From Cellulophaga sp. BC115SP (lineage in GTDB: Bacteria; Bacteroidota; Bacteroidia; Cytophagales; Spirosomataceae): DNA of 56,433 nucleotides. The notes below the pieces were generated by a model. The model was given only the letters and a program-made list of their open reading frames with translations, made no database searches and was not told the DNA's origin. The position numbers and the translations under genes were made by a program. The stretch's first letter is position 1. Each line of letters begins with the position of its first letter. Below, piece by piece: positions 1-56,433 of this stretch. The stretch covers positions 1 through 56,433 of the forward strand of contig NZ_JAAALB010000041.1 in NCBI RefSeq assembly GCF_009905545.1. Direction: 5' to 3'.

Positions 1-136
1 GGAGCTTGGTAACTACAAAACTCTTGCTTCCCTTTCTTTTTACCTAATTTGTCCCATTTTTTAGTAGGGTAGAGTAGAATGAAACCTCTTTAGATACAAA
101 GCATGTATCTCTATGAGTAAAAATCATATTAAAAAC

Positions 137-826
137 TTACTCAAACACTGCCACCGCACGTACAGGCGACCCCGTTCCTCCTCTAATTTTGAGGGGCAAA
201 GCAATAAACCGAAATCGTCCACGTCCGATTAATTGATGAAGATTAATCATGTTTTCATAATGTGTAAAACCCATTTTACCACAGATATAATGTACCTCCT
301 TATTGCTGATTTTGGGTATTCCAGGCGATAGTGTTTCTACACCAAAAGCTGATATTTGCTTCTCCCCTAACCATTGTGTTGCCTCTGCTGTCAATCCCGG
401 TCCTTTGTTCCAATTTTCTGTCGCAAAATGTTTTCGATAATGATTGGTATATAGTAAAACTGTGTCCCCTTTTTTGATTTCCAAACCAGCATTCTCACAA
501 GCTTTTTGTAAATCTTCTGAAGTAATGAATTCTTGTAAACCTTTATCACTCAAATCAAGGCAAATACCTTCTGTGTAAAACATAGATAAAGGCATTGTGT
601 CTATAGACTGCCCCACAAACTCCTTACCCATGTGATTGAGCGCATCTACGTGCGTTCCCGTATGCTCGCTTAGTTCCAATTTATATATACTTGGCGTTTG
701 GATTTCATCATCTGTCAGTCCCTCCCATTGCTCATGTGTGGCATGAATTTCCATTTTTACAGGTGGTAAACTATGAAAAACCGACATTCCATCAAATATT
801 TCTTGGCTCAAATCTATAATTTCCAT
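137..826 (-). CDS. Cyclase family protein (kynurenine formamidase-like metal hydrolase)
   Basis: A 229-residue protein of the cyclase/kynurenine formamidase-like family (PF04199). The family's metal-site motif is visible as HTGTHVDALNH near residue 55, and a late conserved segment, FGVETLSPG, is present near residue 160. There is no signal peptide, so it should be cytoplasmic. Family members hydrolyse amides or lactones; the substrate cannot be told from sequence. Its start codon overlaps the stop of the upstream FAD-linked oxidase gene (TAATG), so the two are almost certainly co-transcribed and translationally coupled. The pairing suggests steps in one small catabolic route, which is inference. 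Confidence 0.85.
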   Translation of the reverse strand: MEIIDLSQEIFDGMSVFHSLPPVKMEIHATHEQWEGLTDDEIQTPSIYKLELSEHTGTHVDALNHMGKEFVGQSIDTMPLSMFYTEGICLDLSDKGLQEFITSEDLQKACENAGLEIKKGDTVLLYTNHYRKHFATENWNKGPGLTAEATQWLGEKQISAFGVETLSPGIPKISNKEVHYICGKMGFTHYENMINLHQLIGRGRFRFIALPLKIRGGTGSPVRAVAVFE

Positions 827-2211
827 TATTCAAGTATTTTTCCTATGTTCAAAATCCCTTTCGGGTCCAAGGCTGTTTTCAAGGTTTTCATTAAAGTTAT
901 TTCCTCTTGACTACGACTCAGATGCAACCACATTTTTTTCTCTAACCCAACGCCATGTTCTGCCGTAATTGAGCCTCCAATAGCGGTAAGAGGTGTCAAA
1001 ACAATTTCTTCAACTTGGTGCCGCGTATCTGCATGATTTTCGTTGGTGCTTACAAAAAGGTGTAAATTGCCATCTCCCATGTGTCCAAAAGCATAACAGG
1101 AAACTTGCTCAAATCTGTTCTGAAGTTTGCCTTTTATTTCTTCAACATAGGATTCCATGGTATTGATAGGCAAACTTACGTCAAATAAAAAGACAGGATG
1201 ATGAACTTGAAAAATAAGCTCTACCTGCTCTCGTATTCCCCAAAACCAGTCAAGTTCTTGCTGTGACTTTGCCAAGGCTGCATCAGTAATAATCTCTCTT
1301 TCAAAGCAGCTTTCTAATAATCCTTCAAAAAGTGCTGAGTCCGCCTCCTGATTTTGCCCCAATGCTTCTATTAACACATAAAAAGGGGCATTTTGTGGTA
1401 ATGGAGGTGAATATGGCGATGGCGCCGAAGTCATTAATTGGTAATAATCTTGCCAAATAATCTCGTAAGTGGTCAGCAAACTAGCAAGAATCTTTTTTGC
1501 TTCATGTAAAAATTGAACAGCATCCTGAAAACTTGCCAAACATACTAAGGCTGTATTACGGGATTGAGGTGCATCTTCCATTCTTAAAACGGCTTTAGTA
1601 ATAATTCCTAGAGTTCCTTCAGAACCAATAAAGAGTTGTTTGAGGTCATATCCTGCATTATTTTTCATCATTTTATTCATAGATGAAATGGTAGTTCCAT
1701 CTGCCAAAACAACTTCTAATCCCAGCACCAGTTGACGCATAACACCATAACGCAAAGCCTGAAGTCCCCCAGCGTTGGTTGCGATATTTCCGCCAATCAT
1801 ACAGCTACCTTTTGCCCCCAAATCCAAGGGAAACAGGAAGCCTTGATCTGCGACTTTTTGTTGTAAATCTTGCAAAATAACCCCCGCCTGCACTGTTACA
1901 GTTTTGTTTGTGACATCTATTTCTTCGATTTTGTTCAGTCGTTCCAGCGTAATGGCAATTTCATCACCTGAAACCTTTGCTCCTCCAGCAACGCCTGTCA
2001 ATCCTCCATGTGGAACTACAGGCTGTGCGTACGCATGGCAAATACGCATGATTTCAGCAAGTTCTTCGGTACTTTTAGGACGAGCCAACGCTTTGCAGTG
2101 AAGTGCTGCCCCTGCCATCCAAACACTAGCAGGACGATGAGCCGCTTCATGTTGGGAAAGAATACACTCCATACCAAAAGATTCTTGGAGTTTTTCTACT
2201 ATATCATTCAT
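826..2211 (-). CDS. FAD-linked oxidase, GlcD / D-lactate dehydrogenase type
   Basis: A 461-residue flavoprotein with an N-terminal PCMH-type FAD-binding domain (about 35-215, with the pyrophosphate-binding stretch PHGGLTGVAGGA) and a C-terminal FAD-oxidase domain (about 215-460, with GHMGDGNLHLF and TAEHGVGLEKK). These are signatures of the GlcD/LDHD/D-2-hydroxyglutarate dehydrogenase family, which oxidises 2-hydroxyacids. Length is normal for the family and no partner iron-sulfur subunit lies nearby. It is the first gene of a two-gene operon whose second member is the cyclase-family hydrolase. The exact 2-hydroxyacid substrate is unknown. Confidence 0.88.
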   Translation of the reverse strand: MNDIVEKLQESFGMECILSQHEAAHRPASVWMAGAALHCKALARPKSTEELAEIMRICHAYAQPVVPHGGLTGVAGGAKVSGDEIAITLERLNKIEEIDVTNKTVTVQAGVILQDLQQKVADQGFLFPLDLGAKGSCMIGGNIATNAGGLQALRYGVMRQLVLGLEVVLADGTTISSMNKMMKNNAGYDLKQLFIGSEGTLGIITKAVLRMEDAPQSRNTALVCLASFQDAVQFLHEAKKILASLLTTYEIIWQDYYQLMTSAPSPYSPPLPQNAPFYVLIEALGQNQEADSALFEGLLESCFEREIITDAALAKSQQELDWFWGIREQVELIFQVHHPVFLFDVSLPINTMESYVEEIKGKLQNRFEQVSCYAFGHMGDGNLHLFVSTNENHADTRHQVEEIVLTPLTAIGGSITAEHGVGLEKKMWLHLSRSQEEITLMKTLKTALDPKGILNIGKILE

Positions 2212-2526
2212 TTATATGCTTGTGTTTTATGGATACGGAAATGTTGTGTTGCGCTAAATATGGACAATCGAAAAGAAATGTACTGTATTTATTGTCTTTT
2301 CAAAATCTTAAAGAGCATGAAGATTCAAGGACTTTCTTCAAATTTATAACTTCTCCGTTAATGGTTATTCTAAGTAAAGATATTTTCGTCTTTCATTCGA
2401 ATTAAATATTTTTTATAGCAACGAATTATTCCTATTTTTGCCTTGAGTCAGAAAAGAGGAAAGCGTAGGCGTTTTCTTTGCCTATTGTAGGCATAACGCT
2501 TCTTCATTCATTCACTCAATAGCACA
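2212..2526. other. Intergenic region between divergent units
   Basis: 315 bases between the minus-strand FAD oxidase start and the plus-strand DUF4290 start. Short plus-strand frames here are not convincing genes. The only feature I can support is a Bacteroidota-type promoter near 2433. The stretch 2460-2500 contains an imperfect inverted repeat around GCCTATTGTAGGC in the probable 5' leader of the DUF4290-murA unit. Confidence 0.5.
2433..2440 (+). promoter_or_regulatory. Probable Bacteroidota -7 box for DUF4290-murA
   Basis: TATTTTTG matches the TAnnTTTG consensus and lies about 87 bases before the DUF4290 start codon, giving a leader that could form a short hairpin. No clear -33 element was seen. 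Position and consensus are seen; activity is inferred. Confidence 0.45.
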
Positions 2527-3264
2527 ATGAAAGAATACGGCACAAACGTCCAGAAATTAGTTGATTATATATTATCGGTTCAAGACAAAGAAAAGCGTAC
2601 TAAATACGCCTATTTGCTTGTCGAACTGATGCGTCAAGTACATCCGAATATGCGTGATAATCAGGACTATTCCAACAAACTTTGGGATGACTTGTATATT
2701 ATGTCAAATTTCAAATTGGATGTCGACAGCCCGTTTCCTCCTCCGTCGCCAGATGCAGTGGGTAAACTTCCAAAACACGTTCCTTACAATGTTAATGAGT
2801 TGCGTTTTCGCTACTATGGTCGCAACGTTGAGTTGTTGATTAAACGTGCTATCGCAGAAAGTAATGAAGAAGAAAAGCGTATTTTGGTGGCGCACATCGC
2901 TCGATTAATGAAAACTTTTTACCAAAATTGGAACAAAGAAGTAGTCGATGATGAAGTTATTTGGGGGCATTTGTTAGAAATGTCAAATAACGTACTTGCG
3001 CCTGTAGTAGAAGGTATCTCTGGAAAATCTGCTTTAGGTAACTTGCGTAATGCTCGTCCTGCCACCAGCAACAATAATTCGAATAACGGTCGCAATAACA
3101 ACAATAATAATAACAACAATCGTAATTTCGGAAGTCGTAATAACAATCATCAAAACGAAAGAAACGATCGTAACGACCGCAATAACAATAATCGTAATTC
3201 GAACGGTCCACGTAACAACGACAATAGAAACAATCACAATAATCGTAACAACGGAAAACGATAG
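2527..3264 (+). CDS. DUF4290 protein with Asn/Arg-rich tail
   Basis: A 245-residue protein whose first ~165 residues match the Bacteroidota-specific DUF4290 family as I recognise it. That part is an all-helical domain opening with EYGTNVQKLVDYIL and containing the conserved stretches YAYLLVELMRQVHPN and FPPPSPDA. Residues ~175-245 are low-complexity, dominated by Asn, Arg and Asp (runs of N, repeated RN and DN), so basic and probably disordered; it could bind RNA or DNA. It is followed 84 bases later by murA on the same strand, an arrangement that suggests co-transcription. The molecular function is not known. Confidence 0.85.
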   Translation: MKEYGTNVQKLVDYILSVQDKEKRTKYAYLLVELMRQVHPNMRDNQDYSNKLWDDLYIMSNFKLDVDSPFPPPSPDAVGKLPKHVPYNVNELRFRYYGRNVELLIKRAIAESNEEEKRILVAHIARLMKTFYQNWNKEVVDDEVIWGHLLEMSNNVLAPVVEGISGKSALGNLRNARPATSNNNSNNGRNNNNNNNNNRNFGSRNNNHQNERNDRNDRNNNNRNSNGPRNNDNRNNHNNRNNGKR

Positions 3265-3348
3265 TGCTGTTGGCCTCAAACACAATTCAACAAAACAATA
3301 AACCATTCGGCTTAGCGGGCACATTATCCCTTAATTATAAAATAGTAT

Positions 3349-4656
3349 ATGGCATCATTTAAAGTAACAGGCGGTCGCCACCTCAAAGGCGAGATTATCC
3401 CTCAGGGAGCCAAAAACGAAGCTTTACAAATTTTGTGTGCGGTGGTTTTGACAAAAGAACCAGTTACCATTCACAACATTCCAAACATTCGTGACGTAAA
3501 TCAATTGATTGAGTTATTGGGCGATATGGGTGTTCGTTGCACACGTTTGAGTGATTCTTCTATCAAGTTTGATGCCGCAGAAGTAAACCTTGATTATCTA
3601 AATTCAGAAACATATAAGCGTAAAGCAGCAGCTTTGAGAGGCTCAGTAATGTTATTGGGACCCACTTTGGCTCGCTTTAAAAAAGGTAGAATTCCTTCTC
3701 CAGGTGGTGACAAAATCGGTCGTCGTCGTTTGGATACTCACTTTCATGGTTTCATGAAATTGGGTGCAAAATTCAATTATAGTCAAGAAGATGGTGGTAT
3801 TTATGAAGTAGATGCTTCGCATTTGCAAGGCGTCTATATGTTGCTTGACGAAGCGTCGGTAACAGGTACAGCCAACATCGTAATGGCTGCTGTATTGGCA
3901 GAAGGTACAACAACTATTTACAACGCTGCTTGCGAGCCTTATTTGCAACAATTGTGTAAAATGTTGAACCGCATGGGAGCCAAAATCTCGGGGGTAGGTT
4001 CAAACCTTTTGACAATTGAAGGTGTATCAGAATTGCATGGAACAGAGCATACTATGCTTCCAGATATGATTGAAATCGGTTCATTCATTGGATTGGCAGC
4101 CATGACTCAGTCAGAAATTACCATCAAAAACTGTTCAATCCCTGATTTAGGAATTATGCCACAGGTATTCCAAAAATTAGGTATCAAATTGGAATTCAGA
4201 GGAGATGATATTTTTGTACCAGCACAAGACCACTATGAATTAGAAACATTCATCGATGGTTCAATGCTAACCGTTTCTGACCACCCTTGGCCAGGCTTTA
4301 CTCCAGACTTGTTGAGTATTGTTTTAGTAACAGCGATTCAGGCAAAAGGAACGGTATTGATTCACCAAAAAATGTTTGAAAGCCGTTTATTCTTTGTTGA
4401 TAAATTGATTGAAATGGGCGCTCAAATCATTCTTTGTGACCCACACCGTGCTACCGTTGTTGGTTTGAACCGTCAACAACAATTGCGTGGAATCCGCATG
4501 ACATCACCAGATATTCGTGCAGGGGTTTCGTTGTTGATTGCAGCACTTTCAGCTAAAGGAACATCGATTATCGAAAATATTGAGCAGATTGACCGTGGTT
4601 ATCAAAATATTGATACACGTCTTAATGCAATTGGCGCCGAGATTGTTCGTTTATAG
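3349..4656 (+). CDS. murA: UDP-N-acetylglucosamine 1-carboxyvinyltransferase MurA
   Basis: A 435-residue enolpyruvyl transferase catalysing the first committed step of peptidoglycan synthesis in the cytoplasm (PEP plus UDP-GlcNAc). The UDP-GlcNAc/PEP-binding KN pair is at residues 22-23 (GAKNEALQ). The catalytic loop reads PGGDKIGRRRLDTHF, so the residue aligned with E. coli Cys115 is Asp121. Cys-to-Asp at this position is a known cause of intrinsic fosfomycin resistance in other lineages. Length is normal. It follows DUF4290 by 84 bases and is closed by a strong hairpin terminator. Confidence 0.97.
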   Translation: MASFKVTGGRHLKGEIIPQGAKNEALQILCAVVLTKEPVTIHNIPNIRDVNQLIELLGDMGVRCTRLSDSSIKFDAAEVNLDYLNSETYKRKAAALRGSVMLLGPTLARFKKGRIPSPGGDKIGRRRLDTHFHGFMKLGAKFNYSQEDGGIYEVDASHLQGVYMLLDEASVTGTANIVMAAVLAEGTTTIYNAACEPYLQQLCKMLNRMGAKISGVGSNLLTIEGVSELHGTEHTMLPDMIEIGSFIGLAAMTQSEITIKNCSIPDLGIMPQVFQKLGIKLEFRGDDIFVPAQDHYELETFIDGSMLTVSDHPWPGFTPDLLSIVLVTAIQAKGTVLIHQKMFESRLFFVDKLIEMGAQIILCDPHRATVVGLNRQQQLRGIRMTSPDIRAGVSLLIAALSAKGTSIIENIEQIDRGYQNIDTRLNAIGAEIVRL

Positions 4657-4680
4657 AATAGTACAAAGGCCCAGTGTTAA

Positions 4681-4719
4681 AACACTTCAGCGATTCATGG
4701 TGCTGAAGTGTTTTTTTTG
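4681..4719 (+). terminator. Rho-independent terminator after murA
   Basis: AACACTTCAG and CTGAAGTGTT form a 10-bp stem around a 12-base loop, followed directly by a T tract, 25 bases after the murA stop. Confidence 0.85.
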
Positions 4720-4826
4720 TTTCTAATCTAAAGTTCTCAGAATTATTAATTGATTTCATCTCTACTTGCGCCCTTCCTTTAAATCTAAATTGCTATCTTT
4801 AGGTATTACTGTAACTCCCCACATAC

Positions 4827-5786
4827 ATGAATATCAAACAAAAAACACTGCTTTATCTCATTGGCATTCCTGTTGCGTATGCACTTGCACTAAGATTGCT
4901 CTACAAAATACCTCGTCTTGAAGGAATTTTTTCGTTAATGTCTATCAGTTTTTTGTTTTTTGTTCCCTTTATCGTGGGGACATTGACTACCTATTTAGCC
5001 TCAGAAAATTTCACAAATACCAAGTTAAAAGCAGCCTTTCTTCCTTGGATACCAATATTGATTTTCTTCTTTGTTACATTTTTATTTGCCATTGAGGGCT
5101 GGCCTTGCCTGCTGATGATAGCCCCAATTTTTTTAATCGCAGCATCAATTGGAGGGCGATATGGAGTAAATTTGAAAAAAAGAGATAAGAATAATCGTCT
5201 ACAACTATCAGCTTTGACAGTCCTTCCCTTTCTTATATCTCCAGTCGAGCAAATGATTGGCGCACATACCTCTGAATACAAAGCATATACCTATATCGAC
5301 ATCAAAGCGCCAGCAGCGAAGATTTGGAGTAATGTAACCAGAGTTAGAGAAATTTCAGAAAAAGAAGACCAAGGTTATCTTACGCATTTGCTCAATTTTC
5401 CTCGTCCTGTAAAAGCTGAGCTCAATTATGAAGGTGTTGGAGCATATCGTGCTGCCATATTTACCAATGGACTCGTTTTCCACGAAACTGTAACAGAATA
5501 TATTCCTCTCAAGAAAATGTCATTTACCATCAAAGCACTTCCTCACGAAATTCCACTTACCACAATGGATGAACATTTGGTTGTAGGTGGCAAATATTTT
5601 GATGTACTCAATGGCACTTACGAACTCGAAAAGCTAGGTGATAATTCTTACCGACTTCACTTATTCAGTAATTTCAAACTGACCACTACCTTTAATTTCT
5701 ATGCAAGTTGGTGGACAAAAAACATCATGAAAGACATTCAAAATAATATTCTTCAGATTGAAAAACAACGATCTGAGTCTATGTGA
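4827..5786 (+). CDS. Membrane-anchored SRPBCC-like protein
   Basis: A 319-residue protein. The first ~125 residues contain about four hydrophobic segments (roughly 8-28, 34-60, 70-90, 92-112), so this half is an integral membrane domain. The rest (from about 150, YIDIKAPAAKIWSNV) has the beginning and pattern of an SRPBCC/START-like ligand-binding fold (polyketide cyclase/dehydrase family). A degenerate -7 box (TATCTTTA) lies near 4794. It stands alone, ending 4 bases before the convergent AraC gene. Ligand and role are unknown. Confidence 0.75.
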   Translation: MNIKQKTLLYLIGIPVAYALALRLLYKIPRLEGIFSLMSISFLFFVPFIVGTLTTYLASENFTNTKLKAAFLPWIPILIFFFVTFLFAIEGWPCLLMIAPIFLIAASIGGRYGVNLKKRDKNNRLQLSALTVLPFLISPVEQMIGAHTSEYKAYTYIDIKAPAAKIWSNVTRVREISEKEDQGYLTHLLNFPRPVKAELNYEGVGAYRAAIFTNGLVFHETVTEYIPLKKMSFTIKALPHEIPLTTMDEHLVVGGKYFDVLNGTYELEKLGDNSYRLHLFSNFKLTTTFNFYASWWTKNIMKDIQNNILQIEKQRSESM

Positions 5787-5790
5787 ATAC

Positions 5791-6762
5791 CTACTTTATG
5801 CTGTTCTGACTAAATCTCTTGGGCTTTACTCCTATTTGTTCTTCAAAGACTTGTGAAAAATGACTCAAATTGGTAAAGCCCAAAAGATAACCAACTTCCG
5901 AAACGCTTATATTGCCCTGTTGCAAGAGATTGGCAGCACTTTGGATTCTAAATTTTTGATAATAGCTATAAATGCTATCTCCAAAAATCTGCTTAAAAAT
6001 TCGCTTGAGTTTCGATTCGCTCATAGTCGCTTTTTTTGCCAAATCAGCAACTAAAGGTGGTTTACTAAGGTCTGCTAACATTTGGTTTCTTATTTCATAA
6101 ATTTTCTGTACATCTTGTGTATTCAAAGAATGAAAAGCACTTTTATTCTCACGTTTAAGGAGCTCCGAAAGTGTCAAACAGACTAATTCTTCGGCTTTTA
6201 GTTTTAGAAAAAACGGCTCTAAAATCTTCGGCACAGCTGCCTCCACAATCTCCTGAGCAACCTCTTGAAGTCGAGGAGAAATCAATTCTTCAAAAATACT
6301 TGGTTGCGATTTTTCCAGTAATTGCGATAAAAAAGTATTTTCAGTAATATCTCCAATTAAGGTCTGGAGATACGCCAAATCTATGCTTATCACAATAGCA
6401 GAAATTTTGACACTACTCGGAAAAAACATCTCATAGTCCATACCTCCCGTAGCAATTTGTACCGAAGGTAGCTGATTTAACGCGCCCTCTCTTTGGGTAT
6501 TTTTCGTAAGAATATGATGAAATGAAAAGGCGACATTTCGAATCGATTTGTCGGTAACTTTTCTCCTGATAAACAAATCTTCCTTTAGTTCATAATCACG
6601 CACCATCATCTTGATAGAGGTATTCAAATTGTAACCTTTGACAAAACCATTGCCCAAATGGCTCGGAATAACGATTTGTCCATCCACAATATTTGTCCCC
6701 AATATATCTGCAAAAGAGGAAAGTAACCCTGTTCCATCTTTTGATTCAAACTCTATTATCAT
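5791..6762 (-). CDS. AraC family transcriptional regulator
   Basis: A 323-residue regulator with a C-terminal AraC double helix-turn-helix domain (about 225-320, including MSESKLKRIFKQIFGDSIY and EVGYLLGFTNLSHFSQVF). The N-terminal ~200 residues are a divergent sensing domain with no recognisable cupin motif. It is transcribed divergently from the TetX-like flavin monooxygenase with 91 bases between the two start codons, so it very likely controls that gene and itself. Confidence 0.9.
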   Translation of the reverse strand: MIIEFESKDGTGLLSSFADILGTNIVDGQIVIPSHLGNGFVKGYNLNTSIKMMVRDYELKEDLFIRRKVTDKSIRNVAFSFHHILTKNTQREGALNQLPSVQIATGGMDYEMFFPSSVKISAIVISIDLAYLQTLIGDITENTFLSQLLEKSQPSIFEELISPRLQEVAQEIVEAAVPKILEPFFLKLKAEELVCLTLSELLKRENKSAFHSLNTQDVQKIYEIRNQMLADLSKPPLVADLAKKATMSESKLKRIFKQIFGDSIYSYYQKFRIQSAANLLQQGNISVSEVGYLLGFTNLSHFSQVFEEQIGVKPKRFSQNSIK

Positions 6763-6821
6763 TTGACCTGATTTAGCTATTTATTAAACATTTTAGGATA
6801 TTTTATCGTAAAATGAACATA

Positions 6822-6829
6822 TACTTTTG
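6822..6829 (+). promoter_or_regulatory. Probable -7 box of the TetX-like gene
   Basis: TACTTTTG fits TAnnTTTG. It overlaps the upstream in-frame TTG at 6827, which argues that this TTG is not the start and that the ATG at 6854 is used. Confidence 0.5.
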
Positions 6830-6853
6830 CAAAGTAAACAAATTAATAAAGCA

Positions 6854-8044
6854 ATGAATCATTTATTAGAACATAAAAAAGTTGCCATTATCGGCGGAGG
6901 ACCTGGTGGATTAACCTTAGCAAACCTTTTGCAACAAAAGGGAATTGCTGTTAAGGTTTATGAACGCGATGCCAATCAATATACTCGTCAACAGGGTGCA
7001 ACGCTGGATTTGCATCACGAATCAGGATTGAAGGCTTTGAGTAGAGCAGGATTGCTAGAAGAATTCAAAAAACATTACAGAATTGGGGCAGATAAACTGT
7101 GTATTACAAACGCACAGGCAACGCCTCTTTGGGACGACCATCAGGATGAGGTTATTGCAGATTTTGGCAATGAAGATTTCAGACCCGAAATTGATAGAGG
7201 TCCCCTGAGAGATATACTGATCAAGGCTCTTTTGCCTGAAACAATTATTTGGAATTCGCATTTCGAAAAACTTCAACCTTTAGAAAATGGTTGGGAGATA
7301 TTTTTCAAAAATGGTAATTCAGCATACACCGACTTGGTGATTGGAGTTGATGGAGCTAATTCTAAAATTAGACCATATTTATCAAATATTTCGCCAATTT
7401 ATTCGGGAATAACTATTGTTGAAGGTAATATATACCATGCGGCTCAAAATACACCAACGCTATGGAAAATGACCAATGGTGGAAAAATATTCGCAATGGG
7501 TTCAGAAAAATCACTTATTCTCAGTACGAAAGGAGATGGCGCTTTGTCATTTTACACGGGTACTAAAGAGTCAGAAAATTGGCTTCAAACCTGTGCCATT
7601 GATTTTACGAATAAAGATTCTGTGAAAAAATGGTTTATGGAAAGCTATGCTGATTGGAGCGACATTTGGCTAGAGATTTTTGATACCGATGAGTCCTATT
7701 TTGTACCTCGTCCTATGTATCATTTTCCTCTGAATCAATCTTGGGAAACTCAATCCAATCTGACAATCATTGGCGATGCTGCGCACAGAATGCCTCCATA
7801 CGCGGGTGAGGGCGTTAATATGGCGATGCAGGATGCCTTGGAATTAGCTGAAGCATTAACAGAAAGTAACTTTTCGAGCATTCAAGATGCTTTACAGGCA
7901 TTCGAAAAACAAATGTTGGAAAGAACTTCAGTAGTTACACAAGACACACTCATCAACACAGACTTGATTCACTCCGAAAATGGATTAGCAGAAATGTTAG
8001 CATTTTTTAAAGTTGAAAATAAGGATGAAGCTGAAATTGTGTAA
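6854..8044 (+). CDS. FAD-dependent monooxygenase, TetX-like
   Basis: A 396-residue class A flavin monooxygenase from the chosen ATG; an upstream in-frame TTG at 6827 lies inside the likely promoter. The FAD GxGxxG motif is VAIIGGGPGGLTLANLL, followed by VYERD, TLDLH, PEIDRGPLRDIL and the late GDAAHRMPPYAGEGVN. The order and wording are close to TetX tetracycline destructases of Bacteroidota. From memory of TetX, the tetracycline-contacting Gln, Arg and His in the substrate domain appear replaced here (VEGNIY, NGGKIF, GALSFY), so the substrate may be another aromatic compound. It is probably controlled by the divergent AraC regulator. Confidence 0.85.
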   Translation: MNHLLEHKKVAIIGGGPGGLTLANLLQQKGIAVKVYERDANQYTRQQGATLDLHHESGLKALSRAGLLEEFKKHYRIGADKLCITNAQATPLWDDHQDEVIADFGNEDFRPEIDRGPLRDILIKALLPETIIWNSHFEKLQPLENGWEIFFKNGNSAYTDLVIGVDGANSKIRPYLSNISPIYSGITIVEGNIYHAAQNTPTLWKMTNGGKIFAMGSEKSLILSTKGDGALSFYTGTKESENWLQTCAIDFTNKDSVKKWFMESYADWSDIWLEIFDTDESYFVPRPMYHFPLNQSWETQSNLTIIGDAAHRMPPYAGEGVNMAMQDALELAEALTESNFSSIQDALQAFEKQMLERTSVVTQDTLINTDLIHSENGLAEMLAFFKVENKDEAEIV

Positions 8045-8052
8045 AATAAAAT

Positions 8053-8080
8053 GCGTACTGATTTGTACAAATCAGTACGC
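8053..8080. repeat. Perfect 28-nt palindrome between convergent genes
   Basis: A perfect dyad centred on TTTGTACAAA, with outer arms GCGTACTGA and TCAGTACGC. It lies 8 bases after the TetX-like stop and 17 bases before the end of the converging kinase gene. It lacks a T tract, so it could be a weak bidirectional terminator or a protein-binding site. Confidence 0.6.
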
Positions 8081-8097
8081 AAAGCTTCTCCAATTTT

Positions 8098-11055
8098 TCA
8101 AATAGGCAAATCAATCAAGAATAGACTCCCCGACATTGGGTCGCTTTGGATACTTAATTTTCCTTGGTATTTATTGACTCTTTCTTTGATATTTTGGATG
8201 CCATTTCTATCAGTTTTTTGATCGGGGTCGAACCCAATTCCATTATCTTGAATCGAAAGAATAATTGATTTTTTCTGAATCATAATCTTTATACTCGCTT
8301 CGGAACATTGACTATGCTTGGCGATATTATTGACGGTTTCTTTAAAAATCAAATAGATGTCATGCCGTTTTTCCATAGGTAAGGCAATACCGCTCAAATC
8401 CTCTGGAAGTTGTAATTGATAGTTGATATTTTTAGCCTCAAACAATTCGCTGGCATAGCGTGTCATGCGAGAAAGTACATTTTCCAAACTATCATTTTGA
8501 GGTTTGATACTCCATACAATATCATCTAAAGCCTCAGAAATCTTTTTGGCATCCTCTGAGATTCTCTCAACAAAGCCTTTATTTTCAGGTTGTTCAACTA
8601 ATCTTTGCTTGAGGATATTACTGATGATATTGATACCGCTGATGGTAGAGCCGACTTCATCGTGCAAATCCGCTGAAATCCTATTTCTCACGGTATATAT
8701 CTCTTTAATTTGCTTGATTCGGTACAAATAAAGGCTATAGACAGCTACAAGCACTAGCAACCCTACCAATAGCTGAAACCACCAAGTTTGGTAAAAATGC
8801 GGTTGGATTTCAAAATCAATCGACAACGGAACACTCGCCCAATTCCCCTGACTATCCCCTTGTTGCACCAATAATTCATATTGTTTGGGAGATAAATTAG
8901 AAAAGCTTATCATTTCTGCGTTTCCATTATCAATCCAATTGTCGTGAATATCTACCAGTTTAAAACGAATATGATTTTGCGAAGCTGATTTAAAATTTAA
9001 AGGACTTAGCCTAATTGTCAGATTGTTCTGTTGGGGTTCAAACAACAGCGATTTATGGGTATTTACTAAGGTTGTATCGCCCAGTATTTCGATCGTAGAG
9101 ATTTTCAAATTTGATTTTATCTGCTTCTGCTGAAGCCTTTCCAACTGCAAAATATTAAACTGATTGGTAAACCCCAGCCATAGCTGATTGGCTTGATTTA
9201 GGCTGTAGCCATATACCACATCATTCTCGGTCAAGCCATCTTTTTCAGAAAAGTAAGACACTTGATTTTGTTTTCCAACCGAGCAAACCCCTTCGGTAGT
9301 ACCCATCCATATGGTGCCCTTTTTGTCCAACACAATCGAGTTACAGTTTCCTCCTTTTAGTTTTAAATTTCCTGAGGCTCCTGTTCTAATGATTTTACCC
9401 GTTGTAGTATTAAGCACATTAAAGCCGCCATATCCCGAAATAGCGATCGTATTTGGCTCATGATAAGCTAGACTCAAATAGTAATCAGTAACAAAATCGG
9501 TATGTTTATTCTGGTTTTCAGCTAATACAAACTGCTTCTTTTTTATGTCAAAATGGGCAATACCAAAACCTTTGGGAAACCATGCAGAAAACCATAGATT
9601 TCCCTCTTTCGTCTCGAGAATATCGGTAAATACATTTTGCTGAAAAAAGTTTTGATAAGGTAACTCTTTCCAAGGCTGTAGTCGCTGATGAGTACGCCAA
9701 TCATACACTTGAATCGCTCCTGACTCAGGCAAACACCAAAGTTGATTTTGCCTAGTCAGGCATACCTTTTTGATATTGGTAGTAAAAGAAATAAGCTTTT
9801 CCCATGATTTCTTGGCAAGATTTAATCTAAAAATAGCCTTTTGAGTACATGCTAAAAGATTCCCTGAAACATCTTTTAACAACTGATTGACAGGAACCCC
9901 ATCAGGTATCGCAAATAATTGAAAATCATTAGTATGCTCATTCCATGATAATACTCCTGTATGGGAAAGTCCTAGCCAATTTCGTTCGGTATTTTCATGA
10001 AAAAAGCAGGTTACCTTTACGGGAAATGCCACCAATTTTTTGGGTAAATCTACCTGCAAAAGCGTCGCATCTACCGCAAAATCATGCTTAAGAAGTCCTA
10101 CTGAAGAAGCTAACCAAGTAATTTGATTTTGGGTATCTAAATAACAATCTTTCATGGCAATACCTTCTTCTCGTAGATTTGAAAAATCTACAAACGCTCG
10201 CTGTTGTGCATCAAAAAGGTATAACGAGCGATCGGTGCCAAGCCAAAAATGAGATGGCAAGTGAGCAGGTTTAAGAAACACAGAAACGTCAGTCTTCGAG
10301 GGAAGCTTTACATAAGAACTGATATGCTTTTTAGAAATTTCGAGTAAAAAAACACCTCCATTTGCTGTAGTAAAAAGGGTTGAATCTTTACTCAAAAATG
10401 CAATATCGCTTACAGATTGGTTTTTCAAAACTTTCCACAAACGCTTCGTTTGTGAGTCATAGCACTGAATTCCCCACTGATTAGCTACCCAAACACGCCC
10501 TTGGGAATCTTCTGTAAACCGACTTTTAAAAATATTGAATTGATAACTTGACGTAATTCGGAAGACTTTTAAATGCTTGGTTTTAGGTTCAAAACACTTG
10601 ATATTGTTAAAATCATTAGACCAAATTTGCCCTTGACTATCTGCAAAGACATTTTCATAATGATCATTTTCGGGATAGGCATCGTGCAAATCAGACGAAA
10701 TTTCTTTTTGAATTTTTAAGCTTTTTTCGTCAATACTAAAAAGTCCGTTGATGTTGGCAAACCAGATTTTCCCTTTGTGGTCAGAGAACAAGCCAAAGAG
10801 CATTTCGGATTGAGGAAAATGAGTAAAATGATAGCCATCGTAACGACTAATACTTTGTTTGAAGCCTAACCACAAAAACCCCTGAGCATCTTTGGTAATA
10901 AACTGTACTTCTTTGGACAACAGTCCTTCCTTGATTCCGAGTCGCTCGAAATTAATCCCAGAGTGTTGAGATAACAATCGTTGAGTTGGAATAAGGATTA
11001 ATAGCAAAAAAATACAATATAATTTCCTAAGCATATTGAGTAAGGTATTTATCAA
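8098..11055 (-). CDS. Two-component propeller sensor histidine kinase (HisKA_3 type)
   Basis: A 985-residue inner-membrane sensor. After a signal-like N-terminus (LYCIFLLLILIPTQRLLS) come repeated two-component-regulator propeller blades to about residue 640 (recurring patterns such as GNLWFSAW and GTIWMGTTEGV). A Y_Y_Y domain (~660-750), one transmembrane segment (~757-780), a HisKA_3 dimerisation helix with phospho-acceptor His798 (SADLHDEVGS) and a C-terminal HATPase_c (NNIAKHS, DNGIGFD, GIQNIKERV) follow. It belongs to the NarX/LytS-like subclass and lacks the receiver plus AraC output of hybrid sensors. No response regulator is adjacent, so it is an orphan. The propeller suggests a periplasmic ligand, possibly a glycan. 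Confidence 0.9.
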   Translation of the reverse strand: MINTLLNMLRKLYCIFLLLILIPTQRLLSQHSGINFERLGIKEGLLSKEVQFITKDAQGFLWLGFKQSISRYDGYHFTHFPQSEMLFGLFSDHKGKIWFANINGLFSIDEKSLKIQKEISSDLHDAYPENDHYENVFADSQGQIWSNDFNNIKCFEPKTKHLKVFRITSSYQFNIFKSRFTEDSQGRVWVANQWGIQCYDSQTKRLWKVLKNQSVSDIAFLSKDSTLFTTANGGVFLLEISKKHISSYVKLPSKTDVSVFLKPAHLPSHFWLGTDRSLYLFDAQQRAFVDFSNLREEGIAMKDCYLDTQNQITWLASSVGLLKHDFAVDATLLQVDLPKKLVAFPVKVTCFFHENTERNWLGLSHTGVLSWNEHTNDFQLFAIPDGVPVNQLLKDVSGNLLACTQKAIFRLNLAKKSWEKLISFTTNIKKVCLTRQNQLWCLPESGAIQVYDWRTHQRLQPWKELPYQNFFQQNVFTDILETKEGNLWFSAWFPKGFGIAHFDIKKKQFVLAENQNKHTDFVTDYYLSLAYHEPNTIAISGYGGFNVLNTTTGKIIRTGASGNLKLKGGNCNSIVLDKKGTIWMGTTEGVCSVGKQNQVSYFSEKDGLTENDVVYGYSLNQANQLWLGFTNQFNILQLERLQQKQIKSNLKISTIEILGDTTLVNTHKSLLFEPQQNNLTIRLSPLNFKSASQNHIRFKLVDIHDNWIDNGNAEMISFSNLSPKQYELLVQQGDSQGNWASVPLSIDFEIQPHFYQTWWFQLLVGLLVLVAVYSLYLYRIKQIKEIYTVRNRISADLHDEVGSTISGINIISNILKQRLVEQPENKGFVERISEDAKKISEALDDIVWSIKPQNDSLENVLSRMTRYASELFEAKNINYQLQLPEDLSGIALPMEKRHDIYLIFKETVNNIAKHSQCSEASIKIMIQKKSIILSIQDNGIGFDPDQKTDRNGIQNIKERVNKYQGKLSIQSDPMSGSLFLIDLPI

Positions 11056-11331
11056 ATCAATACAAATGGCGTTGTGGCAATACTATTCTGGTTAACAGCT
11101 TGTTATCTGCGTAATCATCATGTGACAAAGAATTCGATTTTTGAGAACACTTCCAAAGCTTATCTCTCTTTTTGTCTTAAATTTTGAGTAAATGGAGTTT
11201 TAGAGTTATTTAAGCCCTAAATTCACTTTTAAATAATAGGCTTAGACCATTATTTTTCTCGAAACTTCAAGCAATTTCATCTATATTTAGGGCATAAATT
11301 TCTGACCATAAAACAATCCTTTTTTACAATT

Positions 11332-11781
11332 ATGTCTGATAGAACCATTGCCACACGCAAACGTATTGCGCTCATTGCACATGACAACAAGAAAGCTGAA
11401 TTAATCGATTGGGTATATTACAATAGAGGAGTTTTGTCGCGCCATGAGTTGTTTGCTACAGGCACAACAGGAAAATTAATTGAAGAAGCCATAGACCGAC
11501 CAGTTAAAAAATTTTTGAGCGGACCACTCGGTGGCGATCAACAAATTGGAGCGTTGGTTGCTGAAGGTAAAATAGATGTATTAATCTTTTTCTGGGACCC
11601 AATGGCGTCTCAGCCTCATGACCCAGACATTAAAGCTCTTTTACGCTTAGGGGTTGTTTGGAATATTCCGATGGCATGTAATCGTGCGACCGCCGATTTT
11701 ATATTGACCTCTAACCTTATCGCCGAAACCTACGAATCTGTACAGACAGATTATTCGGGATATTTGAATAGAAAGGTTTAA
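11332..11781 (+). CDS. mgsA: Methylglyoxal synthase
   Basis: A 149-residue protein matching methylglyoxal synthase nearly end to end. It converts dihydroxyacetone phosphate to methylglyoxal and phosphate, bypassing lower glycolysis when phosphate is limiting. Visible motifs are HDNKKAELIDW, ATGTTGKL, SGPLGGDQQIGALV (Asp69 aligned with the catalytic Asp71 of the E. coli enzyme), FFWDP and PHDPDIKALLRL (His96 aligned with His98). It is a stand-alone gene with a likely promoter in the 275-base upstream gap and a bidirectional terminator after it. Confidence 0.96.
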   Translation: MSDRTIATRKRIALIAHDNKKAELIDWVYYNRGVLSRHELFATGTTGKLIEEAIDRPVKKFLSGPLGGDQQIGALVAEGKIDVLIFFWDPMASQPHDPDIKALLRLGVVWNIPMACNRATADFILTSNLIAETYESVQTDYSGYLNRKV

Positions 11782-11785
11782 GATA

Positions 11786-11830
11786 TATTCAAAACAGGGT
11801 GCGACTAATGTTACACCCTGTTTTGAATAT
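11786..11830. terminator. Bidirectional terminator between mgsA and the sugar dehydrogenase
   Basis: TATTCAAAACAGGGTG and CACCCTGTTTTGAATA form a 16-bp perfect stem with a 12-base loop, and A/T-rich flanks on both sides suit both converging genes. Confidence 0.8.
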
Positions 11831-11853
11831 AGTAATTTAAGTGAAATATGCTC

Positions 11854-13266
11854 TTATTCATTCATTGGGGTAATTTTCAAAACTTGGTCTGGTGCATTCA
11901 TCAGGAGATATAAAGCGCCGTCGGGTGCAAATTTTACATCTCTTATTCTCCCATAACCCTTCAAAAGAATTTCCTGCTCAAGAACTTTATCTCCTTCAAT
12001 TACCAGTCGTCTCAACTCTTGAAAAGCTAACGAGCCTACGATGAGATTTCCTCTCCATTTCGAAAACTTGGGTGAAAAAGCAAAATCTATCGCACTCACC
12101 GCAATAGAGGGAGTCCACTGGGTTAGGGGTTTTTCGATACCTTCTTTTTCGGATTTATCAGAAATAATTTTTCCACTATAATCTACGCCATAAGTCACCA
12201 ATGGCCAACCGTAATTAGCGCCATTCTTAATGATATTTAGTTCGTCACCACCTTTTGGTCCATGCTCGGTGGCATAAATACTATTTGTTTTGGGATGAAT
12301 TGTGATCCCCTGTGCATTACGATTTCCCCAAGAGTAAATCGCCGGAAGAAACTGACCATTCCCAACCAAAGGATTATCTTTGGGAATAGAGCCATCAGTA
12401 TTGATACGGAAGATTTTACCCGATGGTCGAGTCAAAATCTGAGAATCCTCTCCCCGATTCATATCTCCAATCGTAAAAAACAAATGTCCTTTTTTATCCA
12501 AAGCCAAACGGCTTCCCCAGCGGGTTCCTCCCTTCACTTGCAAAGAATCGTGTACCTGAAACAAGGTTTGTTCTTCCTGCCATTGATTCTCTTTAATTTT
12601 ACCACGCACAATTTTAGTCATTCCAGCAGCCTTCGCGTCCAAGCTATTTTCAGAATTATGGCTTAATGCTAAATAAACCCAACCATTTTTAGCATAATCT
12701 CGGTCGAGCGCAATATCCATATAGCCTCCTAATATACTTTGGGCATACGTTGGTGGCGTATTTTTTACGGAAGAATCACTCAATTTCCCATTTTTCATCC
12801 ATGTTAATTCACCTGATTTCTCTGAAATTAATGCGGTATTATGATCAACAAACTCGATTCCCCAAGGAGTATTGAGACCACTAGTAACCAAACGCTCAAC
12901 TTTAAGTTTATAATGTTTTGTTTCGACCATAAAACTTTCCTCATATTGTCGCTCTTTCTTTGGTTTTTGCTGAGCATTTACAATAAAATCGGCGATTGAT
13001 TCAATCTCTTTCGCATTTAGAGTATTTTCCCACTTAATCATTTCTGTAGTTGGAACTCCCTGCGTAATAGTTTTAATTAAAGAAGACTTGTCTCCTCCAT
13101 GTTTCCATGAATTTTTAATCAATGCTGGTGCCGAGCTTCCCTGGAGTTGCTCTCCATGGCAACCAGCACAATAGGTTTTATATAATTTTTCACCAGATTG
13201 TGCCCAGACTGGCAAAGTCAACAAACATAGTAAAACATTGATTAAAAAAAAGTTGAATAGTTTCAT
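11854..13266 (-). CDS. Cytochrome c fused to PQQ-type sugar dehydrogenase
   Basis: A 470-residue exported protein. A signal peptide (about 1-22, ending PVWAQ) is followed by a small class I cytochrome c domain with heme-binding CAGCH (Cys33, Cys36, His37) and a probable axial Met76. From about residue 105 to the end lies a glucose/sorbosone dehydrogenase-type propeller (GSDH, PF07995), visible as LNTPWGIEFVD, LGGYMDIALD, GNRNAQGITIHP, ATEHGPKGGDELN and YGWPLVTYG. The order heme-then-propeller implies oxidation of an aldose-like substrate in the periplasm, with electrons passed to the fused heme. It appears monocistronic. Cofactor and substrate are family-level inferences. Confidence 0.9.
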   Translation of the reverse strand: MKLFNFFLINVLLCLLTLPVWAQSGEKLYKTYCAGCHGEQLQGSSAPALIKNSWKHGGDKSSLIKTITQGVPTTEMIKWENTLNAKEIESIADFIVNAQQKPKKERQYEESFMVETKHYKLKVERLVTSGLNTPWGIEFVDHNTALISEKSGELTWMKNGKLSDSSVKNTPPTYAQSILGGYMDIALDRDYAKNGWVYLALSHNSENSLDAKAAGMTKIVRGKIKENQWQEEQTLFQVHDSLQVKGGTRWGSRLALDKKGHLFFTIGDMNRGEDSQILTRPSGKIFRINTDGSIPKDNPLVGNGQFLPAIYSWGNRNAQGITIHPKTNSIYATEHGPKGGDELNIIKNGANYGWPLVTYGVDYSGKIISDKSEKEGIEKPLTQWTPSIAVSAIDFAFSPKFSKWRGNLIVGSLAFQELRRLVIEGDKVLEQEILLKGYGRIRDVKFAPDGALYLLMNAPDQVLKITPMNE

Positions 13267-13448
13267 TAGAAAAAGCGGTTTAGTTCAAAGGGCTAATCTA
13301 TATAATTTAGAAAACATTCTTTTGATAGGACTTTCAACTTGATACGAATTGCATAAAGTTTGAATAATTAGTACAAACCGATTGAATTTACCTCAAAATA
13401 AAAATGAGTCACCCCAAATTTTAGAATTAGGGTTATTTTCCAATTTTT

Positions 13449-13494
13449 ATCAAAAAAAGCGCTCGAAAAACAATTTTCGAGCGCTTTTTTTGAT
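13449..13494. repeat. Dispersed hairpin repeat, GCGCTCGAAAA variant
   Basis: A 21-bp perfect stem around a 4-base loop, with A-run/T-run outer ends and a GCGCTCGAAAA core. The same plan (TCAAAAAAGCGGTCGGAAAA) recurs at 20733 and 44828. It looks like a bidirectional terminator but is found as a dispersed family, so it may be a REP-like repeat. Confidence 0.75.
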
Positions 13495-13499
13495 ACTGA

Positions 13500-13640
13500 A
13501 ACTGTTTAAACTTTCGTAAAACTGCTTGCGTCAGCAATGAATTTATACTGTTTGAGCGAAGCGAGGTGGGACGCCACTCCGATTATAAATTCTTGATTTT
13601 TTTGTGGCCGCCGCTGCGGTTACTTTTTGTATCAAGGTGC
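13500..13640. repeat. Intergenic repeat with CCGCCGCNGCGGTTACTTTTTGT core
   Basis: This stretch holds AAACTGTTTAAACTTTC, TTTGAGCGAAGCGAG, an inverted GAATTTATA/TATAAATTC pair and a GC-rich CGCCGCTGCGGTTACTTTTT box. Parts of it recur near 30577-30727 (TTTGAGCGCAACG, CGCCGCAGCGGTTACTTTTT, GAAAGTTTAAACAG). No coding region is supported across 13267-13735. Confidence 0.55.
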
Positions 13641-13735
13641 TGTGTTAACAAACAAGTTCATTTGATTAAATATTTTTATAAATTGCATTACCAAAGCAGG
13701 AATTTATTTCCATGCACTTTAGGCGGAGCAATTTA

Positions 13736-14820
13736 TTATTGACTCCGCCTTATTTTTTGAGTCTCATTACGTTCTTTGTCATATTGGTAATTTTCATCAT
13801 AAGGTATATTGTTCTTGTATATAGTATAAATCAAGACAAGCATCTTTCTTTGTACAGCTACATTCCCTTTCATTTTTATGGCTGTTCTTTCGGTGATTTT
13901 TTCATAGGTGCTTTTCATTTTAGTATTGAATCTGCTTGCGGTTGTAGCTGGGAAAAATAGCGCTTTTCTAATATTTTTATTCCCTTTTTTAGAGATCCTA
14001 GTTTTAGATTCGGCGTTCCCAGATTGTTTTCTTACTACATCATATCCTGCATAACTAATAAGTTGGGCTTTATTATTAAATAAGGCAAATCCATTAGTTT
14101 CAGCAATGATAACGATAGCAGAGAGCAACCCTACATCTTTAATGGAACAGACATTGGATACTCGTTTTGCTAAGTCTTGATCTTTTTCAACGATGTTTTG
14201 AATTTCTTTTTCAATCTCTTGAATTTGTGCTTTGATAAAAATTAACCTACTTTCTAATCTCTTTAAGATGCTTTCTTCAGGTTTATAAGTGTGTTTCCAA
14301 GCATGAGATTGATTTTTAACGGTAGTCTGTTCTGCTTGAAGCATCATTCTTTCTCGACACAGATGTTTCAAAAGTCGCATTTGAGTGCTGCCAGGTTGCC
14401 ATAGTTTAAGTTTTCTTTCAAGACCCATTTGAGCGATGGCTTGTGCATCGATATCATCTGTCTTTGACTTAATATTATGGCTTTGCATAAAGAATTTGAC
14501 ATTCTTTGCTAATTGAACGCTCACAGATTGATTTCTTTCTAATAAATCAAATGCCAGCGATTCGTAATAAATCCCAGACTAGGCGTCCCCGTAGCTTCCA
14601 TTACATAGATTAGTGGAAGTTCAGAGCTTGTGAACTTTGTGACCCATTCCTGTAAGGTTTTAAAGCCTGCAGGCGTATTACTGATTTTTTTAGTACTTTT
14701 TACAACAATTTCATCGCTTGAAGTCTTGTGACTAATGCAAGCAACAAAACTATCCTTACTGATGTCAATTCCCACACATTGACGTGAAATAGATGGATTA
14801 CTAATTACATTTTTGCTCAT
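13736..14820 (-). pseudogene. IS110 family transposase, frame broken by a 14-nt insertion
   Basis: The first part (14539-14820) is the DEDD/RuvC-like N-terminus (CVGIDISKDSFVACI, YVMEATG). The second part (13736-14524) has the coiled middle (KTDDIDAQAIAQ) and the Transposase_20 C-terminal domain (IKDVGLLSAIVIIAETNGF, ISYAGYDVV, RISKKGNKNIRKALF). Between them the frame shifts at a 14-nt GC-rich insert at 14577-14590. Removing exactly those 14 bases gives EATGIYYESLAFDLLERNQSV, joining both parts in one frame. The element was therefore a full-length IS110-type recombinase of about 355 residues, inactivated (or recoded) by that insert. No terminal inverted repeats were seen, as is usual for IS110. 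Confidence 0.92.
14577..14590 (-). repeat. 14-nt insert GGGGACGCCTAGTC in IS110 transposase
   Basis: On the coding strand the insert GGGGACGCCTAGTC splits an ACT codon (gctac|insert|tgggattt). Deletion restores Ala-Thr-Gly-Ile-Tyr-Tyr. It differs from the IS630 inserts (35207, 36326) at one base. Confidence 0.85.
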
Positions 14821-14824
14821 GGTC

Positions 14825-15050
14825 TTAGATAGATAAAATTGTCTTTTCTCGTCCTATACAAGCTTACCACCATTTTGGTGATGCTTAAGGTGCTGTTGTG
14901 ACTCTTAGCAATGAGTGATGGGGAATCCCTTGAAATGTACATATCCAAATGGATTGTTTAGACAAAAATCTCCTCTCATCACACAAATGCTAATTTCGGA
15001 ATTTAATCTATTTGAACATGAATTTTAGTAAAACAAACATACGAGACAAA
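14825..15050 (-). ncRNA. Candidate IS110 bridge RNA region
   Basis: The ~230 non-coding bases upstream of the IS110 transposase correspond to the left end, where IS110-group elements are known to encode their bridge RNA. Small hairpin-forming stretches are visible (CACCATTTTGGTG near 14869; GGGGAATCCC near 14919). The location follows family knowledge. RNA boundaries, the target- and donor-binding loops and expression are not established. The rest of the gap up to 15246 holds one dispersed repeat and no gene. Confidence 0.35.
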
Positions 15051-15133
15051 AAGTAAGATGAAGAATTAATCAATAAAATATGTCTTTTGAAAAGTTTAAG
15101 CAGCTTCACTATAATGTCTGATACGTCAGCCTT

Positions 15134-15157
15134 AGACGCAAGACATTGCGTCTCTAC
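15134..15157. repeat. Dispersed AGACGCAA-N-TTGCGTCT palindrome
   Basis: AGACGCAAGACATTGCGTCT followed by CTAC. Near-identical copies lie at 20690, 20856 and (decayed) 44901, two loci of which also carry the long hairpin repeat. Confidence 0.7.
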
Positions 15158-15246
15158 TGGTAGAATATAGATTTTTAAGATAATCATTCACTCAATCGCA
15201 ATTCACTAAATTAGAGATGAATCATGCGTGAATAAATAACAAACTT

Positions 15247-15711
15247 TTAATTCATCGAACTTCCCAAAAGTACTCTCAAATAATGCTCTAGGCGCTCAAT
15301 ATTTTGTTTTTGTCCTTCATCGGCCTTATGTGCTTTTACCACAATGTCGTACATTTCTGGAGTATCGAACAACATTGACCAGTCAATTTGGGTTTCGTCT
15401 CCTTTTTCCTCAAAAAATACGGTTGTCGTAAAATGAGGGTTAAAATGTTCGAATACAATTTTATGATAAGGAATGATTTCCAAATAGATACTTCGATTGG
15501 GATAATTTTTCCCATCTGGACCATGCATAGTCATTTTCCATTCGCCTTCTTCCTGCACATCCATCACATGAATCGTAGACGTAAATCCAGCGGGTCCCCA
15601 CCAGTTAACTATATGTTTGGGCTCAGTCCAGACTTTCCAAAGCAATTCGATCGGAGCATCGAAGGTTGTGATAGTTCGGAGCTCTTTGATACTAGTAGTA
15701 TTCATTTTCAT
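15247..15711 (-). CDS. AHSA1/SRPBCC domain protein
   Basis: About 154 residues from the chosen ATG (MKMNTTSIKELRTITTFDAP). A longer frame to 15777 adds 22 residues that do not match the family. The core shows the activator-of-Hsp90-homologue 1 / SRPBCC pattern: FDAPIELLWKVWTEPKHIVNWWGPAGFTST, then GEWKMTMHGPDG and YHKIVFEH. Such proteins bind small hydrophobic ligands or act as stress-related effectors. It is cytoplasmic and appears monocistronic. Function beyond the fold is unknown. Confidence 0.85.
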   Translation of the reverse strand: MKMNTTSIKELRTITTFDAPIELLWKVWTEPKHIVNWWGPAGFTSTIHVMDVQEEGEWKMTMHGPDGKNYPNRSIYLEIIPYHKIVFEHFNPHFTTTVFFEEKGDETQIDWSMLFDTPEMYDIVVKAHKADEGQKQNIERLEHYLRVLLGSSMN

Positions 15712-15807
15712 AAAGGGTTTAGCATTATCGTAGCTAAAAATAACCGAAATTTGACTAATACCAAAGTAATATAGCACTTTATCGATATTCTTTTAGGTTT
15801 GTAACAA

Positions 15808-16974
15808 TCAATGTCCTTTTGTTACTTCATCAAAAACTTTACAAAAATTTGCTCCTCCTATCTTGATAATTTCGGGTTCTGTCAAGCCGAGTTTTAATAA
15901 TTCTTCTACTACGGTATAGAAATACCCCGAATGCTGAGATTCCCATATTTCATTGGTACGCTCGCCAAAACGTTTTGACTGATTGTTATTATTATTCTGA
16001 CGATTTTGGTTAGCATTGGGAGAACGATAAGCGGGAGTCAATTTGGTATCTGTTCCCAAACACACATGGTTAACCCCTACTACATCTACCATTGCCTTGA
16101 TATTTTGTGCATAAGCAACTGGCGAGTCCGTTAAATGTCGCCAAACTCCAATTAAACCTCCCGCATTAGCCACAATTTTGGCTTGCTCTTGACTAATCAA
16201 ACGTGGCATCATCATTTTCGCCATACTAGGATTTTGTCCCAATTGCGTATTCAAACTCGTGTGTGATACCACCATAGGTTTGCTCGAAAGTTTGAGAGCA
16301 TCGTTAATGGCAGCATCGCTACAATGCGTTAAATCAATCAAAATCCCTAATCTATTGCATTCTTTGACAACTTCCTTTCCAAAATCCGACAATCCATTAA
16401 ATTTAGGAGGATTAGTATAAATATCGCCCAAAGGCACCGAGGCATCATTGTCGTGTAAAAGTCCTAATTGTCTTAGTCCTCGTTGATAAGCGATGCCTAA
16501 GCGTTCTATTTTACCTTCTAAAAAATGCCCTCCTTCTACCGATTGAATTACGATTGGAGTACCAGCCTTGTGAGCTTTCTTAAGGTCTGAAAGGTTGTAT
16601 GCTCTCTTAATCTGATTGCTTTCCAACATTTTATCCATGGCATCCAATCCATTCATAAAACGCTCGTAGGCTTCTCCTTCGTAGGTAAGTTTTTGGTAGT
16701 CTACCGCAAAAGTCATACAAATAGCAGAAAGCCCTGATTTTTTCATTTCCTCTTTTAACGCTACCTCAGGACCAGGCAACTCCTCTTTTTTGAGAGGAAC
16801 GTCTATGTGATTATGCGTGTCTATCGCAATAGTTTTATTGACGATAGCGACTATACGAGGATCTGTTTCATCGATGGCAAATGAACGTAAAGGTTTGAAT
16901 AACATAATACCACCTATACCAGAGATAGCTGTCAAAAAATGTCTTCTTGTAAAAGCGTTTCGGATTTCTTTCAT
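15808..16974 (-). CDS. Membrane dipeptidase family (peptidase M19), Tat-exported
   Basis: A 388-residue protein with a twin-arginine leader (TRRHFLTAISGIGGIMLF). The M19 renal-dipeptidase zinc site is visible in order: DTHNHID (His-x-His/Asp), SVEGGHFLEG (bridging Glu), LTHCSD and VVSHTS (His ligands) and GTDTK (Asp). A short Asn/Gln-rich insert (PNANQNRQNNNNNQSKRFGE) interrupts the C-terminal part. The expected activity is hydrolysis of dipeptides, often containing D-residues, in the periplasm. It is monocistronic. Confidence 0.92.
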   Translation of the reverse strand: MKEIRNAFTRRHFLTAISGIGGIMLFKPLRSFAIDETDPRIVAIVNKTIAIDTHNHIDVPLKKEELPGPEVALKEEMKKSGLSAICMTFAVDYQKLTYEGEAYERFMNGLDAMDKMLESNQIKRAYNLSDLKKAHKAGTPIVIQSVEGGHFLEGKIERLGIAYQRGLRQLGLLHDNDASVPLGDIYTNPPKFNGLSDFGKEVVKECNRLGILIDLTHCSDAAINDALKLSSKPMVVSHTSLNTQLGQNPSMAKMMMPRLISQEQAKIVANAGGLIGVWRHLTDSPVAYAQNIKAMVDVVGVNHVCLGTDTKLTPAYRSPNANQNRQNNNNNQSKRFGERTNEIWESQHSGYFYTVVEELLKLGLTEPEIIKIGGANFCKVFDEVTKGH

Positions 16975-17224
16975 GATTTGATTGTCTGAATTGTTAGCAA
17001 TAATTAACTCGATAAAAGCTATCGATTGATTATTTTGACAAACACTTAGACAAGGATGTTGCTCAAATGTGAACGTATCTTGAAGGGAAACTACTTTTTT
17101 TCGACATACATAATCTACAGCGCCATCATCGGAGATTTTTTGACCCCGAAAAACTGGTTAATACAAAAAAGAAAGCACCAAGATATTGTAGTTATAATCC
17201 TTAATGCTTTCATATTTATTCCAT

Positions 17225-17704
17225 TTAGATTCGATTAATAATATCATTTGCAACAGCCTTGAGTTCAGCTATAGAAGTTTTTTCTGAAAATTCATTTACT
17301 TTGAGTCGAATCATTTCATTCTTTTTTCTTGCGATAATGAGACAAAAATTTTTGCCATCACTATGAAAAAATGCTTCCTCTCCCACGCCGCTCAATGTCT
17401 CATACCCACTTTGATGTTGGTTGCTTTTCTGGAATTCTGAATATAGTTTGATCGCCTCAGCTTCATTTTCATAACTATCAAACATAAAATATAAGGCCTT
17501 TTGTGGTCTATCAACTGTACTTGACTTGGTCAAAAACTTACATTTGTATTCATGACCACCATTCTTTGATGCACTTGAACTTTCGGAAAGCTCACAGGAT
17601 TCTCCCAAAATTCTTGTTGCTTCTTGTTGGGTTATTTTATGACCGCCAATAGCGGGAGCTACCAATGAAAAGATAGAGATTAATCCATATAGTATTATTT
17701 TCAT
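17225..17704 (-). CDS. Small exported protein, unknown family
   Basis: A 159-residue protein with a signal peptide (MKIILYGLISIFSLVAPAIG). The mature part has two Cys (CELSESSS, YKCKF), a helical KLYSEFQKSNQ segment and a central GVGEEAFFHSDGKNFCLIIARKKNEMIRLKV block that resembles small periplasmic or lipid-binding domains of Gram-negatives. I do not recognise the family. It sits alone between the dipeptidase and the AraC regulator. Confidence 0.7.
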   Translation of the reverse strand: MKIILYGLISIFSLVAPAIGGHKITQQEATRILGESCELSESSSASKNGGHEYKCKFLTKSSTVDRPQKALYFMFDSYENEAEAIKLYSEFQKSNQHQSGYETLSGVGEEAFFHSDGKNFCLIIARKKNEMIRLKVNEFSEKTSIAELKAVANDIINRI

Positions 17705-17774
17705 AGCTTGAATAAGTTTAAGTTTTTTCAGAGATGCTATTTTTACTTAAATGTTGCACATTTAAGCCTAAAAA

Positions 17775-18650
17775 TCAAACACTTAGCCTTCTATTTTTAT
17801 ATTGCCCAGGGGTCATGCCTGTAATAGACTTAAATACTCTTGAAAAATAAGAAACACTTTCAAAACCAGTTTGTGAGGCAATTTCCTCAAAAGACAAATA
17901 CCCTGTAATCATTAGGTACTGTGCCCGCTCAATTCGTTTATCAAGAATATAGGAAATAGGGCGCAAACCTGTTGCTTGAAGGAACAATCGCGAAAAATAA
18001 TCAACGTGCATATTGGCTCTGGACGCCAGCAGGTTTACTGATATTTTTTGAGACATATTAAGCTGAATATAACTTATCGAATCCATGATTTTAGACGGAA
18101 TATCAGAAGTGTTTTTCTCTAAGTCAGGCTCTTTATTCAAGAATTTTGCAATTAATTGATATAAAATCCCCTGTGTTTCGAAATGGCAAGACAATGATTG
18201 TTGATGGTTTAAATCTTGATATTCTTTGTAGTAAATATCTTTCTCATACACCTTGGGGTTGTCAGAACGGTTGATTCCTCTGCCAGGATTTATTTCTAGT
18301 AATCGCTTAAAATTGAAAATATCACCTTCGTTGGCACTTACTCTCATTACTTTTCGCTGATTGGCAAATAAGGACAATCCATTGCCTGATTCCTCAAAAA
18401 ATTGAACAAAGTATTGACTCAGATATTCATCACAACTTAAATCACATACCGTAAAACTTGGAATGAGATACAAATAACCCACTTCCAAATCGACCACACC
18501 TTGCGGGCTAGTAATCTTTCCTTTTCCTTCATCGATAAAATATAGTCTATAATAGGGACTAATCACGGTTTTGTAATTCCATTTTATTCCCAGTTTCACA
18601 TAGTCTACATGCAGCAATGAAAAGAGTTGATTACTTGAAAAACTTCCCAT
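17775..18650 (-). CDS. AraC family regulator with cupin sensor, beside GH29 fucosidase
   Basis: A 291-residue regulator. The N-terminal AraC_binding cupin (about 20-160: YRLYFIDEGKGKI, GYLYLIPSFTVC) should sense a small ligand, and the C-terminal AraC HTH domain (about 190-290: ISVNLLASRANMHVDYFSRLF and FEEIASQTGFESVSYFSRVF) binds DNA. It is divergent from the secreted alpha-L-fucosidase gene. The intergenic region has two copies of AAGTCTGATTTGTAYAA, one near each gene, suggesting it controls both itself and the fucosidase. Confidence 0.92.
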   Translation of the reverse strand: MGSFSSNQLFSLLHVDYVKLGIKWNYKTVISPYYRLYFIDEGKGKITSPQGVVDLEVGYLYLIPSFTVCDLSCDEYLSQYFVQFFEESGNGLSLFANQRKVMRVSANEGDIFNFKRLLEINPGRGINRSDNPKVYEKDIYYKEYQDLNHQQSLSCHFETQGILYQLIAKFLNKEPDLEKNTSDIPSKIMDSISYIQLNMSQKISVNLLASRANMHVDYFSRLFLQATGLRPISYILDKRIERAQYLMITGYLSFEEIASQTGFESVSYFSRVFKSITGMTPGQYKNRRLSV

Positions 18651-18654
18651 AAAT

Positions 18655-18671
18655 AAGTCTGATTTGTATAA
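18655..18671. promoter_or_regulatory. Putative AraC operator, copy 1
   Basis: AAGTCTGATTTGTATAA, four bases from the AraC start codon. It matches copy 2 at 18807 except for one T/C. The match is seen; binding is inferred. Confidence 0.5.
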
Positions 18672-18806
18672 ATTAATCTAATAAAGCGATAGCTATCTTT
18701 TTCACTAAAAAACAATCATTTAAGATTCAATACTAGATAAAATAAAGAATTTTCATAACCTTTTCTATGTAGTTTTATCTAAAAAATGAAGATAGATACT
18801 TCAAAA

Positions 18807-18823
18807 AAGTCTGATTTGTACAA
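18807..18823. promoter_or_regulatory. Putative AraC operator, copy 2, upstream of fucosidase
   Basis: AAGTCTGATTTGTACAA, followed 7 bases later by a half-match GCTGATTTATATAA. It lies about 45 bases before a probable -7 box (TAATTTTG at 18867-18874), a normal activator position for the fucosidase promoter. Confidence 0.5.
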
Positions 18824-18904
18824 TAAAATCGCTGATTTATATAAGAACTAAACTGTCCTTGGCATTTAATTTTGCTTTATCAATTCAATGTATCTTGATA
18901 AACT

Positions 18905-20563
18905 ATGAAAAGACGAGCGCTTTTAAAACAACTTGGTTTAGGCTTTTCAGCTCTTAGCTTGGCGAAGCCGACTTTTGCACAAAATTCTTTTGCAAATTTT
19001 TCAGGAGGTGAAAAAATCGCCACTGGAAGATTTACACCTGATTGGGCTTCTTTAGAGCAATATCAGGTTCCAAAGTGGTTTCAAGATGCCAAATTTGGTA
19101 TGTGGGCGCACTGGGGTCCCCAATGTCAGGCGGAGGCAGGCGATTGGTATGCCAGAGGGATGTATCAAGAGGGCGACTGGCAATATAAATATCATGTAGA
19201 AAAATTTGGGCACCCGTCTAAGTTTGGGTTCAAAGATATTATTCATGAATGGAAAGCCGAAAAATGGAATCCAGATGAGTTGGTGACGCTTTACAAAAAT
19301 ACAGGAGCGAAATATTTTATTGGTATGGCCAATCACCATGACAATTTTGATATGTACGACAGTAAATATCAAAGCCAATGGAACTCTACCAAAATGGGTC
19401 CTAAGAAGGATATTATCGCTGGCTGGGCAAAAGCTGCCAAAGCCAACAATCTTCCTTTTGGCGTAAGTATCCATGCAAGTCATGCTTGGCGATGGTACGA
19501 ATCTGCACAAAGAAGTGATAAAAATGGCGCATTAGCGGGAGTTCCTTACGACGGCAAACTGCGTAAATCTGATGGAAAAGGACAGTGGTGGGAAGGTCTT
19601 GATCCACAAGATCTTTATGCTCAAAATCACGATCTTAGTGAGAATAGTCTTCAGAATGGGGCAATTCACAAACAATGGGAATGGGAAAATGGGGCCAACA
19701 GACCATCAAAAGAATATATTGAAAAGTTCGTAAATCGTACCATTGACCTCATCAATAAATACGACCCTGATTTGTTGTATTTTGATGATACCAAACTTCC
19801 ATTTTGGCCAATTAGTGATGCGGGATTGCGCATCGCAGCCCATCATTACAACATGAGTATCAAGCGTCATGGAGAGTTAAGAGCTGTTATTAATGGTAAA
19901 ATCTTGGATGAAAACGAGCGTAAAGCCATGGTTTGGGATATCGAACGTGGACAAGCTAGTGACATTCAACCTTTTGTTTGGCAGACGGATACCTGTATCG
20001 GAAGCTGGCACTATGATCGTGGCGTTTATAATCGAGATGGCTATAAATCAGCTAAATCTGTCATTCATGCTTTGGTAGATATTGTTAGCAAAAATGGAAA
20101 TTATTTGCTCAACGTACCCGTACGTGGCGATGGAAGCATTGATGAAAAAGAACGTAAAATTGTAGAAGAAATCGGACGTTGGATGGCCGTTAATAGTGGT
20201 AGTATTTATGGAACAAGACCATGGAAAATCTACGGCGAAGGTCCTTCTACTCAAAACGAAGCCAAACTAAACGCACAAGGTTTCAATGAAGGTAAAACAA
20301 AATATACTGCTGAAGATATTCGCTTCAATACTTTGGGAAATACCCTTTTTGCTACGGTAATGGATTGGCCTTCAAATGGAAAAGTGGTTATTAAAAGCTT
20401 AGCTCAAAATAGCCCTTTACATGCACAAACCATCAATAAAGTTGAGTTTTTAGGAAATCAAAATCAGCCTTTGAGTTTCGAAAGACTTTCGGATGGCTTG
20501 CATATCCAATTTCCAGAAAACAAGCCAGTAGATAGCTACGCGAATGTCTTGAAAATTTCTTAG
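18905..20563 (+). CDS. Alpha-L-fucosidase, GH29
   Basis: A 552-residue secreted glycoside hydrolase. The leader MKRRALLKQLGLGFSALSLA is a Tat-like signal. The GH29 catalytic barrel follows (WFQDAKFGMWAHWGPQ, EWKAEKWNPDELVTLYKNTGAKYF, NHHDNFDMYDS, HASHAW). The nucleophile region is YDPDLLYFDDTKLPFW, with Asp294 the likely nucleophile, and a small C-terminal beta domain completes it. It should release terminal alpha-L-fucose from plant or algal glycans outside the cytoplasm. It is likely controlled by the divergent AraC regulator. Confidence 0.93.
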   Translation: MKRRALLKQLGLGFSALSLAKPTFAQNSFANFSGGEKIATGRFTPDWASLEQYQVPKWFQDAKFGMWAHWGPQCQAEAGDWYARGMYQEGDWQYKYHVEKFGHPSKFGFKDIIHEWKAEKWNPDELVTLYKNTGAKYFIGMANHHDNFDMYDSKYQSQWNSTKMGPKKDIIAGWAKAAKANNLPFGVSIHASHAWRWYESAQRSDKNGALAGVPYDGKLRKSDGKGQWWEGLDPQDLYAQNHDLSENSLQNGAIHKQWEWENGANRPSKEYIEKFVNRTIDLINKYDPDLLYFDDTKLPFWPISDAGLRIAAHHYNMSIKRHGELRAVINGKILDENERKAMVWDIERGQASDIQPFVWQTDTCIGSWHYDRGVYNRDGYKSAKSVIHALVDIVSKNGNYLLNVPVRGDGSIDEKERKIVEEIGRWMAVNSGSIYGTRPWKIYGEGPSTQNEAKLNAQGFNEGKTKYTAEDIRFNTLGNTLFATVMDWPSNGKVVIKSLAQNSPLHAQTINKVEFLGNQNQPLSFERLSDGLHIQFPENKPVDSYANVLKIS

Positions 20564-20689
20564 TAAATAGAAATTCAATATTAAAACAACGAATTATAAT
20601 CCTCTTTGTAAATTCAAGTAAAAAGAAGTTAAAAGTATATCAGTTATTGGATTACACTCATAATCAGGAGGATATTACCACAGATAGCA

Positions 20690-20713
20690 GTAGAGACGCA
20701 ATGATTGCGTCTC
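20690..20713. repeat. Dispersed AGACGCAA-type palindrome
   Basis: GTAGAGACGCAATGATTGCG plus TCTC, in the opposite orientation to the copies at 15134 and 20856. Confidence 0.7.
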
Positions 20714-20732
20714 AAGCAGGGTAAAATCTGGG

Positions 20733-20791
20733 AAGGTTTCATCAAAAAAGCGGTCGGAAAATATTTCCGACCGCTTTTTTGATGAAACCTT
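20733..20791. repeat. Long hairpin repeat (28-bp stem), AAGCGGTCGGAAA core
   Basis: An almost uninterrupted 59-nt palindrome: 28-bp perfect stem and a 3-base loop, with the shared core TCAAAAAAGCGGTCGGAAA also found at 44828. It is flanked on both sides by AGACGCAA palindromes. No gene is supported in 20564-20946. Confidence 0.8.
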
Positions 20792-20855
20792 GGAGAATCT
20801 TAAAATTCGGGATGGCTCATGTTTTTGATCCTATATTTCAGAATGACACCTTTTC

Positions 20856-20880
20856 AGACGCAAAGCATTGCGTCTCTACT
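20856..20880. repeat. Dispersed AGACGCAA-type palindrome
   Basis: AGACGCAAAGCATTGCGTCT followed by CTACT, the best-preserved copy in the window. Confidence 0.7.
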
Positions 20881-20946
20881 AATAAAATTCATATTTAAAA
20901 TAATCACTAAATTAAGAATGACTCTATTTTACCGTTTCATTTTGAT

Positions 20947-22146
20947 TTATGAAACCGAGGGATGTAATTTTCCGATTCTAACCGTTGTGAGCAACAACAT
21001 CACAAAAGTTCCCATCGAAAAATAGCCTAAAGCTAAGTCTGGTTGAGTAGCAGGATGTAGCATATTTACGACACCATAACTTAAACCCGAAGTCAGAATA
21101 AAGGCGACTCCTCCAGTAAATCCACCCGAAACGCCCGCAATTTTAGAAAAACGACTCAGACAATACGTAAAGTAATTGTTAAAGGTAAAGCCAGCCGCTA
21201 AGTGTATAAAAAAGGCAAACACAAGCAGAGTCCAAAGGTTTTGCAGCCATTGAGAAGAAATATACATCGCCAAAATCAAGGTAGTTTGTAACAAACTTGC
21301 TAATTGTATCTTGGGTAAAAATGGTTTATTCATCAAAGCTCGTCCCAAAAAACCACCCAACATCCATGCTATTCCCATAATCAAGGAAGCATATCCAACA
21401 GTCACAGGCGTATATCCCAACTGGTGCTCAATGATAAAAGGTGCACTTAGGTTGAAAAGAAAAATCATTCCGTAACTAAGTCCCACAACCAACAGACCTA
21501 AAAAGAAATCAGGAGTTGCTATCATTTCTTTAAAATTACCTAGCAAATTACGACCATTGAATGCTGTCTTTTTACGAATAGTTTCTCCCGAAAACAAAAA
21601 CTCTAACACACCTATCACACCGCTATATACTGCCAATAAATAAAAATTAGATTGCCAGCCAAAATGTTCTTGTAAATAGCCCCCAATAAAAGGGGCCACA
21701 ATCGGACCAGCCGACCACACGATGGTCATTAGACTCAAATATTGTCTTCTTTCTTCGCCCTCATATACGTCTACAAAAAATGCTCGCTTGGCAACAATCG
21801 CAAAAGCTGAGAGAATTCCCTGCACAACACGCATTGCATAAATCATGTATATATCTGTGCTTATGGCAGTTACCCAAAAAGATATCATAAACAAAAACAA
21901 CGATAGCGTCGACAACTTATAACGCCCGAAAGCATCGAGAATACTTCCTACAAAAAACTGTGCAATAGCATAGCTACCTAAATAAAGGGATAATGTCAGT
22001 TGAATACTGTTTTCTGCCTGACCAAAATATTTTGCCATATAGGGCATCGAAGGCAAGTATATATCCGTTGCCAAACCCGACATTGGTATTACCGCAAATG
22101 CTAACAAAGTAGCAATAACTCTATTTTTTTCCTGAACCGCTTTCAT
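20947..22146 (-). CDS. MFS multidrug exporter, Bcr/CflA type
   Basis: A 399-residue inner-membrane transporter with about twelve hydrophobic segments. The Bcr/CflA drug:H+ antiporter pattern is seen in the first helix (AVIPMSGLATDIYLPSMP) and loop 2-3 (GSILDAFGRYKLSTLSL). It should export a drug-like or sugar-like compound. The upstream AraC gene on the same strand and an exact 18-base repeat present upstream of both (22294 and 23209) suggest shared control. Confidence 0.92.
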   Translation of the reverse strand: MKAVQEKNRVIATLLAFAVIPMSGLATDIYLPSMPYMAKYFGQAENSIQLTLSLYLGSYAIAQFFVGSILDAFGRYKLSTLSLFLFMISFWVTAISTDIYMIYAMRVVQGILSAFAIVAKRAFFVDVYEGEERRQYLSLMTIVWSAGPIVAPFIGGYLQEHFGWQSNFYLLAVYSGVIGVLEFLFSGETIRKKTAFNGRNLLGNFKEMIATPDFFLGLLVVGLSYGMIFLFNLSAPFIIEHQLGYTPVTVGYASLIMGIAWMLGGFLGRALMNKPFLPKIQLASLLQTTLILAMYISSQWLQNLWTLLVFAFFIHLAAGFTFNNYFTYCLSRFSKIAGVSGGFTGGVAFILTSGLSYGVVNMLHPATQPDLALGYFSMGTFVMLLLTTVRIGKLHPSVS

Positions 22147-22305
22147 ATTTCAAAGGAGTTAAATAGAGGCATCAGTTGTTAGGCAAGGAGTTTAAATATT
22201 CAAATAAAAACTAATGCCTATACCCTAATCCCTCTTTATTACTCCACAAAATTATAGGACAAAAAGAAGGCTACAAAAGAAGATTCAAACAAGAAATTAT
22301 AAAAT
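22147..22305. promoter_or_regulatory. MFS promoter region with repeated ATTCAAACAAG boxes
   Basis: Between the MFS start and the end of the AraC gene lie two ATTCAAACAAG boxes (22283 and 22304). The second is part of AAATTATAAAATTCAAAC at 22294-22311, which overlaps the AraC stop codon and recurs exactly at 23209-23226 just upstream of the AraC start. Confidence 0.5.
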
Positions 22306-23202
22306 TCAAACAAGTTCTAATTTTCTTAACTCTTTTGGTTTGTTCCCTGTAGCTTTTCTATAAAAATTGTTGAAGTAAGCAGGATATTCAAATCCCAAAC
22401 AATAAGCTATTTCGGCAATAGCCCAATCGGTATAAGTCAATAATTGGTTGGCTTCCAACACAATCCTGTGGGCAATATGCTCAGTTGTGGTTTTTCCTGT
22501 AATAGTTTTTACTGCACGATTCAAATGATTAACATGTAGGTTCAATGTATCGGCAAAGTCCTTAGCGGTGGTCAACTGCAATTGATTTTGCATAGAATCA
22601 ATAGGAAATTGACTCTCTAATACATCAAAAAATTGCTGAGTAATGCGAGCATTAGCATTTACAGGAACTTCTTGTTGGGATTGATTAAAGGACTTTAAAG
22701 CATAATGAACAATCAAATGCAAATAATTTCGCATAATATCCTGTTTATAAGCATAGTTACCCAAACTTTCGCATTTCATTTTTTGAAATAAGTCTGATAT
22801 TTCTCCAACACTTTTTTCATCAATAAAATATACTTTTTCAGTATTCATTTGAAACATTGGCAACTCTGTCAACAAATTGTCTCGTTGATGAATAAAGGCT
22901 TCATTAAAAATACAAAACCAACCTTGTTGTAAATCAGATATTGATTGCCAATAATAGGGCAGTGTTGGGTTACTAAACAAAAGTGCTGGCTTATCGATAT
23001 ATATCGTTTTGTCAGCATATTCAACACGACCCTCTCCTATTACAAGCGTTACTTTATAATAATCTCTACGAGAATATGGTAATAGATTTTTACAATCCCC
23101 TCTTTCAAAAACATTGATATGAGGCGTATTATGACTAATAGATTCCCTTGGTTGAATCTCTAGCCTCTGATAAAATTCTTGTAAATTCTCCGTTACTTTC
23201 AT
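22306..23202 (-). CDS. AraC family transcriptional regulator
   Basis: A 298-residue regulator: N-terminal cupin-like sensor (about 20-170, KVTLVIGEGRVEYADKTIYID, PALLFSNPTLPYYWQS) and C-terminal AraC HTH domain (about 195-295, AKDFADTLNLHVNHLNRAVK and AIAEIAYCLGFEYPAYFNNFY). It lies upstream of the MFS exporter on the same strand and divergent from the GH51 arabinofuranosidase. The repeated 18-mer near its start and near the MFS promoter is a candidate binding site. Confidence 0.92.
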   Translation of the reverse strand: MKVTENLQEFYQRLEIQPRESISHNTPHINVFERGDCKNLLPYSRRDYYKVTLVIGEGRVEYADKTIYIDKPALLFSNPTLPYYWQSISDLQQGWFCIFNEAFIHQRDNLLTELPMFQMNTEKVYFIDEKSVGEISDLFQKMKCESLGNYAYKQDIMRNYLHLIVHYALKSFNQSQQEVPVNANARITQQFFDVLESQFPIDSMQNQLQLTTAKDFADTLNLHVNHLNRAVKTITGKTTTEHIAHRIVLEANQLLTYTDWAIAEIAYCLGFEYPAYFNNFYRKATGNKPKELRKLELV

Positions 23203-23208
23203 ATCAAT

Positions 23209-23226
23209 AAATTATAAAATTCAAAC
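23209..23226. promoter_or_regulatory. Putative operator AAATTATAAAATTCAAAC
   Basis: An exact 18-base match to 22294-22311, located 7 bases upstream of the AraC start codon in the intergenic region shared with the GH51 gene. Confidence 0.5.
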
Positions 23227-23387
23227 TATTCACTTTTGTGTCTATTTGTACAAAATGTATTTTTTCAAGAACAAGTTCCTCAATACAGACAGTTCTTTAG
23301 AATTTAATCTTTAATTTTATCAGGTTCGTTTCTCACAACAGAAATAGACTCTTTTACGGTATTCACTCATTTTCTATCTAAACATTT

Positions 23388-24953
23388 ATGCAATCTCCCA
23401 ACCGTCGTACCTTTTTGCGTCAATCCAGCAGTTTAGCATTAGCGAGCCTGCTTCCTTCTTCTATTTACCAAGGAATGCCTTTTGCTAAAACAGTTAAAGC
23501 CAAAGTTCATGTCAATTTTGAAAAACCAATCGGTAAAATAGAACCTGAAATTTATGGACAATTCATCGAATATCTCGGTCGAGCCATCACAGGTGGAGTT
23601 GTTGATGCTAAAACTAGTCAAGTAAGAAAAGATGTTTTAGAAAAAATCAAAAGACTACAAACACCTCTTTTGAGATTTCCAGGAGGAACTGTTACTAAAA
23701 TTTACCATTGGCAAGACGGTATAGGCCCCAAAAATCTGCGTCCTATTCGACCAAACCTCATTTGGGGTGGCGAAGAAAGCAACCAATTTGGTACCAATGA
23801 GTTTATCGATTATTGTCGGACGCTCAAAACTGACCCATTTTTGGTGGTCAATATGAATACTGGTACACCAGAAGAAGCCTCCAACTGGGTCGAATACTGT
23901 AATGGTTCTGGAAATACTTCGTTTGCAAGTCTTCGTAAAAAACATGGTTATCCTCAGGCTCACAAGGTAAAATATTGGGGATTGGGAAATGAGGAAAGTG
24001 CTGTACCAGATACTGGACGTTTGCAAGACCCCAATAAATATGTAGAAATTGCTTGGCAATATGCCAAATTAATGAAACTGCAAGACCCTAACATTTCACT
24101 AGTTTTGGCAGGAGGAGATACCAAATGGAACGAAATTCTCCTTAAGGAACTCCATCCTATTGCTGATTATATCTCTTTGCATTATTACGCCAATTCAAAG
24201 AAAGGTCAACCTGCATCGCTCTTTGCTCATATTGCTACTTTTGAAAAAGAAATAGTCGCTACCAAAAAGCAGATTCATGATTTAGCACCAGAAAAAGTAG
24301 AGAATTTTAATCGTTGGTATCGTTTTCCTCCTCGTAAAAAGGCTTTAAAAATTGCCTTAGACGAATGGGGGATTTGGGAAAATGAAGGAAAAGGTGCTTA
24401 CAATCTTGAAGTAACGTATCAATGGTTTCATGCCTTAGGGGTTGCAGGCTTTCTGAATATATTCCAACGTCAAGCAGATATTGTGGGAATGGCTACTTGG
24501 GCGCAAACCGTCAATGTGCTAGCACCTATTATGACGAATGAAAAAGAATCTATCTGTCAAACTGTTTTCTATCCACTCGAACTTTATCGTAAATATTGCA
24601 AAGGAACAAGTATTACAACTGAAGTCGAAAGTCCAGCATTGGAACAATCGGGCGCTGAAAACCTTGGGATATTGGACACCTCTGCGAGCTATGATGAAGA
24701 TAATAAAACGCTAACGCTCGCTATTGTAAACCGTCATCCTGATTTGGCAGTGGAAACAGAAATTGATTTCCCTGTAGCCAAAAGTTTGAAAATATTCGAG
24801 AAACATGAGCTTACAGCTTCCTCATATACGGCAGCCAATACCCTTGAAAAACCTTCTCAGAATGTGGTAAATTATCAACATCAAAATATCAATGCAGCTA
24901 TTTCAAGTATTACCCTAGCTCCTGCTTCTATCACACTCTTGAGATTTAAGTAA
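23388..24953 (+). CDS. Alpha-L-arabinofuranosidase, GH51
   Basis: A 521-residue secreted hydrolase. The leader QSPNRRTFLRQSSSLALASLL is a twin-arginine signal. GH51 hallmarks are EIYGQFIEYLGRAITGGV, LRFPGGTVTKIYHW, the acid/base Glu202 in GLGNEES and the nucleophile Glu326 in ALDEWGIW. It ends with the C-terminal beta domain (NRHPDLAVETEI). It should release alpha-L-arabinofuranosyl residues from arabinan or arabinoxylan oligomers. Together with the GH29 gene and the SusCD locus it points to plant- or algal-glycan use. It is divergent from an AraC regulator. Confidence 0.94.
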   Translation: MQSPNRRTFLRQSSSLALASLLPSSIYQGMPFAKTVKAKVHVNFEKPIGKIEPEIYGQFIEYLGRAITGGVVDAKTSQVRKDVLEKIKRLQTPLLRFPGGTVTKIYHWQDGIGPKNLRPIRPNLIWGGEESNQFGTNEFIDYCRTLKTDPFLVVNMNTGTPEEASNWVEYCNGSGNTSFASLRKKHGYPQAHKVKYWGLGNEESAVPDTGRLQDPNKYVEIAWQYAKLMKLQDPNISLVLAGGDTKWNEILLKELHPIADYISLHYYANSKKGQPASLFAHIATFEKEIVATKKQIHDLAPEKVENFNRWYRFPPRKKALKIALDEWGIWENEGKGAYNLEVTYQWFHALGVAGFLNIFQRQADIVGMATWAQTVNVLAPIMTNEKESICQTVFYPLELYRKYCKGTSITTEVESPALEQSGAENLGILDTSASYDEDNKTLTLAIVNRHPDLAVETEIDFPVAKSLKIFEKHELTASSYTAANTLEKPSQNVVNYQHQNINAAISSITLAPASITLLRFK

Positions 24954-24981
24954 ATAATGTAGTATTTGTTTTTACTCAGAA

Positions 24982-25004
24982 AGGCAATACGTTCGGTATT
25001 GCCT
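24982..25004 (+). terminator. Hairpin after GH51
   Basis: AGGCAATAC and GTATTGCCT form a 9-bp stem with a 5-base loop 28 bases after the stop. The T tract is weak, so termination is probable rather than certain. Confidence 0.5.
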
Positions 25005-25043
25005 AATCTATAGATTTTCTTAGGGATTCAGTTTTAAAAACCC

Positions 25044-25051
25044 TAAATTTG
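25044..25051 (+). promoter_or_regulatory. Probable -7 box of purL
   Basis: TAAATTTG, matching TAnnTTTG, 91 bases before the purL start codon. Confidence 0.45.
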
Positions 25052-25141
25052 CACTTTCTTAAGTAATTCGGCTGTTTTATGTAATTTTTCTGACTCAAAA
25101 TTACCGAATTAGGCACAATCAACTATCAATTTGCTATCATC

Positions 25142-28100
25142 ATGATTCATTTCTTCGGAAGTCACTCTGGTAATGTTTTTGCTGTCCAAGCTCAATCTGC
25201 TATCGCAGAAGAAGATATTCAAAAACTAGTGTGGCTTTTCAACAGTTCAAGAGACCATCGTTTCACTGTCATCAATCAAGAGGATGCTTCGTTAGAGGCG
25301 GTTTTTGTAGGTCCACGTGCCGCTATGATTACTCCATGGAGTACCAATGCTGTGGAAATTACCCAAAACATGGGTATTCAGGGAATTATCCGTATAGAGG
25401 AGTTTGCTCAGGTAGCCGAAGATTTTACGGACTTCGACCCAATGTTATCGCAAAAGTACACAAGCTTAAACCAAGCTATTTACACGATAAAAATTCAGCC
25501 TGAACCTATTCTCGAAATCGACGATATTGCAGCCTACAACAAACAAGAAGGACTTGCATTAAGTCAGGAAGAAATCGACTATCTGAATGGTCTTTCAGAA
25601 AAATTAGGCCGCAAATTGACAGATTCTGAAGTGTTTGGTTTCTCTCAGGTAAACTCTGAACACTGTCGTCACAAAATCTTCAATGGTACTTTTATCATCG
25701 ACGGTGAAGAAAAACCAAGCTCTCTTTTCAAGCTCATCAAGAAAACTTCCGAAACGAATCCAAACGACATCGTTTCTGCTTATAAAGACAACGTTGCTTT
25801 TATCAAAGGTCCTCGCGTTACTCAATTTGCTCCAAAATCTGCTGACAAACCTGACTTTTACGACGAAAAAGAATTCGATTCTGTTATTTCGGTAAAAGCA
25901 GAAACTCACAACTTCCCAACGACAGTTGAGCCATTCAACGGTGCAGCAACAGGTTCGGGTGGCGAAATTCGTGACCGTTTGGCTGGTGGACAAGGTTCGT
26001 TGCCTTTGGCAGGTACTGCGGTTTATATGACTTCGTACTCTCGCTTAGAAGAAACTCGTGCTTGGGAAAAAGGCATGAACGAACGTGACTGGTTATATCA
26101 AATACCTATGGATATCTTAATCAAAGCGTCTAACGGTGCTTCTGATTTTGGTAACAAGTTTGGTCAACCTTTGATTACAGGTTCTGTTTTGACGTTTGAA
26201 CACGAAGAAGAAGCTCGCAAATTAGGTTTCGATAAAGTAATCATGTTGGCTGGTGGTATTGGTTATGGCAAAGAAAGTCAAGCCAAAAAACAAAAGCCAT
26301 CGGTTGGCGATAAAGTAGTGGTATTGGGTGGTGAAAACTACCGTATTGGTATGGGTGGTGCAGCGGTATCATCTGCTGACACGGGCGCATTTGGTTCAGG
26401 TATTGAATTAAATGCGATTCAACGTTCAAACCCAGAAATGCAAAAACGTGCTGCCAATGCGATTAGAGGTTTGGTAGAATCTGACGAAAACCCAATCGTT
26501 TCTATCCACGACCACGGTGCTGGTGGACACCTTAACTGTTTGTCAGAATTGGTAGAAGAAACAGGCGGTTTGATTGATTTAGACAAATTGCCAGTTGGTG
26601 ACCCAACGCTTTCAGCAAAAGAAATCATCGGTAACGAATCACAAGAACGTATGGGCTTGGTGATTGGTGAAAAAGATATAGCAACTCTTCAACGTGTAGC
26701 AGAGCGTGAGCGCTCACCAATGTATACGGTAGGTGATATTACAGGCAACAACCGTTTTACTTTCCAATCAAAATCTACAGGTGCAAAACCAATGGATTTT
26801 GCGATTTCGGAAATGTTTGGAAGCTCGCCTAAAATTGTGATGGAAGACAAAACCATTGAGCGCAATTACGCAGGTTTGTCTTACGCTGAAACAGAAATCC
26901 CAACCTATTTGAATCAAGTATTACAGTTAGAAGCTGTAGCTTGTAAAGATTGGTTGACCAATAAAGTTGACCGTTGTGTGGGCGGACGTGTTGCGAAACA
27001 ACAATGCGCTGGTCCATTACAATTGCCTTTGAACAACGTAGGCGTAATGGCCTTGGATTTCAAAGGAAAAGATGGTATCGCCACTTCGGTGGGACACTCG
27101 CCAGTAGCAGCTATTGTTGACCCAGCAGCGGGTTCTCGTACTGCCATTGCAGAAGCATTGTCAAACATCGTTTTTGCACCATTGAAGGACGGTTTAAAAT
27201 CGGTTTCATTGTCAGCCAACTGGATGTGGGCTTGTAAAAATGCAGGTGAAGATGCACGTTTATATGAAGCCGTAAAAGCTTGTTCAGACTTTGCGATTGA
27301 ATTAGGAATCAATATTCCGACAGGAAAAGATTCACTTTCGATGAAGCAAAAATATCCAAACGATGAAGTAATCGCCCCAGGTACAGTCATTATCTCAGCG
27401 GGTGCTCATTGTTCTGACATCAACAAAGTAGTTGAGCCAGTTTTACAACGTAATGGAGGTGCTATTTACTATTTGAATTTATCGAAAGATAACTTCAAAT
27501 TGGGCGGTAGTTCTTTTGCCCAAATCTTGAACAAAGTAGGAACCGAAGTTCCAACGATTCAAGATGCAGCGTATTTCAAAACGGCATTTGATACTTTCCA
27601 AGACTTAATCAAAGCAGGCAAAATCGAAGCAGGTCACGACATCGGTAGCGGTGGTTTGATTACGACTTTATTAGAAATGTGTTTCGCAGATGTAAACCTT
27701 GGAGCAAATATCGACCTTTCAGGTTTAGGTGAAAACGATACCGTAAAAGCTTTGTTCAACGAAAATATTGCCTTGGTATTCCAAGCAGACGCTTCAGTTG
27801 AGTCAGCTTTTGCAGCAAACAATATTTCGATCATTAAAATTGGTGAAGTAGTAGAAGGAAATACAGTTTCTGTAAAAAATAATGATACGTCATTTGATTT
27901 CTCAGTTGCTGACCTAAGAGATGTATGGTACAAAACTTCATTCCTTTTAGATTCAAAACAATCTAAAAACGGAACGGCTTTAGACCGCTATACCAACTAC
28001 AAAAACCAACCGTTGGCATACACATTCCCTTCACAGTTCACAGGAAAATTAACTGACCATCGTGCGATTTCAACTCGTCCAAAAGCAGCAATTATTCGTG

Positions 28101-28831
28101 AAAAAGGCTCAAACTCAGAGCGTGAAATGGCGAATGCGATGTATTTGGCAGGTTTCGATGTAAAAGACGTTCACATGACCGACCTTATCGCTGGTCGTGA
28201 GACATTGGAAGATATTCAGTTTATTGGTGCAGTGGGTGGTTTCTCAAACTCAGATGTTTTAGGTTCGGCAAAAGGTTGGGCTGGAGCATTCTTGTATAAT
28301 GAAAAAGCTAATGCTGCCATCAAGAAATTCTTCGAACGTGAAGATACCCTTTCGGTAGGTATTTGTAACGGATGTCAGTTGTTTATGGAATTGGAATTAA
28401 TCAATCCAGACCATGATACGCATGGTAAAATGCACCATAACAAATCACATAAGCACGAAAGTATCTTTACCTCAGTTACTATCCAGAAAAACAACTCAGT
28501 AATGCTTTCTACCTTAGAAGGAACTACTTTGGGTGTTTGGGTATCACACGGAGAAGGTAAGTTTGTATTACCTTATGGCGAAGAACGTTATCACATTGTT
28601 GGTAAATATGGTTATGCTGAGTATCCTGCTAATCCAAATGACTCGGATTACAATACAGCAATGATGTGCGACTCAACAGGTCGTCACTTGGTAACCATGC
28701 CACACATCGAGCGTTCAACTTTCCCTTGGAACTGGGCAAACTACCCAGCCAACCGCAAAAACGACGAAGTAAGTCCTTGGTTAGAAGCTTTTGTAAACGC
28801 AAGACTTTGGATTGAGGAAAAGAATAAGTAG
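25142..28831 (+). CDS. purL: Phosphoribosylformylglycinamidine synthase, large single-chain form
   Basis: A 1229-residue enzyme for the fourth step of de novo purine synthesis (FGAR plus glutamine and ATP to FGAM). Visible in order: N-terminal PurS-like and linker region, FGAM synthase domains ([79 protein letters not shown]), the second AIRS-like half ([29 protein letters not shown]), and a C-terminal class I glutaminase ([12 protein letters not shown], nucleophile in [16 protein letters not shown]). It is the fused proteobacteria-like form rather than separate PurS/PurL/PurQ. It is monocistronic with its own terminator. Confidence 0.97.
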   Translation: [1229 protein letters not shown]

Positions 28832-28847
28832 AGATACTAAATTGAAA

Positions 28848-28873
28848 AAGGAAGCTTTCGGGCTTCCTTTTTT
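28848..28873 (+). terminator. Terminator after purL
   Basis: AAGGAAGC and GCTTCCTT form the stem around TTTCGG, followed by a T run. Confidence 0.85.
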
Positions 28874-28893
28874 TATATCCTCTTGGACCACTA

Positions 28894-28914
28894 GCACAAG
28901 TCTAAGACTTGTGC
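28894..28914. repeat. Dispersed palindrome GCACAAGTC-TAA-GACTTGTGC
   Basis: A perfect 9-bp palindrome around TAA with CCACTAG before it. This is an outlying copy of the repeat that punctuates 53.2-55.1 kb. Confidence 0.7.
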
Positions 28915-29173
28915 TTTTTCTTACTAAAGTTTCAAAACTTCACCTTTGAGCCACGATCTAGGATAAAATTAATTCTTTGACTAATGAAATTAGAATCCTT
29001 GGAAATGGCTAGTGCTGCTTACTTAGATGCTAACACTAGCGGGAATACTTATTTACTCGTGTTGGTTTCTGCTAAGTAGCTACTGGCATTTAATTTCTAC
29101 ATCAGCAGTAATGACTACAAAAAAAGCTTTGATTTAACTACGACCAGATGAAATTCATATTTGTACCTATTGT

Positions 29174-29431
29174 TTAATGTGTATGACAATGGATTTTATC
29201 AAGTATGATCATTTTATCTTGCAGACTTTTCAAGAACAATTCAGGGTCTGTTGAAAACTTAATAAAATCGGAGGAAATCTCTAAATCAAAGTAAAAACTT
29301 GGGCGAGGTAAGGTCTCTTTTAAGTGTTTGACAAGCGTTATTTTGCCTACCTGTCGAGTACTAAGAATAGCAGTTACGGGAAAATGATTAATTCTAAACA
29401 ATAGCTCTTATGTAATTTTCCTCTGAATCAT
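29174..29431 (-). pseudogene. Relic of AAA+ ATPase (DUF4143-type), N-terminal part
   Basis: From the ATG at 29429-29431 the frame reads MIQRKIT, stop, ELLFRINHFPVTAILSTRQVGKITLVKHLKETL, and on to FYFDLEISSDFIKF and MIILDKIH. This is the start of the widespread ATPases with Walker A GPRQVGKTTL and Walker B ILDEIH. Here Walker A is altered (STRQVGKI), the Walker B Glu is Lys, a TAA interrupts codon 8, and everything after residue ~85 is missing. It is a degraded fragment. Confidence 0.8.
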
Positions 29432-30044
29432 AGCTTCATTTTTATTCTAAGTAAAATCATTTTTAGCTTCCGTTTATGGTTACATGGCTGTTAAGGGATA
29501 ACTCATATCATGAACCAAGAGCGAAAACTTCATTCAGTTTTTATAGCACTCATAGACTGTATTTGATGCTACCTCGAGGTAGCAACTACGAGGTTTGAGT
29601 TAAAAACTGGACATATTGGTAGGTGCGAATAACACTAGCTCCTGCTAGTGGGTTCTTGGGATTTCCCATTGAAATTATTATATGAAAATTTTAAACAATA
29701 AGAAGAAGCTAAAATATATCTTATCAAGTTGTGCCACGATACCGCTAGTAAATTTCAAGCAGCCACAAAAAATCTTAGCTAGAACAAAAGAAAAAATTCT
29801 ACCGAAAAATAAATTTCCTCCCAAAATATAGGCTAATTAGCTTAATTTTAGGGTCAGTATTTTAATATTTATCCTATTAGACTGTTAAGGTTTTGTCAAA
29901 AATAGTATTTATAAGTAAATTATTACAAACAAGCTTGCTACGAATATGTATATCTATACTCTCTCAAGTAGTTGAATCATAACATACTCTTAGCATCTAA
30001 CGCTCTGAAAACTTACAAACATTTTTATTTAATTTAACAACTCC

Positions 30045-30076
30045 TAAGTAATCGTGCAGAATAAGATTTAAGTTAT
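30045..30076 (+). mobile_element. Solo left end of the IS630 element
   Basis: TAAGTAATCGTGCAGAATAA then GATTTAAGTTAT matches the left ends of the two complete IS630 copies (34763 and 35893), but no transposase follows. It may be a leftover of an older insertion or of a deletion. Confidence 0.8.
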
Positions 30077-30576
30077 GTGTTTAGGCACAAGGCACAGAGT
30101 ATTAAAATGTTTTTATTATATACAGCTATGCTTTTTTCCAAAACTCACCACCGAAAACCGTTACCTGAAAAGCATAATCTTAAATTTAATTTTGCCCACT
30201 AACTTACGTACCTATAAGTGTTCTAGGTACCACCGTTATCGTCAAATAGCTCAAGAGTGGTATTATTTGGGAGTCGATAAATGAGAGAATAAACAGAAGA
30301 TAAGGTATTTTAAAAATATGATCCGAGAAAATGAAAATTTCGCATTGGCACATTATCAAAAGAAGTAGTGTTATTGAAGACTTTCAAATATAAAGAAGCA
30401 CAAGAGTTTTTCTCCACTGCTATCAGTGTGGTTTGACGATTGGAAATTCTACCTATTCAAATTTAAAAAGGCTCATCAAAAACCTTTTTATCCAATAAAA
30501 CATACCACACATAATGCGTAACTATTTTTCCATACCTGTTTGTTGTTACTCTGTTCGCAGCATACATAACGTAATA

Positions 30577-30727
30577 CTATTTGAGCGCAACGATGTAGAA
30601 CGCAATTCTTGAATTTTTTGCGACCGCCGCAGCGGTTACTTTTTGTTTTAAAACGGGAACATCTAGTTAAAAGTACGGCTAAAAATTAATCAAAGAATAG
30701 CATTTTATTGAAAGTTTAAACAGCTCC
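30577..30727. repeat. Second copy of the CCGCCGC-AGCGGTTACTTTTTGT repeat
   Basis: TTTGAGCGCAACG, then CGCCGCAGCGGTTACTTTTT and, further on, GAAAGTTTAAACAG. All three blocks have counterparts in 13500-13640. Confidence 0.55.
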
Positions 30728-30829
30728 TTTGTACTTATAATGTGTCTCGATTCATTTGCTCGTAAAATAATACAGAACCCTTCAACTATTTCAATTACTT
30801 TGAAATAATCTATTATTCAACGAAGGCAA

Positions 30830-31078
30830 GTACGAACACTTGACCTTTACTCAGGAATTAAGAAAGGTGAATCTTGGTTTTTTGACTACATATACAAGTT
30901 AGTTTATACTAGTCATCAGTATGAATTGAAAGGAGATAAAACCTAGCCTTTGATTTATATCAGGACGCTATTTTAGATTTATTTCTCCGAATAAAAGAGA
31001 ATCGTCTAGAAAAAAGAACATTAGAAAAGGGCGGAATGATTATCTCATAGATAAAGCAACATTTAGAATGGAAACGGG
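30830..31078 (+). pseudogene. Relic of ECF-type sigma factor, region 2
   Basis: Reading across frames gives GIKKGESWFFDYIYKLVY, then LAFDLYQDAILDLFLRIKEN, then KGGMIIS, stop, IKQHLEWKRDDHW. This is the pattern of a sigma-70 family region 2 of the Bacteroidota ECF kind. A frameshift near 30945 (after ELKGDK), an in-frame TAG in IIS-stop-IKQH and a further shift at about 31085 break it. The downstream 94-residue frame continues the same protein. Confidence 0.6.
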
Positions 31079-31363
31079 ATGATCACTGGAAAAAGTGCTA
31101 CTAAATACAATGATAGACTTGATATGGTAATTCATGAACAATATACAGCAAGAGCTGCTGAGGCAGAAATGATTTTATATTACAAAGATTTGCTCATGAA
31201 CATAAATAAACTATCGACAACTTGTGATGATTTGTTAAAGATAAAACTTATTGAAGACCTTGCTTGGCAAACAATTTATCTACGTTATCCCAATGAAAAT
31301 AAGGGTTCATTACGAGTCAAATTCAGTAATAGTATAAAGAATCTTCGGAAGATACTCTCTTGA
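31079..31363 (+). CDS. 94-residue frame, probably the C-terminal (region 4) part of the sigma relic
   Basis: An open frame whose ATG overlaps the out-of-frame end of the sigma relic. Its second half, CDDLLKIKLIEDLAWQTIYL then SLRVKFSNSIKNLRKIL, resembles a sigma-70 region 4 helix-turn-helix. Correcting one frameshift at the A run near 31087 joins WKRDDHWKK to SATKYNDRLDM. I therefore think it is not an independent gene, though a short protein could still be made. It lies 72 bases before the caspase-linked module, for which the intact sigma factor may once have been the regulator. Confidence 0.5.
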   Translation: MITGKSATKYNDRLDMVIHEQYTARAAEAEMILYYKDLLMNINKLSTTCDDLLKIKLIEDLAWQTIYLRYPNENKGSLRVKFSNSIKNLRKILS

Positions 31364-31435
31364 TAGAAGAACTAAGGTTTAATAAAAGCCTATAAATCAT
31401 TGACTAGCATTTTGATTTAAACATTTTTCACAACC

Positions 31436-32239
31436 ATGATAAAACAAATATCCAAATGGCTACTCTTTGCATTTTGCATATTCGTAGCAAACTCGAACTC
31501 CTTAATGGCTCAACTTAGAGTAGAAGCCAATAGCGCTATAGTAGAAAATGGAAAAATAAAAATTTCATTTTTTGTTCCATTTAGTACAAACAACTGCTAT
31601 GATATTCAAGCATTGGAAGTAATTGCTATTGAAACCAACACAAAAACAATACCTCATACTCTAATAGGTAAAATAACTCAGTTAAGTACCGGAACAAATA
31701 ATATTATATGGGACTATAAAGTAGATGATTTTTTTGTGGATGGGGATTTCAAGATTATTGTCTCATTAAAATTATGCCCATTAATAGAAGTACTTACTCC
31801 CCCTAAGAAAGAAGTGGTAGTAAACCCTCCTAAAAAAGAGGAAGTAATTGCTACGCCTACAAGAGCAGAAGAGTTATCCTTTAAACCACATCCCATAGGC
31901 TTGAAAATAGCTGTTGGAGTAATTGGGGTTGCTACAGCAGTTATGGCAAACTCAATTAAGAGTAACTTCAATTCAAAATTGGCTATTCTCAAATCACTAG
32001 ATACTAGTGTGAACAACGAGTTTTTGTCAAAGAGTGATTTAGATAAATGGACTGCCGCTGCTGTAGATGCACAAGCCGCTCGTCAAACAGGATTATTAAA
32101 TGTACTAGTAATTGGTTCTGCCCTCTCATTTGGGTATGAAGTTTTCTTATTAGCAACAAAGGTAAAAGTAAAGGAGAAAGGCTTAGGCTTTCAGCCTGCA
32201 TCCCACCAAACAGGTATATCATTAACCTATAAATTTTAG
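31436..32239 (+). CDS. Exported Ig-like protein with C-terminal membrane segments, caspase-module gene 1
   Basis: A 267-residue protein with a signal peptide (about 1-25, ending NSLMAQ). Residues 26-110 look like a beta-sandwich (LRVEANSAIVENGKIKISFF, IWDYKVDDFFVDGDFKIIVS). A proline/lysine linker with tandem PPKKE repeats follows (about 118-140). Then come two hydrophobic segments (about 155-172 and 222-242). The end, ISLTYKF, resembles an outer-membrane C-terminal strand. The next gene (caspase) starts 10 bases after its stop, so they form an operon. No named family is recognised; the likely role is an envelope scaffold for the caspase. Confidence 0.7.
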   Translation: MIKQISKWLLFAFCIFVANSNSLMAQLRVEANSAIVENGKIKISFFVPFSTNNCYDIQALEVIAIETNTKTIPHTLIGKITQLSTGTNNIIWDYKVDDFFVDGDFKIIVSLKLCPLIEVLTPPKKEVVVNPPKKEEVIATPTRAEELSFKPHPIGLKIAVGVIGVATAVMANSIKSNFNSKLAILKSLDTSVNNEFLSKSDLDKWTAAAVDAQAARQTGLLNVLVIGSALSFGYEVFLLATKVKVKEKGLGFQPASHQTGISLTYKF

Positions 32240-32249
32240 TTATCTATAT

Positions 32250-33320
32250 ATGAGACAGTCTGTACTACTTTTAATTACCATCTTTTGTTTCTTGTACGCA
32301 TCTTCGTTCGCTCAATTGAGCTTAAATACCATTAATTTGAAAGAAGTTCGCTGGACAGAACCTTCTCAAGTATCTTCTAGTGGGGTATATCAAACTAATC
32401 AGACAATACTAACTTTCCATTGTAAAGCAGAGTCTGATGCTAATTTAGACAAGAGTGATTTTACGCTATTTGTAGATGGCGAGAGTTTTGTCCTGTCTAA
32501 TGCCAACTGTAAAAACAATGAGCTAACTTTTTCGGCTCAACTTTCTTTAGAAAAAGACCATGAAGTCTACGTTTCTGTTAGAAAAGGAAGAAGAGTGGTA
32601 CAAACACCATTATTAAAAATCGTACGCTACAAAGCTGTTAAACGTTTTGCCTTCTTACTTGGAAATTCTGATTATATTAACACACTCTCGTTAAATAATA
32701 GACCTTTAGAGGACATCAATGCCATTGCAGCAAGTTTAAAAAAGCTTGACTTCACCATTCATTCTGTAAGTAATTTATCGAGAATTGGCTTACTAGATTC
32801 CTTAGACAATTTTGTAGCAGAAGCACACCATGCTGATATGATTTTTTTCTATTATGCCGGACATGGCATTCAAAATAGTGGAAAAAACTATCTAGTTCCC
32901 GTAGATGCAAAATTCAGAACAAGAACAGACATTGCACCTCGTGCTGTAGAAATTCAATACATTATCAATAAGCTTGAAGAAAGTAATCCAAAATGCAAAA
33001 TAATTGTGTTAGATGCCTGTAGAAACGAAGCATTTCCTGTGTTATCCGCAGATTCAAGAGGAGATGATCTTCGTGGCTTTAGCCCTATTATGGGAGTAAG
33101 TGTTGCTAAGGGAGTAGGTACCTACATTGTTAATGCAACTCAAGCAAATCAAACAGCTGCCAATGATGGTATTTTCGCTAAAGAATTGGCCTCGGCACTA
33201 GGCAGAGGAAAGACAATATCTGAAGTATTCAGAAGGGTACGAACCAAAATTGTTGAATTGTCAGGCTCGCATCAAGAGCCAGAAATCAATGATAAACTAA
33301 CAGAGGAAATAACTTTTTAA
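32250..33320 (+). CDS. Exported caspase-family protease (peptidase C14)
   Basis: A 356-residue protein with a signal peptide (about 1-21), an Ig-like beta domain (about 25-122) and a caspase p20 domain (about 130-350). The His-Cys dyad is intact: His205 in YYAGHG and Cys257 in IVLDACRNE. KRFAFLLGNSDY opens the domain and GTYIVNATQANQTA and SGSHQEPEI close it. Caspase homologues of bacteria cut after basic residues. The signal peptide places this one in the envelope, unlike cytosolic defence caspases. It follows the Ig-like protein by 10 bases and precedes an FGE-fold protein by 175 bases. No inhibitor or target gene is obvious. Confidence 0.9.
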   Translation: MRQSVLLLITIFCFLYASSFAQLSLNTINLKEVRWTEPSQVSSSGVYQTNQTILTFHCKAESDANLDKSDFTLFVDGESFVLSNANCKNNELTFSAQLSLEKDHEVYVSVRKGRRVVQTPLLKIVRYKAVKRFAFLLGNSDYINTLSLNNRPLEDINAIAASLKKLDFTIHSVSNLSRIGLLDSLDNFVAEAHHADMIFFYYAGHGIQNSGKNYLVPVDAKFRTRTDIAPRAVEIQYIINKLEESNPKCKIIVLDACRNEAFPVLSADSRGDDLRGFSPIMGVSVAKGVGTYIVNATQANQTAANDGIFAKELASALGRGKTISEVFRRVRTKIVELSGSHQEPEINDKLTEEITF

Positions 33321-33495
33321 GATACAAATCAAATGATAAAGTGATCTATTCATGCTTTGCTACTGATGAAGAATTACGAATAAGTCTTAGCCCATTTGCA
33401 AGACCTAATATTCGCATTGCATAATTATGATAAATATGTTCCAAAATCCATACTTCGAAAGCAGTATTTGATCTTCAAACAAAAATTAATTTAAA

Positions 33496-34629
33496 ATGAA
33501 ATTACAACTATTATCTCTATACATAAGTTTCTTATTGTTTACTACAAATTGTAGTTTAGAAGCAATAGAAACAACTAAAACACTTAAAACTTGTAGTAGA
33601 GCAACAAGTGCATCCGCATCAAGCTCCACACCTCTTAATGTTAATATGAGTTTAGTTGGTACGGTGAGTGATATCACGAGTGTAGTCTGGCAAATTAGTA
33701 AAAATGGCACTGAGTATTATAAAAGTACTACGAATATAAGCCCTTTTTCACTGACGAGTTCGACACTTACAACTGATGGCACATTCACTATTATTGCTCA
33801 AGTTACCGATAGATGTGGCTCTAATTACTCATTAACAACAAGTTATAACTACACTACTCCTAATTCTTTAGTGGTAGCAATGGTGCAAGTAGAAGGGGGA
33901 ACTTTTCAAATGGGAAGTACTACGGGGCAATCTGATGAACAACCTATCCATAATGTAACCTTGAATACCTTTAACATTGGTCAATATGAAGTATCTGTAT
34001 CTGATTTTAAAAAATTTATAGATGCTACTGGTTACCAAACAGATGCAGAGAAAAATGGAGGAAGTTATGTATATGATGGCAACCTTTGGCCATATAAAAA
34101 TGGAATAAATTGGCGTTGTGACGTAGCAGGTAACATAAGACCTACCGCCGATTACACACATCCAGTTATTCACGTAAGCTGGAACGATGCTGTAGCTTAT
34201 TGTAATTGGCTCAGTAATCAAACTGGTAAAGCATACAGATTACCTACAGAAGCAGAGTGGGAATTTGCCGCACGAGGGGGAAAATTAAGTAAAGGATATA
34301 CTTATTCAGGTAGTAACACCATAGGTAACATTGCCTGGTACGGTTCAAACAGCGGCAATATAACGCATCCTCTAGCACAAAAATTAACTAATGAAATTGG
34401 CATCTACGATATGACAGGAAATGTATGGGAATGGTGCCAGGATTTGTACGGAACCTACACCGCCACAAATCAAACAAATCCAACAGGAGCTAGTGCTGGT
34501 GTTAATCGAGTATTACGAGGTGGTAGTTGGTTTGACAATACTCAGGATAGTAGAATAACCTATAGACTTAACAGAGATCCAACTAATAGGGTTAGCAACT
34601 GTGGTTTTAGAGTAGCATCGTCTCTATAG
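33496..34629 (+). CDS. Exported FGE/SUMF1-fold protein with Ig-like N-domain
   Basis: A 377-residue protein with a signal peptide (a lipoprotein Cys at 19 is possible, FTTNC). A PKD/Ig-like domain (about 35-125) is followed by a formylglycine-generating-enzyme/sulfatase-modifying domain (about 130-377). The latter shows VEGGTFQMGS, FNIGQYEVSVSDFKKFIDATGY, HPVIHVSWNDAVAYCNWLS, YRLPTEAEWEFAARGG, DMTGNVWEWCQD, RVLRGGSWFDN and CGFRVA. The paired catalytic Cys of true FGE after RGGSW are absent, so the fold probably serves binding rather than Cys oxidation. The C-terminal 40 residues resemble the variable region of diversity-generating-retroelement targets; no reverse transcriptase or template repeat was found here. 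Confidence 0.88.
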   Translation: MKLQLLSLYISFLLFTTNCSLEAIETTKTLKTCSRATSASASSSTPLNVNMSLVGTVSDITSVVWQISKNGTEYYKSTTNISPFSLTSSTLTTDGTFTIIAQVTDRCGSNYSLTTSYNYTTPNSLVVAMVQVEGGTFQMGSTTGQSDEQPIHNVTLNTFNIGQYEVSVSDFKKFIDATGYQTDAEKNGGSYVYDGNLWPYKNGINWRCDVAGNIRPTADYTHPVIHVSWNDAVAYCNWLSNQTGKAYRLPTEAEWEFAARGGKLSKGYTYSGSNTIGNIAWYGSNSGNITHPLAQKLTNEIGIYDMTGNVWEWCQDLYGTYTATNQTNPTGASAGVNRVLRGGSWFDNTQDSRITYRLNRDPTNRVSNCGFRVASSL

Positions 34630-34806
34630 TTAGGAGAAATAGAACTTAAAAATATTTCATCGCTATTAGACTTTATCACGGTTTATTTGTTATGATCAAA
34701 AAATCATCATCGATTTCTAGAGATATACAAATACCTCAAATTTTGATAATTTAATGTGAATCAAGTAATCGTGCAGAATAATATTTAAGTTATTATTTTT
34801 ACGGTT

Positions 34807-35832
34807 ATGGGTCGTAAAAAGAAACAAATAGTTCTTGAAGAAAGCGAACATAGTAGCTTGCTTCATAATTCAAAATATCATCCAAAAGCAGAGGTTCGAG
34901 AAAAATGTCAAGCCATCTTGTTGAACCATTCAGGTCTTAGTCAAAAAGATGTTGCTCGTCATTTGCGAGTATCAGAAGTCTCTATTTGTCACTGGATGAA
35001 AACATGGAAAGAATCCGGGCTTGCTGGTCTATGCCGAAAATCAGGGCAAGGACGTAAACCCATTTTAAGTATTCAAAATACAGAACATAATCAACTTATT
35101 GAAAAAGTACTCCAACAACAAAATCAGAGTATAAAATCTATTCAAGCTGAATTAGCCAAAGAACTCTCTGTTGATATGAGTACAGATACGGTGAAACGCT
35201 ACTAAAGGGGACGCCCAGTCAAAAATTGTTATACATGGAGAAGAATCCGTCGCTGCACTCGCCAAGGTCAAAAGGAAAAGGTCTACCAAGACAAGTACGA
35301 AAGGTGGAAAACTCTCGTAACTCTTTATGTATTAGGATATATAGATCTCATATTCGCTGACGAGAGTGGCTTTACAATGCAACCTTATTTACCTTATGCT
35401 TGGCAAAAAAAGGGACAAACCATACGTATCTTCGCTCGTAATAACTCAAAAAGGTTAAACGTTTTTGGCCTTATGTCACTAGCAGGTCATTTGACCACCT
35501 ATCATACAGAGAAGCCAATTACAGCTGAATTTATCAAGTGCTCACTTGAAGATTTTATCGCCAAAAGGAGTGACAAACCAACCGTAATTGTACTTGATAA
35601 TGGCCCAGTACATCATGCCAAAATTGTCAAAGAATGTTCCCCTAGCTGGGAAGAAAAAAATACCTATTTATTCTATTTACCTACTTATAGTCCACATCTA
35701 AATCCCATTGAAATTTTATGGAGATTTATCAAATATAAGTGGTTAAATAGAGAGCATTATAAATCTTGGACCAGCTTTAAAAAGCGTATTCTTTCGATAT
35801 TTTCAGATTATGGAAACAAAGTATCTTATTAA
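34807..35832 (+). pseudogene. IS630 transposase, copy 1, interrupted
   Basis: The N-terminal HTH part (34807-35205) runs from MGRKKKQIV through LSQKDVARHLRVSEVSICHW to STDTVKRY, then hits TAA. The remainder in the same frame after the stop reads RGRPVKNCYTWRRIRRCTRQ and continues into the DDE domain (FADESGFTMQPY, VIVLDNGPVHHAK, LPTYSPHLNPIEILWRFIKYKW). The stop lies beside the 14-nt insert at 35207-35220, which adds codons foreign to the family. At the 3' end a single-base insertion (ACAAAG versus ACAAG in copy 2) replaces the C-terminus with VSY. Apart from these lesions the catalytic D-D-E residues are intact. Confidence 0.88.
35207..35220 (+). repeat. 14-nt insert GGGGACGCCCAGTC in IS630 copy 1
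   Basis: The same 14-mer is present in copy 2 and, with one change, in the IS110 transposase; the IS982 version differs at three positions. Family spacing between VKRY and CYTW is about 12 nt shorter than observed, so the insertion here is not a clean 14-nt event. Confidence 0.75.
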
Positions 35833-35935
35833 CTTTAATTCCCTTGTGAAAAATAACATAATTAGTGTAACTTAATTCTGCACGATTACTTAAGTATTCG
35901 TGCAAAATAAGATTTAAGTTATTCTTTTTACGGTT

Positions 35936-36993
35936 ATGGGTCGTAAAAAGAAACAAATAGTTCTTGAAGAAAGCGAACATAGTAGCTTGCTTCATAATTC
36001 AAAATATCATCTAAAAGCAGAGGTTCGAGAAAAATGTCAAGCCATCTTGTTGAACCATTCAGGTCTTAGTCAAAAAGATGTTACTCGTCATTTGCGAGTA
36101 TCAGAAGTCTCTATATGAAAACATGGAAAGAATCTGGGCTTGCTGGTCTATGCCGAAAATCAGGACAAGGATGTAAACCCATTTTAAGCATTCAAAATAC
36201 AGAACATAATCAACTTATTGAGAAAGTACTCCAACAACAAAATCAGAGTATAAAATCTATTCAAGCTGAATTAGCCAAAGTACTCTCTGTTGATATGAGT
36301 ACAGATACGGTGAAACGCTACTAAAGGGGACGCCCAGTCAAAAATTGTTACACATGGCGAAGAATCCGTCGCTGCACTCGCCAAGGTCAAAAGGAAAAGA
36401 TCTACCAAGACAAGTACGAAAGATGGAAAACTCTCGTAACTCTTTATGTATTAGGACATATAGACCTCATATTCGCTGATGAGAGTGGCTTTACAATGCA
36501 ACCTTATTTACCTTATGCTTGGCAAAAGAAAGGACAAGCTATACGTATCTTCGCTCGTAATAACTCTAAAAGGTTAAACGTTTTTGGCCTTATGTCACTA
36601 GCAGGTCATTTGACTACCTATCATACAGAAAAGCCTATTACAGCTGAATTTATCAAGTGCTTACTTGAAGATTTTATCGCAAAAAAGACAGACAAACCAA
36701 CCGTGATTGTACTTGATAATGGCCCTGTACATCATGCCAAAATTGTCCAAGAATGTTCCCCTAGCTGGGAAGAAAAAAATACCTATTTATTCTATTTACC
36801 TACTTGTAGTCCATATCTAAATCCCATTGAAATTTTATGGAGATTTATCAAATATAAGTGGTTAAATAGAGAGCATTATAAATCTTGGACCAGCTTTAAA
36901 AAGCGTATTCTTTCGATATTTTCTGATTATGGAAACAAGTATCTTATTAACTTTAATTCCCTTGTGAAAAATAACATAATTAGTTTAACTTAA
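35936..36993 (+). pseudogene. IS630 transposase, copy 2, multiply broken
   Basis: As copy 1, but a 10-base deletion near 36113 (TTGTCACTGG region lost) shifts the frame inside the HTH (SEVSI then stop). The TAA and 14-nt insert at 36326-36339 are present here too. The DDE half (36496-36993) is complete and has the better C-terminus (GNKYLINFNSLVKNNIISLT). Confidence 0.88.
36326..36339 (+). repeat. 14-nt insert GGGGACGCCCAGTC in IS630 copy 2
   Basis: Identical to the insert in copy 1 at the equivalent position, so present before the tandem duplication or transposition. Confidence 0.8.
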
Positions 36994-37060
36994 TTCTGCA
37001 CGATTACTTAATTTAGGCAACACATTTATAATCAATTAAAGGATTCATAATAAAAGATTT

Positions 37061-37735
37061 TTATTTAATAAAATGGTAAGCTACAATTACACCAGCAATA
37101 TTGGCAAAAGCATTTTTAGGTTTACGATGGCTAGTATACTCTAAATCGTAAACAGAGGTTAAAATATTATTGGTTATTATAGTTTGCTGGGCATTGTTGT
37201 TTCATATTCTTTTCTGGTTTCAAAACAAGATATAACCCATTAGTATAAAACAATTCTAAAAGTGAGGTATGGTCGCCTTTATCACCCACGCAAATACCTT
37301 GTAGATTTGCTATTAGTTTTTTGAGTAAATCAGCGTTGTTATCTGATACATTCCCTGCTGAGATTAACCAATTAACAATTTGACCATAAGAATTGATTAC
37401 TAAATGTAATTTAAAGCCATAAGACCATCGGGGATGCCTAATCCTGTTGAAGTTTTGTCTTTACAAGCAGAATCATCAAAAACTTTAGACGAATGGTCTC
37501 TTTTTAGATGGCAAACGGGCTGTTTTTTAGAGTCGATAAAATAAAGACCATTGCCTTGAGCATGTAAGCAACAATGTAATGAACAAAGCCACATTAGAGG
37601 ATAACTATGAGTCTTCAATGTTAAAAATCGTTCATAACTTAGAGCAGATGGGAAATAAGATGAATGAGTCTCCTTGATAACTTTACAGTGATAGTATTCA
37701 AAGCATTTATCACCCGATAGGTGATAACATGTCAC
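37061..37735 (-). pseudogene. IS982 family transposase relic with inverted 14-nt insert
   Basis: The 5' part reads YHLSGDKCFEYYHCKVIKE, YFPSALSYERF, GLYFIDSKKQPVCH and KDKTSTG, then shifts frame. The continuation is WSYGFKLHLVINSYGQIVNW, then LQGICVGDKGDHTSLLE. After another shift the end is SVYDLEYTSHRKPKNAF then IAGVIVAYHFIK. This is the IS982 DDE transposase. The first break is exactly a 14-nt insert (37430-37443). The N-terminal ~60 residues are missing and the relic abuts an FGE relic at about 37742. Confidence 0.85.
37430..37443 (+). repeat. 14-nt insert GGGGATGCCTAATC in IS982 transposase (inverted)
   Basis: On the strand opposite to the gene the insert reads GGGGATGCCTAATC. Removing it gives KTSTGWSYGFK, the conserved IS982 motif, in one frame. 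It is the third unrelated transposase family carrying this sequence. Confidence 0.85.
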
Positions 37736-37751
37736 AATAGTGCATACTTCA

Positions 37752-38060
37752 ATGGCGGAAAGCTAAGTAAAGGAACATCTATGCAGGTAGTAGTAGTAAT
37801 ATGATAACAGATGTCGCTTGGTGTTCTACTAATAGGGAAAATACCTCCCCCAGAGGAAAAAACAGCCAATGAATTATCTATGATATGAAAGAAAACCTTT
37901 AAAAGTGTTTTCAAGATTAGCATGACCCTTATTCTAAGGATAATCAGATAAATTCATTCGGAAATATGATTGAAACTAATCATATCTTACAAGAAGGGAT
38001 GGTTTAGTTTCCATACATTTCTATATACTTAGTATAAGACTTTAGACTAACAAAAGATCT
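37752..38060 (+). pseudogene. Second FGE-fold protein, C-terminal relic
   Basis: Across frames one reads NGGKLSKG, YAGSSSNMITDVAWCSTNRE, ELSIYDM, DPYSKDNQINSFGN and a GGWFSF-like remnant. They line up with GGKLSKGYTYSGSNTIGNIA, EIGIYDM and RGGSWF of the intact gene at 33496. It is a decayed paralogue, cut by the IS982 relic at its 5' side. Confidence 0.7.
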
Positions 38061-38097
38061 GAGTCCTTATAATAAGCCAGCACTAGCTGATGTTTTC

Positions 38098-38457
38098 TTA
38101 ATATGTTCCTTTCAACAGGACATCTATTGTACGAGCCTCTGCCGTAAACTGGTTATATCCGATATTAAGTTTACCAATGCTTTCACCGTTGCAATTATAA
38201 ATATACGAAGCTGGTGATGAAACCAAAGGATTAATCACACCTATAAAATACTGGTTTTTGTAAGTGTAAAGTACCACTTCTAATGGACCACTTTTAGGTT
38301 TTTGAAAGTCTGAAACCACACTTTTAAGCCAAGGAAGTTCAGCAATTGCGTCTTTCTTGAAACATGTGTCGGTTGGCAATGCATTGGAGGTGTCATCAGT
38401 ACAAGCATTCATTGAAAAAATGAAGAGTAAACTTGCTAAGCGTAGGTAGTTTTTCAT
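38098..38457 (-). CDS. Small lipoprotein, unknown family
   Basis: About 119 residues from the chosen ATG (MKNYLRLASLLFIFSMNAC), with a lipobox-like SMNAC. A further upstream start at 38487 overlaps a TATATTTG -7 box (38484-38491, minus strand) and is rejected. The mature part contains CFKKDAIAELPWLKSVVSDF and YIYNCNGESIGKLN, with a pattern of small beta-rich surface lipoproteins. No named family is recognised. Confidence 0.75.
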   Translation of the reverse strand: MKNYLRLASLLFIFSMNACTDDTSNALPTDTCFKKDAIAELPWLKSVVSDFQKPKSGPLEVVLYTYKNQYFIGVINPLVSSPASYIYNCNGESIGKLNIGYNQFTAEARTIDVLLKGTY

Positions 38458-38483
38458 AGTGTAAAATTTAATGTTTAGTTGGC

Positions 38484-38491
38484 ACAAATAT
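38484..38491 (-). promoter_or_regulatory. -7 box upstream of the small lipoprotein
   Basis: TATATTTG on the minus strand, 27 bases before the ATG at 38457, fitting TAnnTTTG. Confidence 0.5.
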
Positions 38492-38737
38492 ACTTTATTC
38501 TATAAATATTTGAATATTATATAGTTACAAACTTATTTAACGTAAATAATTCGTTTAGTGATAATGGAAATATCGTAGCACAACTACATTTGAATACTGG
38601 GAATAAAACCTAATTTGAGATTAAGTTGAATCTAAAATCCTTATACCCAACAAAAATATTAGCGTATAGATAGGATTTGTATTGAAAATTTTATCCTTTT
38701 ATAATTTGAAAGCTATTGAACCTATTATGTATCTACT

Positions 38738-39421
38738 ATGAAAAAACTATGCTATAGTCTTACCTTCTTAATTTTTCTTTCCTGTGGAAAGTCCTCTCCT
38801 AAATCTGAAACGAAAAGCTCCAATCAGGCTAATAAAATTGAAGATTCGATAAGAGCAATCAACTCACTAATGAAGCCTGAAATGAAAGAAAGTTCTTCCG
38901 ACACTACGGGTTTGATGGTTAAGCAAAAGAAAGTGTTGGGAAAATATAAAATTGAGTTCGCCTACACTGCGTACAACGAAGAAAAATATGGTTTTCAAAA
39001 CCCTGGATATCTCAAGGTCTATAAAAATAATAAGATGATATTCTCGGATGTGTTTTTAGGCGATAATGAATTAACCGTTTTACAACTCAAAAATCAGGAT
39101 GATAAAGACCATATTTTCTTTAAGCTTAACTGGGGCGTAGAGGCTTGTGACTATATACAAACATCGAGATTTTATTGTATTACCGCCAATGACAAAGTAC
39201 ATAAATTAGGCGATCATTGGGCGACGAGTACAGGAGATGGCTACTCTAGTCGTAACTTTGATTATTTTATCAGTCAAGACAACGGTAACTTGACGGTAGT
39301 AGAATCACTTTTTTATCATAAACATGATAAAAGAGACCTGAGCGATACCATTATTTACACTTTTGAGGAGGATAAATTTAAGGTGCATAGATTAAGCAAT
39401 CATATAAAGTCAGGTAATTAA
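38738..39421 (+). CDS. Putative lipoprotein, unknown family
   Basis: A 227-residue protein with a lipoprotein-like leader (MKKLCYSLTFLIFLSCGKSS). A charged Ser/Lys linker (about 20-60) precedes a beta-rich domain: YKIEFAYTAYNEEKYGFQNP, GYLKVYKNNKMIFSDVFLGDN and HIFFKLNWGVEACDYIQTSRFY. I recognise no named family. It is monocistronic and converges on the response-regulator gene. Confidence 0.75.
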   Translation: MKKLCYSLTFLIFLSCGKSSPKSETKSSNQANKIEDSIRAINSLMKPEMKESSSDTTGLMVKQKKVLGKYKIEFAYTAYNEEKYGFQNPGYLKVYKNNKMIFSDVFLGDNELTVLQLKNQDDKDHIFFKLNWGVEACDYIQTSRFYCITANDKVHKLGDHWATSTGDGYSSRNFDYFISQDNGNLTVVESLFYHKHDKRDLSDTIIYTFEEDKFKVHRLSNHIKSGN

Positions 39422-39473
39422 ATGTCATTAAGACATTGACCTGCTTTACAAATCTAATTACAGGAATAAAATA

Positions 39474-40172
39474 TCAACTTTGAACATTCAATATAAAGCC
39501 TACTTTAAAAACATTATCGATACTAATTCGAGGGTCGTTTTGTAGCATTTTCCTTAACTTTGATATAAATACATCAAAACTTCTACCCAGAAAATAGTCT
39601 TTTTTACCGTAAATTTTTTCTACCGCATCTTCTCGTTTTAAAATCTGATTTTGGTTCTGACAAAGCAATTTTAAAACTTCGCTTTCTGTTTCGGTCAATC
39701 GCCATGTTTCATCTTGATAACATAGTTCTTGTCTGGAATAATCAAAAACATAGGTACCAATCGTAAATTTCTGTACTTGTGGCGCTGGCAACTGTTGTGG
39801 CTGACGACGTAATAATACTTTGATACGACAAAGTAATTCGTCCTCATCAAATGGTTTTGTAATGTAATCCTCCGCTCCTAGTTCAAAACCTTTTAGCTTA
39901 TCTTCTTTTAATGAACGAGCCGTAATAAACAAAAATGGCATAGCTGGATTGAGTTCTTTACAATGAGTCGCCAATGTAAAGCCATCCATTTTGGGCATCA
40001 TAACATCGAGCAAACAAACATCATAAGGTTGTCTTTTGAGCGCATTATAACCACTTTCTCCATCTCGACATAGCTTGACTTCAAACCCTTGGTCTTCCAA
40101 AAATTCGGTCAATAGGAAACCCATACTCAGGTCGTCTTCAATCAAAAGTATTTTGTGTGAAATATTGCTCAT
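39474..40172 (-). CDS. OmpR/PhoB family response regulator
   Basis: A 232-residue response regulator: receiver domain (1-120) with acidic residues EDD at 12-14, phospho-acceptor Asp56 (CLLDVMMPK) and the conserved Lys in YITKPFDEDE, then a winged-helix DNA-binding domain (about 135-230: WRLTETESEVLKLLCQNQNQ, GRSFDVFISKLRKML). It follows the histidine kinase gene by 48 bases on the same strand, forming a standard pair. The layout resembles the Bacteroides RprXY type. Confidence 0.93.
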   Translation of the reverse strand: MSNISHKILLIEDDLSMGFLLTEFLEDQGFEVKLCRDGESGYNALKRQPYDVCLLDVMMPKMDGFTLATHCKELNPAMPFLFITARSLKEDKLKGFELGAEDYITKPFDEDELLCRIKVLLRRQPQQLPAPQVQKFTIGTYVFDYSRQELCYQDETWRLTETESEVLKLLCQNQNQILKREDAVEKIYGKKDYFLGRSFDVFISKLRKMLQNDPRISIDNVFKVGFILNVQS

Positions 40173-40220
40173 AAATAAGTGGTTACCCTTACATTCAACG
40201 ATTTAAGGAGGTTGAAATTA

Positions 40221-41462
40221 TTACACGCCCAAAGGTAGATATACCTCAAAACAACTTCCTTTTTTATCTTCGCTTTTTACCTGAATATTGCCTTTATGGA
40301 GCTCAAGCATATTTTTGACATAAGCTAAACCTAGTCCAAATCCTTTGAAAGCATGGGTCGTTTGATGCACTCGCTGAAATTTCTCAAATATCAAACTCCG
40401 CTGGCTAACAGGAATACCAATGCCGTTATCTTCAAACGAAATGACGATGTCTTGCGATAGTAATTTGGCTGAAATACGAATTTCGGGTGTATTTTCATTG
40501 TATTTTAAGGCATTTTCAATCAAATTACGAAAGGTGTTCACGAGGTGCTGCCTATCTCCTATCACAAACATATCTGTGCTAAATCCCTCCAAAAGAATTT
40601 GAGCATTTTTTTCTGAAATTGACATCGACAAACTGTCTATCGAAGCACGAATGAGAGATTCTATACTTAACTTTTCTTTCTCCAAAATGTATTCTCCATT
40701 TTCGATTTTGGCCAGATGTAACACACGTTCAACTTCTTGCAATAGTTGAGTATTTTCTCTTTTGATAACTGCTAAAAATGGGTTTTCTCGTAAATCTTCA
40801 TGCTTCTTAGTCAAGCGATTTACTGCTAAACCAATACTACTCAGTGGAGTACGAAACTCATGCGCCATATTATTGAAAAAATCCACATTGGTTTGAAGCA
40901 ACAGTTTTTGTTTCATCAACGACCAGTTGACCATCAACAACACTACGGTAATAAACCCAACAATAAAAAGGGTAGCTAGCACCATAAAGGTCATTCCGCC
41001 CAATATGTAGCGTTCTTTAGTGGGAAAAGTAACTCTCAGATATGACTCATTGCCATGATGGTTTTTGAAAGAAATAGCCGTTTGAAATACATCAGTAGCA
41101 CAGAAACTATTGTTAGAAAGACTAATTTGATAAGGTAAAAAAACCTGATAATTGGCTAGGTTTTTATCTAAAGTTTCTCGAAAATCTTTGGTATTCACAA
41201 TATCATGTGGCAACTCTGAAATATTGGAAATAAGTGTTTCGCCCGACATATCCACTACTGCACATTTTCCATCATTGCAATAGGCACCATCTTTATATGA
41301 TTTGATGGTGGAGCAAAGTGCTGATGTAACCCTTTGGTTAAATATCTCTTCTGATAATCGCCATGAGTGACGCATCCATATAATCTGGATAATCACCAAG
41401 GCAATTACGCCTAAAGTCGACGCAATCAGAATGTAAGGGATATTTTTATGCTGAATTTTCAT
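40221..41462 (-). CDS. Membrane sensor histidine kinase with Cys-containing periplasmic domain
   Basis: A 413-residue kinase: TM1 (about 10-30), periplasmic sensor (about 31-155), TM2 (about 156-178), HisKA with His201 (MAHEFRTPLSSI), HATPase_c (NLIENALKYN, FEDNGIGIP, GFGLGLAYVKNMLELH). The periplasmic part has four Cys (50, 62, 67, 121), three of them clustered around YCNDGKC, which could respond to metal or redox. It is divergent from a gene for a tiny Cys-rich secreted protein (41665), separated by 202 bases, and is followed by its response regulator. Confidence 0.93.
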   Translation of the reverse strand: MKIQHKNIPYILIASTLGVIALVIIQIIWMRHSWRLSEEIFNQRVTSALCSTIKSYKDGAYCNDGKCAVVDMSGETLISNISELPHDIVNTKDFRETLDKNLANYQVFLPYQISLSNNSFCATDVFQTAISFKNHHGNESYLRVTFPTKERYILGGMTFMVLATLFIVGFITVVLLMVNWSLMKQKLLLQTNVDFFNNMAHEFRTPLSSIGLAVNRLTKKHEDLRENPFLAVIKRENTQLLQEVERVLHLAKIENGEYILEKEKLSIESLIRASIDSLSMSISEKNAQILLEGFSTDMFVIGDRQHLVNTFRNLIENALKYNENTPEIRISAKLLSQDIVISFEDNGIGIPVSQRSLIFEKFQRVHQTTHAFKGFGLGLAYVKNMLELHKGNIQVKSEDKKGSCFEVYLPLGV

Positions 41463-41562
41463 GTCGTAAAGATAAAGAGCTTCTTATTAAACAGGGTGGT
41501 TTTAACAACTCTATAACAAGTCAATAACACTTGAATGACAGCAAGAAGCCAACAGAAGATTG

Positions 41563-41570
41563 TAATTTTG
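41563..41570 (+). promoter_or_regulatory. Probable -7 box of the Cys-rich protein gene
   Basis: TAATTTTG, fitting TAnnTTTG, 95 bases before the ATG at 41665, in the intergenic region shared with the divergent sensor kinase. Confidence 0.45.
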
Positions 41571-41664
41571 TAAGGTCAACAGTGCAAAAATTATCGTATT
41601 CAATAAACCTCTTTATGCTTCGATATTTTGCGCTATTCGTTCCATTAAATTAAACAAATTCAAC

Positions 41665-41952
41665 ATGAAAAAAGCAATTATTTCAGGATTCTTGACACTT
41701 GGTATTGTAGCGGCATCTTTGGCGTGTCCTGGTGGAAAATGTGATAAGTCGAAATGCGACAAAGCAAAATGTGATAAGTCGGCTTGCACAAAATCAGCTA
41801 AAACTGAGAACTGCAAAGACCACGATAAAAAATCAGCCTCTGCTGAGAAAAAAGAAGCACAAGATAACAAAGTAAAGTCTGATGCTAAAAATTCTAATAA
41901 AGTAGCAATCTGGACATCTCCATATTTTACTTTGGATAAGCCAGGGTGCTAA
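41665..41952 (+). CDS. Small secreted Cys/Lys-rich repeat protein
   Basis: 95 residues: a signal peptide (1-20, ending AASLA) and a mature part starting CPGGKCDKSKCDKAKCDKSAC. Five Cys are spaced exactly every five residues (21, 26, 31, 36, 41), then Cys50 and a final Cys95. The rest is Lys/Asp/Ser-rich and ends in WTSPYFTLDKPGC. The regular C-x4-C pattern resembles metal-binding or metallothionein-like peptides, but I recognise no named family. It is divergent from a sensor kinase whose periplasmic domain is also Cys-rich, which suggests a shared signal such as metal or redox stress. Confidence 0.75.
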   Translation: MKKAIISGFLTLGIVAASLACPGGKCDKSKCDKAKCDKSACTKSAKTENCKDHDKKSASAEKKEAQDNKVKSDAKNSNKVAIWTSPYFTLDKPGC

Positions 41953-42125
41953 GAATAAGTGCTGAATTGTGAGTGATGAGTATTGAGCGTAATTTTATGA
42001 TTACTAACATTTTGGCTCATTAATTCCCTCCACTTCATGCTAAGGAAATTGGATTTTTGATTTCAGATACAGGGAGTACCAAAAGTTTTCGAGGCTTTTG
42101 ACGATTGTAGTTGTAGTAATTAGGG

Positions 42126-42250
42126 CTGTACAAAGGATTTAATTTTGTCGTAGCGGCAACCCTTGCGGTTGCCCAACTCAACATGGCAACTGCAAGGATT
42201 GCCACTAACTGCAATTTTATTTTAAAGACAATACTTAAACCTTCGTACAG
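42126..42250. mobile_element. MITE-like element with ~16-bp inverted ends
   Basis: CTGTACAAAGGATTTAA at the left and TTAAACCTTCGTACAG at the right are inverted repeats (one mismatch, one indel). The 90-base interior has GGCAACC-CTTGC-GGTTGCC and a second GGCAACTGCAAGGATTGCC hairpin. No coding. This is the main content of the 41953-42309 gap. Confidence 0.55.
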
Positions 42251-42309
42251 TTCTATTTTAGTAATCCGAAATCAAAAATCCGATTTCCAAAATTCAATAA
42301 AGTTCTCAG

Positions 42310-42768
42310 TTAGTCTACCCTCTCAGCATCCTCTAAAATATAATTTAACTCCTGTACATTAGTGGCATTTAATCGCAGAACCCCCTTAAAGGTTCTTATT
42401 TCATCAACCTTGTACCGTTGCTTACTACTAAACTTTAGCTGTATCATAGATTCTGGACCAGATTTCCCACAGAAATAACACATCGAATTAGGATTCTGCG
42501 ATACCACATAATTTCCTTCACTATCAATCGGAATCGTGTACCCTCTAATTTCAACGGTTTTTCCATTAAGCATGGTTACCTTTGGTCCAAAATTGGGATA
42601 TAGATAAAACATCGCTAAGTCGATATTAAATTTCTTTTTGAAATGAACGTCCTTTAAATCATTCCATGTGATTTTTTGGACATCGAAATCTTGCTTCGAC
42701 TTCTTTTGCAGAGGATTTTCCCAAAAAGCTGATACTGTGAGAAAGCAGATGAAAATAAGTGTCTTCAT
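42310..42768 (-). CDS. Small exported protein, DUF3299-like
   Basis: 152 residues with a signal peptide (MKTLIFICFLTVSAFWENP). The mature part shows ITWNDLKDVHFKKK, NGKTVEIRGYTIPIDSEGNY and SMCYFCGKSGPESMIQL, a pattern like the DUF3299 family (periplasmic, with a CxxCG site close to a hydrophobic strand). A metal-binding or transport-accessory role is suggested by relatives but not shown. Its start codon directly abuts a perfect 20-bp inverted repeat (42769-42813). Confidence 0.75.
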   Translation of the reverse strand: MKTLIFICFLTVSAFWENPLQKKSKQDFDVQKITWNDLKDVHFKKKFNIDLAMFYLYPNFGPKVTMLNGKTVEIRGYTIPIDSEGNYVVSQNPNSMCYFCGKSGPESMIQLKFSSKQRYKVDEIRTFKGVLRLNATNVQELNYILEDAERVD

Positions 42769-42813
42769 AGTCCTTGGTATATTTGCAATATTGTTGCAAA
42801 TATACCAAGGACT
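42769..42813 (-). promoter_or_regulatory. Perfect 20-bp inverted repeat abutting a start codon
   Basis: Arms at 42769-42788 and 42794-42813 with a 5-base loop. On the minus strand the arm next to the ATG ends ACCAAGGACT, so the AAGGA ribosome-binding sequence is inside the stem. Each arm also contains TATATTTG on opposite strands, so it could instead be a symmetrical promoter/operator. There is no gene immediately on the other side. Confidence 0.75.
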
Positions 42814-42879
42814 TGAATGAATGATAGAATATTGTAGTTTTTTATTGGGAAAAAATCAAAAAGGGAGTGTATTTAGATG

Positions 42880-43536
42880 TTATTCACCATAATGCGAAAG
42901 TACTTTCAAAACAATCAGTAAAAACATCATAGCGAATCCAATCGTTATGATTCTTTTACCATGCGTTCGGTCTTCTTCAGAATAAGAGTACACTACACTT
43001 CCGTTGGGCAATCTTTTTTGGGAAAAATAAATACCCCAACCCATCGCAACGCCCAAAAGCCCACCTAAAATGGCAAAAGTATAGCCTGCCCAAATAAATT
43101 TGGCTTGCGAAGGCTCAGGTTTCGCCAACATCTCTAATCTTTCCTTTTTCAGATACTTGAGATATTCAGCCCCAACCACATGACCTCTATCTTGTAAAAT
43201 TTTTTGTGCAAGTTTATAATCCAATTCAGACCACTCATCAGGCTTAGATAAAATTTCAAACAGTTCTTCGTCCGAGAACTGAAAAAGATAATGATCTGGG
43301 TCAATATCCTCAATACTTTCTTGAGCAATGTTTTCTAGTAGCTTTTGTACAGGGGCAAAATTCTCTTTTTCGATTTTTACTAAAAAAAGTTTCTGTACAG
43401 CACGCATACTCACAGGGTCGATTGCGCCATTACTGATTTCTGTTTGAAATCCAATGTTATTCTGCTCAAGGAATTGGGTAAATTCAATAAAGTGCTCTTC
43501 GTCTGAAAACTCTTTGAAGGTTACAAATTCATCCAT
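42880..43536 (-). CDS. Membrane protein with DUF2007-like N-terminus
   Basis: 218 residues. The N-terminal ~80 residues (FTQFLEQNNIGFQTEIS, FLVKIEKENFAPVQKLLENI) resemble the DUF2007/signal-transducing small-domain pattern. The middle is a charged helical region (FSDEELFEILSKPDEWSELD, AQKILQDRG). Two transmembrane helices follow (about 145-168 and 194-214). There is no signal peptide. It is transcribed alone. Function is unknown. Confidence 0.75.
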   Translation of the reverse strand: MDEFVTFKEFSDEEHFIEFTQFLEQNNIGFQTEISNGAIDPVSMRAVQKLFLVKIEKENFAPVQKLLENIAQESIEDIDPDHYLFQFSDEELFEILSKPDEWSELDYKLAQKILQDRGHVVGAEYLKYLKKERLEMLAKPEPSQAKFIWAGYTFAILGGLLGVAMGWGIYFSQKRLPNGSVVYSYSEEDRTHGKRIITIGFAMMFLLIVLKVLSHYGE

Positions 43537-43596
43537 AAAAGGTGGTAGTTACAATTATCAAAGTTAAAGGTTTCTTTCAATTGAAATTTAGGTAAA

Positions 43597-44694
43597 TTAT
43601 TTTGAAAAATAGATGGTCTTTCCTGTCTTCGCTGATTCCTTGGCGGCTGAAAGAATTTCAACTACTACGCTATTGACTGCAAAAGACGACAAATCTTTTT
43701 CAGGTTTAATTTTACCATTGACCACCGCCGCCAAATAGGCAAACACATTGGATTGTTCATAAGGAAGTGGCGCCAAATCTACCCATTTTTCAGCATTGGA
43801 TGCTTCTCCAAATACATATCGCATTTTAGGTTCTTTATTAGCAATAACGATACCTGATGTACCATAAACTTCGGTATCTTTTACGCCAAATGGCCAGTTC
43901 CACGAGGCCTGAATCACCGCTTGGGTATTAGGATATTTTAGAATAATGGTGGCCTCATCATCTACTTTAGGATATACCGAAGGTTTGTCTTGTTGGGTAA
44001 CAGCAGTTACTGAAATAGGCTTTTGACCATCCATTAGCCAAGTCATGATATTGGCACCATAACAACCAAAATCAACAATCGCTCCTCCCCCATTTTGGAT
44101 AGGATCAGTGAGCCAATTGGTAAATTCTTTCGAACAGCCAATTTCGATTGGACCACCATGACCATCCTTAAAAACTACCTTTTTGATTTCACCTAAATTC
44201 TTATTTTGCTTAGCCATTTCCCATACCTTGGCATGAGACGCATACCAAGTAGTCTCAAAATTGGTCAATAAATGAATTTTGTACTTTTCTACCAATACTT
44301 TCATCAAAGCCAAATGTTGGTTATTCACTGCCAAGGGCTTTTCTACAATCACATGAATACCTTTGGGTGCGCAAGATTCGACCACTGCCAAATGCTCATA
44401 TATAGAGTTAAAAGCACAAACTGCTTCAGGATTTGTTTGTTGGATAAGGGCATCCAATGTAGGAAACCACATTGATTCGGGGAGGTTGTGACGTTTCAGC
44501 AAACGCATAGCTAATGCTTTGTTGGGCTCAGCAAACCCTACAATTTCTACATCCTGCTGTTTGCCCATATAATCAAAAACCTGATTGATATGGTCGTGAG
44601 TCATGCCAGCTACCCCAACACGGATAGGTTTGGCATTCACCAAATGGCTTGATATAAGCAACAATAGAAGAAGAGATAAAAGTATTTTTTTCAT
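43597..44694 (-). CDS. Gfo/Idh/MocA family oxidoreductase, exported
   Basis: 365 residues with a signal peptide (ILLSLLLLLLISSHLVNA). The NAD(P)-binding domain begins IRVGVAGMTHDHINQVFDYM, with VEKPLAVN as the family EKP motif. The C-terminal alpha/beta domain holds GGGAIVDFGCYGANIMTWLM. Exported members of this family are common in Bacteroidota polysaccharide or sugar-acid metabolism. It is monocistronic. The substrate is not known. Confidence 0.9.
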   Translation of the reverse strand: MKKILLSLLLLLLISSHLVNAKPIRVGVAGMTHDHINQVFDYMGKQQDVEIVGFAEPNKALAMRLLKRHNLPESMWFPTLDALIQQTNPEAVCAFNSIYEHLAVVESCAPKGIHVIVEKPLAVNNQHLALMKVLVEKYKIHLLTNFETTWYASHAKVWEMAKQNKNLGEIKKVVFKDGHGGPIEIGCSKEFTNWLTDPIQNGGGAIVDFGCYGANIMTWLMDGQKPISVTAVTQQDKPSVYPKVDDEATIILKYPNTQAVIQASWNWPFGVKDTEVYGTSGIVIANKEPKMRYVFGEASNAEKWVDLAPLPYEQSNVFAYLAAVVNGKIKPEKDLSSFAVNSVVVEILSAAKESAKTGKTIYFSK

Positions 44695-44827
44695 AGTTAA
44701 TTGGGATAAAATTTGAAACTCAATTTATCTTAACAACCCAACATTGTTATCTGTCAGTATATGTATTGATAAAATAAAAATATGAATCATCCTGAAATTT
44801 AAGATTGGAATTATTCTCCAAGTGTTC

Positions 44828-44871
44828 ATCAAAAAAGCGGTCAGAAAATATTTTCCGACCGCTTTTTTGAT
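44828..44871. repeat. Hairpin repeat, AAGCGGTCAGAAAA variant
   Basis: Same core as 20733-20791 with one mismatch in the stem (TCAGAAAA against TTTTCCGA). An AGACGCAA repeat follows 30 bases on, reproducing the pairing seen at 20.7 kb. Confidence 0.75.
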
Positions 44872-44900
44872 ACTACTATGCTAGGATATGACTCGCCTTA

Positions 44901-44923
44901 AGACGCAAGCATTATGTCTTTAC
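44901..44923. repeat. Decayed AGACGCAA palindrome
   Basis: AGACGCAAGCATTATGTCTT, then TAC; the right arm has drifted from GCGTCT to ATGTCT. Confidence 0.6.
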
Positions 44924-44981
44924 AGCTAGAATACAAATTTTAAAAATCACTCATTCACTCAATCTCAAATCACTCAATTGT

Positions 44982-45476
44982 TTATTTCGCATCTTTCTCA
45001 AAATCCAATGCCACAGAGTTGAGACAGTATCTTAAACCTGTGGGTCTTGGTCCATCGTCGAATACGTGTCCGAGGTGTGCACCGCAACGACTACACAAAA
45101 TTTCGGTGCGTGACATCCCAAAACTATCATCAGGAATTTCGAGGATAGCATCCTTATGAATGGCTTTGTAAAAAGAAGGCCAGCCTGTCCCTGATTCAAA
45201 TTTTGTCTTAGAATCGAATAAAGGGAGTTTACAACAAACACATTTATAAATCCCTTTTTCATGGTTTTTCCAGTAAGCTCCCGAACAAGCTAATTCTGTA
45301 CTTCGTTGACGAGTAACTTTATATTGTTCTGGTGTCAAAATCTTGCGCCATTCAGCCTCAGTTTTGACTACAGCAAATTTGTGGTTTTTGAGCGGGTCGT
45401 CTTCTTTTCTCTGCGAGCGACTTATCACAAGTCCTAACACACAAATAAATCCTAAAATGACTAATATGGTTTTCAT
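44982..45476 (-). CDS. msrB: Peptide-methionine (R)-S-oxide reductase MsrB, exported
   Basis: 164 residues with an N-terminal hydrophobic leader (TILVILGFICVLGLVIS). The MsrB domain shows the zinc-binding CxxC pairs (YKCVCC, ILCSRCG), FESGTGWPSFY, GMSRTEI, HLGHVFDDGPRPTG and the catalytic Cys in RYCLNSVALDF. It repairs R-methionine sulfoxide, here in the periplasm. Length is normal once the leader is allowed for. It is monocistronic. Confidence 0.95.
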   Translation of the reverse strand: MKTILVILGFICVLGLVISRSQRKEDDPLKNHKFAVVKTEAEWRKILTPEQYKVTRQRSTELACSGAYWKNHEKGIYKCVCCKLPLFDSKTKFESGTGWPSFYKAIHKDAILEIPDDSFGMSRTEILCSRCGAHLGHVFDDGPRPTGLRYCLNSVALDFEKDAK

Positions 45477-45540
45477 ATCTGATAAGTTTTGTTTTAATAA
45501 TTACGAAAAACTCCTACAAATTGTTTTTGAATGCAATTAA

Positions 45541-46493
45541 TAACTTCTCGAAATGATAAAAAGTCGTCTAGATTGCCAAATAGAATTAAGAAATAAAAAT
45601 GTTGAAATTATGGTAAAATTTGAAATTCGCAGAAAATTTTCCTGTGAGGTTTAAAAACAAACCAACTATGCTATTTTTCTGACAAATAAGTAATTTTACC
45701 ATCCAAAATTGACCAAATGCTACCTAATTTTAACATATTTTAACATAATTTTAAATTTTTTTATTATGTTTTAAAATAAGTTATTATATTTATCCATCTG
45801 CTTACGAACAGCCATTTTTAAGCAGAACAATTTTCTAAAAAAAACGATTTGCAGAATTTTTTACTCCTAAATATTACTAGATGCAAAATATTTACTAATA
45901 AGGATTCCAACTTGACAAAATTTGAAAGTGTTTCTCTTCTAAGATTTTCAAAAAATCAGAAATTAACTTTCATAACCAACAATCACATACATATTTCCTT
46001 CTTGTCAGTCTTCTTTTGGTAGATCGCATCTTTAATATTAGGTGTTCGATTAAAACTTAAACCGAAACTAAATTTATTCCCGTTGAGCATTGTCCTCACT
46101 AAAAGGATAATATTTGACATAACTTGACTAATTAGCTTGAAAAACTTTACCAACAATTCAACCAAACTAAAGGAGAACTATCAAGATTCAAACACAACTT
46201 CTGGGTGAATTCACACTTAGAGGCTTTCCTTTTATTATTCAATCTCAAATATTCAAAACCTTAGCGTTGTTCAGTAACAACTGCAGCTGAAAAGTACGTC
46301 TATACGATACTCAATCAGGTTTTGATATTTTCATATTCATCTTTCTATCCGAAACGATGCCTTTATAACTGTGTGTGCTCAGAACTGAGAACACCCTTTC
46401 TGGAATACGTATATACTTATAGTTAGCTAAAATATATCTCTTTTCCACCTTTAAATGAATCTTTTTTACCAAACAATTTAAACAATAATCATT
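45541..46493. other. Long non-coding region upstream of susC
   Basis: About 950 very AT-rich bases. A 60-residue minus-strand frame at 45983-46165 has no family signal and no good ribosome-binding site. I see no hairpin, repeat or clear TAnnTTTG box. It probably holds the susC promoter and a long leader. Confidence 0.5.
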
Positions 46494-49400
46494 ATGAGAA
46501 AACTCTTACTGCTTATTACTGTATTTCTTCTTGTACAGATAGGCAACGCGTTTGCACAAGATAGGCAAGTTACAGGGAAGGTGACCTCATCTGAAGATGG
46601 TGCTCCACTTCCTGGCGTTAGTATCTCGATAAAAGGTACTCCTCGTGGTACAACTTCGGGTGCAGATGGTTCCTATAAAATTGCTGTAGGAAAAGACGCT
46701 GTTTTGACATTTTCATTCGTAGGTTTTGCTGCTCAAACTGTTACAGTAGGTGGACAATCACAAATCAACGTGGCAATGAAAGTAAACACTTCTCAAATAG
46801 AAGAAGTTGTCGTAACTGCCCTTGGAGCAAAACGTTCGGAAAAATCTTTAGCATACTCAGCTCAGAGTGTTAAAGACGAACAATTAAACACTATTCGTCA
46901 AACAAACTTAAACAACGCATTAGCTGGTAAAGTAGCTGGTATTCAGGTACGTAGCCAGTCAACAGTAGCATTGGGTCGCGATGCTAGTATCCGTATCCGT
47001 GGTGCGGGTTCATTGAGCGACAAAGCTCCACTTTACATCCTTGACGGTAACCCTGTAAGTTCATCTGACGTAAACTTAGATGACGTTGAATCAGTAACAG
47101 TGTTGAAAGGTCCAAGTGCAACTGCACTTTATGGACAGCGCGGTGATGCTGGTGTAATCATCATGGCATCCAAAAAAGGTACGATGAAAAAAGGCGTTGG
47201 TATCGAATTGAACCAAAGTACTTTTTATGAAACAGTTTATGTTTTACCTCGTTACCAAAACTCTTACGCTGGTGGTGCTTCTTCAGACATGATCAAATTC
47301 AACTGGGAAGCTGGTATGCCAGAAGAGTGGAAAGCATTGAATGGTAAATACTATCATGACTATTCGGATGATGCTTCTTGGGGACCTCGTATGGTAGGTC
47401 AAGAGTATATACCTTGGTATTCTTGGTATCCAGGTACACAATATACTGGTAAAACGGCTTCTTTGGTAGCTCAACCAAACAACATCCGTGATTTCTACCA
47501 AGGTCAGTTTGCTACTAACACTAACGTTAACTTCTCGAAGGCTGGAGACAACTACTCTACTCGTATTTCATTTACGGCTCAAAACCAAAACGGTTTGATG
47601 TACAAATCAAGTGGTGTAAAATATAACATTTCATCACAAACTACAGTAGATTTAGGAAAGCATTTGACTGCAACAGCCAACATTAACTTGTCAGAATACA
47701 CTATCAAAGGACAATTCAATGATGGTTATTCTAACCAATCTTCAGGTTCATTTAACTCTTGGTTCCACAGAGATTTGGATTTGAATAAGTTAAAAGAATT
47801 GAAAGACTTGACTTCTCCAGAAGGTATTTTAGCAAGCTGGAACCACAATAACCCAGGTGCTTATGCTTCTTCTCCATTGAACTTCTACGGAGCAAACTAC
47901 TGGTATAACTTCTACTCGTATTTCGAGAAATTAGATATTTCAGAAAACAGAAGACGTATGTTTGGTGATGTGAATTTGACTTACAAAATCAATGATAATT
48001 TGAAAGTAGCAGGTTTTGTTCGTTTCAACCAAGGTAATACTTTTGGAGAATCTAAAGTTCCAACGATTCTTCAAACATCAGCTACTCAGACAGGTTTAAA
48101 AGCAGGTTATAACACTTACCAAACTTATGGTAACATTGTAAACAACGGTAACACGCCAAATGAGATGAACTACGAATTGATGGCGACTTATAACAAGCAC
48201 ATCAATGACTTTACAATCGATGCTTTGGCTGGTGGTAACATTCGTCACGATAGCTACAGAACGATGTCGGCTGGTACTGTAAACGGTTTGGTTATTCCAG
48301 ATTACTTTGCTTTGAGTAACTCATCATCGACTCCTTCTTTGAGTTCTTACCGTTCAGATAAAGAAATTCGCAGTTTGTATGCACGTGGTTCATTCGGCTA
48401 CAAAGACATCATTTTCTTGGAAGGTTCTGTACGTAATGACCGTTCTTCAGCTCTTCCAAAAGATGCAAACTCTTACACATATCCATCTGTAGGTACTTCA
48501 TTCGTCTTCGGAGAGTTGATTCGTAGTACAGTTCCTGCCTTATCATTCGGTAAACTTCGTGCTAGCTGGGCACAAGTTGGTTCTGACTTAAGTCCATATT
48601 CATTGGCATTGAACTACTCTTTGGCTTCTGCTAAATTTGGTTCATACTCTTACATGGGAACACCAAATACGATTGTTGACCCTAATATCAAGCCAGCTTT
48701 GTCATCTGCGTATGAATTTGGTTTAGACTTGAAATTCTTGAAGGATAAATTAGGTTTGTCTGTAACATACTACAACGAAGATAAAATCAATGAAATCATT
48801 ACTGTACCTATCTCAGGAACAAGTGGTTTTACTTCTAAATTGATTAACGCTGGTAAAATCAACCGTCATGGTTTAGAGGTTTCATTGAACGCAACTCCTG
48901 TTAAAACTAAAGATGTAACTTGGACTACTACTGTAAACTGGGCAAAAAATACTTCAAAAGTATTAGCATTAGCGGAAGGTGTAGATGCAATTACTGTAAC
49001 ATCTGATGCTTTTGGTGTGGGTACTGTAGTTCACCAAGTTGGTGAAGCATGGGGTCAAATCCGTGGTGGTGCATACACATACAAAGATGGCAAGAAAGTA
49101 TTGACTGCTGATGGAATGTATGTAGTAACTCCAAACTCTTATTTGGGTAGTGTATTGCCAGACTTCACAGGTGGTTGGTTCAACCAAATCCAATACAAAG
49201 ACTTCGTTCTTTCGGCTAATATCGAATTCTCAAAAGGTGGTAAATATTTCTCATTGTCTGATTACTGGGGTGGTTTCTCAGGTTTGTTTGAAAGAACAGC
49301 AGGTGTAAACGACAAAGGAAACCCTATCCGTGACCCTATCGCTGATGGTGGTGGTGTACACGTACAAGGTGTTACTGCCGATGGTGCAGCAGTAGATAAA

Positions 49401-49694
49401 TACGTAGATGCTTATACCTACTTCCACCAATTTGCTACTAACAAACTTTCAGAAGAACACGTTTACGACCTTGACTTTATCAAATTGAGAGAGGTTAGCA
49501 TCGGTTATAGAATTCCAGTTAAAGGAAGCAAATTGTTACAAAGCGCAACGGTTTCAATTGTTGCTCGTAACCCTTGGTTGATTTATACTAAAAACAGAGA
49601 TTTTGACCCATCAGAGATGTCTCAAATTTTCGGTGAAAACGGTCAGTTCCCAGGCACAAGATCATTAGGTGTAAACATCAAATTAGGTTTCTAA
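46494..49694 (+). CDS. SusC/RagA-type TonB-linked outer-membrane transporter
   Basis: A 1066-residue outer-membrane receptor: signal peptide (1-21, ending NAFAQ), CarboxypepD_reg-like domain (about 26-95, VTGKVTSSEDGAPLPGVSIS), plug domain (about 105-215, EEVVVTALGAKRSEKSLAY, GKVAGIQVR, PLYILDGNPV, SVTVLKGPSATALYG) and a beta-barrel to the end, FPGTRSLGVNIKLGF, with a terminal aromatic. There is no FecR-type signalling extension or anti-sigma gene. It forms the transport pore for a glycan or peptide captured by the next gene product, SusD. The SusD gene starts 25 bases after its stop. Confidence 0.95.
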   Translation: MRKLLLLITVFLLVQIGNAFAQDRQVTGKVTSSEDGAPLPGVSISIKGTPRGTTSGADGSYKIAVGKDAVLTFSFVGFAAQTVTVGGQSQINVAMKVNTSQIEEVVVTALGAKRSEKSLAYSAQSVKDEQLNTIRQTNLNNALAGKVAGIQVRSQSTVALGRDASIRIRGAGSLSDKAPLYILDGNPVSSSDVNLDDVESVTVLKGPSATALYGQRGDAGVIIMASKKGTMKKGVGIELNQSTFYETVYVLPRYQNSYAGGASSDMIKFNWEAGMPEEWKALNGKYYHDYSDDASWGPRMVGQEYIPWYSWYPGTQYTGKTASLVAQPNNIRDFYQGQFATNTNVNFSKAGDNYSTRISFTAQNQNGLMYKSSGVKYNISSQTTVDLGKHLTATANINLSEYTIKGQFNDGYSNQSSGSFNSWFHRDLDLNKLKELKDLTSPEGILASWNHNNPGAYASSPLNFYGANYWYNFYSYFEKLDISENRRRMFGDVNLTYKINDNLKVAGFVRFNQGNTFGESKVPTILQTSATQTGLKAGYNTYQTYGNIVNNGNTPNEMNYELMATYNKHINDFTIDALAGGNIRHDSYRTMSAGTVNGLVIPDYFALSNSSSTPSLSSYRSDKEIRSLYARGSFGYKDIIFLEGSVRNDRSSALPKDANSYTYPSVGTSFVFGELIRSTVPALSFGKLRASWAQVGSDLSPYSLALNYSLASAKFGSYSYMGTPNTIVDPNIKPALSSAYEFGLDLKFLKDKLGLSVTYYNEDKINEIITVPISGTSGFTSKLINAGKINRHGLEVSLNATPVKTKDVTWTTTVNWAKNTSKVLALAEGVDAITVTSDAFGVGTVVHQVGEAWGQIRGGAYTYKDGKKVLTADGMYVVTPNSYLGSVLPDFTGGWFNQIQYKDFVLSANIEFSKGGKYFSLSDYWGGFSGLFERTAGVNDKGNPIRDPIADGGGVHVQGVTADGAAVDKYVDAYTYFHQFATNKLSEEHVYDLDFIKLREVSIGYRIPVKGSKLLQSATVSIVARNPWLIYTKNRDFDPSEMSQIFGENGQFPGTRSLGVNIKLGF

Positions 49695-49719
49695 CAAACG
49701 ATTTTAATTGAAGAGTAAG

Positions 49720-51171
49720 ATGATACGTAAAAATATACTAAAAACGCTGGGTTTTGCATCAGTTATGCTTTTCACAGCAAGTTGTTCGGATTTTGGAACA
49801 ATGAACGACAACCCCAATGCCATTGTAACACCAGTAACATCAGCTTTGTTAACAAATGCATTGTTGGACTTTGATAGCCCTGCTACCAATGGCTCAATCA
49901 GGAATGGTTTATATTGTCAATATTTTGCTGAAACTCAATACACTGAGACATCGCTTTATGCTATTCCACAAATTGGTTGGGATGGTAACTATGCTGGTTC
50001 ATTGTATGACTTACAAAACATCATCAATAACAATACAGACCCTGCCACCAAAGCTTATGCTGCGTTAAATGGTTCGAACAATAACCAAATCGCTTTGGCT
50101 CGTATTGTAAAAGCATACCGCTTTTTGATGTTGACTGACCAATGGGGTGATATGCCTTATTCGGAAGCATTACAATTGAAAACACAACCAAAATACGATA
50201 CACAACAAGAAATCTATAATGGTTTGTTTAAAGAGTTGAAAGAAGCTGTTGCTCAATTTGACGGTGGTGCTTCTCCTGCTGGCGATATTGTACATAGTGG
50301 TAATTTAACACGTTGGAAAAAATTTGCTAACTCTTTGCGTTTGATCATGGCTGTTCGTTTATCAAAAGTTGACCCAACTACAGGTAAAGCGCAGTTTTTG
50401 GATGCCTTAGCATCTAGTGGTGGTGTGATTGATGCAAACGAAGACAATACTCAAGTGGCTTATCCAGGCGGTACATTCAACAGCCCTTGGTATAACACCT
50501 ACAACGGACGTAAAGATTACGGTATTAGTGATGTGATCGTAAATATGCTTTACGCAACTTCTGATGCACGTGTAAACGCTTATGGCGAACCAAATGCAAG
50601 TGGTACAGTGGTTCCTATGCCTTATGGTTTGACTCGTGACGATGCTGTGAACTATACCAACTCACACGCTGACTGGTCAAGAATCTTGAATCCAACTTAC
50701 AGAGCTGGTAGCGCAACGTCATTTGTTTTGACAGCAGCTAGTGTTTATTTGGCAAGAGCCGAAGCAGCAGCTTTAGGTTGGACAACAGAAAGTGCTTCTA
50801 CTATGTACAGCAAAGGTCTTGAAATGTCTTGGAAACAATGGGGTGTATTTGACCAAACTAAGTTTAATACGTTTATGTCAAATGCTTCTGTTCAATTAGG
50901 AACTACGAATGATGATATTTTGACCAAAGTTCGTACACAGCGTTATATCTCATTCTTCCCAGATGGTGCTAACGGTTGGTCAGAATGGCGTAGAACAGGT
51001 GTTCCAGCTCTTACTCCAACACCAAAAGCTACCAACGTTAGTAAGCAGATTCCTCGTCGTTTTGTGTATGGTTCAAATGAGCCAAACCTTAACAAAACAA
51101 ATTATCAGGCAGCAGTATCAAGACTAACAGGTGGTGATACACAAGATGCTAAAATTTGGTGGGACAAATAG
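49720..51171 (+). CDS. SusD/RagB family nutrient-binding lipoprotein
   Basis: About 483 residues from the chosen ATG (MIRKNILKTLG); an upstream in-frame TTG at 49708 is less likely. A lipoprotein leader ends at TASC. The SusD_2-like helical TPR fold is indicated by NDNPNAIVTPVTSALLTNAL, YRFLMLTDQWGDMPYSEAL, RWKKFANSLRLIMAVRLSK, YLARAEAAALGW and RTQRYISFFPDGANGWSEWR. It sits on the cell surface as the lid of the SusC pore. The closing GGDTQDAKIWWDK is typical for SusD. Confidence 0.95.
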   Translation: MIRKNILKTLGFASVMLFTASCSDFGTMNDNPNAIVTPVTSALLTNALLDFDSPATNGSIRNGLYCQYFAETQYTETSLYAIPQIGWDGNYAGSLYDLQNIINNNTDPATKAYAALNGSNNNQIALARIVKAYRFLMLTDQWGDMPYSEALQLKTQPKYDTQQEIYNGLFKELKEAVAQFDGGASPAGDIVHSGNLTRWKKFANSLRLIMAVRLSKVDPTTGKAQFLDALASSGGVIDANEDNTQVAYPGGTFNSPWYNTYNGRKDYGISDVIVNMLYATSDARVNAYGEPNASGTVVPMPYGLTRDDAVNYTNSHADWSRILNPTYRAGSATSFVLTAASVYLARAEAAALGWTTESASTMYSKGLEMSWKQWGVFDQTKFNTFMSNASVQLGTTNDDILTKVRTQRYISFFPDGANGWSEWRRTGVPALTPTPKATNVSKQIPRRFVYGSNEPNLNKTNYQAAVSRLTGGDTQDAKIWWDK

Positions 51172-51195
51172 ATGAACATTTTAATTCTAGAAGCA

Positions 51196-52035
51196 ATGAA
51201 AAAATATATCAACATATTTAATGTCTTAGTAATGGGTTCTCTTCTTTCGATGACTAGTTGTATCGAAGAAGGAAAGGATCTAATTGCTGGAAAAGGCTCA
51301 AACTTTGTTAGAATCCCTGCTGCAGGCACAGAACTAAACAATGTAGGTCTTGAGCTAAGTGCAGGAGACAAAACGGCAGATTTAGTGGAAATTATCCGTG
51401 ATGTAACTTCCAACGCTGAATTGCAATCGACCGTTACTGTGAAGTTAAAGGTAGATGATGCCTTGATTACGAAATATAACACAGCACATGGAACAACTAT
51501 CAAACCTTTGCCAACTTCTTTTTACAAACTTTCGGCTACAGACGTAACATTCAATGCTGGTGAGTTCAGTAAAATTGTTCAGTTGACAATCGACCCTACA
51601 AAAATCGTAGGTGCTGACTATGCTGTAGGTTTGACAGTAGATAACGCAGGTGCTTACAAAATCCGTTCAGGTTTGGGTTCAGCATTGTTCAAGATCATCG
51701 CTAAAAACCAATGGGATGGTCGTTACAAAGCTGCTGGGGTATTCTCACACCCAACTGCTGGTGACCGTGCTATCGACCGTGTAAAAGACTTGGTAAGTGT
51801 GAATGCCAACACGGTAATTGCTGAATTAGGTGACTTAGGTGGTTCAGGATATTATATGTTGTTGACCATTAACACAGATAATTCTGTAACAATTAAGCCG
51901 TCTGGCGCAACTCCAAACGTAGACCAAAGTTATTCTAGAAACTATTACGACCCAGCTACGAAGAGATTCTACTTGAATTACTCTTACAACGTAGCAGCTC
52001 CTCGTATTGTGAAGGAGACATTGACTAGACAATAA
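51196..52035 (+). CDS. Surface lipoprotein, DUF1735 plus DUF4361-like
   Basis: About 279 residues from the second ATG (MKKYINIFNVLVMGSLLSMTSC), a lipoprotein leader. The first frame start at 51172 adds eight non-leader residues. An N-terminal BT_3987-like DUF1735 domain (about 30-160, FVRIPAAGTELNNVG, STVTVKLKVDDALI, YAVGLTVDNA) is followed by a DUF4361-type C-terminal domain (QWDGRYKAAGVFSHP). Such SusE/F-position proteins bind the substrate at the cell surface. It is the third gene of the operon, closed by the terminator at 52069. Confidence 0.88.
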   Translation: MKKYINIFNVLVMGSLLSMTSCIEEGKDLIAGKGSNFVRIPAAGTELNNVGLELSAGDKTADLVEIIRDVTSNAELQSTVTVKLKVDDALITKYNTAHGTTIKPLPTSFYKLSATDVTFNAGEFSKIVQLTIDPTKIVGADYAVGLTVDNAGAYKIRSGLGSALFKIIAKNQWDGRYKAAGVFSHPTAGDRAIDRVKDLVSVNANTVIAELGDLGGSGYYMLLTINTDNSVTIKPSGATPNVDQSYSRNYYDPATKRFYLNYSYNVAAPRIVKETLTRQ

Positions 52036-52068
52036 AGAATTTTATTAATAATTATTGGTTAAATTGTA

Positions 52069-52102
52069 ATCGGTACTGAATATTTCGGTACCGATTTTTT
52101 TT
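52069..52102 (+). terminator. Terminator of the SusC-SusD-DUF1735 operon
   Basis: ATCGGTAC and GTACCGAT form an 8-bp stem around an 11-base loop, followed by eight T. Confidence 0.85.
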
Positions 52103-52147
52103 GAATCTGGATGTCTGAAATCCCAATCATTTAATTCTTCAGTCAAC

Positions 52148-52438
52148 ATGGACAATGATCTAAAATATCAACTTATTCAATTCATTAGGGAGGAAATTGG
52201 AGAGTTCAACATAGAAATCACGGATACCACCGAGTTAGAAAATGATTTGGGTGTGACAGGAGACGATGGTAGGGATTTAATCGTAAAATATGCTAATGTA
52301 TTTAATGTAGAGATAAGCGGGTTTGTATTCTCTAAATATTTTTATCCCGAGCCATCAGTTTTTTCTAATTATAAACCAATTAGTTCATTAAATATAGCAA
52401 AGCTATTTGAAGGTGTTCTTGAAGGAAAATTAACCTAA
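52148..52438 (+). CDS. DUF1493-like small protein (acyl-carrier-like fold)
   Basis: 96 residues. IEITDTTELENDLGVTGDDGRD followed by YANVFNVEISGFVFSKYFYPE matches the DUF1493 family, whose members look like acyl carrier proteins without the phosphopantetheine Ser; here the position has Gly-Asp-Asp. There is no signal peptide. It is often found beside toxin-immunity-like genes, as here. Exact function is unknown. Confidence 0.75.
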   Translation: MDNDLKYQLIQFIREEIGEFNIEITDTTELENDLGVTGDDGRDLIVKYANVFNVEISGFVFSKYFYPEPSVFSNYKPISSLNIAKLFEGVLEGKLT

Positions 52439-52604
52439 ATTTTATTCAAAAGGCTTTGATCAGGGAAATGGATTTTAAGCTTATCCTAAAAATAAAAGTC
52501 ATTTAAGGCAAAATAGAAAAGAATAAATTTTATATCTTAACAAGGTAATTTCTACATTAATAAACAAGTTACATCTCTAAATTATTTTTAATATAACCTT
52601 TCTT

Positions 52605-53198
52605 ATGAAAACACACCTTTTATTTCTTGCACTATTGTGCACGCTACTTTTTACTTCTACTCCCAATTTAGTTGCTCAATGTACGATTCCATTATTAGAT
52701 ATTAAAGACTCAGTTACCATAAAGGCACTGAGAAGATACGTTGATGTAGCAGATGCAACAAACTCAAAATATAAGGGGAAATTTATAGATAAAAAGAAAA
52801 CGATTGTTTTACTTCAAGAAAAGCAAACTATTCAAGCAGATGGCAAGATTTTGAAGCTTATGGAAGTGAATATGAGTGAGACAAATTATTACAAATTTTG
52901 GAAGTTGATTATCACAGGATATTTTTATGTAGATGAGTTTCTCTTTGTAGTGATTTCTCCTCGTACAGGGTCATTTATTACTAATAACTATGATTACGAT
53001 ACTTGCTTGAGCCAAGTTTTACAAAATCATACAATTAGAGAATATGATTCGCCTAAAACATTTAAGAAAATCTTACATAATCAGGAAGTAACCATGAAGG
53101 AAATGGGAGAAAGTATCGATATGTATTCAGCCAGAATAACAATAAATCTGTTAGATAAAAGTACAAAAGAACCTTACAGCATTCAGTTTTATAAATAG
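52605..53198 (+). CDS. Secreted protein of unknown family
   Basis: 197 residues with a signal peptide (LLFLALLCTLLFTSTPNLVAQ). The mature part starts CTIPLLDIKD and shows a YVDVADATNSKYKGKF and KLMEVNMSETNYYKFWKLII pattern. I recognise no family. It ends 16 bases before a palindrome of the CAAGTC-TTA-GACTTG kind with a T run, which may terminate it. Confidence 0.7.
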   Translation: MKTHLLFLALLCTLLFTSTPNLVAQCTIPLLDIKDSVTIKALRRYVDVADATNSKYKGKFIDKKKTIVLLQEKQTIQADGKILKLMEVNMSETNYYKFWKLIITGYFYVDEFLFVVISPRTGSFITNNYDYDTCLSQVLQNHTIREYDSPKTFKKILHNQEVTMKEMGESIDMYSARITINLLDKSTKEPYSIQFYK

Positions 53199-53213
53199 AT
53201 TTTTAACGGAACT

Positions 53214-53480
53214 AGTCCGAGTCTTAGACTTGGACTTTTTTTGTTTGTAGTTTGCTAGTGCTGGCTTCCAAGCCAGTACTAGCTTATTCTAAGGATTCCA
53301 ATCCTGATAGTAAAAGATTTAAACTTATCTGAAGTAAAGTTTTAAAACTAGAGTAATAGAAAGCACAAGTCTAAGACTTGCGCTAATGGAGAGTTAAACT
53401 TATCTGAGGTGAAGTTTTAAAATTTTGGAAATTGAAAGCATAGGTCTAAAACTTGTGCTAATGATTATATGATAGATTAA
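53214..53480. repeat. Composite repeat block, copies 1-3
   Basis: In order: AGTCCGAGTCTTAGACTTGG plus ACT and a T run (53214); CTTCCAAGCCAGTACTAGCT with AAGGATTCCAATCCTG (53265-53305); TTAAACTTATCTGAAGTAAA (53316 on); AAGCACAAGTCTAAGACTTG plus CGCT (53361); a second TTAAACTTATCTGAGGTGAA (53395 on); and a drifted GCATAGGTCTAAAACTTGTG (53438). The same modules recur at 54386, 54925-55047 and 55846-55918. No gene is supported in 53199-53519. Confidence 0.75.
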
Positions 53481-53519
53481 TACTAAATAACTTAAACGGT
53501 ATTGATATATTATATCCTA

Positions 53520-53632
53520 TATTTCAGATGGATTTTTTGGAATAGGTTCACTCTTTTTGTCTCCGTCTGATGGTTGCGGCCTTGGATTGGAAAAAATTAG
53601 GTGGACCAAATTTAAATGAAGCATTTAGATGA
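53520..53632 (+). pseudogene. Truncated 3' tail of an upstream gene, possibly a toxin tip
   Basis: Two frames cover this stretch: SDGFFGIGSLFLSPSDGCG and, after a shift of one base, LDWKKLGGPNLNEAFR, stop. The final TGA overlaps the ATG of the next gene (ATGA). Short tail, ATGA junction and repeat on the 5' side all fit a leftover C-terminal toxin end before its immunity gene. Toxin identity is not recognisable. Confidence 0.45.
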
Positions 53633-54366
53633 TGAATAATAGGATAACATTAAATTTTAGAGAGTTTGGACAAAGTTCAGACCCGAAAGTAGTAGGTATT
53701 AGAGATGGAGGTGGGCAAATAATTTTTGATGATTTGTTTTTTCACAGTCATCCCCATTTTACGAGTGTTTTTTTTCCCGATGTTTTAATGGATAAAGATT
53801 GGTGGAAAAAATGGGCTAAATGGGAGGAGTATGGAAGTAAATTACTCCATATAAAATTAGCAAAAACAGCTATACTCACTGATTATATTGGTGCTAGTGG
53901 ACTGTTCAGATGTTTTTTTGTGAATAGTAAATTGAAAGAAATACTACAAACAGCTAATTTGCCAAATCATAATTTTTTTGAAATTACTTTTATTCAGGGG
54001 GGAAAAATTGTAGATGGTTACTGGTGGTTTTGTTTTGATCTTGAAACAGGTGAAAATACTGTTGACTTTTCAAAATGTGAATATAACTTACGTGATCACA
54101 AGAGGACATTTGGTGAAAATTTTTCAGTTAATATTCAGTCTTATCAAGACTATTTAAATGTTTTTTATGAAACGGGTAAAGCAATCAAAGTTACAGAATT
54201 AGTTTTTAACTCTAACTTTAATTCTGAGCTTGATATTTTTGGGACTCAATTTTTAACAAATCAAGTATATATATCCGAAAATCTTCATAAAAAATTACAA
54301 GAACAAAACATTACAGGGTATACTGCAAGCTATCCTACATTTGGCTTAGATTTAGTAGTATGTTGA
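53629..54366 (+). CDS. Hypothetical protein, candidate orphan immunity protein
   Basis: 245 residues, no signal peptide or membrane segment, rich in Phe and Trp (RDGGGQIIFDDLFFHSHPHF, FPDVLMDKDWWKKWAKWEEY, YWWFCFDLETGENTVDFSKC). I do not recognise the family. Its ATG overlaps the stop of a truncated frame (ATGA), and a CAAGTC-type repeat lies 19 bases after its stop, as for the following two cassettes. The layout suggests an immunity protein left after loss of the toxin core. Confidence 0.65.
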   Translation: MMNNRITLNFREFGQSSDPKVVGIRDGGGQIIFDDLFFHSHPHFTSVFFPDVLMDKDWWKKWAKWEEYGSKLLHIKLAKTAILTDYIGASGLFRCFFVNSKLKEILQTANLPNHNFFEITFIQGGKIVDGYWWFCFDLETGENTVDFSKCEYNLRDHKRTFGENFSVNIQSYQDYLNVFYETGKAIKVTELVFNSNFNSELDIFGTQFLTNQVYISENLHKKLQEQNITGYTASYPTFGLDLVVC

Positions 54367-54385
54367 ATGGAGACTCAAAAACTAA

Positions 54386-54416
54386 AAGCATAAGTCTAAG
54401 ACTTGCGCTAGTGGGG
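54386..54416. repeat. Dispersed repeat AAGCATAAGTCTAAGACTTG, copy before cassette 2
   Basis: Followed by CGCTAGTGGGG and then by a new truncated frame, exactly as at 55017. Confidence 0.75.
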
Positions 54417-54432
54417 TATTCCAATAAATTAA

Positions 54433-54509
54433 CAGGTTGAAATAGGCCCTTCAAAAAACAGTGATAATTCAATAGGTTTTATAATGATTACGTTACCAAG
54501 AAGCCGATG
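54433..54509 (+). pseudogene. Truncated tail before the 128-residue gene
   Basis: QVEIGPSKNSDNSIGFIMIT then LPRSR, stop. The TGA overlaps the ATG of the next gene (GATGAG). The wording resembles the last strands of nuclease-type toxin tips, but it is too short for identification. Confidence 0.45.
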
Positions 54510-54893
54510 AGAAAGCTATTTTCCATTATTATGATACTCATATCATGCAATATTTATGGTCAAAGTAGAATAACGAATATAACTAAATCAGATACTTTTT
54601 ACATTCATAAAATAAAAAAGTATAAAACGATTAGCATCATTCATGCGAAAAATAACATAGATAAGATTTTCAAAATTGTATATAGACATTCAAATGTTGG
54701 TCAAAGTATAAAAAAAGGTCGGAAATATTATTTAGAAATAAGTACTGTCGGATTTGAGATGGATGGGAAAATAGGGTATATACCAAATAGAATAATGTGT
54801 TCAGAATACGGTAAAGGGCTTAAAATCTGTACTGAACCCGAGAATGGAATTACTGAAATTTATGATTTGATTGAAATCTCAAAATGTCTATAG
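54507..54893 (+). CDS. Small exported protein, candidate orphan immunity protein
   Basis: 128 residues with a signal peptide (LFSIIMILISCNIYGQ; a lipoprotein Cys at 14 is possible). The mature part has KKYKTISIIHAKNNIDKIFK, KGRKYYLEISTVGFEMDGKI and a C-terminal CTEPENGITEIYDLIEISKC. No named family is recognised. Its start overlaps the stop of a truncated frame, and repeat units flank it at both ends. Confidence 0.65.
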   Translation: MRKLFSIIMILISCNIYGQSRITNITKSDTFYIHKIKKYKTISIIHAKNNIDKIFKIVYRHSNVGQSIKKGRKYYLEISTVGFEMDGKIGYIPNRIMCSEYGKGLKICTEPENGITEIYDLIEISKCL

Positions 54894-55047
54894 AGTTCCG
54901 CAGGACCCCGCCGCTGCAAGCTTCCATGTCATCACTAGCTTAAACTAGGGATTCCAATCCTATTCGAAAAAGAGTTAAACTTATCCGAGGTTAAGTTTTA
55001 AAACTAGAGAAATAGAAAGCACAAGTCTAAGACTTGCGCTAGTGGGG
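54894..55047. repeat. Composite repeat block, copy 4
   Basis: CCCCGCCGCTGCAAGCTTCC, then ACTAGGGATTCCAATCCT, TTAAACTTATCCGAGGTTAA, AAACTAGAGAAATAGAAAGC and ACAAGTCTAAGACTTGCGCT plus AGTGGGG. All modules match the 53.2 kb block, and the first recurs at 55853. Confidence 0.8.
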
Positions 55048-55263
55048 TTCAGTAATACTAATAATCAATTGATTTATGAAACAGCCCAAAGATTCGGATT
55101 TAATGTAAATTATCAAGGAACCAACGGATCAAATATTGGGGCAATAAGAGTTGGGGGGCATAATAACCATGGATATTTAGGTTATGGTTTACCACCTGTG
55201 ACAATTAGGACAAAAAAACAAAAGACTGATGAAAGTAATAAGATTTATTCTATTGTGTATTAG
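55042..55263 (+). pseudogene. Truncated toxin-like tail before the 201-residue gene
   Basis: An open frame without its own start, fused directly to the repeat: ETAQRFGFNVNYQGTNGSNI, then IRVGGHNNHGYLGYGLPPVT, then IRTKKQK. It overlaps the next gene by 35 bases. A single-base slip in the A run near 55213 would make it end at TGATGA over the next ATG, as in the other two cassettes. It looks like the last third of a secreted effector domain. Confidence 0.5.
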
Positions 55264-55834
55264 CCCATTTTTAGGAATATTTAACTGCTATTCGAGTGCT
55301 GGGCTTTTATGTAATAATTCTGACTTAGGTAAGGATAATATATTAACCATTTTGAATAGCGATAATAGTATTTATTTAGAATTTTCTTTGTTAGGAGATA
55401 TAAACCCTAAATTACCCGAAACGTTTAATCCTTACGCAATAGATATTCCAAATGATATTTTTTTAATCGAAGTAATTCGTGAAGATAAAGATAGGTATCA
55501 AGTTTCTATAGGAAATGGGCAATCAAAATTTATTAGTAAATCAGAAAATAGTTTAAAATATTACAGTTGGACGAACTTTATTCTTAGTTACGACTATAAT
55601 TCTATCATAGTTGATAAAAAGAAAAACCCAGTGAGAGTTTTGCCAACTGAAAACTCCAAGAAAGTATTGTATATTGATTATGACACTTATACTATTTATG
55701 GGAAAAAAATAGTTGGAGATTGGCTGAAGGTAGAGGTTCAAGATATTGAATCTATTGAAAATTTTAAGACTTATGGCTGGGTAAAATGGAAAGATAAAGA
55801 CAAAATGCTAATTGATTTTAGATTTTATGACTAA
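55229..55834 (+). CDS. Exported protein, candidate immunity protein with SH3-like C-terminus
   Basis: 201 residues with a signal peptide (VIRFILLCISPFLGIFNCYS). The C-terminal half (KKNPVRVLPTENSKKVLYID, GKKIVGDWLKVEVQ, YGWVKWKDKDKML) has the pattern of a bacterial SH3-like domain. The N-terminal half is a beta-rich region of unknown family. It overlaps a truncated upstream frame and is followed by another repeat unit, repeating the cassette layout. Confidence 0.65.
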   Translation: MKVIRFILLCISPFLGIFNCYSSAGLLCNNSDLGKDNILTILNSDNSIYLEFSLLGDINPKLPETFNPYAIDIPNDIFLIEVIREDKDRYQVSIGNGQSKFISKSENSLKYYSWTNFILSYDYNSIIVDKKKNPVRVLPTENSKKVLYIDYDTYTIYGKKIVGDWLKVEVQDIESIENFKTYGWVKWKDKDKMLIDFRFYD

Positions 55835-55845
55835 TCCAGTTCCAT

Positions 55846-55918
55846 CGCTCATCCCCGCCGCTGCAAGCTTCCAAGCCTATATTAGCTTATTCTAAGGATT
55901 CCAATCTTGTTAGTAAAG
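55846..55918. repeat. Composite repeat block, copy 5 (truncated by the IS3 end)
   Basis: CCCCGCCGCTGCAAGCTTCC, AGCTTATTCTAAGGATTCCA and TTAGTAAAG, then abruptly TGTCGGCTTCCCATTTTTAG, the probable IS3 end. The AAGCACAAGTC module is missing, as expected if the IS inserted here. Confidence 0.7.
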
Positions 55919-55974
55919 TGTCGGCTTCCCATTTTTAGTACAGTTTAAAAATATACATAATCAGTCTGCTTTGA

Positions 55975-56433
55975 TTATGTTTTTAACCCTTCTTGGGCTG
56001 AGTGTAGCGTAGCGGAACGAAGCCCAAGAAGGGTGTTCTGTTTTTTCATTCTATAATCTACTGGGCTCATACCACCTAAAGAGACATGCGGGCGAACGAA
56101 ATTATAATCGCTCAGCCATAGATCTGTTTCTTGGCGAACTTCCTCCAAAGAATCAAACACATAAGCATCTAATACATGTCTACGGTAAGTTTGGTTAAAT
56201 CGCTCAATGTAGGCGTTTTGCGTTGGTTTCTCTGGTTGAAACTAGCGAAAAACTATGTCATTCATCTGACTCCATTCTTGCGCTAGTTTTGCTACAAATT
56301 CTGGTCCATTATCCATTCTAATCTTAGTAGGCTTGCCATGTTTGTTTACCAAATGACGAAGAATATAAATCACCCTACTACTCTTGAGCGAGTAATCAGT
56401 CTCTATGAAAAGTACTTCTCGATTGTAATCATC
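55975..56433 (-). pseudogene. IS3 transposase (orfB, rve core) with in-frame TAG
   Basis: From the window edge: [20 protein letters not shown], then [14 protein letters not shown] with the second catalytic Asp. Then comes DIVFR, TAG (56242-56244), [20 protein letters not shown] and the ending [20 protein letters not shown]. The TAG is at the position that is usually aromatic (Y in RYIQPGKP). The C-terminus after NT is replaced by [18 protein letters not shown], encoded by an inserted hairpin (55986-56034). Confidence 0.85.
55986..56034. repeat. 14-bp perfect hairpin inside the IS3 transposase 3' end
   Basis: ACCCTTCTTGGGCT and AGCCCAAGAAGGGT, separated by 21 bases. It encodes the non-family C-terminal residues of the transposase, so it looks like a small inserted element or the natural 3' terminator of the IS. 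Confidence 0.7.

Follow-up and report, generated by a model that had tools for sequence, protein, structure and literature searches.

The SDR elements of Nostoc and its relatives are reportedly very short dispersed units of 21-27 nt; these cyanobacterial sequences are said to show compensatory stem changes, to sit in unrelated contexts and sometimes in repeats, and to be thought mobile. The STRR sequences of filamentous cyanobacteria are tandem heptamers, that is, short units with a G-run and a 7-nt period. IS200/IS605-type elements are two-ended and of kilobase size.

REPs are described, in the portions of the sources used here, as 20-40 bp long with stems of 5-13 bp and GTAG/GTGG or CGTC tags (PMC3733652, PMC3686654). 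In some families the REP lies within a palindrome, and no flanking transposase is described for REPs of the CGTC type (portions of PMC3733652). TnpA-REP chooses its cut via the tetranucleotide 5' of the hairpin; changing GTAG to GTGG moved cleavage to CC (portions of PMC8266576). The GC clusters of yeast mitochondria are 32-42 nt long, have a putative AG target duplication and can merge (portions of PMC4478555).

The window analysed here is a stretch of 56,433 nt from Cellulophaga sp. BC115SP. It contains a 14-nt unit in transposase genes of three IS families (Table 1). The unit, found at exact insertion points in several unrelated bacteria, is best read as a dispersed mobile repeat of ultra-small size, whose transfer in single-stranded form is tentatively ascribed to an HUH enzyme of the REP/IS200-like kind; it could then rank with the smallest DNA elements able to move.

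Table 1. Copies of the 14-nt unit and the elements that contain them, in window coordinates.
Feature	Position	Strand	Remarks
14-nt unit GGGGACGCCTAGTC in IS110 transposase gene	14577..14590	-	splits Thr codon of E-A-T-G motif
IS110-family transposase gene, two open stretches	13739..14853	-	upstream 14593-14853, downstream 13739-14575; Pfam PF01548 and PF02371 (downstream piece)
14-nt unit GGGGACGCCCAGTC in IS630 copy 1	35207..35220	+	within A8 run (AAA^AAAAA)
IS630 copy 1	34763..35891	+	inverted repeat AAGTAATCGTGCAGAAT at both ends; ORF A 34807-35205; downstream DDE frame 35221-35829
14-nt unit GGGGACGCCCAGTC in IS630 copy 2	36326..36339	+	same position as in copy 1
IS630 copy 2	35890..37011	+	95.6% identical to and abutting copy 1; inverted repeats imperfect
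14-nt unit GGGGATGCCTAATC in IS982 transposase gene	37430..37443	+	gene on opposite strand; at STG^W
IS982-family transposase gene, two open stretches	37170..37762	-	upstream 37445-37762, downstream 37170-37427; Pfam PF13612, downstream piece, from profile position 42

The unit in broken transposase genes

The sequence GGGGAYGCCYARTC occurs four times in the window and five times in the whole 7.08 Mb genome; the reversed-pattern control gave no match, and none of 100 window shuffles matched the unit. An earlier note on this DNA had located the four window copies, correctly in each case, and had judged chance recurrence very unlikely, as these controls confirm. It had also proposed tabulating a genome-wide search against transposase genes. 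All five copies lie inside broken transposase genes (IS110, IS630 twice, IS982, and IS4-like). The fifth, outside the window, is in an IS4-like gene (locus L001) whose pieces match the NCBIfam IS4 model over 1-64 and 67-158, each below the whole-protein cut-off; the NCBIfam matches of pieces from L007, L022 and L025 are also below such cut-offs. The claim that no copy lies outside transposase genes holds for the BC115SP genome and fails for the rest of the family (Spirosomaceae).

Uninterrupted relatives were found for the IS110, IS982, IS630 and IS4 genes. Those of the first three have no trace of the 14 bases. The IS110 relative L321 reads ATGGAGTCTAC^GGGAATT, and the IS982 gene of Adhaeribacter (51% identity) reads STG-WFFGFK with no break; both agree with the proposal that removing exactly 14 bases restores the conserved motif. 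For IS630, simple removal had been noted to leave a +1 offset at the A8 run. The offset exists, but it is native, because the uninterrupted IS630 of Runella (59% identity; TTTTAAAAAAAATAAT) has a stop and a frame change at the equivalent A8 run. IS630 copy 2 has an additional short deletion in ORF A. A DNA search of 59 relatives for close intact copies of the window's IS630 and IS110 elements returned only short matches beyond the window's own.

An ORF frame test gave 10 restored, 4 in frame and 5 other among the 19 long-ORF sites of 91 sites in the family, and 8, 8 and 6, respectively, among the 22 long-ORF sites of 30 in the Pseudomonadota set. This test was not clean, and exactness was therefore judged from the uninterrupted homologues: unrelated sequences that also exist in empty form are longer by exactly 14 nt.

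Distribution in the family and beyond

The unit was matched in 95 of 222 family genomes and 22 of 36 genera, some of these matches being due to chance. The search of related genomes that the earlier note had called for gave about 414 matches, versus about 43 for the reversed control; the large genus g33 shows no excess, with about 12 matches versus about 26 (all hand sums). Further sites are in IS1, IS3-type, IS5, IS256 and RAYT genes and in hairpin spacers. Copies recur at one and the same motif of the gene in three IS110 elements, in two of IS982 and in two of the IS3 type. Twenty-two matches are in genome G043, where the eight places read fall in one palindromic MITE; REPIN-like pairs carry units in G118. 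The unit is also present in single-contig genomes (e.g., G051 and G065).

Some sites contain head-to-tail 14-bp arrays of up to 9 successive units, with unit types mixed within arrays. A simple tandem repeat, made up mainly of slippage arrays, does not describe the unit: 168 of 180 non-redundant sites hold one exact unit, decayed neighbours being left out of the count. Sites near locus ends and sites sharing short flanks were dropped before the site, hairpin-junction, stem, flank and frame counts.

Four genomes stand out in a sample of 398 Pseudomonadota genomes; the others do not differ from the control (about 43 matches versus about 47; hand sums). The Pseudomonadota loci L189-L218 were taken as a chance set, although 4 of these 30 come from the rich genomes. 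By arithmetic, some 1,900 chance matches to the exact 14-mer are expected in 257 Gb, so isolated matches in GC-rich genomes may be chance. A scripted scan for REP-like structures was noisy. For the 127 matches of a GTDB scan, a strict script test assigned 13 to REP-like hairpins and 2 to hairpins of other kinds, a smaller number than inspection by eye had suggested. The loose pattern GGNNNNNGCCYANNN gave thousands of matches and was uninformative. The double unit, in two exact spellings, had no match in viral contigs (0 and 0), and BLAST found no tandem unit in plasmids, where its low-complexity filter may hide such arrays. Six exact unit sequences had no match in the text of 5.39 million papers, and literature searches for 14-bp REP insertions and for Cytophagales repeats returned nothing on the unit.

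Hairpin form and Pseudomonas REP loops

As read from its copies, the unit is a structured hairpin, GGG-xyz-GCCYA-z'y'x', with a 3-bp stem and a 5-nt loop, because the stem bases covary (GAC/GTC, GAT/ATC, GGC/GCC, GCT/AGC). Pair 6-12 in the family set (n=135) is C-G in 107 copies, T-A in 21, C-A in 4 and T-G in 3. A scan of the family with the stem left free adds GCT/AGC (7), GGC/GCC (3) and GTC/GAC (1). Complementary stem changes are also a property of REP hairpins. On its own, the 3-bp hairpin has little stability (-0.3 to -2.3 kcal/mol for DNA, no better than shuffled sequences), and two of five unit variants prefer an alternative fold in DNA folding.

The unit also occupies the loop of Pseudomonas REP repeats, with 189 filled slots in five of seven genomes and a control of 0. 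The inserts were not preselected for the unit; among the 150 listed of the 189, nearly all are the unit, and 125 are exactly 14 nt long. In these 125, pair 5-13 is A-T in 99, G-C in 23 and other in 3, and pair 6-12 is C-G in 123 and C-A in 2, as derived from the tables of those 150. Position 14 is C in 89, T in 35 and G in 1, and the facing position 4 is G in 123. The Pseudomonas copies are located where the REP loop starts on its 5' side, preceded by G or C and not by RTC.

Insertion sites

Empty sites, which the earlier note had suggested looking for, exist both as uninterrupted paralogues and as palindromes. The palindrome AAGTYAAGTTTT..TTRACTT is filled and empty, respectively, 8 and 18 times in G062, 6 and 7 times in G097, and 0 and 3 times in G087 (hand count, the two strands merged by hand; reversed control 1). 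The fills have an invariant position, before TTGACTT; nine of the 14 are the exact unit, and five are variants of 14-15 nt.

The base at -1 is C in 89 of 119 sites (background C 0.19), and in 34% the three bases preceding the unit are identical to its final three (1000 permutations gave a mean of 22% and a maximum of 29%); the sites in these flank tests are partly non-independent, including MITE and palindrome copies and decayed neighbours. At about one third of the sites, a 3-nt duplication plus an 11-nt core fits as well as a 14-nt insert; such a target duplication can be dismissed only at sites such as that in IS110, where the triplet before the unit and the triplet at its end are different. 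Empty sites and the C at -1 give the unit the preferred left sequence and the lack of target duplication that characterize IS200/IS605-like elements. A MITE would have the terminal inverted repeats of a DDE transposon and a target duplication; the unit is 14 nt in all, and the IS110 and IS630 sites have no duplication.

The junction of loop and 3' arm (arms at least 7) was the site of 18 of 96 family insertions versus 0.7% of shifted controls, a test that became significant only after its geometry was changed and in which several of the 18 sites share one palindrome. The first version had shown no enrichment in the family sites, and none was seen in the GTDB and Pseudomonadota sets.

Search for an acting enzyme

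We inspected 30 Y1 loci from 14 genomes with about 1.5 kb on each side, a subset of the Y1 matches listed. The sole exact copy of the unit is within a disrupted Y1 gene, and a further copy, which has a single mismatch, is about 700 nt from another Y1 gene; REP-like flanking of a cognate RAYT gene was not found at these loci. Y1 genes are present in all 14 genomes, so their presence is uninformative. A Y1 motif scan of 162 sequences gave one match, which is a broken Y1 gene.

Discussion

That the unit is a dispersed structured insert is very probable. Movement by an HUH mechanism is a tentative proposal, somewhat short of an even chance, and a dispersed hairpin repeat family combined with single-stranded movement comes close to even. 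The suggestion of a tiny mobile or templated insert is supported: the gain is precisely 14 nt, paralogues without it exist, the sites are unrelated, and the copies can form tandem arrays and share a covarying hairpin. We infer that the unit would move as single-stranded DNA, like REP and IS200/IS605-type elements. Cutting would be by a nuclease of the Y1/HUH type, provided in trans, at two places: behind (R)WC on the left flank and behind the RTC at the 3' end of the unit. The 5' stem xyz could act as a guide by pairing either with the triplet at the target or with the 3' end of the unit itself. Entry might occur where single strands are exposed, at hairpins and replication forks. Copies would persist mainly in DNA that the cell can spare, such as transposase genes, MITEs, REP loops and terminators, and those borne by REPs and MITEs would be multiplied by these hosts. 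In its boldest form, which we regard as doubtful, the unit would be the smallest self-sufficient substrate of DNA transposition: a 14-nt hairpin whose 5' stem is both half of the fold and target guide, with a stem that is free if both partners change, which has passed from one to the other of Bacteroidota and Pseudomonas and whose targets are exposed hairpins and the conserved motifs of transposase genes.

An unlikely alternative is that a break, such as a nuclease-opened hairpin, is repaired by a polymerase, telomerase-like or of another kind, that copies 14 nt from RNA or DNA and so adds a single unit or several in head-to-tail order. Exact arrays with mixed unit types, the often primer-like upstream triplet and the hairpin junctions favoured in the family set would agree with such filling; however, covariation into several complementary stem types is not expected from a fixed template. 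For six loci, Rfam returned a single match, between a microRNA model and the palindromic MITE of G043, at 39.6 bits, far below the gathering score of 117; this points to no described template RNA, though an undescribed one may exist.

Equally improbable, in our estimate, is a unit with no mobility of its own, spread by host REPs, MITEs and IS elements and by tandem-array slippage. Large shares are indeed carried, in REP slots, the G043 MITE and the G118 pairs; however, the unit's presence in many unrelated genes (IS1, IS3-type, IS4-like, IS5, IS110, IS256, IS630, IS982, RAYT) and unrelated hairpins requires many separate arrivals.

Programmed translational bypass or recoding, by which ribosomes skip the 14 nt or shift frame and interrupted transposases still work, is considerably less likely. 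The IS110 genes L008 and L017, broken at the same place, have dN 0.05-0.07 and dS 0.52-0.69 over 451 codons; the IS3-type pair L007/L010 has dN 0.34 and dS 1.16 over 97 codons (the 27-codon downstream piece gives no dS), and L006/L009 have dN 0.08-0.17 and dS 0.44-0.82 over 56 and 78 aligned codons. Of 200 codons compared between the IS630 copies of the window, 16 have synonymous changes and 11 or fewer have non-synonymous ones. These values allow tolerance or bypass in some genes; however, independent insertion at a preferred site predicts equal dN/dS. A bypass element would lie in coding sequence between matching take-off and landing codons, whereas many copies are non-coding, both orientations occur, and L001 has an in-frame stop. 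The matching GGG codons reported at the edges are present in the window's IS110, but not at the equivalent site of L017 (AGGTAT). Bypass as a general role is rejected, as is a host system tagging transposases, since the unit is often located in REP loops and in hairpins between genes. Neither tagging nor bypass is needed to account for the unit, although interrupted homologues show a low dN/dS (0.07-0.3).

Chance or assembly artefact, despite the chance-level counts in most Pseudomonadota and in the 257 Gb estimate, is rejected for the family as next to impossible, given the shuffles, the genome and REP-slot controls of 0, the tandem arrays, the filled versus empty palindromes and the copies in single-contig genomes.

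If it is mobile, the unit, at 14 nt, would lower the minimum size known for transposable DNA, with one minimal hairpin serving as ends, guide and cargo, and would explain some frameshifted transposase genes in these bacteria. It is a ready test system, with stems, flanks and empty sites known in many genomes, and it allows one to ask whether genes interrupted at a single position remain under selection.

Comparison with known systems

With IS200/IS605 elements, the unit shares hairpin ends, defined left bases, no need for target duplication and, putatively, guide pairing; it differs in being one 14-nt hairpin with no linked transposase gene. It resembles SDRs, as these are reported, in being a very short dispersed unit with compensatory stem changes in unrelated contexts, and differs in length (14 nt versus a reported 21-27 nt), in sequence and in hosts (Spirosomaceae and Pseudomonas rather than cyanobacteria). 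STRRs are likewise short tandem units with a G-run; however, they have a 7-nt period, whereas the unit mostly forms single precise 14-nt inserts. Like yeast mitochondrial GC clusters it would be a GC-rich mobile hairpin, whereas those are longer and mitochondrial (portions of PMC4478555). It shares with REP/RAYT systems a 5' tag followed by a hairpin, pairs and clusters and, with some REPs, palindrome sites and no flanking transposase (portions of PMC3733652, PMC8266576, PMC3686654, PMC3116915). The tag plus 20-40 bp palindrome by which REPs are defined (portions of PMC3733652, PMC3686654) contrasts with its 14 bp, GGG and 3-bp stem, and the unit is itself found inside Pseudomonas REPs.

The 14-nt insert in the window genome

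The four 14-mers (form GGG-xyz-GCCYA-z'y'x'; hereafter the unit) stand exactly where the earlier note had placed them, and no shuffle reproduces them. We carried out the whole-genome search proposed there (7.08 Mb, 206 contigs, the window being contig 143); the pattern occurred five times and its reversed control not once. The fifth copy lies in an IS4-like transposase gene, whose upstream and downstream pieces match the NCBIfam IS4 model at profile positions 1-64 and 67-158, neither reaching the whole-protein cut-off. Each of the five copies therefore lies within a transposase gene, and four IS families are represented. The claim that no copy lies outside such genes thus holds for this genome but not for the family Spirosomataceae, where intergenic hairpin copies exist. 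A stretch two mismatches from the pattern consists of ordinary in-frame codons (GNAES) of the window IS110 gene and is not an insert.

Coordinates of the unit and associated features
Feature	Sequence	Position	Strand
Unit in IS110	window	14577-14590	-
Unit in IS630, first copy	window	35207-35220	+
Unit in IS630, second copy	window	36326-36339	+
Unit in IS982	window	37430-37443	+
Two-mismatch stretch, GGGAACGCCGAATC	window	14007-14020	-
IS630 ORF A stop at A8 run	window	35187-35235	
IS630 ORF A stop at A8 run	L349	741-860	
G001 paralogue with 14-mer	L006	1333-2717	
G001 paralogue with 14-mer	L009	1-3014	

Comparison with uninterrupted relatives

In a motif search of 30 fetched IS110 loci, the E-S-T-G motif was unbroken in 19. 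The closest unbroken element (L321; 84% amino-acid identity to the interrupted L008, open frame of 462 residues) has the empty site ATGGAGTCTAC-GGGAATTTACTGG; the interrupted site of L017 reads ATGGAATCTAC-[14]-AGGTATTTACTGG. An intact Adhaeribacter IS982 has a continuous STGWFFGFK, and the window IS982 has STG-[14]-WSYGFK. The closest IS630 found, a Runella slithyformis plasmid copy (59% identity) with an additional lesion downstream, has no insert. These relatives thus do not show the outcome that the earlier note had named as contrary to its reading, the unit as a normal part of intact IS110, IS630 and IS982 elements. Compared with them, each of the three window families has gained 14 bases net and lost none. 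At the IS982 site, a 3-nt duplication plus an 11-nt core fits equally well, because the upstream triplet ATC is also the unit's last triplet; it does not fit the IS110 site, where the upstream triplet TAC differs from the unit end.

The frame offset earlier noted for IS630 is real, but the insert is not its source, since the uninterrupted Runella slithyformis element shows a native frame change: it reads TTT-TAA-AAA-AAA-T, and at the A8 run that holds the insert in the window copies ORF A ends and a different frame takes over. Elements of this IS630 group that carry the insert and those that lack it both stop ORF A at TAA within the run and proceed in a different frame; the run is likely a native frameshift or slippage site.

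Interrupted genes and shared sites

Four of the five genomes of the genus contain the unit. Outside the window genome it lies in IS110 and IS1 (G004), two IS3-type orfA genes (G003) and a pair of paralogues (G001), of which one matches a fibronectin-type domain. The 14-mer occupies one shared position in these diverged paralogues, whose open frames are long apart from it. Across the family, matches occurred in 95 of 222 genomes, representing 22 of 36 genera, with a maximum of 37 copies per genome, a tally in which a lone match may be chance; one large genus, g33, showed no excess over control. Among the broken genes, Pfam or NCBIfam identified IS110, IS982, IS630, IS1 and IS256, with weaker or partial support for IS3-type, IS4-like, IS5 and a REP-associated tyrosine transposase. 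Two broken genes (L025, L310) are RAYT-like (Y1) transposases, the family that might be expected to move the unit.

Three IS110 elements (window, L008, L017) are struck at one shared codon or motif, as are a pair of IS982 elements (profile positions 42 and 43 in the window and L034) and a pair of IS3-type genes within a single genome (L007, L010). Homologues interrupted at a shared point showed low dN/dS. For the IS110 genes L008 and L017, from two genera, dN was 0.05-0.07 and dS 0.52-0.69 over 451 codons, in open stretches free of further stops or frame breaks. Pairs broken at the same place gave dN 0.08-0.17 and dS 0.44-0.82 in G001 (56 and 78 codons), and dN 0.34 and dS 1.16 in the IS3-type pair (97 codons; the short downstream piece gave no dS). 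The two window IS630 copies have 16 synonymous and at most 11 non-synonymous codon differences over 200 codons. These values point either to a recent, strongly site-specific insertion in each homologue or to tolerance of the insert. The shared IS982 site holds differing unit types (GGGGATGCCTAATC and GGGGACGCCCAGTC), as does the IS110 site, which favours, without settling, repeated independent hits at both.

Hairpins, MITEs and arrays

The palindrome AAGTCAAGTTTTGAAAACTTGACTT was found both empty and filled in G062 and G097, of one genus. A hand count over three genomes gave 28 empty and 14 filled copies, always filled at a single position before TTGACTT, by the exact unit (9/14) or variants (5/14). 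In other genomes, different hairpins have the unit at their 3' loop-arm junction, one of them followed by a T-rich run and terminator-like. G043 has 22 pattern matches; in the eight places read (L181-L188) the unit occupies the centre of a single palindromic MITE, ~190 nt long, whose ends read TAGACTTCCTGCGAAAGTGTTTTA. G118 has REPIN-like inverted pairs (CACCCTGAGCTTGTC^GAAGGGC; L224, L234, L244), a unit in each partner, ~89 nt apart. A single exact unit was present at 168 of 180 non-redundant sites; head-to-tail arrays with a 14-bp period reach nine exact units. Tandem units of another stem type, GGGGCTGCCTAAGC (other strand GCTTAGGCAGCCCC), occur beside main-type units in L026, L176 and L177.

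Pseudomonas REP loops

Scanning GTDB genomes for the exact string GGGGACGCCTAGTC gave at least 120 stretches. Among the matches listed, those from Pseudomonas often lie in a REP loop, between GTAGGAGCGAG and CTTGCTCGCGA, and a strict script accepted a REP-like context for 13 of 127. When only the REP arms were fixed, 189 loop inserts were found in five of seven genomes (reversed control 0); a simple likeness test passed 145 of the 150 listed, and 125 of these 150 measure exactly 14 nt. Among 398 evenly sampled Pseudomonadota genomes, only four stand out with ~20 copies each (two Pseudomonas genomes from the REP-arm search and, in addition to these, G308 and G312), the remainder being at control level. 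Viral contigs contained no exact double unit, and a tandem-unit query gave no match in plasmids.

Target preference and stem covariation

Immediately before the insert stands C at 89 of the 119 family sites, against a background of 0.19, and A at 3; the preceding triplet is GTC for 30 of 87 GAC/GTC units, and it equals the unit's own last triplet at 34% of sites, above all 1000 permutations (maximum 29%), counts to which decayed neighbouring units may contribute in part and in which copies of one MITE or palindrome recur. The insert lay at a 3' hairpin junction at 18 of 96 family sites versus 0.7% of shifted controls. An earlier, looser test had failed to show this enrichment, which the GTDB and Pseudomonadota sets lack.

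Nothing of the unit was preselected in the REP-slot set (n=125), and pairs were derived from per-position tables. Positions 5/13 covary (A-T 99, G-C 23, other 3); 123 inserts have C-G at positions 6/12, and 124 have C or T at position 14, both of which can pair with G4. In the family set (n=135), for which the pattern permitted all four combinations, positions 6/12 were C-G 107, T-A 21, C-A 4 and T-G 3, against C-G 15, T-A 6, C-A 3 and T-G 5 in Pseudomonadota (n=29). A stem-free scan gave complementary stems in 148 of 240 matches, with the additional types GCT/AGC, GGC/GCC and one GTC/GAC. The isolated hairpin is weak and folds no better than shuffles. Despite this, the covariation and the complementary stem types suggest that the paired state is conserved, as single-stranded DNA or RNA.

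Possible mechanism and known relatives

In combination, a hairpin, fixed left bases, a target-like 3' end and no required target duplication are marks of single-strand (HUH, Y1) transposition; a Y1-like enzyme acting in trans may move the unit as single-stranded DNA. No such enzyme was found: none of the 30 Y1 genes surveyed is flanked by the exact unit, which does lie inside two broken Y1 genes. None of six unit spellings is present in open-licence PubMed Central main texts (without figures and supplements), and a targeted search of these texts returned no description of the unit.

We take cyanobacterial SDRs to be one of the kinds nearest to the unit. The others are REPs and the mitochondrial GC clusters described in PMC4478555. 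In TnpA-REP systems, according to PMC8266576, selection of the cut is aided by a tetranucleotide 5' of the hairpin, and altering GTAG to GTGG shifted cleavage to CC. Some known REP families are inserted in palindromes and some are without a flanking transposase, as PMC3733652 describes. The unit may be the smallest of its kind.
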